Positions 1 through 64,000 of a stretch of DNA of 64,000 bases are shown one piece after another; the stretch's first letter is position 1; the number at the start of each line of letters is the position of its first letter. Source of the DNA: Corbicula japonica (taxonomy: Eukaryota; Mollusca; Bivalvia; Venerida; Cyrenidae); contig JAZAYU010000008.1 in the NCBI GenBank assembly GCA_038501625.1, forward strand, positions 12,152,938-12,216,937, read 5' to 3'. The notes under the pieces were generated by a model, which did no database searches, was not told where the DNA came from, and saw only the letters and a list, made by a program, of their open reading frames with translations. The translations under genes and the position numbers were made by a program.

Positions 1-129
1 TACTGTCTTAAAAATCCTGACTAAACTAATGTATTTTGTATTTATTTTACTCAGTTAATGCTTTGGCAGCTTTCATAAACATTAAAATAACTTGCAAACT
101 AAAATATTGTCAATAATGTATCCCAGTAC

Positions 130-378
130 CTCTCCATTTTCCAGGGGATTGAGTTTGGAGAAATATGATGTACAGCGGACCTCATCGTCTCTGAGGTAGT
201 CATAGGAGGGTTTCTCTTCCTTGGAAGGCAGGTTGTACAATCTCTTACAGTCTTCATCAGTGATTGCAAAGTATTGCCAAGGCTTGTATGTTACACCATC
301 TAACGATTTCTCAAGGATCCAGTTCCCAGGGCGTGGAGCGTTTGCTGCCTTCACTACTACATAAGCAACTTGGTAAAT
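130..378 (-). CDS. Laminin subunit alpha (alpha-1/2 type), LN-domain exon 2; gene continues past window start
   Basis: This exon encodes 83 residues in phase 0-0. It follows acceptor TTTTATTTCAG at its high-coordinate end and stops before a GTACTG donor after GAG (a weak donor, but the family alignment breaks just there). The product begins IYQVAYVVVKAANAPRPGNW and goes on with the laminin alpha landmarks LEKSLDG, YKPWQYFAITDEDC (Cys44), DDEVRCTSYFSKLNPLENGE (Cys69). These match the second half of the laminin N-terminal domain of alpha-1/alpha-2 chains. LN domains drive polymerisation of laminin trimers into the basement-membrane network outside the cell. It joins 16446-16756 (ending TITLDLGL) across a 16-kb intron with no frame break. 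The rest of LN, the LE repeats, the coiled coil and the G domains must lie before position 1. Assignment to laminin alpha is secure; the exact paralogue is inferred. Confidence 0.93.
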
Positions 379-3300
379 CTGAAATAAAATCCATCAAATA
401 AATGTTCTGCTATAAATTTATTGAAATCTTATTACACAGATTCTAACTAGTTCTAACTATCACATGATAAGCCAATATCTATTTATTCTTACAAATGATT
501 TCAGTAAAAAGATATTAACAATGTGCAATAATTTAGAGGTAACCTCACAAAAATAACCAACAAGTCACGGTTCTTAATTAAATAAAAACAAGTGTGTTGC
601 AATATCTAAAAATAAAACAACTTTATTAATTATACTGTACGAAAATAGGAACTATTTTCTTGCATCGCATCCACAGGTGATGTTAGGATTTTAACAGTTC
701 TTACTTTTAGACTGGTAGAGATTGTCATGGGTCTAACTGGCTCTAAAAATGTTTGCATCATAAAATATACAATATATCAATTTTACTTAATAAAATTTAT
801 GTAAGCATTTTTTGTTGTTGTTTTTTTGTTGTCTGGAAGAAAATACGAACCTCAGACTGTAAAAATGTCTCCCATCAACATTTATTTTCTTTAGAATAAC
901 AAATTTACATGTTGACATTAAGTCCATAATGACATGTCATGATTTGACTGCAGGGATATGCATGTTGATCTGTGTTTAAATTGATTGTTAAGTGGAAGTG
1001 TGCATGTGGTGATTAAGTGGATCAGTGGTATATTCCCAATATAAAACAAACCATAAGTGTTAAGACAAATTATTTTCATCAAATACTATGAAGTTAAGCT
1101 AATAACCTCCAAATGATTCACTCAATTTCATTTTTACATAACTTCAAATGTGCTATATTCATTTTAATACAACTCAAGCTATAAATTTGAAATTTACACA
1201 AAATGAACTCAGAACCCATTTGTATGATGTATGATTTTATGCACAATTTGCTACATCATTTTAAAAGAAATCATAATTATTTATGATCAATCATAAAACA
1301 TATCAAAGGCAAAATCTTCCTCAGGAAATTACTCAAATTGAAATTTCAACTTCAAAACTAGTCAATCAATAAATTTCGATGAAATTTGGTCAATTATAAA
1401 TAATTTTGACATCATTACCCTCGTCTGGTAAACTTTATTCTCATCATTTTCTTTCAGTAGTTTTGCTGAGTTAAAGTATTGTACAATGTTAAGGTCTCAT
1501 TTTAAAGCAAGTATCTGGTTTAGATAGTTTTTGATACACAAAAAGATATTAATGGCATTCCCATGATTACAAACTGCACCACATCATGAAGTACTTAGGA
1601 TTTAATTCAGGAGCAGATAATTGATTGTTTCCTATTATTCTCAGTGTTTGCAGCTGGTTCATTTTAAAATGATAGATTTATTCACTAGATAAAGAATTTG
1701 TATGGCAAGTTAACGAAACCATTTTTTGTAGCAGTAATCTACATAAATTATAATGCAAATGGTGGTAAACAATAAACCTTAACCATGACAGGGCACTGCA
1801 AAAACTAGAAGCTTTGTAATAATGTCATCATTTTATAGGAGTTTATCAATCAATTTACACAACTGTTATTGTGAATACTAGTAAATGAACAAATTTGTGT
1901 CTATAGAAGACCCTATGCAAAATTTGAGACATCTTTATAGTGGCTTAGCTTCAGCTCTGAGCTGAAAGTGTTAAACATAGAAATGGTTCTTCTTTATCAT
2001 TCTGGCTCTATTATACCAGCTGCACGCTCTTTTAAGAAATTCTTAACCCATACACCACTTACACATTTGTTTTGTCATTTCTTGTATAAGTGATTAAAGT
2101 TAAAAGTTTAAGTCCACTGGAACAAATCAAAATAGATTAAATCTTGATTTGTCCCCTACAAATTTTTTCTTCAAATTGTTAAATCTGATGAAAAGCCAAA
2201 AGGTTAAAGGTGAGCAAAATAAATTTTCTCTTGAAAGAGCCAATCAGCACTGAATTGAGTAAAACCCGTGACCTGTGGACAGCCAGGTCTTCCTGAAGAG
2301 GATTATTCAAATGTCCCATTGAGGCTGTTGAATACTAGCTCTCTAAAGCTCAGCATTATTGACAACCCTAATCAGATGTTTGTATGGCTATTTGAGTTTG
2401 ATAAATCATCTGACCAAGTCAGTAATTGACTGTAAAAGATGTTTGATCACTTTCAGTCCATTTAAGCGCACTTGTCCTGACAGGTGGTCAATCTATCTCA
2501 CCATGATGTCCCTCCAGCAAGATAGGATGCTGAAAACACCCAGTCATCTATCTCATTGGTTTTTCAATAACTTTTTAGTAGTGAATTTATCATTTTTCAT
2601 CCGCACTCCCAAACCTTAATCCATGAAACTGATATTTGTCTTCCCAAAAAAATAACAAATTTCTGAAGTTCAAGGAAAGGACCAATAGGTTTTCCAAGAA
2701 TCTATTCAAACAGAGGTACTGTGTCAAAGGTTTTAGTTTCTTGTATTGTAAACAGAGTAGAAATGTGCTTTCTATTTCAACTGATTGTAACATAATTATT
2801 TAACTCCGGCAACTCAACGGAATTGTGGCCTTACATTTGTACAATGAAGGTAAATGTTGGACAAAGTGACAGAAGAATTGTACTTCCAATCACCAAGTAA
2901 TACTTTAAAAATATGAATGCTACCTACAATGAAACACATTTCTTGCCATTATTTGGTTCTTATTTATTTCTTGGGGATTAATACCTAGGCTTTATAAACT
3001 GAAAATTAAGCTAAGCACCAGTTAACCAGTTTGTACACTGCTCTTGAACACCATTCTGGGTCTACATTGCACACTGATCAGGGTTTACACTGGTCATGCA
3101 GGTTGATTAGGGACTACACTGGTTGCATGGTTCCAGTAAAATATACTCTTACCAGTCAATTTTTAAGGAAATTAAAAATTAATGACACCTACATCAGATT
3201 TATTTGAGAATTTGTATCTGAATACCTGATGTGAACAATGACCTAGTTCTTGGGTATCGTTATTATAACTCATAAATCTATGCTTTAAGTATTACTTCAG

Positions 3301-4100
3301 AGATCAATGACACAGAGAATACAGTTAATCATGCACTTTATATTCTCCCTAAGTACAAAAAGATCAGAGGAAAAAGGCAGGCACTTAGAAGTTGCATCTG
3401 TATGAAGCCTCGGTAATATGAATCAATGCAACTTTGTAGACCAGGGTCAAACGCAAGATTTCCAGAAAGGGAGTTTATTGGGGGCAGTCTTAGGTTAGGT
3501 TCATGGTAAGTTTCACCTTTCTAGTTAAATTCCTCATCAAAATTTTGCTGCCTAAAAGGTTGGTTTAAGCAACCCCACTGAACCTCATCTGGAACTGCCC
3601 CTGCAGTCTCCAAACTTGCATTTTTAACAAAGACCTTATCTAGAGGCACTTCATGACTTGTCTCTCAAAAATATTTTATAAAACATGCAAAAGTAGTAAT
3701 AAAACTGCAAGGCATTAGACAAATATAATTAAAGTTCAGCTTCCAATGCATCTGTTCAATTAAAACAATTAAAAGACCATGAAGTAAAATCTGGAACCAA
3801 TGAGCACCTGTGTGGTCCATCAGGAAGTCATACAGTGATTGTTGTTAACCAGTACTGTATTATGGATCTGGATGGCATACAGATTCCAAAATGTCTTTCT
3901 GTTTTGGTCCTAGGACCTTTACTTTACCCTTGGATCATAGTAAGCATCCGTCATAAAATGGTTTCCTTACATGATCAATGTTGTCAGACGAGCCCCCAGA
4001 AATGATGGTTACCTTGTCCTTTGTGCTCTATCACAAACATGTCAGTCACTAGAGCTTCTGCTGATACCAACAGGAAAATATGTATTGTCTTTTAAATATA

Positions 4101-4504
4101 TTTTAAGTGACCTTAACCCTAACCTTAAATGACTTGTACATACAGCTGATCATTTGAGACAGGGACACCTTTGTTGAAAGTAAATTAGGTAAATTAGGAT
4201 AAAGATCACCCCCACCTCCCCGCCCGCCAAAAATAAGTCATGAGAAGTGATATTTAATGCTTCTTTAATCAAAACTAACATTTCTTATATTTTTCTTCTA
4301 GTTCCATTTCACCTTAGCAGGTGTCATTGTAATTAAATATCACCTGTCAATCATATTCAATATGGAAATATAGATCATAGATTATAAATCATGACACCTT
4401 TGTTTTCAATAGTCAGAAGATCTTTATCCTAATTTACCTAATTAACTTTCAACAAAGGTATCCCTCACTCAAATGATCAGCTGTATGTAGAGGTCACTTA
4501 AAAT
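4101..4504. mobile_element. Foldback or MITE with ~90-bp terminal inverted repeats
   Basis: The left arm (about 4101-4207) and right arm (about 4420-4504) are inverted copies. Both contain TTTTAAGTGACC, TACAGCTGATCATTTGAG, CCTTTGTTGAAAGT and TTAGGTAAATTAGGATAAAG when the right arm is read on the minus strand. The left arm has about 20 extra bases (CTTAACCCTAACC followed by a second TTAAATGACTT), which look like a local duplication. The ~210-bp centre has no coding potential. This is a non-autonomous DNA element; the superfamily cannot be told because the target duplication is unclear. Confidence 0.75.
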
Positions 4505-7170
4505 GGTCTGAACAGACACTGCATAATAGTGACTCAACGCTCGTCTGCCTCTAAGTTCTGGCAGACTTTCAGAATTAATAATGATTTTATTGAAACTTTA
4601 TACTATTTTATTGACCTGTAAAAAGGTTGTCTACAAACTACTAATTACTATAAAATTTTTACTACTTGTTTAACTATTTTTAAAACATAGAGAAACAAAA
4701 TGTAATATTGTCTATGAATAAAAAGCACATGTATGTTGCAGTCTCATCACCCAGGATTGGAAAAGAATACCCGGAATTGAATTTCCCCATTAATAATGGC
4801 CTACACAGAAGTGCTAGTTGAGCAACATGAAATGGTGTTCAGGATACTGAAGGCAAAATCATAATGTACACTGAAAATGGAAACCAATCTCAAAGCTCAA
4901 TTTGTTACTGGTCAGTTTGAAGCTTAAGATCTGAAACAGATTTCCAATCTCAGTTTTATGAAAGCAGATTCCATGCATGTCTTAAACTAAGAATCTGCCG
5001 CAGTACTATGAGTTACTAAGGCTTGGTAGACAGGATTAATGAATGAAAGTATTTACATGAGTTGATGAATCACTTGATAAAATTAGTTATCAGATGACAT
5101 GGCAACACACTGTAATCTGTCTACAGGTCCTAATCATTGGAGTAGGAATAGCAATTGAGCCGAGATACTGGATTCCCACACATGTCAAATTAAAGTACAT
5201 GAGCTGTAACCCCACCAGGCATGGACAAATTACTCAATTACCATTTCCTCATGCCAATTTTAAACATGCCCATGCCTTGCAATGCATCTGTTTTCCAAGT
5301 GTATATAACATTGTGAATTACCAGTTAATTTAGGACCAAGCAGTTTTGTCACATTGAGACCACAGCAGACCAAGTGACTGATCAAGTTCAACATCATTAA
5401 TTATCCAGTGTAAAAAGTATGTTAATAAAATCTTGTTAAACAAACAGGCTGATTCAAACTGATATAATGCTGAGTCCATTACATTTCTTTAGGAGATAAA
5501 GGCTTGAACTGCCACAAGGCTTAGAGCACCCCCCTACACCCATATCTCCCCACCTCTACTGCGGGACTCAAACTCTCAACCTTTTTCCCCATTTCCTAAA
5601 TGGCTTTAAAAAAGACACTTCATTGTGCATTTTCTATTGGGAAATTTTTACCCATTAATTCTGATACTCGATCTTGAAGATTTACAATATTATCTTTTTT
5701 GGGCATTTCTTTCGAAACTGGTCTATAAATCTCTATACAACTGCAATTAAAATGTTTAAATTTCCAAAAATGGCCATGAACACAGCCACCCACATACTCT
5801 CTATTATCACGATTTGCAAAATGTCCCTGCTAAGCTGACTAATTTATCCTATATCATATCTTAAAAATGCAAATGAATGAATCCAGCTTTATTTACATTG
5901 AACATGCCCTGAGATTGAAATCAGCTGATAAAGATCAATGAATTCATGTTCCTACATACTTGAGACTGTGTTAATTTCTTTACTCGGATCAATATTGGTT
6001 CAGGTTATAGATTGATCCCAGTACTCAAACAGTTTTGTTTTCAAAGTTCATTGACAATTACAAATTCGGGTTCTGGGTGAGGCCTAAATGCTCAAAAGGA
6101 TACTGACTCATATTTTTAACATTTTAACATGTACCATGTATGTTCCCCCATACACAATTTTTAATCATCTCTGTATATTATTTCAATCTTTTCAGTGTAA
6201 ATTAATGAGAGATAAAAGTCCAGTTTTTATGATTAAAAAAAATTTATCTATGCTTTAAAACCTGATGTTTTTGGCTGCTGTCCTAAAAAAATTATTATTT
6301 AAATGATTAAAAAAACTGATTTTTTTTTCAGTAAGTTTTGCCATAATTTTAACGAAATGACAGATCTGTCCCACAAATAATTTTTTTAATAAAATAATTA
6401 TTGGCAACAATTTTCTGGGATACAATAAACTATTCAAAAAAGTTGGTATGACAAGTTGAAAGGTTCATCTGCAATAGGAGGCTAAAACTTTGAAACCCTG
6501 ATATTTATCTACAATACAGAGGACAGCACAATATCCCGTCTCAAAACTCTTTTTTTAAGTTCATTCACAAATTTCAGAAAACCTTTGCCTATTTCATAAC
6601 TGAATAAAATATTTCTATAATTTCATCAAAATCTTACACCAACTGGAAGGTTAACATAAATAAATTTAAAAAGAATTTAATACAAATACAAGTCAACCTA
6701 CTGTGTTATTATTCAGTCTCTATATAATAAAAAATTACTCAAATTGCCATTTAAATAAAATTTCTCCCCATTCTCTGCCTTCTTACTTTACATCATAACA
6801 ACAAATGAAATTAACCTTTACAAGCTTTTTTAATTTTGATTTAAAAGATTTTAATTTCAATTGAATGTTTAAACAGTTGAAAAAAGAAGAGACTCCTCAT
6901 AATAGTCGCCTATAGTCTGTTTCAAAATTTAAGTGGTTGAAAATTGAAGACCTGCTGACAACCGATATCTGGGTTTGTTATCACTATAAACCATTTATGA
7001 TTTAAGGGGGTATTGTTATACCCTGTCAACACCTTGTGGGCAGTTTGAAGAGCTTGATAGGCCTCTATCAAGTAGATCTTGAGGACAAACATACTGTCGG
7101 AGTCAAACAAGATTGCTTTCTGTACTGTATAATAGGTCACTGACATCACTATCATCATTATCAAAATCTG

Positions 7171-7302
7171 GCCCAAAGATTATAAATCTGAGAGTGAAAA
7201 CCAGTCTCAAATCTCAAGCATCTGATTGGCTGAAATGGAGACCAGTCATCAGATGCTTGAGACTTGAGACTGGTTTCAAATCTCAGTTTTATAATCTTCA
7301 GA
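7171..7302. mobile_element. Palindromic ~140-bp MITE, family P, copy 1
   Basis: A near-complete hairpin. The left arm runs GATTATAAATCTGAGAG then CCAGTCTCAAATCTCAAGC, and the right arm is its inverse, ending CAGTTTTATAATCTTC. The centre contains the CTGATTGGCTGAAATGG motif shared with copies at 13807, 14134, 49853 and 56274. Confidence 0.8.
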
Positions 7303-7485
7303 ACAGAAACCTGGTACTGCAAAACTATCTGAGGGATATAACTTCAAATCTTTAATATTTTGATTCATTTAGAACAAATTTTTAAGCAGTTAAGAAGGAA
7401 TATTTGCCAAGTTTCACTCTATTTCAGAAGTCTTGATTCCTCATTTACCAAATAATTAAAGACATTTCAAATCCTGTATCATAAA

Positions 7486-8380
7486 AAAACTAGAATCTGT
7501 TTTTGTGAAAAACGCATGTCTCCCCCGTCGCCCTATTGAATGAAGGCCAAGGAAGTGATATCCCCTTTTTGAACCGGAAGCCTGTGTCATTTATTATGGT
7601 ATAATGAACATGCACATATATATATGTTAACTCTACGGGCCCCTGTGATGTTGAAGTCTGACCTAAATACCCAAAGTAAACAGGGTTCTTCAAGGCTGTA
7701 ACAGCAACCATTGTATGAAGTTTGTAGGCTCTAGGTAAAATAAAACTCCAGTTAGTGAGAGGAATCCATTTTCACTCATAGGGCCCCTCTGACCTTGACC
7801 TTTGACCTACTGACCCCAAAATCAATAGGAGTCCTCTACTCAATAAGGACATCCATCGTATGAAGTTTGAAGGCTCTGGGAGAAATAGAACTCCTGTTAT
7901 TGAGTGGAAATGTTTTTCACACTTCGGGCCCCTGTGACCTTGACCTTCAACCTACTGACCCCAAAATCAAGGGTTCTTCTACTCAATAAGGGCTATCACC
8001 CTATGAAGTTTGAAGGCTCTGGGTCAAAGGGTACTCAAGTTATTGAGCGGAAACTGTTTTCACACTTCGGGCCCCTGTGACCTTGACCTTTTACCTACTG
8101 ACCCCAAAATCAATAGGGTTGTTCTACTCAATAAGGGCTATCACCCTATGAAATTTGAAGGCTCTTGGTCAAAAGGTACTCGAGTTATTGAGCGGAAACA
8201 GTTTTCACACTTCTGGCCCCTGTGACCTTGACCTTTGACCTACTGACCCCAAAATCAATAGGGTTCTTCTACTCAATAAGGGCTATCACCCTATGAAGTT
8301 TGAAGGCTCTGGGTCAAAGGGTACTCCAGTTATTGAGCGGAAACGAAGTGTGACAGACGGACTGACGGACAAGGCAAAAA
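7486..8380 (+). mobile_element. Helitron-like element with ~145-bp tandem core, copy A
   Basis: It starts AACTAGAATCTGTTTTTGTG followed by AAAAACGCATGTCTCCCCC. It continues as about five ~145-bp monomers, each with CCTGTGACCTTGACC, TACTGACCCCAAAATCAA, AATAAGGGCTATCACCCTAT and TTGAAGGCTCTGGGTCAAA. It ends with GACAGACGGACTGACGGAC and runs straight into copy B. It has the same leader and monomer type as 8381-9838 and 58445-59870, but the monomers are in a different order. No coding capacity. Confidence 0.8.
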
Positions 8381-9838
8381 CAACTAGATTTTTTTTTTGA
8401 AAAACGCATGTCTCCCCCCTGCGCCCCCCCCCCTCCCACCCCCCCCCCCCCTGCGCCCAGACCCCTGTGACCTTGACCTTTGACCTTCTGATCCCATAAT
8501 CAATAGGGTTCTTCTACTCAATAAGGGCTATTACCCTATTTAGTTTGAATGCTCTGGGTCAAGCGGTACTCCAGTAATTGACCGGATACGGGTTTTACTC
8601 TTCGGGGCCCCTGTGACCTTGACCTTTGACCTACTGACCCCAAAATCAATAGGAGTCCTCTACTCAATAAGGACATCCATCGTATGAAGTTTGAATGGTC
8701 TGGGTAAAATAGAACTCCTTTTATTGAATGGAAACGGTTTTCACTCTTCAGGCCCCTGTGACCTTGACCTTTGACCTACTGACCCCAAAATCAATAGGGT
8801 TCTTCTAATCAATAAGGGCTATCACCCTATGAATTTTGAAGGCTGTGGGTCAAACGGTACTCCAGTTATTGAGCGGAAACGGTTTTCACTCTTCAGGCCC
8901 CTGTGACCTTGACCTTTGACCTACTGACCCCAAAATCAATAGTGTTCTTCTACTCTATAATGGCTATCAACCTATGAAGTTTGAAGTCCCTGGGTCAAAG
9001 GGTACTCAAGTTATGGAGCAGAAACGGTTTTCACTCTTCGGGCCCCTGTGACCTTGACCTACTGACATCAAAATCAATAGGGTTCTTCTACTCAATAAGG
9101 GCTGTCATCCTATGAAGTTTGAAGGCTCTTGGTCAAAGGGTACTCGAATTATTGAGCGGAAACGGTTTTCACTCTTCGGGCCCCTGTGAACTTGACCTTT
9201 GACCTACTGACCCCAAAATCAGTAGGGTTCTTCTACTCAATAAGGGCTATCACCCTATGAAGTTTGAAAGCTCTGGGTCAAAGGGTACTCAAATTATTGA
9301 GCGGAAACGGTTTTCACTCTTCCGGTCACTTTGACCTTGACCTTTGAACTACTGACCCCAAAATCAATAGGGTTCTTCTACTCAATAAGGGCTGTCATCC
9401 TATGAAGTTTGAAGGCTCTGGGTCAAAAGGTACTTGAGTTATTGAGCGGAAACGGTTTTCACTCTTCGGGTCACTGTGACCTTGACCTTTGACCTACTGA
9501 CCCCAAAATCAATAGGGTTCTTCTACTCAATAAGGGCTATCACCCTATGAAGTTTGGAGGCTTTGGGTCAAAGGGTACTCGAGTTATTGAGCAGAAACGG
9601 TTTTCACTCTTTGGGTCACTGTGACCTTGACCTTTGACCTACCGACCCCAAAATCAATAGGGTTCTTCTACTCAATAAGGGCTATCACCCTATGAAGTTT
9701 GAAGGCTCTGGGTCAAAGTGTACTCGAGTTATTGAGCGAAAACGAAGTGTGACAGACGGACAGGGCAAAAACAATATGTCTCCCTCAGAGGGGGGGGGGA
9801 GACATAATATGTCTCTTCCATAGGGGGGGGGGGAGACG
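8381..9838 (+). mobile_element. Helitron-like element with ~145-bp tandem core, copy B
   Basis: A leader (AACTAGATTTTTTTTTTG, then AAAAACGCATGTCTCCCCC) is followed by expanded C-runs (8417-8456) and nine ~145-bp monomers. Then come GACAGACGGACAGGGC and a terminal TGTCTCCC...GGGGGAGACA inverted repeat with a long G-run, which is itself duplicated at 9780-9838. The order of diverged monomers matches the element at 58445-59870 almost unit for unit, so the whole array moved as one piece. Each monomer contains a TGACCTTTGACCT motif. Confidence 0.85.
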
Positions 9839-9839
9839 T

Positions 9840-10189
9840 AATTCATTAGCCAAGCTAAAGGATGGTATAAAAAAAATGTTTGACCTAAATAAGAATTGAG
9901 TTTCATTTAATATAACCGTTAGGTGTTTTAAAGTGTGTGCCATAAGTGTAGATCCAGAACAGGATCTGCCCTGTTCGATTATTGGTCAGAAATAACCTAA
10001 AATAAAAAACAGAGCAGATCTTGATCAGATGGCACAAATTGTGCCAGCTGGTCTGGATTTAAAATGTTTACCCATGCCATAAAGAAGTATATATGGAGGA
10101 AAGGGTTAAGATAATTCATTAGCCAAGCTAATGCATGTTAAGAAAAATGTCTGAACTGAAAGGTAATCGCTAGTTTTATTTAATATAAT
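9840..10189. repeat. ~75-bp direct repeats flanking a MITE
   Basis: The segments 9840-9912 and 10111-10189 are diverged direct copies. Both start AATTCATTAGCCAAGCTAA and end TTTAATATAA, with similar A-rich sequence between. The piggyBac-like MITE at 9927-10109 lies between them. They may be target-derived sequence duplicated after the MITE inserted. Confidence 0.6.
9927..10109. mobile_element. TTAA-flanked palindromic MITE, truncated left arm
   Basis: It contains the family landmarks GTGTAGATCCAGA, GGTCAGAAATAACCTAA, GATCAGATGGCAC and GCTGGTCTGGAT, and ends TATATGGAGGAAAGGGTTAA. The left TTAACCC end is missing or degraded. Confidence 0.7.
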
Positions 10190-10810
10190 GAACACAAATC
10201 TTTTTATGACAGTGTTATCTCTTTTAAAGCCTTATAAGTTAACCAGAATAAAACAATTAAATCTTGACATGCATATGTTAGGACTAAAGTCATAGTAATA
10301 AAAATATTTGTTCAACATGTCAACTATTTATGCCACACACAAATCTTTACTTTTGGCACTATCGGTCAAATTCCTTTCAATCCATTTAATCTTAAACATA
10401 AATCAAAAATTGATATACATGGATAATAGTATTTACAAAGCAATAAAATGCTAAAATGCTTACATGGCATGTATAGAAGTACACTTATTCCTGATGTTAA
10501 AAAACCAATTCAAGGATATAACGATACAGAAGGTAGGCACCAAACCCTCCAAAGAATCTTTGCCGATGTAAAAATCCAGAAAAACCTAGAAAGTCTATGT
10601 TACATCTATAGATTAAATACCATGGCACCTAAACTAGCAACATAAAGCTGATGGTTAAGACTATCTGTAAATAAAATGAAGTTGAGGAAAACTGACCAGT
10701 ACAGTAAAATCTCTAGATATGACCCCCACCACAGGTCCTGTCCTGTAAGTCCTGCCTAACTGTAGATACAACAGTACTGAGCCAAGCACTCACAGAACCT
10801 TGCTTTAAGT

Positions 10811-10930
10811 GTAGTAGATTTCGTACCAGCGGCCTCGGTAGCTCAATTGGTAGAGCGACGGCACGGTAAGCCGGAGGTCCGAGGTTCCAATCCTGGTCGA
10901 GGCTACTCTTTCCAACCCAAATCTGCCACA
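10811..10930 (+). repeat. tRNA-derived repeat (SINE head or pseudo-tRNA), copy 1
   Basis: Positions 10832-10904 fold roughly as a tRNA: acceptor GCCTCGG pairs with TCGAGGC (one G-U), D arm GCTC...GAGC, anticodon loop ACGGTAA (would read GGT, Thr). The universal U33 is C, and the B box is changed to GGTTCCAATCC. There is no CCA and no clear terminator. The surrounding 120 bp is copied at 11071-11190. These defects argue for a tRNA-derived repeat, not a working tRNA gene. Confidence 0.65.
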
Positions 10931-11070
10931 TTGGCGCTGCGAACAGGGTGATTACCCTTGGAGCTCTATCGGGCGAAGCATGTTTGGCTGGGGTATTCGC
11001 CTCGAACTTGGGCAGAAACATGCACATTTCCAAGTAAGTTGGAAATGTCTCGTATAAATGGGAAGGAAAT

Positions 11071-11190
11071 GTAGTAGATTTCGTACCAGCGGCCTCGGTA
11101 GCTCAATTGGTAGAGCGACGGCACAGTAAGCCGGAGGTCCGAGGTTCGAATCCTGGTCGAGGCTACTCTTTCCAACCCAAATCTGCCACA
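11071..11190 (+). repeat. tRNA-derived repeat, copy 2
   Basis: This is a near-identical 120-bp copy of 10811-10930, 260 bp further on. The tRNA-like body is at 11092-11164. Here the B box GGTTCGAATCC is intact and the anticodon loop is ACAGTAA (AGT, Thr), but C33 still replaces U33 and the anticodon stem has an A-G mismatch. It could be a weak Pol III template; a functional threonine tRNA is less likely. Confidence 0.65.
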
Positions 11191-12862
11191 AAGTAACCTG
11201 TAGATACAACCTTTTTGAGTGAAACACTTTCAAAGGACCTTGCCTATCTGAAGTTACAAAATTGTTGATTAAACACTTTTAAAGGACCTTTATTAAGTGT
11301 AGATACAAAATTGTTGATTGCAATCCTCCTGAAGGTCCTTGCCTATAGATACAACCATACAAAGCAAAAACCTCCAGTAAGTCCTGTAACCTATTTATAC
11401 AGTGCTTAGAAGTGGAAATATCTTATTCATGATACTGAAATTCCTTATGATTCTTGAAATTAATAGCCCAGATTCTGTGGAACATCCAGAATTATTAAAT
11501 TGCACATCATTAAATGATCATTAAAGACTGCATGTTTAATATAAGGTGATTTTTCTGATACAGGTTCATAAAACCTATTCCAAGCTAGACCAACCAAACT
11601 GCCCTGTGTTTTTGTTTGTTTCATTTGAATAAATAGACCATTTTGTTTACATTTCATGAAAGCTCTTTTAGGTGCAGGGGAAAACAGCTGAAATATATGA
11701 TGATAGAAAGTGGGCAAGCATTTCTGGATGCCAAATTTGACAAATGCAAAGCTGCACCAAATATATGACAATATAATGACATAAGTCAGTAGGCATTTGA
11801 CAGTTACAGTCTATAGCATGGGAAAGAGAAGGTGCATCCGGATGTTTTGTGGTTAAGGTGTCATTCTATGAATGGATTTTAGTTTGTGTATCATTGATAT
11901 ATTGCAGAACATGCACATGAACCTATAATTTCAAAGATAACATTTGATCTAGTTACACATATAATCATATGATGTTAAGATGTGTTAAAACAACCGCCCA
12001 CAACAAAACATTGAATCATTTAATGCAAGATCATTTGCATTATGCAATTTTCAAGGACAACTTGATATAAAATTGTAATAATTCGACCACTGTCACGATG
12101 CAGTTATACCAAGACTGGGATGATCTTCTACAAACACAGCCGATACCATATAAGCATATATATAATGTCTATTAAAACAACACTGTCTCCTTTCATCAAC
12201 TAGACAGTGTCTCCTAATTGGCAAACTGAAAAATCTTAGATAACATCAAACATGAGACATAATACTTTAAGTGCTTCACCCAGCAGTGCTTCAAATGTAA
12301 ATCAATTCACACTGGCCACAAACCAAACTGAATTCAGAAAATATTTTAACCTCAAATTGTCTGCTAATGGTAACTGTTCTACCAATTTAACTGTAACTAA
12401 GACACCCTATTAATAGCAGAGTTATCCCACAAATGGCTGCAATGCAGAATTATTATTCAGCACATGAATTACCAGTATTATTGACAGAACTGTGATGGCT
12501 CTGGTGTTGATGATTTCAAACAGGTGTTACAAATACATGATATGACTTCTACTTTATCCTAACATTGCACAAACTTGACATAAAACCTTCTTTAGCTGAG
12601 CATCTAACAATTTTTAAAAGTCATTCAGATAGGGATAATAACTTCATTGAAGTCTTTTAGGTCCGCATACACACACATGTTCTTTTATCTATAAATAATG
12701 GTAACCTTTATGGAATTTAATATGCAACTTCTCTTAAATTTAACTTCAATGTGATTAACCCTGCCTGTGTGTTCTCTTTTAGTCTTTTAATTCAATATTT
12801 TAAGACATAATGTTACCCAGTCTCTTGTAACTCTAATTGAGTGGCATTGTACAATTTTAGTA

Positions 12863-13655
12863 CAGTCCAGTCGCGATTTTACGAATAGGTATCGGACCGA
12901 GCCGATTATTTGTAAAATCGCATTTTTCGTAGTATCGCATTTTTGATAGTTTTGGTTGTTGATACCACCGCAAATCGTCAATGTCATTATATGACGTAAT
13001 GTGTCATTGTTGTGATATGTAAAGGTTAATAAATAAATAAAACAAAGAAAAGAAATGTTCGATGTAGTTATTTTTATTGTGAAATTACATGTTATCATTA
13101 ATCAATTAAAATTAAGATTCAGCTAACCTCCCTTTGAAAAAAAAAACGGGCCCTTCATAAATTGCTCAGAATGCTGATATCAGTTTACTGAATTAATAAT
13201 CGCCGTAGTGATAAGATTATGCAAAATTAAAAGGCAGAAGTAGAATGACAAGCTATACAATTGTTTCAAATTCATACAATTTCAAACATTTGACATTTTA
13301 ATCACTCAAACTGTTTGTTACAAGCAACACGCCCGATGGTTGTTTACAGAGCATTTCGTGTCACAACTGCTTGGGTCGATGATTGCTCAACAAAACAAAA
13401 ACGGATATCGCTCGAAAAGGTGTGAAAATCACCTGCCTGACCGAAATTCGTTAAATTGCATTCTTATTGCACTGGAAATAGGCTTAAGGGACTGTCAAAA
13501 TTATTCGCTAAATCGCATTTTTCGTTAAATCGCAATTCGTTCGATCGCATCTTTTTTATATTGAATAAAGAAGGAATATGGACGGGACCGGCGGCCTTAT
13601 TCGTAGTATACCGTTATTTCGTAAAATCGCGATTCGTAAAATCGCGACTCGACTG
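12863..13655. mobile_element. Pogo/Tigger-like non-autonomous DNA transposon
   Basis: It is bounded by TA on both sides. The left end is CAGTCCAGTCGCGATTTTAC and the right end, read on the minus strand, is CAGTCGAGTCGCGATTTTAC. Sub-terminal copies of AAATCGCATTTTTCG repeat the motif. Length is 793 bp. CAGTC-type termini with a TA target duplication fit the pogo/Tigger group of Tc1-mariner. No transposase frame is present. Confidence 0.75.
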
Positions 13656-13806
13656 TATATATATATGATGTAAATTGTATGTACAATGATGAGACTTAAA
13701 TAAAAGATGTTTAAAAAAAAACTATCTAACAAAATACTGTATTGAGAATATTAAATGAGTCACATTAGTTGGTTTATCAAAGGAAATCATGCATGGTACA
13801 GCAGAT

Positions 13807-13955
13807 CTGGCCCTAAGATTATAAAACTGAGATTAGAAACCAGTCTCAAATCTCAAGGATCTGATTGGCTGAAATGGCAACTGGTCACCATTTCAGCCAA
13901 TCAGATCCTTGAGATTTGAGACTGGTTTCCAATCTCAGTTTTATAATCTTCAGCA
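13807..13955. mobile_element. Palindromic MITE, family P, copy 2
   Basis: A nearly perfect inverted repeat. The left arm is GATTATAAAACTGAGATTAG, then AAACCAGTCTCAAATCTCAA. The right arm mirrors it to TTTTATAATCTTCAGC. The centre reads ...GGCAACTGGTCACCATTTC... with CCAATCAGATCC on the right. Confidence 0.85.
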
Positions 13956-13964
13956 CTGGATACA

Positions 13965-14056
13965 GCACTGATTACCTCCACATGTTGATAACAATATTAC
14001 AGTATTTTAATCATTACCTCCAAATGTTGATAACAATATTACAGTATTTTAATCAT
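13965..14056. repeat. ~44-bp tandem duplication
   Basis: Two adjacent copies of a segment containing ATTACCTCCAnATGTTGATAA and CAATATTACAGTATTTTAAT, differing at about one base. Confidence 0.85.
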
Positions 14057-14133
14057 TATCATTTATTGATCTTAATACTTAGTTATGAAATGTGATATCT
14101 ATAACAAGATAACAAGAAGATAAACAAACAGTC

Positions 14134-14270
14134 CTGGGACCAAGATCATAAAACTAAATCTGGAGACTAGTCTCAAATCTCAAGCATCTGATGCTGATCT
14201 GTCGTCATTTCAGCCAATCAGATGCTTGAGATTTGAGACTGGTCCCCAAACTTAGTTTTATGATATTCAA
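14134..14270. mobile_element. Palindromic MITE, family P, copy 3
   Basis: Arms contain AAGATCATAAAACTAA...GTCTCAAATCTCAAGCATCT and its inverse ending TTAGTTTTATGAT. More diverged at the tips than copy 2. Confidence 0.75.
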
Positions 14271-15255
14271 CCCTGTCGCTCAGATGGTCAATATGTGTGA
14301 AGGATCGAAAACCAACAAGAACCTCCACAATCATAATGTTACTGCGCCATTAAAAAAAACAAACCAAAAAAAACAATAAGAACAACAAAAATGTGAACAA
14401 AAAGACAGAATAGACTGACACTGAGTGAATATGAAAGTGACATTTTTGTTGTCCAAGGTGATTGTCAAAATATATTTCTGTATAAAAACACTATAAAAAC
14501 AATTTCTGTATCAAAACATTATAAAAACAATCTGCTGTAAACATTTCTTTTATTGCCACATTTTTGACAGTACCTGAGACAAAAGTGTGTGATGATAAAA
14601 ATAAGATAAAATCATTAAGAAAAAAAAGTTTCAAAACTTTCAAAAGCCCAGAGCTCAAATGTGTTACCCCCAATTAAACCCATTAACAAAATAACTAGTT
14701 TGAAGTCATTAAACTTCTGTCCATATGTTAAGGTGTTTGCACCTCAAAACAGAGATTCTTATCTCATGTCACATTATTTTGCCATAAAGTTGATTCTCTT
14801 TTCATACCGTAATGGCAAAAATTTCAAACTTTTGTATTTAGACAAAATCAGCAGGATATAAAAGCCAGCCATATGTGGTCATGGGGAAAATCTATGTTTG
14901 AGCGTTTGTTAAATTATAGGGAATACTGCAAACCTCTATAATAAGCATTAAGAAAGGTCATCAACCCAGAAAACCCTTTTGCTTTATATTTTTCAGTTTA
15001 TTGATGGTGCTGACCTTTCAACCTTTAACATCTTAGATACAATTTGATCTGAATGTACACTGTTTGCTTCTTGGTAATATGTAAACCAAGTTTCTAATAG
15101 AATGAATGTGCTTGCTTATCTGGATCTACACTGGTCGCCCATCTGATGAAAGCCTTATCCATCGAGTAAAACTTGAAAATGATTAGTTTTCATATGAAAC
15201 AATATAAATGCTCAAGATCCATATATTTATCTGGCCTCAGAACTTTGATACAAAT

Positions 15256-15375
15256 TAATCCTTTACTCGGTGAAATATGCTTCTTATCACAGTCATGTGC
15301 CAGTAGTGTAGATCCAGATCAGCCTAAACATCTGTGCAGTCTGATCAGGATTTACACTAAGTTTTGTCTTTAAAG
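15256..15375. mobile_element. Partial TTAA-type MITE
   Basis: Left half only: TTAATCCTTTACTC, then GTGTAGATCCAGATCAGCC and TCTGATCAGGATTTACAC. A further fragment (GGATCTACACTGGTCGCCC) lies at about 15120. Confidence 0.6.
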
Positions 15376-16445
15376 ATAAATTGTTTTCACTGTTATGGGA
15401 ATTTGATTTTAGAATTACAATGATGACTGTACTTCAAACAAGATAATTTATTATGTTAAAGGTTAAAAGGTTTTCTTAAACATCTGTTCATGGCTAACAT
15501 CATCATTTTACAATGTAACAACTATTTAGCCAAATGTTCAGGGTTCTTAATTCCATGACTGCATGCAACTTGAATATCAATTAAGTGACAATTAGAAGTT
15601 TTGAAATGTCACTGACAAGTGACAGCTTTTTGAGAGCAGGGGGTTAGTGTTTTGGGGTAAGAGTAATTATTTGATACCCTTCAAACTCAAATTAATCATT
15701 TTAGTACAACAAATATCTATCTGATAAGTTCTTGATTTATGAACATCTCAATTTTCATTGGAGCAAACGAAAATACCCACCAGTATAAATTAAGTAATTT
15801 GATTCTATTAATGGTATTGTTGCTTTTAACAGCCATATTCTTTATCACCAAAATATTTCACTCATTATATTATACTGAAATTGTATCCATTAAGGTGTCG
15901 GTTCAGTCATAGATGACTAAGATAAATGTAGAAAACCACTAAGGGTATATATTAAAAGTTGATATTAAATGAGAATGTGTTACGTTTTGATGACATTTTT
16001 GAGTTGGTTAACAAGCATACTAAATTACAAAAAGATAATTTTATCAATTGCTTCACATGCAATTCAAGTATGAGTTTACACTTTTGTTTTGTGCTTGAGA
16101 AATATGTTGCATTGTTATACCACAGCCCTGCGAACACCTGACCAAAAACGTGTTATAGTGACTTGATGATCTTTACAATAAGGTTCAAGTACTAATCCAT
16201 GGTTTCTCCCAATACCACCTTACCAGGGCTGTCCATATGAAGAGTGTATCAGGAATATCCCCTACTAATCCAATGATAATACCGGATAGCTATTTCGAAC
16301 ACAGACTCTTGAATACTCATATTATCAACGTTTTTGTAATAATGTTCGCGAAATTTAATAACATAATATGTCAAATTGCCAGTTCAACACCTTTCAAGTT
16401 AAAGACAGCCCTGCTAACCCTTCTAGAATAAATATTTATGTTTAC

Positions 16446-16756
16446 CAGTCCAAGATCCAGAGTGATGGTCACATAGTTGTACTCCCAGCCGTTGCTAATG
16501 GATGGGCTCTGCCACCATCGGTTACTTCCATCAATAGCATTGCTGATTGGGTGTGGTGCCCCTATTTCATCAAGTCGCCCAGAACCAGCACGGGCGTTAC
16601 AGTAGTCACAGTGTGTGATCTGTGGCATGAGATCCACGTGCTCCACGAGCTTACAGAAATATTCCGGTCTGTCGGTGCCACATGTGGCATTGGCAGTTAT
16701 CCGAGCTCGGGTGGCAAGATTCAAAATGTACGGAAACAAGCCTTGGTTCTGTTCAG
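16446..16756 (-). CDS. Laminin subunit alpha, LN-domain exon 1
   Basis: This exon follows acceptor TTTCTTTTTCAG and ends at donor CTG|GTAAAC. It enters in phase 1 (two bases complete a split Ala codon) and leaves in phase 0, giving 104 residues. The sequence begins AEQNQGLFPYILNLATRA and has NATCG (Cys26 with an N-glycosylation site), YFCKLVEHV (Cys35), HCDYC (Cys50, Cys53), HPISNAIDG, RWWQSPSI and YVTITLDLGL. This is the start of the laminin alpha-1/2 LN domain, in the order seen in vertebrate LAMA1/LAMA2. Between HCDYC and HPISNAIDG there are a few more residues than in the human chain. Its phase-1 start can accept either the Ig exon (22708-22998) or the signal-peptide exon (41140-41209) directly. 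Confidence 0.95.
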
Positions 16757-17821
16757 CTGAAAAAGAAACCGTAAAATGTTATCTGCATAACTATCACATT
16801 TTCTATCAGAATCATTTAGAGCTTTTTCAAACTTAAAATGAATCTTTTGTGAAACCTATGGTAATAAAAAAACATTCATGTACCACTACCAAACATATTG
16901 TTCCTTTTCCAGCCAATCTGGAACCAAATTCCTGCCCCTCTCAAATATTTAATGTTTTTGTTTGAACTCTATTTTGAAAAATTTTCAAACCATAAAAAAG
17001 GAAATAACTGACACTTTTGACCATTGAAAAAAATACTTTTATTTCTTTTAACCTTTGCTTTGGATGTAGTGTAACTTTTCCCAATTTTCACTTTTACAAT
17101 GTTATTTACCCCAGGATAAAGACAGCCATGTGGGCCCCATTCCCAAAGTACTGAAAAAAGAAACACCAAAAAGGCCATGTCTTTAACTTATTTTGTATTT
17201 TCAGCCTAACTGTGTCCTGGGAAATAAAAAGTACTTAAGTTAGCAGTTACAACTGAAATTTCTTAATATAATACAACTACAAACATGAAAAACACATAAA
17301 ACAACACAAATGAATCAAGTTATTTAATTAACACATTAAACACTGAACAAATAAATTACTTTAAAGGAAGTAACGAGATACAATTACAGTATAAATTAAA
17401 GGTTAGAAAAAATACATATGCATCCAATTTCATATAATGAATGGTTAGCAATTGACCCTATAGAAGTGTAGCTATTTAATTAATACTTTCTTTCAGTTTT
17501 GAGTTCTGTGGTCAGAAATCAGTGTCAAACCCAACAGGGTAGGTGATACAGAAATTGGGGTTAGCCACCTTTATTACAAATCCTGTTTAGCTGATACAGC
17601 ATCTTGAGGTATGACATTACAGCTCAGCTGTTTTGACAGACAGCCTGTTTGCTTTAAATGAGCCATCACAAAAGAAAACATGTTTTCACTACTCATCATT
17701 GGGGCTATTGCCAACTTGAGGTACAAGTTTCAGCTTTATAAACAGCTCGTCTTTTTTAACAGTTACGCTAGTGACCCATCAAGGCACTAGACAACTTTCG
17801 GGGACAGGTACCCATACCCTT

Positions 17822-17868
17822 ATCACACCCGTCAACCAGCAGAGCCAGGAGCGGACGGCACATCCAGG
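17822..17868. repeat. Left arm of a long-range inverted repeat
   Basis: CACACCCGTCAACCAGC then AGAGCCAGGAGCGGACGGC are found inverted at 20190-20240 (about 45 bp, few mismatches), 2.4 kb away. The spacing suggests the ends of a decayed transposon with the hAT-like element and a MITE inserted inside, but no target duplication was found. Confidence 0.6.
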
Positions 17869-18168
17869 CGCAGACACAGTAAGTTTTTTCATACTTGACA
17901 ATCATTTTCGCTAGTTTTGATTAACTCTTGGAAAGAAATATCGGCTGATTTTAAAAGCCAAATGAATTCTGCACATATCCGTTGATTTCTAAAGTGGTAG
18001 AAGGTATAATAAACATTTAATCGCGATTTAAATACGGAAGTTTGTGATGAAATCTTGAAGTTCTGCGTTTTATAGCAAAATGCTCCATAGATCTGAAAAT
18101 CTGCATAAATCTGTAAGCACTATTGGAAAATTTAATCATTCCCCTGGCAATATGTGAAATATTAGCAC

Positions 18169-18948
18169 CAGTGATGAGAATTGGACGGCTGAAGTGGAAT
18201 CGATTAATCGGTCCGATTCTGATACCTGTCCGATCTGATAAATCGGAAAGAATCGGAATCAGACGTACTGTAGTGTACATTTTGTACCAAAAGCACACCT
18301 GTCTCAATCATATTATTATAGGACTACTTTTATTATTTTAGTTTACAAGATTAATAACACAACTGCTTTTTGTACTGCATTGATATGTTCTGTTGTTTTT
18401 GTTCAGGCAATAAGAGCCTTCAAACTTTTTTTCAATTTCGAAGATGTGAACATTATTATTATTTAGCTCGTCAAAATTAAATCCGAAAATTATTCACAAT
18501 TCTAAAATGTGGGTGGGGTACCTTTGTTGCTGTAATAAGTCTTGAAGCATATTCTACAGGTAGCTTTGGATGTGTCGAGGTTTTCCTAATGGGCGCCAAA
18601 CCCTGACAGCCTGGTTTCATATAAAAACCAAAATATCGACATGCCTTTGATGTTGTATTACCAGGGCATTTGTAAAGTTGATTATTATTTCGATCACGGA
18701 CAGGCCAGGTATTCTCCATGTTTAAGAGCAGTTATATTTAAAAGTAACACAAAGACGATTAAAGCGCAAAAAGATATACACTGGACTGTCGCCGTGTCGG
18801 AGACAACAGTCAGTTGTCTTCAAAGTGGGGTTTACATATTTAAAGAATTAGCGACTAGAATCGATTCTTTGTAGTCAGAATCGATGTCGCCAACTTTGAA
18901 ACTTCAGCGACAATTACTCGATTATCGGCGACAATCGGAACATCACTA
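18169..18948. mobile_element. hAT-like MITE with perfect 8-bp target duplication
   Basis: The element runs from CAGTGATGAG to GGAACATCACTA. It is flanked on both sides by ATTAGCAC (18161-18168 and 18949-18956), an exact 8-bp duplication as made by hAT transposases. Termini are short inverted repeats (CAGTGATG and TAGTGATG) with AATCGG-rich sub-terminal sequence at both ends. No transposase domain is seen in the 780 bp. Confidence 0.85.
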
Positions 18949-19549
18949 ATTAGCACAAACAGACTTTTAACAAATTCGCAAGGGCTTAGTGAATTTAGCT
19001 GGGGTATAGAAATGGGCGGGTCCATAGAGCAGAAAGTGAATTTATTGGCGGGGACAGGAGCAGATATAATCCATACCTGTGAACCTTTATTCGTGCTCAG
19101 GTGAGAGATTGACTCCAAAAAAGTGGGAGATCAGGGTAAAAAAGTGGGAGAAGCATTGTTTTATGGTAAGTCATGGAATTTCTTTAGCTCTGGATAGTGA
19201 GAATATATTAAATTTACTCTTGTTCATGTTATCATTAATGTTTTTCTTGTCTGAGACCTCTAGTTTACAAACACTACCATATATAAAAAAATAATTTTTT
19301 TATAAATAAATAATTTATTTGACATAGACAATCGATAGCAAAAATATTAAAAAATCTCTATCTTACTCAGGATTGGGCAAGATTTCCAGGAAAGGGGTTG
19401 TTTGTGGCAGTCTTATGAGTTGATAAACATATAATGATTTCATACATTTTGGCCCAAGAAGTGGGGTCAATCAACTCCACTGACACCCCTCTAGATCCAT
19501 CCCTGTTAATAGTCACATCAAAAAATGTATTCGTTAGTGACTGTTACTG

Positions 19550-19791
19550 TTAACCCTTTCCTGTACAGATACACCTTTATTGCTAGGGCGAACAGTTTAG
19601 ATCCAGATCAGCCGGCACATCCGTCCCGTCTGATCAGGATCTTAACTGTTCGCTTTTTGATTCACTAGGTTATTTCTGACCAAAATGCGACCAGTGCAGA
19701 TCCTGATCAGACGGCACGGATGTGCCGGCTGATCTGGATCTACACTGGTCGCACATGCATAAAAATGCGTATATATCCAGGAAAGGGTTAA
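19550..19791. mobile_element. TTAA-flanked palindromic MITE (full copy)
   Basis: TTAACCCTTTCCTG ... CCAGGAAAGGGTTAA encloses two ~110-bp inverted arms, each with GATCCAGATCAGCCGGCACA and CTGATCAGGATC motifs. The TTAA duplication and the CCCTTT start fit a piggyBac-derived non-autonomous element. One of the cleanest copies in the window. Confidence 0.85.
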
Positions 19792-20189
19792 ACCTCTTCA
19801 AATATTACCTCTTCTGATAAAATCCGCTAATTTTGTAAGGTGAGAAAATCAATAATTGTTATCAAAACCTCAACCTGTCTGAAGTTCAAGGCCATGCATG
19901 ACATTTCATTGACTGGTAATCCATTTACGACTTCCTGTCATTCAAAAAGGCGCCAAAATACCGTAAACCAGTCTAATTTGTATTCTCGTGATGAAAGCAT
20001 GATCATAAGTGTGTTTAAATGGGGAGCTTTCATAAATGTTACATGGAAATGTCAAAAGCCGGGAGAAATAGCATAATATGTGGGAGGCAGGAGATTGGAC
20101 TTTAAAATCGGGAGTCTCCCGCCTAAGTCGGAAGGATTCACAGGTATGATAATCGAGTACGGAAAATAGTTTGATGTATTAGATTGCCG

Positions 20190-20245
20190 TGATGTGCCGT
20201 TCGCTCCTGGCTCTGCCAGTTGATGGGTGTGCTTATGAAAGGGGA
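20190..20245. repeat. Right arm of the 17822 inverted repeat
   Basis: GTGCCGTTCGCTCCTGGCTC and TGCCAGTTGATGGGTGTG match the minus strand of 17822-17868. Confidence 0.6.
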
Positions 20246-20557
20246 ATTCTGCACCGTTTCAGACAAAAAGACAAAAAAGGGGAATTTTATGTCATATATG
20301 CATGTTTTGACTTTGAAGTGTCACACACTCATAACACTGTTTTCTACCACTGATTATAATAGCTATGAAATTTTGTGACTTTAGAGTTACAAATAAACAA
20401 TTTATCAGCTATTTTCATGTTTGGGAGTCCCTTCCAATTTTTATAGATTTTTGAGGGGAATTTTTTTCTGAGATAGGGGAAAAATCATACTATTTGGATA
20501 GGGGAATGGGGCACATATTCGGCCCCAAAAATGGCCAAACAAGGGCCCTGCCCATAT

Positions 20558-20622
20558 AGGCCCAGATCAACCTGTGCGTATGCCCAGTCTGATCAGGATC
20601 TACACTGTTCACTTTTAATATT
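20558..20622. mobile_element. TTAA-type MITE fragment
   Basis: Only GGCCCAGATCAACCTGTGC and CAGTCTGATCAGGATCTACA of one arm remain. Confidence 0.55.
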
Positions 20623-21588
20623 GTTCTTGCAAGCAAAATCACTTTTGAATGACTAAATGATTAAAGTCAAAGAAAGATGACTCAGTAAGTTAAGGCTTTC
20701 TTTGAAGGAGCACCTTTGGACAACAAAATCTGTTGTTTTATTTGTTTCAGGGTGGGATACAAGATGTCTAGAAAAGGGATTTGTTTGGGTTGTCTTACAA
20801 TAGTTGAATGATAATTTTAACCTTCAGGCTGAAATTCCCATAAAAATACATGCCCAAAAAAGGCATGTGGATACACCCACTGAACCCATTTGAATCTGCC
20901 ACTGTGTTGTATGTTATGTAGTCTTCACTTATAGCAAACCAATACAACAATAAGCTTCAAAGGATCATTTAAGAGCCAACATTAACCTGGTCTACCATTT
21001 TATTGATATTGGTAATTAAGTCAAAGAGGTATGTTCCATAAAACATGGAAAACTGGACATAAAGAGAATGGAATATAATACAGGAACAAACCTTAAAACA
21101 GATAAAAAGAATGAGTGAAATGTTTTGCACACTGTAAATTTGAAAATACAGCAATATTTTCCATGACTTTGTACCATGCCACCAGTTAATGAACAGCCAC
21201 ACCATGCTTAAGGGTGTGATTGTATTGAAAGGAGATCAAAGGTTCAACAGTTACTGTAGGGATATAGTTGGATCCTTGGTGAAGAAGAAATATTCTTAAT
21301 GGTAACTCTAAACTCCAAACTTTCGAACACAGTAAATTGTGGCTTGATTGGTATGCTAATGAGGACATGACAGAAACAAAATATCACTCAGCCGACAAAT
21401 CAAAGTCCACTCACTGACTTGCCTCTGGATTCACTGAAAGAGTCTCCAGATAAACATTTGGATCTAAGGCAGAATACAATCTACCTATGTATATTGTATT
21501 ATCAGTATTAAGTTTATAATCATGTTTATTAAACTTTGTTAAATATAAGGTGCTTTAAAAGAACTGTGAATAAAAATCATTGTTCATT

Positions 21589-21811
21589 TTAACCCTTTTC
21601 TCCATGTGAAAAAAGTGTAGATCCTGATCAGTCAGCACATTTGTGACATCTGATCAGGATCTACACTGTTTGTTTTTAGAGTTATTAGGTTATTTCTGAC
21701 CAAGAGGCAAACAGTGTAGATCCTTTTCAGACCACACAGATGTGCCTGCTGATCTGGATCTAAATTGCTTGCCCATGCAATAAAAGGTGTACCTATGGAG
21801 TAAAGGGTTGA
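21589..21811. mobile_element. TTAA-type palindromic MITE
   Basis: TTAACCCTTTTCTCCATG ... TATGGAGTAAAGGGTTGA, with the inner motif GGTTATTTCTGACCAAGAGG and both GATCAG arms. The right TTAA has mutated to TTGA. Confidence 0.8.
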
Positions 21812-22707
21812 CTAAAAGTTTATTTAATTAATTATACTCATGCTTGTTTATTTGTTTATTAATAAACATAACATTACATTATAAAAATACCAATATAACA
21901 TAGTAACAATAGACAGTGACTTTTCTGGTGATGATACCTATGCAGTATAAGAATTTCCAAAATGCATCTATAATGAAAGAGGGGTCCGAGTGTTTTCTGA
22001 TAATAACCACCCTTGGATAATGAGCACCCTTGGAAACTCTTCTGATGGCATTGTGGTATCTGCACCAGACCTTGTCAGTTTACTAGGTGTGAAGAAAATA
22101 ACTGTGCAATTACATTGCAAAAATTAAGTTTTTAACCCACTGTATCTTACCAGTAAATATTGCAAGCTCATCTATGAAAAAATGTTAAAATAAAACAGGA
22201 GTTTATCAAAACCTCATAAACAAATAAAACATAAAAACGATTACAATTTGCACTGTTCTTATCTAAAAGATTAAGGAAATATATCATATCAAGCCATGCT
22301 GGGATAATAATGCATAAATGCAAGAAAAAAAGGTAATAAAATTAGATAAATGCAGATGAGGAACTAATTACTAGCATCTGTAGAATTGTTAATACACCAT
22401 GGTTCCAGACACATGGAAGTGGTGAAGATTTAGACCTGGAACCATGTAGTGTGCATGCCCTAAACTTGATAAGACAGTCTCATGGTTGTTCATATATTTC
22501 AATCATGATTATCTATCAAAATAAAACTTAAAATCTCTTTGGGGTAACACTGGTGCATAATAATCAACTGAGAGATCTTTAACCTATTTTATTATCTTAC
22601 AAATATCAAACTACCAAAAAATTGTCTGACACACCTTAAAAAATAACTTTAGTGAACTGTAGAGTTAAGTAACATGAATTGAGTCAACTTGAATAAAAGA
22701 TACTAAC

Positions 22708-22998
22708 CCTGTGTTTTAACATCCACGTTTATATCACGTATTACTCTAGAACCTATTTTACATCTATATATGCCACTGTCCGACTTCCGTATACTTTCTA
22801 TCTGTAAGTTATAATATCCATTGCCATGGTCACCAGTTACAGAAAACCTTGACCTTTGATCTGCTGAAAGGTCAGGGCTGACAGTGAGTCCTTTAGAGTA
22901 TTGTGTGAAATCGGGTGGGCCCTGCCATATTACTGGTAATCGATCTGAAGGTTTCGGACAGGTCAAGGTCACAGATTCTCCTTCATTTACCTCTAAAC
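22708..22998 (-). CDS. Immunoglobulin-domain exon of the laminin alpha gene
   Basis: This exon lies between acceptor CTGTTTTTCAG and donor CAGG|GTTAGT. It is phase 1-1, 291 bases, 97 residues. It starts GLEVNEGESVTLTCPKPSDR and has the Ig-fold landmarks: Cys14 in VTLTC, Trp25 in VIWQ, RFSVTGDHGNGYYNLQI, and DSGIYRC (Asp74, Tyr78, Cys80). The 66-residue Cys spacing and strand pattern suggest a V-set or I-set domain like those of nephrin or Kirre-type cell-adhesion proteins. Frame and phase join it to the upstream signal peptide (41140) and the downstream LN exon (16446), giving signal - Ig - LN. The exon is symmetric, so it can be skipped without breaking the frame. The Ig assignment is firm; membership of the laminin transcript is inferred from strand, position and matching phases. 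Confidence 0.88.
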
Positions 22999-25079
22999 CT
23001 GAAAAACAGAAGAGCAAAATAGTCAGTTTTCAAGAAAGCATTTTTTCATATTCTGGAATGCATGACCTATTTCAATTACAATGTTTTACTTCAAAATCCT
23101 TTCAAACCAAACACAACATGTGACTTTAAATAAAGTCAAGCGGTAGAGTAATACAAGAAAAATTCTGAAATTAAAAAAAAACTCTTGAAAAAATTGTTTA
23201 GTACAACTGTGTCCTTGACCTTGAACAGAGGATTTCATGGAAATAAAACTACCAAGCTTTAAGCAAGAGCAAAAATTACAAAACAGTTTGTGAAGTAATT
23301 AAAATTTAAGTCTTTCCACTCAGGATTGAACCTCATACCATTCTACATGTAACTTAAGCAAGTGTATAATAAAATTATTATTGTTTATATCTGATTTGTT
23401 TTCTGTGGTTGTGCGTGGGGGTAAAGCATACGAATATAACATGGGAAATACCAATATGGAGGTAAGAATTTAGCCATTTTGGACATTATAGCACATTAGA
23501 ATACATAACTAGTTAGATCTTCATGTGTTAAAACTCGTAACTTTATTCAATTAAAATGGACAACAACTGCATACACTTTTTATAAAGACACTGGCACTAG
23601 CTGTTTTGAAAATCCTAATTTATGCTCAATTTACAATAAACTTCTACAAGATAAATAAATTCTTTAATTGATTGCCAATTATTTCTTCTTCAAACTAAAT
23701 GAATGCAGTTCAACTGAAAGCAATCATTAAGAACATGTATTGGTAATTCATGGAGAAGGTAATAATGCTAACGACATGATTTTCCAACTAAGCACACCTG
23801 CTTTAACTTCAAAGTCTATTTGTTTTCTATCTAAACTTGAATAAATCAGTGATAAGGTTAAAATTACCTTCTCTCTAACCCGATAGTACCATAAATTACT
23901 TCTAATTCAAACAAGCTAACAATTTTCCTATTAAGTACATGGAGAATTTGTATACAATGATAGAAGACCATGGGGGTCTTCAAATACAATTATACTGCTT
24001 CAAACATCATAATGAAACAATGCCAATTATATGATAACCAATTCAACATAATCTATGACAAATAAATGGAATTGCGTTTGATGACTATGCATGCTGGTAT
24101 TTTATTTACTGAATTATACTTCAAATGTAATACTTGAACATGAAGATATCTTGAAATAAATACGAATTCAAAATATAATTTTTTTAGTCAATTTCATTAT
24201 TATAATTCAGCCATTTTTAGAAGATATAACTGTATACAATGTTTATCAATGACATCAGTTTAGTTGAGCCATAATTGTTATTTTGATATACTTTTTACTT
24301 TCTTATGCAATTGATAATACTTAATTTGTTGGATTCTAATATCTTTTCATTTTCATAAATAACAACATAACTTCAAAATAAGTTCTGAAATACAAATTGA
24401 TGGCACATTTTTGCATGCAAATACCAAATACCTTGAAGTTTACAGTATTTTTATATCTCATAACAATAGATTTGGTACAATATGAGATCTTTAAACTAAA
24501 CTTGCTAGAGCTCAACAAAATGTGATTAATGTAAGCAATACAAATCTTCAAGTCTTTATGTCATTACGACTGAGCAAACAGTTCTCATTTCACTAACATA
24601 TGACTTAAAGCTTTTTCACGTTATAGATTATGACTTGGAGACTATAAATTAATATTCATATGATTTTATCATAAACACATCATGCTCACTACATGTAAAA
24701 AAATATAAATAGATCTTTCAAGTTTGTAACTACATCTTAGGTTTACATTTATCAATGCATGCTGATTTAAATTTTAACCACCACAGTTTTTCTCAAATAT
24801 AAAGTTATAACCATAAACAAAATTAATGTTGTTTAATGAAAATAAGTCTCTAAAATACCAAGTGCTGGTCCTAGTTTACAGTAAAAACTCAAGAGACTGA
24901 TGATTATTATACTGTTAGTCTTCCAAAAAATATTAGTCCGGATATCTTTGTAATTTACTGTAACAAATATAGGAAATGCTTTAATAGGGTTATATTTAAT
25001 AACTGAAATGTCTACAAACATGAGTATTGCGGAGAACAATTGATCTGAGAAAAACATAATAGCTTAATGATAAAAAGCA

Positions 25080-25620
25080 AACACAACACAAGAGCATCAG
25101 TGAAAAAAGCAATATCACCCCTGAAGACAAAAACAAGAGCATTGAAGGAAAACACAAAAGCATATTTGAAGGTAAATACAGGAAAACACAAGAACACCAT
25201 TGAAGGCAAACACAAGAACACAATTGAAAGTAAACACAAGAGCATCAATACAGGAGAACACAAGAGCACCATTGAAGGTAAATACAAGGGCATTGGTAAA
25301 GGCAAACACAAGAGCATCACTGAAGGCAAACACAAGAACATCACTGAAGGTAAATACAAGAACACAACTGAAGGTAAACACAAGAGCACCATTGAAGGTA
25401 AATACAAGGGCACTGGTAAAGGCAAACACAAGAGCACCATTAAAGGCAAACACAAGAACATCACTGAAGGCAAATACAAGAACACAACTGAAGGTAAACA
25501 CAAGAGCAACATTGAAGGCAACTACAACTGCATCATTTAAGGTAAGCACAACATCACCATTAAGAATAATACAAGAGAACCATTAAAGGCAAATACAAGA
25601 GTACAACAGAAGGTAAATAC
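25080..25620. repeat. 30-bp minisatellite, ~18 units, open in several frames
   Basis: Units of 30 bases alternate variants such as AACACAAGAGCACCATTGAA, GGTAAATAC and GGCAAACAC. Because 30 is divisible by 3 and the units have no stops, two plus-strand frames and two minus-strand frames stay open for 128-169 codons. The plus-strand translation repeats a Lys-rich decamer (KSTIEGKYKG and variants). No start context, splice sites or homology support a protein. It sits in laminin intron 1 and is best read as non-coding satellite. Confidence 0.85.
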
Positions 25621-27690
25621 AAGACCACCATGTGGGTCAAACTCAAGAGCAGGGTTGAAAGTGCATAGGGAAATTTGTGCTCCTGTATAAGCACAATGCT
25701 TTGCCAGAATAACTTGATGTAGACAAGTATCTCCGATGCATCTCATAGTAGAGAGAAATTTATGCTACCTATCAGCTAAGTATTTCAACTGCTATTATCT
25801 TACAGTCAGTTTTTGTCCTTAAATCCCTTACCTTTAATCACATTTATGAAATATTTCACACTTTTGCTATGTTGCTGATAAGACAAAAATTATTTGACAA
25901 CTCATGCTGGGGTCACTCTGATGAAAGTAGTTCAACTCAGCCTAAATGTTTCTTTATCTCAGCAAAACATGTTTAGCTGAAAAACAAACACAAGAATGAT
26001 ATCTTGAACATCATTTTCAAGTGACAGATGAACTTTTTTTTACTGTCATAATGTTTTATGGGACGGTGATTAATGGATCAACTTAAAAACCTTTCATAAC
26101 TAAAATTGTAATAAATGCATCAAAAATATGTCAATCTTTGCTAAAATAAGCCTTTTGGTGTTCATTGTTGTTTAATTGTGTTCACTGAATGTTGAATAAA
26201 GTTTGTTTAAAAGCTAGTACAGTTTTGGGGAGCTGCAATGATTGATTTATAAATCTTTTACACACCTTTTTCACACTTCATTCAGTACCAGGATTTGATA
26301 GACTATTAGGGGTCTTATATAGGCAAATATCCAAAATTTCCAGGTCTTAAACAGTCAGACTGAATTCTTAATGCTCATTTGATCGCATGCGAGCAAATTG
26401 TTAATTGAAATCTATGTGAGAAACATTATTTTTATATATAAAAATGCTATTATTTTGTCCCTTTTTAAATCCAGTGACCCAGTTACATTGTCCCTAATAG
26501 GGGATGTATGTGTAAGTCTCCATTGTTTGGAGTCTTTTTTTAATAAATCAGCCCCCACAGAGAAGCTATAAAAAGGTTCAAATATCTGTAAAATTTATCA
26601 TCCTCATCTAATTTCATACTCATTCAAGCCAAGAAATATATAACACTTCAGATCTTTTCAATTTATATTTTCTCTGCCTTTCATGTACTTTGAATAATAA
26701 TTGAGTTGTTATCAGCTGGAATCTAGAAATCTGACTATATTGACTATCACATCTGTTTTTGGTGTCAGTAGCCCATGGAAGATCAAGAAAAGTATAACAT
26801 ATACATGTACAAGAAAAACCAAAAAATATCCATACTGATATTTAAACTAACGCTTTAATTACTTCCACCACTTACTGTTCCCCAAACGAATGAACAAAAG
26901 TAAATGGGAGCAGAATAATCAGAGGAGCAAATGGAGAGCTTGATTCACAGAGTATGGAGCATTCTAAATCTAATCAAAGTGCAAAATAAATACATTGTAA
27001 TCAAACTGTACAAGGTGACAAGTAGTGTCATGTTCTGAAGAAAAGGTAAACTATGCATTATATATGAGTGAAACTGGAGAAATTGTCAAATTCATACGTT
27101 TTCCAACAGTAAGGACCTCACATTGCTCGAATAAGTGAACTCAAACTTTCTTTGAGATGCTGATGTAGTTCACACTAGTTGATTAAACATTAATACATTT
27201 CAACCATTTATATAAAAATCAGACAAACAGTTTTTGAGGCACTGAACACAGATTTTTAAGTTTTAACTTTAATACAATTTTACTGTTGTTTTAATCATTT
27301 TAGAAAATTCTTTTGCAAAACAACACATTTTATAGTTATTATAAGGAGTTGATTAATTCTTAATTCATCCACATCCCGAGTTTCCGATTCAGTTTTGTAC
27401 TGATTAACTGATTAATTACTTTTTAAATGAAAATGAGGTGTGATATGTAATATACAATTTTTGTGGGCAGGTTATTCAACAAAAGGTTACCATGGTTCCC
27501 CAATTAATAAGGGAGCACCTAGCCATAATATGGAGGACCAATCACAGATTACTCTAGCAGGCAGGACGGAAAGGTCCATAGTGTAGGGCAAGCCATCAGT
27601 AAGGAACTTAACAAATGGTTAATCCACTTAATCTAATTGATCTCACCAAAATGATTGTTAACAAAATTATAAGGTTTAAATTAGAATTTC

Positions 27691-29738
27691 TTACCCCTTA
27701 CCTCATATATATGTATTTTAACACAATGTGCAACCAGTGAAGATCCTGATCAGCCAGCACATCTGTGCCATCTTATCTGATTCTGCACTGATTGCTCGGT
27801 CAGAAATAACCTAAACAAGAGGGCCATGATGGCCCTATATCGCTCACCTGAGTACAAAAGTACTCTCTGCTTGTGGTTTCAGACAAGAAGATTTTTAAAG
27901 TTTTGCCTATACAAGTCTATGTAAAATGAAGTGACCCCTGGGGCGGGGCCAATTTTGACCCCAGGGAAATCATTTGAACAATCTTTGTAGAGTTCCACTA
28001 GAGAGTGCTAAATGCCAAATATCTAAGCTCTAGGCCTTGTGGTTTCAGACAAGAAGATTTTTAAAGTTTTTCCTATATAAGTCTATGTAAAATGAAGTGA
28101 CCCCTGGGGCGGGGCCAATTTTGACCCCAGGGAAATAATTTGAACAATCTTTGTAGAGTTCCACTAGAGGATGCTAAATGCCAAATATCTAAGCCGTAGG
28201 CCTTGTGGTTTCAGACAAGAAGATTTTTAAAGTTTTTCCTATACAAGTCTTTATAAAATGAAGTGACCCCTGGGGCGGGGCCAATTTAGACCCCTGGGAA
28301 ATAATTTGAACAATCTTTGTAGAGTTCCACTAGAGGATGCTAAATGCCAAATATCTAAACTCTAGGCCTTGTGGTTTCAGACAAGAAGATTTTTAAAGTT
28401 TTACCTATATAAGTCTATGTAAAATGAAGTGAGCCCTGGGGCGGGGCCAATTTTGACCCCAGGGAAATAATTTGAACAATCATTGTAGAGTTCCACTAGA
28501 GGATGCTAAATGCCAAATATCTAAACTCTAGGCCTTGTGGTTTCAGACAAGAAGATTTTTAAAGTTTTTCCTATACAAGTCTTTATAAAATGAAGTGACC
28601 CCTGGGGCGGGGCCAATTTAGACCCCTGGGGAATAATTTGAACAATCATTGTAGAGTTCCACTAGAGGGTGCTAAATGCCAAATATCTAAGCTCTAGGCC
28701 TTGTGGTTTCAGACAAGAAGATTTTTAAAGTTTTTCCTATACAAGTCTTTATAAAATGAAGTGACCCCTGGGGCGGGGCCAATTTAGACCCCTGGGGAAT
28801 AATTTGAACAATCTTTGTAGAGTTCCACTAGAGGATGCTAAATGCCATATATCTAAGCTCTAGGCCTTGTGGTTTCAGACAAGAAGATTTTTAAAGTTTT
28901 TCCTATATAAGTCTATGCAAAATGAAGTGACCCCTGGGGCGGGGCCAATTTTGACCCCAGGGGAATAATTTGAACAATCTTTGTAGAGTTCCACTAGAGG
29001 ATGCTAAATGCCAAATATCTAAGCTCTAGGCCTTGTGGTTTCAGACAAGAAGATTTTTAAAGTTTTGCCTATATAAGTCTATGTAAAATGAAGTGACCCC
29101 TGGGGCGGGGCCAATTTTGACCCCAGGGAAATAATTTGAACAAACTTTGTAGAGTTCCACTAGAGAGTGCTAAATGCCAAATATCTAAGCTCTAGGCCTT
29201 GTGGTTTCAGACATGAAGATTTTTAAAGTTTTTCCTATATTAGTCTATGTAAAATGAAGTGACCCCTGGGGCGGGGCCAATTTTGACCCCAGGGAAATAA
29301 TTTGAACAAACTTTGTAGAGTTCCACTAGAGGATGCTAAATGCCAAATATCTAAGCTCTAGGTCTTGTGGTTTCAGACAAGAAGATTTTTAAAGTTTTTC
29401 CTTTCGGTTGCCATGGCAACCAGAGTTCTGCATGGAATTGATTTCTTTGAACAACTTTGGAAGAGCTTCATGCAAGGAACATCCGTGGCAAGTTTCGTCA
29501 AAATTGGCCAAGCCGTTTCAGAGAAGAAGTCGTTTGAAGAAAAAGTTGATGACGGACGGACGCACGGACGACGGACATCAGGCGATCACAAAAGCTCACC
29601 ATGAGCACTTCGTGCTCAGGTGAGCTAATAATCTAAAAGCAGTGTAGATCCTGATCAGATGGCACAAAGTTGCTGACTAATCTAGATCTACTCTGTTCAT
29701 TCATGCAGTAAAGGTGTATTAATGGAGTAAATGGTTAA
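27691..29738. mobile_element. TTAA-type MITE split by a Helitron-like insertion
   Basis: The left half (27691-27814) ends GGTCAGAAATAACCTAA and the right half (29628-29738) resumes TAATCTAAAAGCAGTG with GATCCTGATCAGATGGCAC, closing ATGGAGTAAATGGTTAA. Put together the halves have the usual MITE layout, so the MITE was there first and the 1.8-kb element at 27815-29627 landed in it. Confidence 0.8.
27815..29627 (+). mobile_element. Helitron-like element with ~167-bp tandem core, copy D
   Basis: A 5' leader ACAAGAGGGCCATGATGGCC, then CTATATCGCTCACCTGAG, leads to ten ~167-bp monomers (GCCTTGTGGTTTCAGAC, AGTGACCCCTGGGGC, GAGTTCCACTAGAGGATG). A unique tail with GTTGCCATGGCAACC, GACGGACGGACGCACGGAC and the hairpin GAGCACTTCGTGCTC follows, then AGGTGAGCTAA before a T. 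A short hairpin about 10 bases before a CTRR terminus, insertion with no clear target duplication and an A/T junction fit a non-autonomous Helitron or Helentron. CTCACCTGAG near the start is inverted as CTCAGGTGAG near the end. Confidence 0.8.
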
Positions 29739-30161
29739 TAGCTTCAAGAAATAACATTACAAGTGTGTAAAATATACTTTATGTCAGCTACTCCTTATTG
29801 TTAAGTGAAAAATGAGAACAAAATTAATTTTCTTTGCCTGACACCTTTAATACTTTGAATAGTTCTATTTGATAAATAGGTCACTAGGATTTCAGAATTT
29901 AATTTGATAAATGAGGTATATTATCATTATATCTAAGGTATTTTACAGCAGCTGTGCTAGAGGTTACAACTAATTGAAAAAGACTTATGAAAAATGTCAG
30001 AACTTTTGTTTATTAGACTGTTAAAAAATTATCATTCAAATTTTGGTTTGAAATTTAAACCATTAAACCCTTTAATATTTTTAAGTACTGATTTAATGTA
30101 ACAGACACAATTTAGGACAGTACCCATAGGGACTTGCCTAAAAATGTATTAAAAGAATTTG

Positions 30162-30403
30162 TTAAGCCTTTACTCCACGAGATGTGGCCGTTATCTAATG
30201 GTGAACAGTGTAGATTCAGATCAGCTGGCACATCAGCACCAATTGATTAAGATCTCCACTTTTCACTTTTTATTCAATTCATTAGTACTGACCAAAAAGC
30301 AACGATTGTAGATACAGATCAGATGGCACAAATGTTCCAGCTGATTTGGATGGTTAATGGCCCCACATGGGATAAAATCCTTAAATATGGAGTGAAGGGT
30401 TAA
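30162..30403. mobile_element. TTAA-type palindromic MITE
   Basis: TTAAGCCTTTACTCCACG ... ATATGGAGTGAAGGGTTAA with degraded GATCAG arms and a central TTATTCAATTCATTAGTACT. Confidence 0.75.
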
Positions 30404-30842
30404 CTTAATAGGGATAAGTGTGAACACCAATCGGTCCACATGACTGCACCAACTGATTCAGGTCTACTGTGTTCGCAGATCTGACAAATGTTGTTTTTTG
30501 CACTTAAATGGCCTACAGGAGAAAATAATTGTAGTCTATATGCCAACAACATAAAACTAAACTAAATTGTGATGAATGAACAAAAATGCTTTAATGCCAA
30601 AATTTAATGTTCTGTCACTAGATGATTTCATTTTACTGAATTATGTTTAGTTCTTAAATTTCATTTTTAAAATGATGAAAAAGGGGACCTAAAACAAACT
30701 ACATCATGCCCTCCAATATCAACTACATTATTTGCAGATTGATGTCTACAATTTAAACTTAATTTTAGTATAATTCTTAATTAGCATCATATCTCAAGTA
30801 AATGAAACCTTATTTAAACACAAGTAACTAGACAATGATTAT

Positions 30843-30974
30843 CAATTCATGATCACAAACTGGTCAGACAGCCAGTCAGTCTCCGTCAATTCATGATCAC
30901 AAACTGGTCAGACAGCCAGTCAGTCTCTGTCAATTCATGATCACAAACTGGTCAGACAGCCAGTCAGTCTCCCT
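30843..30974. repeat. 44-bp tandem repeat, three near-identical copies
   Basis: CAATTCATGATCACAAACTG then GTCAGACAGCCAGTCAGTCT is repeated three times, with differences only at the last few bases of each unit. The low divergence means a recent expansion. Confidence 0.95.
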
Positions 30975-32891
30975 ATTAAAATACTGGGCCAATTTTCATA
31001 ATTACTACTGCATCATTCATATATAGTAGATTTTCAATGTATCACTTAAAAACTAAACTATGCAGTCAAATATACTGAGAATATGCAAAATGTGAATGAT
31101 CAGGGTCTAAACTGATCTTGTTCTGCTCTGGTCAAAAGTTTAGCTCTGAAAGCTTAACAGCAGGTTTCATAACACCATTATTTTAAGAAGTTTTATTATA
31201 ATGAGTTGCACATTTATTGAAGGATCCAAACATTTTGAGACTTGTATCAACTTTGGTTATTACAAGGTTTATTCGTAAAGTTTGTGAACATCATTTTATG
31301 TCTGATTGGTTTACTGAAATGCACTGAAAATGATAACAAATTTTAAAACAACTTTAGAACATCACCACTTCAAAAAAATTAATTTGTAACAAATAGGACT
31401 TTATTGTAATTTTAATTGTAAATTTAATGTATGTAAAAGGAAAACTATTCTCTTCATAAATCACTTCAACAAATGGTTAGCTTCACACAGGGCCAATAAC
31501 AACATTTCTCTCTCATACATATTTAAAGAACATTTCTTAATAAGTTAATATTTCAAGGCAAAGAAGATAATTAATTGTTGACAGTAAACAATTAACTAGG
31601 TAAACAAATTATGCCTTGTAAAATTAGTCTGTGTCCCATCTCAATCAGATTTGCTTTCTGCTGTCTCAAAGGCCTGGTCTAATGCTAGTAGTGAGCATGT
31701 TTCCCCATTCCACCCATCCCACGCCTCATCCCTTCAAAGATTCAAAAGAGAAATGTGGAGGCAGTAGGATGAAATCACACATCTTTCATTAAATGATACT
31801 TGTAACGGGTTAAGAAACTGAAAACATTTTTGCCTAAAATTCCTTTTTGATTATAACAATAATGACCACCAATATTTAGAAGGGGTATTTTCCACAACTA
31901 CAAGACTTAGTATAGCTGATTACTCACAGTAGGGCTTTTATTCCTTCTTTAATAGGGGCTGTAACAGGCGCCTTCCCCTCAAAAATGACTTTAAAATCAT
32001 GCTCTTTTCTCCAAAAGGTAACTTTACACCAGGCTTTTCATTACCCTTTAGAGACATAATCTTGCCATTTTCCCCAAAATTATAGGGCATTGGCCCCTTC
32101 CCTGGGCAGTGAAAAAAAAACCCTGTACTAAAAGTAAAGGGCTCTCATTTACATTTTCTCTTTTCTCAAATATTGACTTTTTTCTTTCTCCCCTTCACTG
32201 TATGTTTATTCAAAACAAAATAAATACAAAATGTATATTTTAGTGTTTCCAATGTAAACATGAATTTGTTTAGCCAGTAACCATTATCTTATAACATTAC
32301 TTAAACCTGTACATCAAGTAACTCAAATAGTGTTATAATCCTCTCTATTGACAACTGTAATTGTAGGCTGAAAACAATATAGATTGCAATAAATCACCTT
32401 GCTTCACACCTCTGGTGGCGAAATTACAGCAATGAAAGTGAAACCACAGTAGAAATTTCTGTAACACCTTTACCAGATTTAGAAAGATATTTATAAATGT
32501 ATACTAATTCCTCATCAAAGTCGGCAATATCCTTAATCATAAGTCGTTGAACCAAAATGTCAAAAGTTATCAATTTCATCTGATTATTCAGATTAATAAT
32601 GTTTAAACATAATAGAAGAGTTTAAAATTATGCAAGCAATCAAAAAAATACAATGTGTTGTTAAGTACCACTATAAAAGACAGGAGGGTAAGAGGATTTC
32701 GGATTACAGACCCAAATAGAAGGTGCCTATTCAAACAGATTTGAATACTGTCCAGTTCTTTATTTCTGCCACCTGATGGAATTGTCCATTCCTTTAAAGT
32801 CAATTAATTATAAGCTGCTAATTGCAATCATAATTTTTTCTCTTTGTTTTGCGTTTGTCTTTTATCTGCGCTAATGTAGATAAAAACTTTC

Positions 32892-33134
32892 TTAACCCTT
32901 TCCTCCATATATACGCATTTTTACACATGTGCAACCAGTGTAGATCCAGATCAGCAGGTACATCCATGCTGTCTGATCAGGATCTGCACTGTTAGCTTTT
33001 TGATTTGTTAGGTTATTTCCGACCAAAATGCAACCAGTGCAGATCCTGATTAGACGGCACAGATGTACCTGCTGATCTGGATCTACACTGGTTGCACATG
33101 TGTAAAAATGCGTATATATGGAGGAAAGGGTTAA
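32892..33134. mobile_element. TTAA-type palindromic MITE (best-preserved copy)
   Basis: TTAACCCTTTCCTCCATATA mirrors TATATGGAGGAAAGGGTTAA at the other end. The arms continue as CGCATTTTTACACATGTGCA, GTGTAGATCCAGATCAGC and so on, with few mismatches over ~110 bp each. Flanking TTAA intact on both sides. Confidence 0.9.
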
Positions 33135-33994
33135 GACAAAACAAAAACCTGCTAATCATAACACTTGAAAAAAGAACCTTTTCAAAAGTAGAACTGAGGA
33201 AATCTTTAAATTGCATTTAACAAAGAACAGCATGAGAGTTTTATTCTAATAATTACATTTAACTACTTTGTTCAAATTAAATTCTAAAATATATGCTCTC
33301 TAAACACAAACATTAGTATGTTTTTGTAAAAACAATTATTATAATATTCTGAAGAGTTTTTCTGACACCTCTTAGAGTAAGATACCTATACTGGTACATA
33401 TACATGTAAATTTTGTATATTGTTCAATTTAGTCTACATGAAATCCAGCATTTGAAAACATACCCGAAATTACATCATGGACCAGTAGAAGCATAAAACA
33501 GTTGCTCTATCACTCTGTGGCTTCCTAGAAATCTGGTAAGGTGTTTATCAGGTAATTAGGTGGAAATTAACCATTACATCAGTGTGAGGTGCTTAAACTG
33601 GCCGTACCTGGCTGAACCCAGCATCTTCTGCTACACCACAACACAATCATCCCTACAGGAGCATTATAAAATCAGAAACTTCAAAGCCTAACATTTATTA
33701 TGGTATCCTGTTCATGAAATATTAAGTACCGCATTTATTTATATATAATGTAAGATTTATGCATGGTCGGGGATGATAAAAGAAGCTTGTGTTACAGTTA
33801 AGTTTGTTGAAAAGATCTTTCTATGCATTCAGAAGTTTTCATTTTTCTTTCTATCAGATGTTTTCATTTTAAACATTCAGAGTTTTCATTTTCATTTCTA
33901 TGTTTTCTGTTTTCATTTTTCTTTCTAATTCCAAAAGAATTTCCAAAGTTTTCATTATTATTTTAATGCATTCAGACATTTTCTTGTTTGTTTT

Positions 33995-34205
33995 TTAACA
34001 CATGTACCATTGTAGATCCAGATCAGCCAGCACATCTGTTCCATCTGATCAGGATCTGCACTGGTCACATTTTGGTCAGAAATAACCTAAGGCATAAAAA
34101 AGCAAACAGTGCAGATCCTGATCAGATGGCACAGAAATGCCAGCTGATCTGGATCTACACTCTTCGCCCACACAATAAATGTGTGCCTATGGAGGAAAGG
34201 GTTAA
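33995..34205. mobile_element. TTAA-type MITE, shortened left end
   Basis: TTAACACATGTACCATTG ... TATGGAGGAAAGGGTTAA. The left CCCTTT tip is gone, while the GATCAG arms and the GGTCAGAAATAACCTAAGG centre remain. Confidence 0.8.
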
Positions 34206-34334
34206 ATATGCACTCTTACTCTTTTTATACATTCAGAACTATTATTATTTTTCTCTCTAAGCTTTATGAGTGTGAAAGCTGGTTCTAGGAAAGATGACTG
34301 CCTACATTTATGTGGTAAAGACAGCTGCGTTCTT

Positions 34335-34584
34335 TTAACCCTTTCCTCCATAGACACACCATGGGCGAACAGTTTAGATCCAGATCAGATGGCAATCAGC
34401 TGGCACATCCATGCCATCTGATCAGGATCTAAACTGTTCCCTTTTTTATTCATTAAGTTATTTCTGACCAAAATGCGACCAGTGCAGATCCTGATCAGAT
34501 GGAACAGATGTGCTGGCTGATCTGGATCTACACTGGTCACACATGCACATGCTTAAAATGTGTATATATGGAGGAAAGGGTTAG
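34335..34584. mobile_element. TTAA-type palindromic MITE
   Basis: TTAACCCTTTCCTCCATAGA ... TATGGAGGAAAGGGTTAG. The left arm carries a small internal duplication (GATCAGATGGCAATCAGCTG). Confidence 0.85.
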
Positions 34585-36243
34585 TGTAAGAAAGATGGGT
34601 GACTTTCAGTTACAATATGTGGTAAAGATATGAAAATGGTGTATGTCTTCATTTTTACATGGTAAATATTATGTCTACCTTAATTTAACAGGGAAATATT
34701 TGTGGCATTATTTCATGAAGTAAAGAATGGATTTCTTCTATTTATGTGTAAAGATGCCTCAGTTTCATTTGCATGATGCTGTCATCATTTCATATGAGAA
34801 TGATCTATCTTTATTTCATTTTAACTTAATTACAGAGTTCATGGGGTAAGATGGCAGTCCTATTTCATGTGGGAAGATAGATGCCTCCATTTTATTTGTG
34901 AAAGATACCCACCTTTATTTCATGTAGAAAATGTTAATTTTGGAAAGATTTCTGGCTTCCTTTCATTTAGGAAAATACTTTCATTTCAGTCATCTTTATT
35001 TGAAGTGAAGCAGAAAAGATCATTTTGGAAAGATGTATGCATCTGTTTCATTTTGAGGAAAATGTCTGCCAAATTTAATGCATGTTTAAAAAAGCTTATT
35101 ATTTAGTTAGGGTAAGCAGAAAAGGTAAGTAATTTACACCAGAAACAGTAACTAAGTAAGTTCCCTAATTTTCATAATATGAGGAATTGAAGGCACTATC
35201 AATTTCAGTGAGACAAAACATCTTAACACGAAAAGCAAATAGTCAAATGTATATGAAAAATAAATAATCTGTATTATACATATATGTCAAAACAGAATTA
35301 GATCTGCCCACTGACTGGTACAGCATTACTGTAGAACCATCAATACTGTGCTGGGAGTCTTGACTGATAACATCATTTGTTTCAATGGCTATGTCAAATT
35401 TATCAATTAAGAATAGCAGGTTGCTGTTTCAGACAATTAGTGCTGATTCTGTAAGATAAGCCATGACTGATTACTGCTGAGTGATGAAGTACTTTATCTT
35501 CCATGTCTAGATAATTCCTCTGGTAAAAAAACATTTTGGGTAGACTGTTCTAACTGGAAGAGATAATCTTTTGCATTTGTCAATTACTATAGGTTATCCT
35601 TAAAAATACTTTAGTTGGCAGTAACCTGACTGTCTCATCATAATAGATCAGAATCATTTATTTTTACACTTTGTTGTTTTTGTTTCTTTACACTTCACAA
35701 TTATAGAAGTAAACAAAACCCCTATCTAACGAACATTAAAAATTCTGGGAATGGCAAAGTTACTAGAAAACTAAAAATTTATCAAGGCTAGCCTTATGTT
35801 AATGATGCAACTAGAACAATTGCAAATAGGTTAAGGGTCCAATTGCAACTTCCAGAAAAAAATAGTTCTGGAAAAACCTGTCTGCACAAGTCCTACAATG
35901 CCTAAATATCTAGGTTTCAGTTTAAACTAGCCTCTCCAATCACAGTACTTTCAAATCAAGTAACTATAATGTAAAGTCCTGTTCTTATCAGCTGGTATCT
36001 AAATCAGTTAATTTTGTCTATTAAATATTGCGTAATGGTTAGAAGTCACACTCTGATACTACTATGATACCATTATGTAAATTAGTCCACAGGTTACAAA
36101 AGCGGCATCTCAAAAGTTCCATAAAGTTTAATAAATTTGATAAAATTATATGATAAACTCCATGGAAACATAGGTATGACATTTCAAGTTTAGTGACAGT
36201 TATACAAGAATCCCAATGACTATATAACTATCAACTTGTTAAA

Positions 36244-36474
36244 TTAACCCTTTACACCAGGGGATACGGCTGTTACCTTATCGGCAAACCATGTAGATCC
36301 AGATCTACCAGTACATTCACTTTCGTTTACTTTTAGATTGAAAAAAATATTTCTAACCAAGAAAAGGCCAGTGTAGATCCAAGTCAGATGGGGCAGATGT
36401 GCCAGCTGATCTAGATCTACACTCGGGTGGCACACATGATGAAACACATAATTATATATGGAGTAAAGGGTTAA
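36244..36474. mobile_element. TTAA-type palindromic MITE
   Basis: TTAACCCTTTACACCAGG ... ATATGGAGTAAAGGGTTAA with GTAGATCCAGATCTACC and GCTGATCTAGATCTACAC. Confidence 0.8.
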
Positions 36475-37905
36475 TAATAATTTTATATGTTCAGACTGGT
36501 TAATGTAAGTTAACACTTAAAAAGTATGTCAGGTTTGCAAACTTCTACACCAGCCACAGTCAAATAGGTTTAATTATATTCATGCACCTTTACAATCTCC
36601 AATCATTGCAATCAAAAAACACCTTTAGGAATGTCATTATCAGACCCCTGACTTCAATTAAAGCATAATTTGAAGCAATTTGCAAAACAGCAAAAATATC
36701 CAAAAGCAACTTCAATTTGCATTTTAATGATCCAGGCATAGGTTTGCTTGCTTAAAGGTGTATATTCAGAATACGATTGTAACTTTTATTTTCATTAAAA
36801 CTTTCAACTTAGTTTAAAATTTTACTATTGCATAGTATACAAATTCTCTGTGACTAAATTACTAAAACACTCATTTACTCATTGATAGAGCTTGCATATA
36901 TAACCCATTCTTTTGCAAGAAACATTATATTATTAGAGTCTTTAAGCGTCTTGAAGACCTGTCACTATATGCGACCTCTCCCTAAAGCAGGCATTGAGAT
37001 TGACATCGGTAAAAGTCAAAATTCCAAATCTTTCTTCCGTTACACTTTCAAAAGAAATGTATTGAAGTTGATTTCTTGGGGAAATGACAACAGATAACTT
37101 AGATCATGTAACTAAAATCCAAAACATCTGATTGGCTGAAATGGAGACCAGTCTCCATTTGTTTTGATTAGAGATCCAATTTAAAAGTTTTAAATTAATT
37201 TCAAATTGGTATTTCTGACCAATCTGACAAGATTTCTGAGTAAAAGTTTAAGATTTCACTGCACATGAAAGGCAGATTATCTGGTTGTATGTTCAAGTAA
37301 AAAACTCCAGAAAACATGTGAACTAATTCTCAATTTTTTGTTTTACTGTGAATTATGCAAAATCAGAACTCCATAGTGACATTTATAAGTTCAACATTTA
37401 TTGATGAGACTAGAGTTATTGTTTTAATGAACAACAGTGATCATCCACCTTTAAAGATAACACTTAAACATTTAAATTAAAAATTCAACCAAAAAACTTC
37501 TTCAGAAAGATGCATGTCTAGTCTAAACAGAAAAGATAAGTGAGGATGAAGATAAACATGGAGATTAGGTGATAAATAAATTGATCAAGATGGCCCAGAC
37601 TGCAACCTCTGTATCATATCTCTGCTTTCCCAGTCAGCTAATATTGACATTTCTATGACACCTTCTCCTTTATTTACTGTATCTGCAACATATAATAAAA
37701 TATGTGATCCTTGCTAATTAACTGTCTGGATTTGAATTCCTTGTGGAACCAATTCTGTTGTGAGTGGAATTGACAAACCAAATCACTGCAGATACCTCAC
37801 TTTTACATCAAATTCACATACATGTACAGTAACACCTCAATTTAAAATGGGAAATAAATATTATTTTTATCAATGTAACTAGTGCAACATTGAACAGAAA
37901 AATGC

Positions 37906-38136
37906 TTAACTGTAATCCATGGATACAGCTTTAATATCCCATGTGTGACTATTGTAGATCCAAATCATGCCAGTGGTTTGAACATGATCTACACTGTTGC
38001 TTTTAGATTTATTATGTTAAATCTGATAATAAGCATGAGGTGTCAGTTTGGCCAGATTGCTATGATGTGCAGGCGGATCTGGAGCTTTAATGTTTTCTCA
38101 AATGATATAAGCTTTATTTCAAAAGTAAAGGATTAA
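37906..38136. mobile_element. Degraded TTAA-type MITE
   Basis: Recognisable from TTGTAGATCCAAATCATG, GATCTACACTGTTGC and AGTAAAGGATTAA; the arms are heavily diverged. Confidence 0.6.
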
Positions 38137-41100
38137 GTAAGACTTAAAGTGTGGGTCCAAAAAGAGCAAAGACAGGATGGGGTGTCCAAAACCCAGAAAG
38201 AAACTCAGAAAGCTATCAACAGCAATTTAAGAGTAAAATAATAACATTGTGAAAAGGTGATGACTACTTCAGAACAAATTTAAAGCTGTTTCAAGATGAT
38301 GTGACTTTACAGTTACTTGTTTTCTAATTGATAGAGGTGAGAAGGTCCAAGCTGCAGCAAAATTTACTCTGCTCCTTTATCATTCAGTAACCTGTGCAAC
38401 AGGTCTACATGTATCTTGAATAATTCATTCACACATACATGTGAAATAATTAAATTATCATATTCTTCACATTTTTATTTCATGCTGAAATAAAGTTACT
38501 AAGATATTGAAGGAAAGGACAAAACCTACATGTACGGCAAGGTTTATGTTTTATGCATGTATTAAAGTGAGAGATATGGCGATAGAGGAATGTTGAAGGA
38601 AAGTTTAACAACAAACATATTCTTTGGGTTAATATGTATCTGACCGCTTCAAACACCAACTTTATATTCTGAAATGCTATCAACCAAAAGTAAATAGTTT
38701 AATGGTGCATACAAATCACTTCATTTTACAAACATTTTTGGCTGTATATACAGTTCAATATAGTGTACTATAAAATATTTTCAACCCTTTGTGACAGGAA
38801 ACTAACTGAATGAAAGCATTAACCCCACACACTGAATGAAGAAAATGAATGTTCTTTATTTTATCAACCATATACAATTTACCCATAAAAGTCATCAAAG
38901 GTTGTCAAACAATATGAAATATGAAGTTGAAGATTTCTGCTTGGCAGACATTTTGATAGTGGTCAATGGACATGTTTATGGAATTTAAACATTGAACCCA
39001 CCCACAGGGAGTTACAGTATTAAAATAAGAGATACTTAAATACTTCTCTGTAGTAACCTAGGTCTTCACTAAAAAAAAATCTTAGTGCAATAAAAAATGC
39101 TCTTTTGAATAATGAAAAAAAAAAATGTATACATGTATGTAAAAATAAAAGTGATTTAATGGGCATTATTTTACTTAAAATAGGTAATATCTTAGATGAA
39201 TATTAATGTAATCAGAAAATATATCTTTAAGATGTTAAAGAAATGAAAACAAAATAATAAAAATAATAACAATAACAATTGTTTTTAGCTACACATTTTG
39301 TTTTTAAAGCACAATTTTAGCATTGCACAACATTTATTTTTGTGAAATTGAATGTCCTAGAAAGGCACTGGCTAACAAAAGATATCATTTGGGGTTTATA
39401 ATTGTATGTTGCGAAATACCATGTTACTGGTACCATTGTTTTAAAGACATACATTCAGGGGCAGTTCCAGAGGGGGTGTATTGAGGTTGCTCAAACTCCT
39501 TTTTGGGCAGCAATATTTAATTTTCATTGGAAATTTGGGAAGTTGGAAATTATATTTCTAACCCCACTGCTTCAAAAGGAATCCCCTCTGGAAATCTTGC
39601 ATCCGACCCTGAACTTTTTACAAAGATTTTCCTATCTCTTAAAATGACCAACATCACAGTTAAGATTATAAAAATAAAATGAATGGGAAAGCAGACAAAA
39701 TTGTAAGTGGGTCATAACAAATATTCATTATAGACCTTATCTTGGATTTTATAGGTTAAAAGATATATTAGAACAACGATCAATGAAATCAAACTTCATT
39801 CAGCGCATTTTTCCATTCAAAATAATTCAGCAGTACTTGATCAGCTGTTGAACTAGCAAATGTAATGTAAAAGGCTTTCTCTGTCTGAATTTTATACTTG
39901 AAATCTTGTTACCTCATAAATATCGTATATCCCACAAGATCTATATCTTTTTATTGCTCTCTCTGTTGTATAAGAAAATACATATGATCGGAAAGTTAAA
40001 CGATTTCTGAAACATGGAAATACTAAAGACAATATCTACTGTATACCTTTACATTTTAATGATTTTAAATTATTTATGCAACATTTATTTTGTAAAGTTT
40101 AGACTATGTTTAATTTGATTCTGAAGTAACAATTTGAATTTCTTGTTTTAATAAGATTTGAGGCTATTTTTATTCTATAGGTTATTTCACTAATTAAACA
40201 TGATTTGAAGCATGAGGACAGTTACTATTTAACTTTTTTTTAAATCAAATTGTTTGTTTGGCTATGAGGGTTATTATAAAAAAAGTCCACATGTTACTTC
40301 ATGTATAGATAATAGTTCATGTTGGATACAAAAATCTGTTCCACACGCACAAAATTACATGAAAGCATTATTATTATTATTACTTCAAATTCAGTATTGT
40401 GGTTTTACATTATTAATGATTAAGGTTGGTTAACACTGTTATACAATATCAGGTCAGACATAAACATAGCAGGTTTCAATAAATCTCTCCTCAAATTTGC
40501 TAAAGTATTATCTGGCAAATAGAAATGCCCCACTTTCTAACCATGTCACATTCTCAACAACTTGATTATGAATTTTTAAAGCAGTATACTCATTTATACA
40601 TTTGTGTGTTGATGCACTTCAAATGGGATGAATCAGCATGTCTGATATATTACAGTCTTAAATATGCAATGTGTAAATATAAATCTTACATAATATACCA
40701 CCTGCAGTCAACATAATAGCCGTAACGAAATAAAATATATTGCAGACGAATCTTATTTCAAGATACAAAAAATTGCACATTTGGCCTTATAAAATCTGTT
40801 AAATACTTTTCAGTATTTAATTGTTAAACAGGCTTTTTTTATGGAAGGCATTAAATGTATCTTGGTTAATACATGTTTGACGTACAATTAAAACTAATAA
40901 AACTGTATCAGCGTCAGCTAGAAATAGAATATTAATTAATAAATCTGCCAAGTTTATCTATAATAATCTTATAGTCGAACTATAAATATGAATAACATTG
41001 TTAATTTTACCATATTTTTTTAAATCTGAAAACCTGTCTATTATTTTTTTAATTTAGCGATGATGATGATGATGCGCGACCTCCTCACAGAAATGCTCAC

Positions 41101-41139
41101 AAGTGTCGTCTGTACTGCTAATTGGCACCTGCGACTTAC

Positions 41140-41209
41140 CTGTAATTAGTAAAGGTAAAATTCCCACTAAAGTAAATATCAACATATTTTGCAACCACTT
41201 AAACTCCAT
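41140..41209 (-). CDS. Laminin alpha start exon: signal peptide
   Basis: The start codon is at 41209-41207. The exon encodes 23 residues (MEFKWLQNMLIFTLVGILPL then LIT) plus one base of a Gly or Ala codon, and ends at donor ACAG|GTAAGT (phase 1). A Lys near the start followed by a ~15-residue hydrophobic run is a typical secretory signal peptide, with cleavage expected just after the exon. The phase-1 donor matches the phase-1 acceptors of the Ig exon at 22998 and the LN exon at 16756. No other ATG-initiated secretory exon in the right phase was seen upstream of the LN exons. Three short upstream ORFs precede it (see 41199-41244). Being the first exon of the laminin gene is inferred from phase, strand and position. 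Confidence 0.8.
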
Positions 41210-41244
41210 CTTGCATATTTAACTCATTCTTAGTATCCTTCCAT
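41199..41244 (-). promoter_or_regulatory. Three upstream short ORFs in the laminin 5' leader
   Basis: Before the laminin ATG (41209) on the minus strand lie ATGGAAGGATACTAA (41244-41230, MEGY-stop), ATGAGTTAA (41227-41219) and ATGCAAGATGGAGTTTAA (41216-41199, MQDGV-stop). The last overlaps the real start codon in another frame. If transcription begins upstream of 41244 all three lie in the 5' UTR and would be expected to lower translation from the main ATG. Confidence 0.6.
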
Positions 41245-41410
41245 TGAACACAAGCTCGGATACGGAATTTGACAGACCGAATTTCCCGGGACTCAAAACA
41301 CCGGTCTACTTGCGGTTTACTTCACTCGACAGGCGGCGCTGTTTATAGTCTGTTTCAATATTATGCATTTGGTCGCCGTAACCCGGTATCCCGGTACGAT
41401 ACGGAATATG
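41245..41410 (-). promoter_or_regulatory. Putative laminin alpha promoter / 5' UTR
   Basis: This stretch is clearly richer in G+C and CpG than its surroundings (ACCCGGTATCCCGGTAC, CAGGCGGCGCTG, TTTCCCGGGA). A TATA-like CTATAAAC lies at 41348-41341 on the minus strand, which would put a start near 41310-41320 and give a ~105-base leader. The evidence is base composition and position only. Confidence 0.35.
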
Positions 41411-42304
41411 CCTAAGGCTCTTGCTGTTGTATAAAGATATTTCACAAACTTGTATGTCATCAACACTTTTCCAAAATATTTAACTTAAAATATATTTACC
41501 AAAGTAAGGTCAAGCACAAATTCTGGGAGGACAGATAAAGTCCTTGCAGATTTAAAGTCGGCTTTACAAGCTCTTTATAGCTTATGTTATATTGTTTCAT
41601 TCACCAACTTTTAAAATTTACTTGACTCGACTTGATTTTAGGCAGAACTTTTACATCTGAAACAATTCCAATTTGACTAGATAAACGCGGTAGAAAGATG
41701 AAGCATATTGCAGTAAAAATAACTATCCCAATTTATGTATAATTATAACACAGAACTGAATACATCCAATCAATGTATGCAAAGAATGACCATGGCACAA
41801 TCCAAAATATCTCTATGCATTAGTTTGGTTGCCTTTAATCATGTATGTCCACCCAGCAGGCAGGAAGACATTGCTTGCAGGGGAGAAAAAAGCTTCTGTA
41901 CTGCATACATTATTGGTTTTGAAATTATGTCATCTAATGCATAGTTTTATATTGTAATAGACTTCTATGTATCACACCACAGTCCCAGAATTATGTTTTC
42001 TGCAAAAGGCCCCAACCCCCAAGACCAAAATCCTGAGACTTACTGGTTGCAACTGTTTCCAAATGCACCAATCAACAGATATCTTTATGATTTTGAGCCA
42101 TTTTGTGTTAATGAAGTTGTGATTCTGTGTCTAGATTCCTGGCCAGATGATCTTGACTATAAATACTCTCACATTGAACATTGAACTGCTATAAACCAAT
42201 CAGCTGCTCATCTACATTTTCACTTTCATACAAAATGCATGTTAGATACATAGATATTGGACATCCCTTTATGGTCTTCCTGAAATCGTTTGTACAAACA
42301 GTAG

Positions 42305-42343
42305 ACAACAATCACAACACATTAATTTGTAAATTCCTTTATT
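42305..42343 (-). terminator. Candidate polyadenylation site
   Basis: On the minus strand, AATAAA (42343-42338) is followed about 15 bases on by a GT-rich run (TGTGTTGTGATTGTTGTC). It is the best-looking signal near the left end of the interval below the PTP stop codon, but using it would imply a ~10.6-kb 3' UTR full of MITEs. Other AATAAA hexamers exist (for example near 49360 and 49085). Confidence 0.2.
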
Positions 42344-42639
42344 TACACTGACTTATAAAACATACAACATGATACAAAAGAATAGCACTTGCCATTATTT
42401 TCCTTTACAATGCTAAGAAATAAATATTTGTAGAATACAAGCGTAAGTAACTGGTTGTTTTCACTACAGTATGCAGTAAGTGTCTGGTTAGGCCATCTTC
42501 AAAGTATCAATAGAGCTGCTGAATATATAGGTAATCTAATGCTCAAACACATGTAGGTAAAAAGAAAACATCAATAAAATAAGTTGTTTAATTATTGGTT
42601 TTAATTATATGGTCAAACATGGTCGAGTGCTGCTGTCCA

Positions 42640-43150
42640 GATAGTACTGGTCAAACAATCATAACACTTACTGGTATCTGTGATGTGTCAGGTACTGACA
42701 CTACATCTGCAGAGTAAATGTCAGGTTATTGCAGTTAGAATTACTTATCTGATTTCGACATATATAATTATGATGTCAGGTGCCGACACTAAATCTGCAA
42801 AGTACATGTCAGGTACTGACACCAAACATACAGTGTAATGTCAAGTACCAACAACAAACATACAGAGCACAGTTGACATATGTGAAGTCAGATACTGACA
42901 CCAAACGCACGGAGTGCTGATGTTAAGTACCTGCACCAAACATAACACATGTTGACATATTCGATGTCAGGTAACAACACCAAATATAACAAGCACTGAT
43001 GTAAAATACTGACGTCACACATACATAGCACATGTTGACATTGGTCAATTCAGGTACTGGCACCAAACATACATTATGGCAAACTTATTATGTTGAGTAC
43101 CAACGCCAAATATTCCAAGCAAATGTTGACATGTGATGTCAGGCACCTGC
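42640..43150. repeat. Degenerate minisatellite
   Basis: Irregular repeats of GATGTCAGGTACTGACACC and AAACATACAGAGCACATGTT, with unit length varying between about 30 and 60 bases and strong divergence between units. No coding frame. Confidence 0.75.
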
Positions 43151-44018
43151 ATTGAAGTACATTATGACACATTCCTATGCTTTGAATAGGTGCCTTTTGC
43201 CAAAAAACTGGGAGACCCTGTTTGAAAATAAATAACATATTATTACAATTAAAAGAGTTTTCTTTTCAACCAGAAAAAAAAAAAACTACTAGTAGGTATG
43301 ATGTTTCCACCAATCTTAACTAAGTAAATTCAAGTAATGAACTAAACTTTTCATCAAACTAAGCCAGTCGATTTATAGTTCAAAGGGGTGTTCTTTGCTG
43401 ATGTATTGACTGAATACTTAACAGTGCACAGATCTTTTTCACTAGTTGCTGTGACATAAGCTGTACTTAGCCATTTAAATAAAATAAATGAATTAACAAT
43501 TTTATCTACCAGTTTCAACCCCAAACCCATTATTTTGGAAATGGAATCACCTTACATAGAGCTAGTTCATTCTTGTACCCCTAGGGGGAGGCTTGCTGGT
43601 CTTTACTGACTAAATAGCAAATAGTGTAGACCCTGAGAGGAGCTGCATGTATAGATCTACACTGGTATGTTGTGATATGCACTTGACAACACCAGGATCA
43701 TCATTTGTCTCTGCCTATATTCATGCATTTGTCCCTGGTTATATGTGTGCATTCATGCACTAAGCAGAAATTAACTCAAATTCCCATAAACATGCCTTCT
43801 GTAATAATTGCAGCTACTGTAGACCCCATTAGTCTACACATCCTTGCAATGTTATAAGGATGTTTGCTAGTCAGCTAGAACTTCCAGCAAAATACTCAAG
43901 AACCATGAATGAACTATTCCACATTCAATGAAAGGTTAACTCCATTGCATGAAATGAGTGGGTTTGAGGTTAAATATATAAAGGACAACGAGGATTCTAA
44001 ACAATAAATCAACGAACA

Positions 44019-44050
44019 CCCCCCCTCCCCCCTCCCCCCCCCCCCATCCC
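44019..44050. repeat. C-rich homopurine/homopyrimidine tract
   Basis: Runs of 4-13 C separated by single T or A over ~32 bases. The minus strand is G-rich and could form a quadruplex. Length may be unreliable because such runs are hard to sequence. Confidence 0.8.
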
Positions 44051-44270
44051 ACTAAAACCCTAAAAAATCTTAAAATAGACACGGGAAGAAAATAAACTGA
44101 TCAAAGTATAAAAAGAGAAAATAAAACAGTAGAAGAAATATGTACACCAAAACAACAAGTAAAAAATAGCTTATTAACAACAAAGAGTGGTAAGTTGGTC
44201 CTTTAGGAAATCCTGAAATTGTTATTGAGCTGACAAATATGAACAACATGTAGAATGTACATTGTAAAGG

Positions 44271-44507
44271 GTTATAGCTTTACTCCATGAACACACCTTT
44301 TATCACATTGGTGACTTGTGAAGATCCAGGTCAGCTGGCACATCCATTTCATCTGACCAGGTTGTGCATTGTTAGCTTTTAGATTTACATTTGTATGGGG
44401 TTATTTCTAAAGTGAACAGTGATCAGACGACATGGATGTGCTGGCTGATCTGGATCCACACATGTTGCTCATTTGAATAAAGGCATATATATGGAGTAAA
44501 AGGATAA
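44271..44507. mobile_element. TTAA-type MITE, degraded ends
   Basis: GTTATAGCTTTACTCCATG ... ATATGGAGTAAAAGGATAA with GATCCAGGTCAGCTGGCACA and GTGCTGGCTGATCTGGATC arms. Confidence 0.7.
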
Positions 44508-45676
44508 CTACATCAGGCTACGTAGTCATCATTTGATGAAGGGCTAAAATGAAATTAGTCATTAGCAACTCGTATTTTGTGAAAATTCTGGAGTTCACGA
44601 AAGAAATATATTTTTATTTTTCACTTGTAAAAACAAATTTTCTTCTATTTTATGCTTTTAGTGAAAATTTGTGTGAATTCGACAGAATTATTGTAAGAAA
44701 TTGCGCCAAAAACGTTTGTGTATGACGTTGCGTCACGACGTAATATAACCAAACTTGAAACCGTTTTCTAAACGTTCTCATTCGAAATATTATGTGCATT
44801 TGGGTACCAAAACTAAAAATCAGTGAAAATAAAATTAATATTCCACTGTTTGAAAACAGTGAACTACCACTTTAATTTCACTGTGAAAATTCTATAATTC
44901 ACTGGAAAGCATAAAATCAAATCGTTTTCATGGATTTTGAAAATACAACTTCTATTGAGCTGATTATAAGTATCTTACATGTAGCCAGGTTTGCAATGGA
45001 ACATGTGGCCCGTCGGGCGGTTATCAGGTTCAGCTGAACAGCCACCCCATGGCCCGATTATCTCATCCAAACCAGGCAGTCATGATAGATACTATTTCTT
45101 ACATACCCGGTACCATTTATCTATATTACCCTTTTGTTTAATTTATAATAGATTTTGATTTTTGTGCACAGTGTTTTCAGTTGTCCAGTAATTTGCAGTT
45201 AATTTCTTCTCCATAACAATGCAAGCACATACCTCACTGTGTGACCATTTCGTTAAAACATACGTAAGGTATGCAAAAAAAATCAATGTGACTCATGTTT
45301 TTGTTGGTGTGTCTAACTGTAAAATGAATCATTATGAATATTGAGTATATAAAAATATAATGCACGTATAATTACCAACCTTTGATTGAAGCCAAGCTAA
45401 ACACTGTAGAAGGCAATCATTAGCAAATTTTCAGTGCCATCAATAAGCAGGCACTATGAATTATGTAAAAACAACAACAACAACATGCATGATTTGAGTG
45501 ATGCCAATAGAAATATAAAACAACAAAAAAAAAAGAAAGAAATATAAGTATTTACAATAAAAGTATACAGTTGAGCTGTACATTTGGTGTCTCCAAAGAT
45601 CAAATACAAAATAGTTCTTGTCTTAATGAACTCTAGACATTATCATAAACTAATAATCATTATTGTTTATTATACC

Positions 45677-45910
45677 TTAACCCTTTCCTCCATAGATACA
45701 TCTTTATTGCAAGGGCGAACAGTTTAGATCCAGATCAGCTGGCACATCCGTGCTGTCTGATTAGGATCTAAACTGTTTGCTTCTTGATTTGTCAGGTTAT
45801 TTTAACGAACTGTGCAGATTCTGATCAGACAACACAGATGTGCAGGCTGATCTGGATCTACACTGGTTGCACATGTGTAAAAATGCGTATATATGGAGGA
45901 AAAGGTTAAC
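45677..45910. mobile_element. TTAA-type MITE, first of an abutting pair
   Basis: TTAACCCTTTCCTCCATAG ... TATGGAGGAAAAGGTTAA. Its right TTAA is also the left TTAA of the next copy. Confidence 0.85.
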
Positions 45911-46127
45911 CCTTTCTGCCATATCTGTTCCATTGGTGAATAGTGTAGATCCAGATCAGCCTCAACATCTGTCTCGTCTGATCAGGATCTGCACAGTTCA
46001 CTTTTTGAATCGTGGGTTATTTCTGACCAAAAAGCCAACAGTGTAGATGGCATGGATGTGCCGGCTGATCTGGATCTACACTGTTTGCCCACATATAACA
46101 GCCAAACTCCTTGGAGTAAAGGGTTAA
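45907..46127. mobile_element. TTAA-type MITE, second of an abutting pair
   Basis: TTAACCCTTTCTGCCATA ... TTGGAGTAAAGGGTTAA. The arms differ from the neighbouring copy, so this is a separate insertion at the neighbour's TTAA, not a tandem duplication. Confidence 0.85.
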
Positions 46128-46424
46128 AGAAAAAAAGCAGCATGAAATAACAATAGAAAGAAATGGATAATCTAGAGCAAGAACTTAATACATGTATATT
46201 TATTTGTACAACAGGTCTTACAGAATATTTGTTGTTTTTTTTCTTTTTCTCAAGAGTATAACTGAAAAAATCACATAAATACAAAAAGAACTGAGTATAC
46301 TTCCAGTCAATTTCACACTGTATATTTTTATTTCCATATTCTCCATTTCACAAAAGCATTTTCATGTAGCTTGTCACCGATTAGTATATAATAATGCTAG
46401 GCAAATAATTAAAATACTGGATAC

Positions 46425-46620
46425 ATCTTATATCCCATGTGCAGCCAGTGTAGATCCAGATCAGCATGCACAATTATGCAGTTTGGTCAGAACAGACACC
46501 AGACACTCAGATTCCCTAGGTAAGGTTATTTCTGACCATGAAGCAAACAGTTTAAATCCTGATCAGACTGCAAGGGTGTGAAAACTGATCTGGATCTACA
46601 CTGGTCACCGATAAGATAAA
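46425..46620. mobile_element. Partial TTAA-type MITE
   Basis: CAGTGTAGATCCAGATCAGC and GATCTGGATCTACACTGGTC arms without the terminal CCCTTT sequences. Confidence 0.65.
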
Positions 46621-46957
46621 AGCAATATCCACAAAAAAGTTAATATTACATTAAAATGTTCAAACTGTAACTTACAAATTAAAAGGGGATACATTGCTGA
46701 TACACTGATCCTGCCATCATGATTTATAACAAAGTCTTCTGGAACTGATATGAAAGTGTAAGAATGTGTAATGAATGTTAAAAAATGTAAAGAGACAAAA
46801 ATCACATAAAATGTATTTACAATCAAGAATACATACTCAATATATATTAATTTAAGTAACAAATAGTGGTTAGTTCAAGCTCTAGCTATAGTGGGTAAAG
46901 GGTTAAGCTTCTTCATTTTCTTTCAGTAAATGCACATTTCTTATCTCTCTGACATCT

Positions 46958-47214
46958 TTAACTCTACTGCATATATACGCATTTTTACGCATGTGCGACC
47001 AGGGTATATCCAAATCAGCTGGCACATCCATGCCATCTGTTCAGGATCTGCACTGGTTGCATTTGGTAAAAATTAACCTAATACATCAAAAAGCGTACTG
47101 TGCAGATCCTGATCAGATGGCACATCCTGATCAGATGGCAAAGATGTGCTGGCTGATCTGGATCTATACTGTTTGCCTAAGCAATAAATGAGTATATATG
47201 GAGGAAAGGGTTAA
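46958..47214. mobile_element. TTAA-type MITE with small internal duplication
   Basis: TTAACTCTACTGCATATATA ... TATATGGAGGAAAGGGTTAA. TCCTGATCAGATGGCA occurs twice in a row in the right arm. Confidence 0.8.
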
Positions 47215-48250
47215 CACATACCCCACTAAATTAATGTAATGGACTGAGCTTTATTTCAAAGAGAGCTTGTCCATACATTGTAGAGAGGGGGTGTTCTGGT
47301 TCTACATGAGTAACAAATGTGACACAAGCTTCATTTCATTTCAATTTCATTTAAAGTATGAATAAAAATATTGACAGATTATTCTCCACTATAATGTTTG
47401 TAAATACGACAGCATGACCTCATATGCTGCACACGCCAAACTTGAGGTTTACCAGGGGTCCAACTAAACACATATCAAACTGTCTTCCAACAAATGTTAA
47501 AATGATAATAATCTAAATCACAAATTTAAAACTCTGAAATCTTTTCTTAAAGATGTGTAATTTTAATCTAAGACTGGGATTTTTCCATTGAAGGGAGGTA
47601 ATTGCTGCAGTCAAATTTATATATTTTATTGCTGTTGTCTCCCCTAATTTTTATGTTGTATTGAAATTACGTGATATTCAATGCTCAATGGGAGGCTGTC
47701 GAACATGCCAAATTTCATTAAAATTTGATAAATATGAAAAGAGAAATAAACAAAAATGCAAACAGTGACCAGCATTTCTTACTCCACCAGTATAATTATC
47801 AATTTATAAATTCATAAATTTGATCACCAATGGTAATCTCTTCACATTACTGTAAGTAATTATAAAAAGCACTACAAGTTCTTTGAAATATCTAAACATC
47901 CAGATCTATAAAACATTCTATAAATACTAGGTTTGTGTTGTTTTGAACAACCAGAAAATATCTAAAAGCACTCACAGTGCTTTGAAAAATAAATGCTTCA
48001 GAATTAAAAAATCAGCCTTATTATTGTGAATTCATTTTTATGGATTTCCATGGTCAATAAATCAAACAAATTAAAAACCCTATCATAATTCATAAATACA
48101 GGTAAATGTAATTTAAGTCCACAAATTTGAGAATCCACAAAAAGGTAGTTTAAACCGAATTCACAAAATTTAATGCTTAATGATAAATATGGATTTGCCG
48201 TCAAACTGCTTCTACTACTGACAAGTTTTTGATGAAGCCCTCCATGATAA

Positions 48251-48468
48251 CCTTTACATCATGGTTGTTATCCCATGGGATTACAGTGCAGATCCTGATC
48301 AGCCATCGCATCCTCACCATCTTATCAGGATCTACACTGTTTACTTTTCAACTCATAAGGTTATTTCTGACCAAAAAGTGACCATAATGACCAAGCGGTA
48401 TGGCAGTTTATCTGGATTACTTTGGTTACTGATAAAACTCACATACATGTATATGGAGTAAAGCATTA
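48251..48468. mobile_element. Degraded TTAA-type MITE
   Basis: GTGCAGATCCTGATCAGCC, GGTTATTTCTGACCAAAAAG and TATGGAGTAAAGCATTAG remain. Confidence 0.65.
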
Positions 48469-49382
48469 GTACTAGTGATGTCAATCGCGAAAACTGAACA
48501 ACACATGATCCTCATTTTACAGAATCCGTTGTCACTAGCAATTATTATGGAAATGAATAAATTCAGACTGTCTCATTATGAACAAACTTATGTGAAAAAT
48601 TGCTTTAAAAACTAGATAAAGATTATTCCGAATGTAGTAGCCTGTAGGACATTTTACTTTCACATGCAGAATGTAAAACAACAATACAATTAAAATGTAA
48701 AGAAAATCAATCACAACTGACTAGAACCCGTTTTTTTAAAGTATTAGCTAAGTTTACAACAGCAGACCATAAAAAAATTACTAAAATAAACAACAACTTG
48801 GCTTGGCAGCTGGACTTAACAAAAAATAACACAACATTAATACTACACAAAGGGGCTGTCTATACGTCTACACTGGTAGTAAATGAACAATTCGGTGTAC
48901 TGTTCTGTTTTGTTTCTTTAGTATGAGAGCAAACCACTGGCTCAGTGCAAACCGAATAACTGTGGTATCATTATATTCGCAGTAGTTCTTCTTGTAAATC
49001 TTGTGTATTTTGCACAAACTTAAAACCCCTGTAAAATTACACCATATAACAATTTGTCTAAGTAGAAAATACAACTGGGCTAATTTATTTCCACATAAAC
49101 ATATCACTTATGGCTTTTCTGCAAAAATGTGTCCCCAAGAAATACAACGATACCACAGTATGTTATACAAGAAACCAACAGAAACAGGTCAATATGTGTT
49201 TAAGCTTTGAAACGCTTGAAAAATATACCAGATGCTTGGAAAATTAACAATATCATAATGTTTTAAACATGCTAAATCATAATTACAACACAAAATTAGT
49301 ACAAATGGAATTTGGTATTTAAAGAACAAATTAAACAAGCTTCATATATAACAGCAGTTTTATTATGAAGATATCAAAGATA

Positions 49383-49664
49383 AACCCTTCACTCCAAGGC
49401 GTACTACTGATGTTATCCCATGTGGAACAGTGGGCATCACTTATGTTCCATGTAACCAGTAGATACACCTTATACCCCATGTGCGGTATGGATTATTTAT
49501 CATATGCCTTCTGATCAAGATTGAAACTGTTTGATTTTAGATGCCCTTTTTGTATGTCCAAGAGGCAAACAGTGTAGATTCCGGCAACACTCTACAGATG
49601 TGCAGGCAGATCTGGATCTACATAGCTAACACAGGGGATATAAGCTGTATTCATGGAGTAAAGA
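49383..49664. mobile_element. Heavily degraded TTAA-type MITE
   Basis: AAACCCTTCACTCC, GTGTAGATTCCGG, GCAGATCTGGATCTACAT and CATGGAGTAAAG are recognisable in order. The left arm appears partly duplicated. Confidence 0.5.
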
Positions 49665-49852
49665 TATGTTTGTATAAACAAACAAAAAACAAATGGACCA
49701 TTTCGATAACATGGCATCATTTCATGGCAGGAATTTCATCACTTATGCCAAAGCATAATTTTTTGTGAGGGCATACATATGCCATGTTGTAATATTCTTA
49801 TAAAACACACTGATACATAGGTAAATTTTGCAGTTGTGCTTACACAAAAAAA

Positions 49853-49978
49853 CCTGAGCCCAAGATCATAAAACCGAAATCGGAGACCATTCTCTTGAGA
49901 CTGGTTTCCATTTCAGCCGATCAGATGCTTCATATTTGAGAATGATCTCCAGATTCAGTTTTATGATCTTGGGCACAG
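49853..49978. mobile_element. Palindromic MITE, family P, copy 4
   Basis: GCCCAAGATCATAAAACCGA ... CAGTTTTATGATCTTGGGC. The arms are perfectly inverted at the tips, with a shorter centre than the other copies. Confidence 0.8.
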
Positions 49979-50338
49979 AACCTGCATGAAAGTGAATCAT
50001 GTCGCTTTAAACAGTAAGAAATAATTTAAACATGTCCCCAAATAGACTTTAGTCAGTTTACCATTAATAAATGGTATGTAAAAAAAACAACAACAATTAG
50101 TCCTAAAAAGTAGTAGAAAGACTTTTAAAAAGTTGGAGAAAACTTAGTAAAAAATATTTTCACATTAGCATAGATTAAAGATATGAAGCATAAAGTAGTT
50201 TGTTAACTGGTATATAAAATGTTTAATAAAATGGAATATATATTAATGACTGAAAAAAAATTCAAGTTAAAACATAAAATTACAAAAAATTACTTAAAAA
50301 GTATTATTAGTAGGAAAAAACAGATTTTTGGCCAATAA

Positions 50339-50577
50339 TATCCCTTTCCTCCATATATATTTGCCTATATAGCATGGGTGAACAGTATAGATCCAGATCA
50401 GCTGGCACATCCTGGCCATCTGATTCTGATCTGCATCATTCACTTTTTGATATTTTTGGTATTTCTGATCAATAAGTTAACAGTGCAGATCATGTAGATG
50501 GCAAGAATGTGCTGGCAGATCTAGATCTACAGTGTTTGCACATGCATTAAAATGAATATATATGGAGTAAAGGGATA
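50339..50577. mobile_element. TTAA-type MITE, target site decayed
   Basis: ATCCCTTTCCTCCATATATA ... ATATATGGAGTAAAGGGATA with GATCCAGATCAGCTGGCACA. Confidence 0.75.
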
Positions 50578-50734
50578 GCATAATATTATGTAGGAGCTAA
50601 TCTCTTGTTAGTGCGCTCTAACCCTATAGTAGCAGAGAAAATAAAAAAATAACTCACAACTAATTTCTATACTGCAAGTGAGCATTATTAAATTAAAACC
50701 TTCAAACATGTATTCAGCTGTAGTTATTTCGCTG

Positions 50735-50902
50735 AACCCCTTAATGCATGGGATATGGATGTTATCCCATGGGCAAACAGTGAGAATCCAGATCAGCTGG
50801 CAAATCCATGCCATCTGATCGGATCTACTATGTTGGCTTTTTGGTCAGAAATACACAGATTGCCAATGTGATACAAGGCGCATCCATGGAGAAAAGGATT
50901 AA
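50735..50902. mobile_element. TTAA-type MITE with internal deletion
   Basis: AACCCCTTAATGCATGGG ... CCATGGAGAAAAGGATTAA. The middle and much of the right arm are lost. Confidence 0.65.
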
Positions 50903-52274
50903 GCCAGCAGTTTAAGCATCAAAAACCAGCCCTAACAGTTTACACAATACATGAACTTTCCAATTTGATCTTTTTGACCAAAAACATTATGTCACATTTC
51001 CATATTTAAAGTATTTAAAAACTTTTGCCATAATTATTGTAGTTTTTTTCTTTGGAATGAAGATTTGTGCAAATATACAACTGTGTTGTGTTTGCATAAA
51101 TTTTCACATATTAAATATTTCTACAAGATACAATAAGGGATAATCTAATTTTGTAGAGGGTATGTAGGCTAGTAAGCAGCCACTAAACCAGCAAATATTA
51201 ACCCTTTACTCCATGGATACACCACAGGGATCAAACCATAAATATGTCAATAGACTCAACACCATATATATTGTCACCCTAGTTAAAACCCATTATAACT
51301 TCTTCTTACCTCAATTATACTGATATCATTTTTGCGCTAGGGTGACAATATGGAAGTTTTGATAAATGGTTGCTGAAAACTGAAAAACAGCAGTGTAATC
51401 ATCAAATTTTGATCATAAGTTTATCATCACATATTTCTTTTTGAAATGTCATCATTGAGATTTCATCATACTGTACACGTAAACAACAATTACATTTTGT
51501 ACATCTACATAATGTCTTTATAAAGAGATAAAAACTAGCTATAATATTGCACAAAACATACACACATACACACACAAAATGCACATACATAGGGAAGACA
51601 ACATATAGACTAGCTATTCAGTACAAAAAGCTTGGGTATCATAAAAATCTTACAACAATATATCACATTGTTCTGACAATACCCCAAATCCCTTAGACCT
51701 TATCACCTGGTTATTTCTAAGCTAAACGGTAAGTAACTATTTTGTTCCTGCAAAGACTGGTGCTGTCCTGCTATTCAGACTGTGTCCTGCAATATGGTAA
51801 CAACTTTCAGCAGGCATGTATCATGAATATTACTTATGCCTAGCCAAACAAAATGATCCCTGTATAAAGAAAGCTTGATATAATAATTCTTGAATCTCAT
51901 TTCACTTGGCAAGATATTTTTAAAAAAGATAAAAACATTAAACAAAAGTCCTTGCCATTTATAAAATTGCAATAAAACTCTTGGAGGAAAATATGCAACA
52001 GAAAATTAAAACTTTGTATCACTTATCATTAACTAAAAGATTGGTTTTGATTTGCTTAGTTATGGCACATTATTACTCATGACACATTATATGATCACGG
52101 GCACAGATGTCTGAGGAACTGGTTTCTTTTCCAAGATTTATGTTCATTGGCTTTGGTAAAACCTTTAATGCTGTGTTTAAATAACACACCATACAGACAA
52201 CAATTTCACTCAAAATTTGTTTTAAAATTCTATTGTTGTTTGCCAAAATCTATAAAAGACATGCCAAGTGAGTA

Positions 52275-52527
52275 TTAACCCTTTGCTCTCTATATATATA
52301 TACAGGTTATATAGCATTTGTGAACACTGTAGATCCAGATCATCCAGCACATCCATGCCATCTGATCAGGATCTACACTGTTTGCTTCTTGGTCAGAAAT
52401 AACCTAATGAATCAAATAGTGAACAACAAGTGTAGATCCTGATCAGATTACACAGATGTGTGGGCCAATCTGGATCTACACTGTTTGCCCATGAATAACA
52501 GCCATATTCCATGGAGCAAAAGGTTAA
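52275..52527. mobile_element. TTAA-type palindromic MITE
   Basis: TTAACCCTTTGCTCTCTATA ... CATGGAGCAAAAGGTTAA with both arms and GGTCAGAAATAACCTAATG. Lies just downstream of the PTP stop codon, so it may be part of the 3' UTR. Confidence 0.8.
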
Positions 52528-52937
52528 AGCAAAAAATGAAATGGGACAATCAATGGAGGGGACATTATCTGAATTTTCAAAATTCATGTACCTTGATCAT
52601 AAATGAGAGTGCTTAGCCATGAAGTGATAGAAGCACTGTAAGCATGTACCAAACATGTTATCACTTTTAAACAAGCTTTCATGATTCTATATTTTTTCCA
52701 TTATGTATCAACCAACACTCAATGTCCTATGTCACTCTGACACTGCATGTCTTTGACATATAGTGTATCTTGGTTATTGTTTACTCTGTTATATTATGCT
52801 GTTTATAATCTACAATGATCAGTAAAATAGTCAAAAGATCCTAGCTATCACACATGGTAAATACTTGATTGCTTTATAAGCTGTATACAGTATTGTGATT
52901 ACTACTAAAACTATAAAATCTAACGTCACAGTTTCCA

Positions 52938-53012
52938 CTAGAGTACATTGGAGTATATCTGTGTGGATTCCAGGTGCTCTAACACTGCACTGTAAACAAA
53001 CTCAAACTGCTC
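52938..53012 (-). CDS. Receptor-type tyrosine phosphatase, last coding exon
   Basis: This short exon follows acceptor TATCTTTGCAG and encodes EQFEFVYSAVLEHLESTQIY then SNVL and a TAG stop (52940-52938). In PTP domains the sequence after the R-rich helix reads Q(T)xxQYxFxYxAxLEY, so the product is the C-terminal alpha helix of the fold with Phe replacing the usual Tyr. It joins the phase-0 donor at 53893 (RPQLIQSF). The tail after the helix is only ~10 residues, as in many receptor PTPs whose last domain ends the protein. Short size and correct phase make chance unlikely. Confidence 0.88.
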   Translation of the reverse strand, partial: EQFEFVYSAVLEHLESTQIYSNVL

Positions 53013-53892
53013 CTGCAAAGATAAAACAGGAAATATTCAACAATCATGTTACTGTGGCATCAGCCCAATTACTGTGGTCCCCCAAATTACTGAGTTTGAA
53101 CTTGTGTTTTTTCATACTACAATATAAACACCAGAATATCCTCTGACTTACCTCAAGGATTTTAGAGTGGACACCAGGTGCCTCAAGACATTATTTCAGT
53201 CTGAGAACAGCACCTTATGGTTAAACCACCTACCCCCTACATAAAATAGCTGGATGGCTTATATAGATTAAGGTTCCAATTTTGTGAGAACTCAAACCTC
53301 CAAAGGTCCGGGGGTTGTGTCTGACAATAACTCTAACCAATATGCTATACAGGCATTTTACAGGTATCTGCAGGATGTAATATATACGTAACTATCCCCA
53401 AACCTGTGTAATTTCTTCAGCAATATATATTTGGCTTATGTAAATATGGTAACATTGAATTCTGTGTGAAAATTTGTTCACAAAAAAGCCAAAAATGACA
53501 TTTTTGAGCATGGCTATATATTTGAGCTATAAAATGTTGTCTATGACAAACTATTACAATGAAACTTTTTTATCAAGACCAAGTCTAGGCCTGGACAAAA
53601 TTGTTATTAATAAGGGAATTGTTTTTTATTCAGGGGTAGGAATTAGTACAAAATTGTTTCAAAGGACAATGAAACAGCGGTCTAAATTTCCAGGAGGTCT
53701 TTATGAGGGTTTTTTACTGTTTGTGATTTAATGTAACAGGGGTTTGAATGACACAATTCCCATAGCACAAAATACACAAAATTTAACCAATGTAAAACAT
53801 AATGATGTTACAGTTTTCAAGGCATAGATTGATCATCCACATAACTGAGGTGTTTTTTTGAAGCCATGCTTAAGTATAGAACATAGTCTTAC

Positions 53893-54028
53893 AAAGGATT
53901 GTATAAGCTGTGGCCGTCTAGTTCTGAGCTGAAGTATAGTTTGTGGAATGTTGATTTTCTGGTCCATTTTGAGGCGGTCCAGCACTGCAGCGATAGCACA
54001 GAACAGCCCGCTCCTCTCAGCACCGTCC
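53893..54028 (-). CDS. Receptor-type tyrosine phosphatase, exon with P-loop Arg
   Basis: The exon runs from acceptor GTTTTACAG (one base completes a Met codon) to donor TTT|GTAAGA. It encodes DGAERSGLFCAIAAVLDRLK, then MDQKINIPQTILQLRTRRPQ and LIQSF. With the previous exon the active-site loop reads HCMDGAERSG: the Cys-x5-Arg frame is kept, but the usual SAGVGRTG is changed, with Asp at +2 and Glu in place of the Gly just before Arg. The following helix and the LRxxRPxLIQS segment carry the Q-loop glutamine. The loop is more like the membrane-distal (D2) domains of two-domain receptor PTPs than an active D1. Confidence 0.93.
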
Positions 54029-54190
54029 CTGTAAAACATGTCAACCTACATCAATCAATCAGAAACCCACTGACATACCTGGATGTTCTAAGGTATAGCT
54101 CATCGCTAAGTTATTGCAAGGTCTGGATAAACACAATTAGTTATGGATTCAATTCTTATCTTATTACACCTAAATATTCTCAAAAATAAA

Positions 54191-54410
54191 TTAACCCTTC
54201 ATATCTCAATATAATTCACCTTTATGAATGCATGGGGGAACAATGCAGAACTAGATCAGCCAGCTCATCTGTTGGCCTTTTGATTCATGAGGATTATAAA
54301 TCAAGATTGACCACTAGATCTAGATCTGATGGCACAGATGTGCTGGCCGATCTAGATCTGCACTGTTCAAACATGCATTAAAATGCGTATATATATAGTG
54401 AAGGGTTTAA
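54191..54410. mobile_element. TTAA-type MITE in PTP intron
   Basis: TTAACCCTTCATATCTC ... TATATAGTGAAGGGTTTAA with GATCTAGATCTGATGGCAC and CTGGCCGATCTAGATCTGC. Lies 163 bp upstream of the exon at 53893-54028. Confidence 0.75.
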
Positions 54411-54540
54411 GACATCATAATCTGTCAATTTCCCTGTTGCATTTTTAATCTGCCAAATAACACCTCACTAATATAGTGTGTTTAAAGAAAGCCACAAAGT
54501 TAAATTTCCTCTTAAGTAAAAGATTTAACAATGAACTTAC

Positions 54541-54698
54541 ATGCAGTGTACAATGATTGGTTCTGTCTTAGAGGCCCGTGGTGACATAGACACTTGGCTG
54601 ATTAAAGAGGTCAGCGACATAGTGTTTGGCGGTAACAATTCATCATCGGGCCAACCTTCATAACGGAACAGCTTCACAGACATCTTATTTTGTCGACT
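54541..54698 (-). CDS. Receptor-type tyrosine phosphatase, WPD-loop exon
   Basis: The exon follows acceptor GATTTTGCAG and ends at donor GCAT|GTAAGT, with phase 0 in and phase 2 out. It encodes SRQNKMSVKLFRYEGWPDDE, then LLPPNTMSLTSLISQVSMSP and RASKTEPIIVHC plus a split Met. GWPDD is the WPD loop with the general-acid Asp present, and IIVHC brings the nucleophilic Cys at the exon's end. An intron directly after the catalytic Cys-Met pair separates Cys from Arg. The canonical QFxxWPDxGxP is changed to LFRYEGWPDDELLPP. Confidence 0.95.
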
Positions 54699-55480
54699 CT
54701 GCAAAATCAAAATTGCCATTCCTGACTTGCATGATGCAAAAATATCAATACTTTCTTTACAGACAGTAATCGTTCTAGGCTAACACAAGGCTAAAATATC
54801 AAAGTTACTACATATGTATTCCAAATTATCGAAGTTACCATTCCATTTTTACGAAAGGCAAAAACATCAATATTATTCAATGCCTAAATGAGGTCAGAAT
54901 ATTCAACTAAATGTTAAATTATCAAATTTATCATTCAGTCCTATGGTCGGTTAAAGAATCAAAGTTACCATTCTTAAGCGCTTTCATAAGGTTTATACAA
55001 TTAAACATCTAACAGAAAACTAGAATGTGCCACCACTACTTCAACAACATTTGTAATAACAAAGGGTCATAACTCTGGTAAAAATGGCCACAGGAAAAAA
55101 TCATTTCTTTATGATCATCTACACATCTTGCAAGTTTGAAAGAGGAGTTGATGCCACAAGATTTGGAGGACACAAGTATTGACGTACAGATGGATGTACA
55201 AGTGCAACTCTATAATATGCCTCCCACTTTGTGGGGGAATATACATTAAAACTGAGTATTGACCAGTAGACAGAGGTAATAACATTCTGTACTGATAATG
55301 AAATCTAGATTGTAGATTTCCTAAAATCCTCCCTATCACAATCAAAGGTTCACTGACACAGAACTATGAAGCAATGGTATGCAATTACAATTTAAATTGT
55401 TTTACCACAAAAATAAAGTTCCATCAGACTGAAGTTTACTCACTGGAACCTTGCTCATCAAAAGATAATTATATTCTTAC

Positions 55481-55603
55481 CAGAGAAGAGTATGTGAGCT
55501 GTATATTCATAATGGAGAAATCCTCTGTGTTGTCTATGCTGAGCAGTTCCACCCGGAATGGTCCGTAAGTGCTGTCATCTGAAGGCCAGTACTCTCCTAT
55601 TGT
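55481..55603 (-). CDS. Receptor-type tyrosine phosphatase, central PTP-domain exon
   Basis: This 41-codon phase 0-0 exon lies between acceptor TTACTCTTTCAG and donor CTG|GTAAGA. It encodes TIGEYWPSDDSTYGPFRVEL, then LSIDNTEDFSIMNIQLTYSS and L. The YWP near the start followed by YGPFxVEL and a strand of alternating polar and hydrophobic residues is the usual middle of a PTP domain (xxYWPxxxxxxYGxFxV). It was found by joining phases between 57237 and 54698; all four junctions are in frame. Confidence 0.92.
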
Positions 55604-56028
55604 CTGAAAGAGTAATTGTTTACATTAAGACACCTTTAGAAATCATCCTACATTTTTATCCAATCAAAAGCTGCGAAAACTGAAATTCCTCAGTGATTTA
55701 TTTTAATAGAACTCCTTTCTTTTTTCTATTTTTAAATGAACAAAATCTATTTTCAACTGTGCATGAACATGGCTATACATATAGGGTGACATCTACCGGA
55801 AAGTTGGATAGAGTCTATTATGATGTTTTTATAGAAATAAAATCCTGCACTTGTTGTGCTTGTTTCAGCTTCTATTTTCCATAGAAAAGTGTTAATAGAC
55901 ACTATCCTATACGTAGTCTCTGATCAGCCTGCACATCAGCACATTCTAATCAGAGTCTACATTGTTTGCTATTTTGTAAATAAATAAGTTAATAAAGACC
56001 CCTGAAGAACCAGGAATAGAACAGCTTT

Positions 56029-56238
56029 ACCCGTTACTCCTTATATACAGGCTTTTTTCATGTGCAACCAGTGTAGATCCAGATCAGCTGACAAATGGTT
56101 GCATCTTGGTCAGAAATAACCTAATGAATATAAAAGTCAACAATGTAGATGCAGATCAGATGGAACAGATGTGCCAGCTTATCAGGAGCTACACTGTTTG
56201 CCCACATGATAAAGGCATTTATAATGGAGTAGTGTTAA
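56029..56238. mobile_element. TTAA-type MITE in PTP intron
   Basis: TTACCCGTTACTCCTTATAT ... ATAATGGAGTAGTGTTAACT with CAGTGTAGATCCAGATCAGC and GGTCAGAAATAACCTAATG. A further fragment lies at about 55910-55985. Confidence 0.7.
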
Positions 56239-56273
56239 CTCTTTACTTCATGCCTTTTATAACATGGGAGCTG

Positions 56274-56419
56274 TGCCCAAGGTTATAAAACTGAGCATGG
56301 AAACCAGTCTCAAATCTCAAGCATCTGATTGGCTGAAATGGCGACTGGTCGCCATTTCAGCCAATCAGATGCTTGAGATTTGAGACTGGTTTCCTTGCTC
56401 AGCTTTATAACCTTCAGCC
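56274..56419. mobile_element. Palindromic MITE, family P, copy 5
   Basis: Near-perfect inverted repeat from GCCCAAGGTTATAAAACTGA to GCTCAGCTTTATAACCTTCA, centre GGCTGAAATGGCGACTGGTC and its mirror. Confidence 0.88.
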
Positions 56420-57046
56420 CTGATCTTGATCTCACAGTTCACTTGCTGCTCAGAAATATGTCATGCTAAACATTTGTGACTAAGTTATTTAAAAATTCCT
56501 CTGTGTTTGGCAATATTTATGGCCTGGACATGAACTGCTGATTCCTTCCCATCCACCCAACATACCCCAATCTAATAGCCATTTGTTGAAATAAAACCTG
56601 GTTAAATATAAATCATTTAACAGCAGCTGAATGATTATCAAAACTGTACATAAAGCACCACTAAACACGGGAATTTGATCTTCTCGATTGTAATATTATT
56701 TAACGGAAAAGCTGATTTGGAAGAAAAATGATTGATCCTGTTGTTCTTTAATTCACCCTGTTTAATTGTCTGTAAGTATTATAAATGTTAACATATAAGC
56801 TCTTAAATCTCTACATATTTACTCAAGAACTTGTGACAGCAACTTAAGAATTGGTCTGCAATTTTAAAAAAAATATATTCTTATATCTGCTGACTTACAT
56901 GCTAGACTATGAAGTCAAGAAAACTGGTTCATCTGTGTTTGCTGAAATTTTATCTTAAATACTTAAACTGGAATGTCTTCATAAAAAAACAATAAATTGG
57001 GGAAGAAATCTGCACTAACATGAAATATGTTGTTAATATTTTAATT

Positions 57047-57077
57047 CCGACGTTTCGATTTATAATCTTCATCAGGG
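57047..57077 (-). other. Hammerhead-core-like motif, possible Penelope-like remnant
   Basis: On the minus strand CCTGATGAAGATTATAAATC is followed by GAAACGTCGG. It has the CTGATGA and GAAA boxes of a hammerhead ribozyme separated by a GATT-ATA-AATC stem. Penelope-like retroelements carry such motifs in their terminal repeats. The remaining helices are not obvious, so this is a remnant at best. A T-rich run follows at 57091-57117. Confidence 0.35.
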
Positions 57078-57236
57078 AATAACAACATCAATTCTTTTTT
57101 TTTTTTTCTTTTTTTCATAAAAAAACAAAAATAACTGACTGTGTTGGGTAAAAACAAAATGTAAAAGGTGTATTTCAGGACAGCCCTGACTCGACACTTA
57201 ACATGTTATTCATTCAAAAGTTACAAGAAAACAAAC

Positions 57237-57371
57237 CTCATCATCATCATTGATATTGTTCATCATCACAATGTTAGTAACATGTTGGTCGTACACCAAT
57301 CGCCAGAAATCTGTAACCGTGTGTGGCAACGGCATCTGTGTGATCACAAACCCTGTCTTGTTAGAACACAT
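57237..57371 (-). CDS. Receptor-type tyrosine phosphatase, first visible exon of the C-terminal PTP domain
   Basis: This 45-codon phase 0-0 exon follows acceptor CACTGTTTTCAG and ends at donor GAG|GTTTGT. It encodes MCSNKTGFVITQMPLPHTVT, then DFWRLVYDQHVTNIVMMNNI and NDDDE. The TQxPLPxTVxDFWRLVxDxxVxxIVMxN pattern is the conserved PTP motif after the phosphotyrosine loop; TQMP replaces the TQGP of active domains, as is common in D2. Upstream exons (rest of the domain, probably D1, membrane segment and ectodomain) lie beyond the window. The first 25 bases of the exon and the acceptor are the unit of a 38-bp minisatellite spread over the upstream intron. Confidence 0.93.
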
Positions 57372-57382
57372 CTGAAAACAGT

Positions 57383-57409
57383 GAAAAAACTCTGTCTTGT
57401 TAAAACATA
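57383..57409 (-). repeat. 38-bp exon-boundary minisatellite, block 1 (partial unit)
   Basis: AACTCTGTCTTGTTAAAACA on the plus strand repeats the exon start just upstream of the true acceptor. It is cut off by the hAT-like element at 57410. Confidence 0.8.
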
Positions 57410-58192
57410 CAGGCATGATTTTATGAACAACAGAAAAAAGCTGAAATACAGCCAGGGGTTTGGGGGCCACTTAAGGCCCCCGGAAGCTTTGGGGTAAATG
57501 GTGCAAAATCCTGCATTCTGGGCCTCTCCTGGGACCATTTTCACTCTTAAAAAAACAACACTTTTTTAAGCAGATTTTTTCTTTCTAATGACCATAACTA
57601 GATATTTAATAAACATTGTGACAAATTCCATTCCATTACAAATGTTCACCCCAGGAGATAAATGGAATACTTTGTCAAAGTTTGATGTTCCATTAAAAAG
57701 CTACATCCCTGCATGGCTCTTCTCCCCCCATAATTAACAAAAGATCATATCGCGCCAGTCCTCTTACTTTATTTTTTCGGATAAAATGTATGACTGGCTC
57801 ATCGCTCACTTTCCGTTCTAGCCACTCCCATTTCCAAATGTTTTTCAAAATTTTGTTGATGTCCTTTACATTTATATTACATTTATATTTCCAACATCTC
57901 TTTCAACAACAACCTTCCCAGCAAAGATGGACTATTTGTACAACCGTAGTCTGAATACGCGTATTACAATTGGCCATTGCTCTGATTTAATCCAATCATA
58001 TCGCTAATTACATTTCAGGAAACATAGGTAAATGTAAAAACCGGGTCCCGTAAAACATGTGGTGACGCTAGACTCTTGCACGGCAAAGCCCAGTCGGCGA
58101 ATTGAAACCTAAGCGGAAAATAAAATCGAAAATCGGAATTGGTCACAGCAAAAAGCGGAAATCTGCTTTAAAGCGGAAGAAAATCATGCCTG
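57410..58192. mobile_element. hAT-like MITE inserted in the 38-bp minisatellite
   Basis: Termini CAGGCATGATTTT and AAAATCATGCCTG are exact inverses. The flanking octamers AAAACATA and AACACATC agree at six of eight positions, consistent with an old 8-bp duplication. There is minisatellite sequence on both sides. The 783 bp contain no transposase. Confidence 0.75.
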
Positions 58193-58447
58193 AACACATC
58201 TGAAAACAGTGACTAAACCTGACTTGTTAGAACATATCTGAAAGCAGTGGCAAACCCTCTCTTGTAAGAACACATCTAAAACAGTGACAAACCAAGTCTT
58301 GTAAGAAAACATCTCAAAACAATGAAAAAACTCTGTCTTGTTAAAACACATCTGAAAACAGTGACAAACCCTGTCTTGTTAAAACACATATGAAAACAGT
58401 GACAAACCCTGTCTCGATTAGAACACATCTGAAAACAGTGATAAACT
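58193..58447 (-). repeat. 38-bp exon-boundary minisatellite, block 2 (~6.7 units)
   Basis: Units on the plus strand read ACAAACCCTGTCTTGTT then AAAACACATCTGAAAACAGTG. On the minus strand each is TTTTCAG|ATGTGT...AACAAGACAGGGTTTGT, a copy of the 3' splice site and first codons of the PTP exon at 57371. Divergence between units is up to several bases. Confidence 0.9.
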
Positions 58448-59870
58448 AGATGTTTTTTGTGAAAAACGCATGTCTCCCCCCTGCGCCGCCCTCCCCACCA
58501 GCGCCCAGACCCCTGTGACCTTGACCTTTGACCTACTGATCCCATAATCAATAGGGTTCTTCTGCTCAATAAGGGCTATTACCCTATTTAGTTTGAATGC
58601 TCTGGGTCAAGCGGTACTCCAGTAATTGACCGGATACCGTTTTTACTCTTCGGGGCCCCTGTGACCTTGACCTTTGACCTACTGACCCCAAAATCAATAG
58701 AGTCTTCTACTCAAAAAGGACATCCATCGTATGAAGTTTGAATGGTCTGGGTAAAATAGAACTTCTATTATTGAGTGGAAACGGTTTTCACTCTTCAGGC
58801 CCCTGTGACCTTGACCTTTGACCTACTGACCCCAAAATCAATAGGGTTTTTCTACTCAATAAGGGCTATCACCCTATGAATTTTGAAGGCTGTGGGTCAA
58901 ACGGTACTCCAGTTATTGAGCGGAAACGGTTTTCACTCTTCAGGCCCCTGTGACCTTGACCTTTGACCTACTGACCCCAAAATCAATAGGGTTCTTCTAC
59001 TCTATAATGGCTATCAACCTATGAAGTTTGAAGTCCCTGGGTCAAAGGGTACTCAAGTTAAGGAGCAGAAACGGTTTTCACTCTTCGGGCCCCTTTGACC
59101 TTGACCTTTGACCTACTGACATCAAAATCAATAGGGTTCTTCTACTCAATAAGGGCTGGCATGCTATGAAGTTTGAAGGCTCTGGGTCAAAGGGTACTCG
59201 AATTATTGAGCGGAAACGGTTTTCACTCTTCGGGCCCCTGTGACCTTGACCTTTGACCTACTGACCCCAAAATCAGTAGGGTTCTTCTACTCAATAAGGG
59301 CTATCACCCTATGAAGTTTGAAGGATCTGGGTCAAAGGGTACTCAAATTATTGAGCGGAAATGGTTTTCACTCTTCGGGTCACTGTGTTCTTGACCTTTG
59401 ACCTAGTGACCCCAAAGTCAATAGGGTTCTTCTACTCAATAAGGGCTGTCATCCTATGAAGTTTGAAGGCTCTGGGTCAAAAGGTACTTGAGTTATTGAG
59501 CGGAAATGGTTTTCACTCTTCGGGTCACTGTGACCTTGACCTTTGACCTACTGACCCCAAAATCAATAGGGTTTTTCTACTCAATAAGGGCTATCACCCT
59601 ATGAATTTTGAAGGCTGTGGGTCAAACGGTACTCCAGTTATTGAGCGGAAACGGTTTTCACTCTTTGGGTCACTGTGACCTTGACCTTTGACCTACTGAC
59701 CCCAAAATCAATAGGGTTCTTCTACTCAATAAGGGCTATCACCCTATAGTTTGAAGGCTCTGGGTCAAAGGGTACTCAAGTTATTGAGTGGAAACGAAGT
59801 GTGACAGACGGACAGACAGAGTGACGGACAGGGCAAAAACAATATGTCTCCCCCAGAGGGGGGGAGACAT
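58445..59870 (+). mobile_element. Helitron-like element with ~145-bp tandem core, copy C
   Basis: Leader ACTAGATGTTTTTTGTG then AAAAACGCATGTCTCCCCC, nine ~145-bp monomers in the same order as 8381-9838, GACAGACGGACAGACAG, and a terminal hairpin TGTCTCCCCC-AGA-GGGGGGGAGACA. Monomer 8 differs from its counterpart in copy B and instead matches monomer 3 of the same array over about 100 bases. Confidence 0.85.
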
Positions 59871-61843
59871 AACAAGACCTGTCAAAAGAACAAAACAAAT
59901 ATAGTCAAACATTTATTTGCAAACAGGAATAATGTTAAGAAGTAAGTGGTAAGGGTGGAAATTGAAATAATTCCTTAATGTACCTTAAATAGTGAATTGA
60001 AAAGGGAAATAACTATGAAATATTTTTTGAAGAGTTGGAAAACTTGTTAGTAATGTATGCTTAATGCAAAATGTAATTGAAAATGGGGCAAAAATTGAAA
60101 AATATTGGAAGCAGGGTTATGGGTGTCATTGGGTATGATGTAGATTTATTGGAAGCAGGGTTATGGGTGTCATTGGGTATGATGTAGATTTTGATGGTGA
60201 ATAAATATTTCAAGTTTCAAGGCAATATCTCAAGTAGTTGTAAAGTTATGGGGAAAATGCATATTTTGCTTAACACAAAATATAAGACAAGAGGGCCATG
60301 ATGGCCCTTTATCGCTCACCTGAGTACAACAAAGTTATTTTTAGTAACTGTGACCAAGACCCAGATGACCCATATTCGAACTCATCCGAGAAATCATTGG
60401 GACAAACATCCTGACCAAGTTTCATGACAATCGGAGCAAAAATGTGACCACAAGAGTGTTAACAAGAAAATTCTATTTTTAGTAACAGTGACCTAGTTTT
60501 TGGACCCAGATGACCCATATTTGAACTCGTCCAAGAAATCATTGGGACAAACATCCTGACCATGCTTCATGACAATCGAGGCAAAAATGTGACCTCTAGA
60601 GTATTAACAAGAAAATTCTATTTTTAGTAACAGTGACCTAGTTTTTGGACCCATATTAGAACTCATCCAAGAAATCATTGGGACAAACATCCTGACCAAG
60701 TTTCATGACAATGGGAGCAAAAATGTGATCACTAGAGTGTTAACAAGAAAATTCTATTTATAGTAATGGTGACCTAGTTTTTGGACCCAGATGACCCATA
60801 TTGGAACTCGTCCGAGAAATCATTGGGACAAACATCCTGACCAAGTTTCTTCATGACAATCGGAGCAAAAATGTGACCGCTAGAGTGTTAACAAGAAAAT
60901 TCTATATTTAGTAACAGTGACCTAGTTTTTGGACCCAGATGACCCATATTCGAAATCGTCCTAGAAATCATTGGGACAAACATCTTGACCAAGTTTCATG
61001 ACAATCGGAGCAAAAATGTGACCGCTAGAGTGTTAACAATCGGAGCAAAAATGTGACCGCTAGAGTGTTAACGAACTAAGTGTGGACGGACGACAGCCAG
61101 CTCAGGTGAGCTAAAAAAAGGGGCATAACTTGAAAAATATTGGTAGCAGAGTTATGGGTGTTGTTGATAATGACCTAGATTTTGATGGTGAATATATTTT
61201 CCACGTTTCAAGGTGATAGCTCAAAATAGTTTTAAAGTTAAGGGCCAAGTGTATGTTTTGCTTAACGCAAAATTTAAGTAAAAAAGGGGCATAATTTGAA
61301 AAATATTGGAAGCAGGGTTATGGGTCTTGTTGGTTATGACGTAGATTTTGATGGTGAAAATATATTTCAAGTTTCAAGGCAATATCTCAAGTAGTTTTAA
61401 AGTTATGGGCAAAATGCATATTTTGCTTAACACAAAATATAAGAAAAAAGGGGCATAACTTGAAATATATTGACAGCAGAGTTATGGTTCTTGTTGGTAA
61501 TGATGTAGAATTTGATGGTGAATTCAATAGATATTCCAAGTTTCAAGTTGATATCTTAAGTAGTTTATAAGTTATGGACCAAAGTGAATATTTTCCTTAA
61601 TGCAAAATTTAAGTGAAAAAGGGGCATAACTTGAAAAATATTTGTAGCAGAGTTATGGGTTTTGTTGCTAATGATGTAGAACTTGATGGTGAATATATAT
61701 TCTACGTTTCAAGTTGATATCAAAAGTAGTTTTCAAGTTATGGACCAAAGTGCATTTTTTGTTTAATGGACGCCGACGAGGACGCCGACACCGACACCGG
61801 GGCGAGTAGGAAAGTTCCCCTATTCTTCGAATAGCAGAGCTAA
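59871..61843 (+). mobile_element. Helitron-like element with ~165-bp tandem core, copy F
   Basis: About six units of AAAAAGGGGCATAACTTGAA, AGAGTTATGGGT, GATGTAGATTTTGATGGTGA and CAAGTTTCAAGGCAATATC are followed by GGACGCCGACGAGGACGCCG and the hairpin CTATTCTTCGAATAG, then CAGAGCTAAAA. The layout matches element D. Its 5' end is taken as the start of sequence after element C and is uncertain. It is interrupted by element E. Confidence 0.75.
60287..61114 (+). mobile_element. Helitron-like element, copy E, nested in F
   Basis: It has the same leader as element D (ACAAGAGGGCCATGATGGCC, TATCGCTCACCTGAGTAC) and the same 3' end (CTCAGGTGAGCTAA), but a different ~140-bp core (GTGACCTAGTTTTTGGACCC, CATTGGGACAAACATCCTGA, GTGACCGCTAGAGTGTTAAC; about five units). 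The GAGCACTTCGTGCTC hairpin of D is missing. It splits an F monomer between TATAAG and AAAAAAGGGGC. Confidence 0.8.
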
Positions 61844-61849
61844 AAAACA

Positions 61850-61992
61850 ACTTGATAACACATCTGAAAACAATAACAAGCAGTATTTTGTTAGAACACA
61901 TTTGAAAACAATAACAAAATGGTGTCTTGTTCGAACACATCTGAAAACAGTGAAAAACCATGTATTGTTAAAACATATCTGAAAACAGAGAA
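61850..61992 (-). repeat. 38-bp exon-boundary minisatellite, block 3 (~3.7 units)
   Basis: More diverged copies: TTGTTAGAACACATTTGAAA, TCTTGTTCGAACACATCTGA and TTGTTAAAACATATCTGAAA. This is the far side of the array split by elements C and F. Confidence 0.85.
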
Positions 61993-62002
61993 AAAAATGC
62001 GA

Positions 62003-63997
62003 CACAAATTGTGCATGTATGTCATCTATATATAAAAATCTATGTATTCGGTGAACAGGAAGTTAGGTGAGCAAGGAGCATTAAATCGCTTTACACCATA
62101 TGGGAATATATGATAAAGCATTAAGCAAAATATCAGGCTGCTGCATGTTTCAGTTGCTAAGAAAACTACAACAGAAATTGTGCATGTCAACTATATGCAC
62201 AAATCTAAGTATTCGGTAAACAGGAAGTAGATGAGCAAGGAGCATAAAATCGCTTTACACCATATGGAACTATAGGATAAAGCATTATGCAAAATATCAG
62301 GCTGCTGCATGTTATAGTTACTTAGAAAACTGCGACGGAAATTGTGCATGTATGTCAACTATGTGCACAAATGTAAGTATTCAGTAAACAGGAAGTAGAT
62401 GTGCAAGGAGCATAAAATCACTTTACACCATATGGGACTATAGGATAAAGCATTATGCAAAATATCAGGCTGCCGCATGTTATAGTTGGTGAGAAAACTG
62501 CGACGGAAATTGTGCATGTATGTCAACTATGTGCACAAATCTAAGTATTCGGTAAACAGGAAGTAGATGAGCAAGGAGCATAAAATCGCTTTACACCATA
62601 TGGGACTATAGGATAAAGCATTATGCAAAATATCAGGCTGCTGCATGTTATAGTTACTTAGAAAACTGCGACGGAAATTGTGCATGTATGTCAACTATGT
62701 GCACAAATCTAAGTATTCGGTAAACAGGAAGTAGATGAGCAAGGAGCATAAAATCGCTTTACACCATATGGGACTATATGATAAAGCAATATGCAAAATA
62801 TCAGGCTGCTGCATGTTATAGTTGGTGAGAAAACTGCGACGGAAATTATGCATGTATGTCAACTATGTGTAAAAATCTAAGTATTTGGTGAACAGGAAGT
62901 AGGTGAGCAAGGAGCATAAAATCGCTTTACACCATATGGGACTATAGGATAAATAATTATGCATAATATCAGGCTGCTGAATGTTATAGTCGCTTAGAAA
63001 ACTGTGACGCAAAATTAACATGCATTTTGGTTGATGTAATGCACCTTTATAGTAACAAAACCTAAAATATTCGGCAAACAGGAAGTAGATGAGCAAGGAG
63101 CATGAAATTGCTTTACACCATATGGGACTATAGGATAAAGCAATATGCATAATATCAGGCTGCTGCATGTTATAGTTGCTTAGAAAAATGCGACGGAAAA
63201 TTAACATGCCTTTTGGTCGATGTAATGCACCTTTTTAGTAACAAAATCTAAAAATATGCGGCAAACAGGAAGTAGATGAGCAAGGAGCATGAAATTGCTT
63301 TACACCATATGGGACTATATGATAAAGCAATATGCAAAATATCAGGCTGCATGTTATAGTTGGTGAGAAAACTGCGACGGAAATTATGCATGTATGTCAA
63401 CTATGTGTAAAAATCTAAGTATTTGGTGAACAGGAAGTAGGTGAGCAAGGAGCATAAAATCGCTTTACACCATATGGGACTATAGGATAAAGCATTATGC
63501 ATAATATCAGGCTGCTGAATGTTATAGTCGCTTAGAAAACTGTGACGGAAAATTAACATGCCTTTTGGTTGATGTAATGCACCTTTATAGTAACAAAACC
63601 TAAAATATTCGGCAAACAGGAAGTAGATGAGCAAGGAGCATGAAATTGCTTTACACCATATGGGACTATAGGATAAAGCAATATGCATAATATCAGGCTG
63701 CTGCTTGTTATAGTTGCTTAGAAAAATGCGACGGAAAATTAACATGCCTTTTGGTCGATGTAATGCACCTTTTTAGTAACAAAATCTAAAAATATGCGGC
63801 AAACAGGAAGTAGATGAGCAAGGAGCATGAAATTGCTTTACACCATATGGGACTATATGATAAAGCAATATACAAAATATCAGGCTGCTGAATGTTATAG
63901 TTGGTGAGAAAACTGCGACGGAAATTTTGTTACGGACGGAAGGACGGACGGACAAGGGTAAAACAGTATATCCCCCTCTTCTTCGAAGCGGGGGTAT
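62003..63997 (+). mobile_element. Tandem-core Helitron-like element H, 11 monomers with higher-order repeat
   Basis: Monomers of ~166-190 bases contain CGACGGAAATTGTGCATG, AAACAGGAAGTAGATGAGCA, TTTACACCATATGGGACTAT and ATATCAGGCTGCTGCATGTT. Segments 62863-63207 and 63401-63745 are near-identical with a 538-bp offset, so three monomer types form a higher-order unit. The tail TTACGGACGGAAGGACGGAC and hairpin CCCCCTCTTCTTCGAAGCGG match the plan of elements C, D and F. The minus-strand frames of up to 114 codons are by-products of the array. Confidence 0.8.
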
Positions 63998-64000
63998 AAA

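Follow-up and report, generated by a model that had tools for sequence, protein, structure and literature searches.

The window, i.e., the whole stretch of 64,000 nucleotides of Corbicula japonica DNA analyzed here, carries on its minus strand the N-terminal exons of a laminin alpha gene and, upstream of them, exons of a receptor-type tyrosine phosphatase:

130..378, minus strand: LN exon 2 (LN2), carrying the LN domain on through PLENGE; phase 0-0
16446..16756, minus strand: LN exon 1 (LN1), first half of the LN domain; 311 nt; phase-1 acceptor tttctttttcag/C, phase-0 donor GGACTG/gtaaac
22708..22998, minus strand: single V-set Ig exon; 291 nt; phase 1-1; acceptor ctgtttttcag/G, donor CACAGG/gttagt
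41140..41209, minus strand: putative signal-peptide exon, coding part (ATG at 41209, coding end 41140), encoding MEFKWLQNMLIFTLVGILPLLIT+G; phase-1 donor TTACAG/gtaagt
~53893-54031, minus strand: receptor-type tyrosine phosphatase exon (Pfam)
~54541-54701, minus strand: receptor-type tyrosine phosphatase exon (Pfam)
~55480-55606, minus strand: receptor-type tyrosine phosphatase exon (Pfam)
~57239-57367, minus strand: receptor-type tyrosine phosphatase exon (Pfam)

The four laminin exons share one strand, each has fitting splice sites, and joined they give 921 nt, i.e., 307 codons with zero stops. Three of them had been proposed in the initial annotation, and their coordinates, splice sites and open phase-1 junctions proved right; LN2 was absent from it, and the gene extends past base 1 of the window. 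The introns flanking the Ig exon are long (18 and 6 kb), and the frame also stays open when this exon is omitted and the signal peptide is joined straight to LN1. A simple scan of the minus strand (ATG, hydrophobic stretch and strong phase-1 donor) returned the exon ending at 41140 as the sole candidate start in 23000-53500.

In the joined protein, Pfam recognizes Laminin_N (E 2.4e-43) and a V-set domain (E 3e-9, 37.5 bits vs. a cut-off of 26), the latter with both cysteines, the tryptophan and the DxGxYxC motif typical of V-set. The predicted Ig fold is V-type and closest to antibody variable domains (~20% identity); hence, of the "adhesion-type Ig" named initially, the Ig stands, and "adhesion-type" is better replaced by "V-set". 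The same fold is found in the polymeric Ig receptor and antibody variable domains, which belong to immune receptors, whereas the domain in the window is set in a basement-membrane laminin, and the common fold shows no common function. The joined N-terminus, proposed earlier as a target for structure prediction, was modeled with middling quality (mean pLDDT 78, pTM 0.63), which does not warrant an orientation of the Ig relative to LN.

The Pfam scan of minus-strand positions 15001-60000 in three frames revealed no second Ig at E up to 1, its matches being the Ig exon, LN1 and the tyrosine phosphatase, nothing else; plus-strand positions 15001-45000, also in three frames, gave no Pfam match at all. 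A nested or neighboring Ig gene, considered as an origin of the exon, was rejected on these scans, which find this Ig only in the ranges covered. In minus-strand positions 1-15000 (two of three frames), LN2 was accompanied by a weak PI3K_rbd match under the cut-off, taken as chance, as is the weak GDSL-lipase match of the Ig in NCBIfam (18 bits vs. a cut-off of 300).

The tyrosine phosphatase exons (53893-57367) share the strand of the laminin and lie upstream of it; their best-scoring solved structure is PTPRA. Human LAMA1 and LAMA2 neighbor PTPRM and PTPRK, so by analogy a laminin alpha and a receptor-type tyrosine phosphatase may form an ancient gene pair. The phosphatase gene was also considered as a source of the Ig, but the window yielded no exons for its ectodomain. 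The open reading frame list further displays ~168-nt repeats at 62191-63772, open in one minus-strand frame (LTYMHNFRRSFL...), and short repeats at 25012-25586, within the intron between signal peptide and Ig, open in several frames of both strands (KHKNTIEGKHKS... on the plus strand). A dispersed repeat with VDPDQ and LIRI in translation (e.g., 32892-33155, 33967-34260 and 45802-46046) is probably a mobile element.

The LN domain groups with the alpha-1/2 rows of an IQ-TREE phylogeny of 26 rows, from which the three vertebrate alpha3 rows split off at 100/100 (beta, gamma and alpha5 chains were outside this set). It is 61% identical to mammalian alpha1 (P0082) over 175 aligned residues, and the homolog from Mercenaria mercenaria, P0002, possesses the LE, L4, coiled-coil and LG series of laminin alpha-1/2. 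Relative to the alpha-1 and alpha-2 chains known so far, the gene in the window adds a V-set Ig before LN. In the canonical laminin short arm, LN directly follows the signal peptide, an arrangement that is usual, not defining for laminins; here, instead of nothing but a short tail, an Ig stretch of 96 residues separates the two. The literature covered, which excludes most subscription journals, contained no description of a laminin with an N-terminal Ig. To this extent, the earlier statement that no such laminin is known agrees with the literature; as regards sequences, databases already contain the architecture in entries called, e.g., "laminin subunit alpha-2-like". Proteins so named from Mercenaria mercenaria and Mya arenaria begin with the same signal peptide-Ig-LN order and are orthologue candidates, although their precomputed domain lists show no Ig. 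In the full-length proteins, the V-set scores 24.6 bits (Mercenaria) and 21.2 bits (Mya), i.e., under the curated Pfam cut-off of 26, so the Ig has been overlooked by standard domain annotation.

The case for a single gene comes chiefly from these relatives, most of whose proteins are gene predictions. The LN1 exon, searched among long proteins, matched 67 of 116 candidates. The best matches were two proteins named laminin subunit alpha-2-like, one from Mercenaria mercenaria (92% identity) and one from Mya arenaria (85%), followed by a partial protein of Dreissena polymorpha (81%). The Ig exon alone matched one of 103 candidates, the same Mercenaria laminin, with 80% identity across the whole Ig; an Ig so similar at the same place excludes a chance origin of the Ig-LN arrangement. 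A four-sequence alignment used as the query gave 114 matches among 7,993 candidates scored. At the protein level, P0002 and the Mya protein P0003 have the same joins as the window. The start of P0002, MEFKW...LITG, matches the signal peptide of the window (52% over 23 residues), and this match links the far-off exon at 41 kb with the Ig; for P0003, the figure is 48%. In Dreissena P0004, the Ig is fused to LN, but the model opens with unrelated residues and picks up the Ig partway through; P0070 of Mactra antiquata comprises the Ig and LN1. Protein P0069 (403 aa) reads signal peptide-Ig-LN in one frame of a 1,358-nt contig, whose source should be either spliced RNA or a gene that lacks these introns.

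Several of the deposited sequences display peculiarities of their own. Residues 401-403 of P0069 are V-S-R at the point where the Mercenaria protein goes on; this end fits read-through of a gtaagt donor, so an intron may have been retained in the contig, as happens in LaNt alpha31, a short form of vertebrates. P0110 represents the Ig alone (longest contig 6,132 nt), and the residues flanking it, as read from the protein, are consistent with translation continuing into the introns at both borders of the Ig exon. P0071 of Dreissena polymorpha carries two near-identical tandem Igs, the first cut at its start, joined as VKTQ-GLDINEG; such a tandem, as expected from a duplicated phase-1-1 exon, could be real or reflect a doubled assembly. 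In P0089 of the same species, a short model, the LN1 exon occurs twice, as a result of local duplication or an assembly fault.

The possibility has to be weighed that the Ig exon is a relic or part of another gene, and that the fused database proteins are prediction errors. The length of both flanking introns speaks for it, as do the predicted nature of most of the relatives' proteins and the discordance of the Dreissena models, among which P0071 (two Igs, no LN) and P0089 (LN1 copies, no Ig) lack the fusion seen in P0004. Against it, the Mercenaria, Mya and Mactra proteins and P0004 all fuse the Ig to LN, the 1,358-nt contig has the three parts in one frame, the signal peptides of the window and relatives match, and Pfam finds no other coding exon between signal peptide and LN1 on either strand. 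We therefore consider this explanation nearly refuted, and the initially envisaged outcome that the Ig exon connects to a different gene is unlikely given the fused deposited proteins. The search of other bivalves suggested at that time has thus found the Ig before LN in deposited proteins of Mercenaria, Mya, Mactra and Dreissena, which agree with the contig on one gene encoding signal peptide, Ig and LN; that a single gene of the laminin alpha-1/2 type encodes this architecture can be held with high confidence.

An HMM built from seven copies (the window and six proteins) matched 7 of 181 fetched proteins, namely P0004 and the six proteins used in building, which match by construction; it had no match among the other 174, which included Mytilus, gastropods, Lingula, vertebrates, arthropods and others. 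The Ig was present in 5 of 149 proteins whose LN match begins at the LN start. The named carriers, Mercenaria and Mactra (Venerida) and Mya and Dreissena (Myida), are all Neoheterodontei. The named mollusks without it are Mytilus galloprovincialis and Batillaria, Physella, Littorina, Nucella, Lymnaea, Biomphalaria, Gigantopelta, Haliotis, Bulinus and Patella (the latter ten being gastropods); they have at most ~65 residues ahead of LN, too few for this Ig, and some of these models may be cut at the start, e.g., Biomphalaria P0012. Among bivalves, Mytilus, a pteriomorph, is the single named case of absence. Since the protein searches required common 5-residue words and a length window, and the Ig exon search returned Mercenaria only, although Mya has the domain, missing taxa mean little.

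In the LN tree (IQ-TREE, 26 rows), the five carriers included (the window, Mercenaria, Mya, Dreissena P0004 and P0069) form one clade at 100/100, implying one change; Mactra, represented by LN1 only, was left out, and the nearest row to the window by path is Mercenaria. We infer a single gain of the Ig in an ancestor of Venerida and Myida, with retention ever since. As to its source, the PDB sequences that match the Ig are V-set domains of broad variety and point to no particular donor. The Ig of the window is 59-80% identical to those of other carriers, and its LN domain 82-89%.

The functional meaning of the arrangement depends on the polymer node formed by LN domains. In the alpha1-beta1-gamma1 node resolved by cryo-EM, as described in PMC9852560, there are two sets of contacts. 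One is made by the beta1-beta2 loops; in the other, the beta7-beta8 loops of a subunit meet the N-terminal region of its neighbor and an LE1 loop of the latter. The alpha1 residues whose change breaks the trimer include Y128, E203 and R263. With alpha1 numbering matched to P0082 by five residues, Y128 and E203 are present in the window and R263 falls beyond it; all three are present in P0002, P0003, P0004 and P0069, so the node residues of laminin alpha-1/2 are kept. The linker A-E-Q-N-Q, with which LN1 opens, is the whole gap between the last strand of the Ig and the LN N-terminus. Two loops differ in length. The alpha-gamma contact loop, K58-Q72 in alpha1, has lost one residue in five Ig carriers, the window among them, and two in Mactra; the loop after it has five extra residues in five of the six carriers, again including the window, and two fewer in Dreissena. 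Such changes in loop length suggest that node geometry may differ, and thus the node may be somewhat reshaped in the carriers.

A plausible course of events would be the following. The Ig-bearing chain, secreted as Ig-LN-LE..., would join beta and gamma chains in the usual way and remain able to polymerize through its LN. The Ig would then sit at the rim of every three-way node, since only five residues separate it from the LN N-terminus, itself within an inter-subunit contact set. There, it could add a binding face, either for a neighboring LN or LE1 domain or for a ligand on the cell surface or in the matrix, and the node itself would become an adhesion or regulatory site. The conservation of node residues is the reason to hold that the chain still polymerizes and mounts an Ig at each node. 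LaNt alpha31 and netrin-4, which contain LN domains and modify laminin networks, likewise change how LN is set at the polymer node; those are short separate proteins, whereas the product here would be an intact laminin alpha chain, judging from P0002.

The same five-residue tether to a region within a contact set, together with the altered contact loops of the clade, would also suit an Ig folding over the LN contact surface and lowering node affinity until proteolysis or a ligand removes it, which would time or limit basement-membrane assembly. A capped LN, however, would be freer to lose the alpha1 node residues, which the carriers conserve, and the 82-89% identity of the window's LN to those of the other carriers likewise speaks against capping, so we regard it as unlikely. 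Of the roles suggested initially for the Ig (capping or redirecting polymerization, or contributing a new ligand), a plain cap is thus the one disfavored by the conserved node residues, and the others may apply. The faster divergence of the Ig relative to LN counts against a tightly packed structural role. It would suit a passenger, i.e., a folded spacer that serves no specific partner and persists because it is harmless; the Ig is not known to have a partner. Still, the frame, both cysteines, the tryptophan and the DSGxYxC motif are retained in seven complete aligned Ig copies, and the named carriers span two orders, which makes a mere spacer quite improbable.

Inclusion of the Ig exon could also be partial, or transcripts of this species might even skip the exon throughout. 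As a symmetric exon of 291 nt whose omission leaves the frame open, it might be alternatively spliced to yield laminins with and without the Ig by tissue or stage, an option that would go together with any of the other readings. The label isoform X2 on the Mercenaria record means that there are isoforms, which may or may not differ in the Ig exon. Conversely, the Mya model, which has no isoform tag, includes the Ig, and so do all three neoheterodont matches of the LN1 search (Mercenaria, Mya and Dreissena); alternative splicing seems a possible but minority outcome. For a polymerization-competent laminin with a functional Ig mounted at the node, the evidence from sequence is about evenly balanced, and the complete picture of an Ig-LN laminin of the alpha-1/2 type that polymerizes and bears the Ig at its nodes is, by a slight preference, the best explanation overall.

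The domain order of laminins is treated as deeply conserved, and polymerization through a bare LN is a major step in building basement membranes. A clade with an Ig five residues from an LN contact represents a natural experiment on the tolerance of the node to a fused domain, on the partner of the Ig and on new functions of the node. At the same time, the Ig falling under the Pfam cut-off in two full-length clam laminins means that standard annotation misses a change of architecture. It can be proposed, tentatively and with somewhat less than even confidence, that the nodes of the neoheterodont laminin lattice carry an Ig that joins the node or docks a specific partner. If true, this clade would have altered the joint of the basement-membrane network, a part otherwise taken as fixed across animals.
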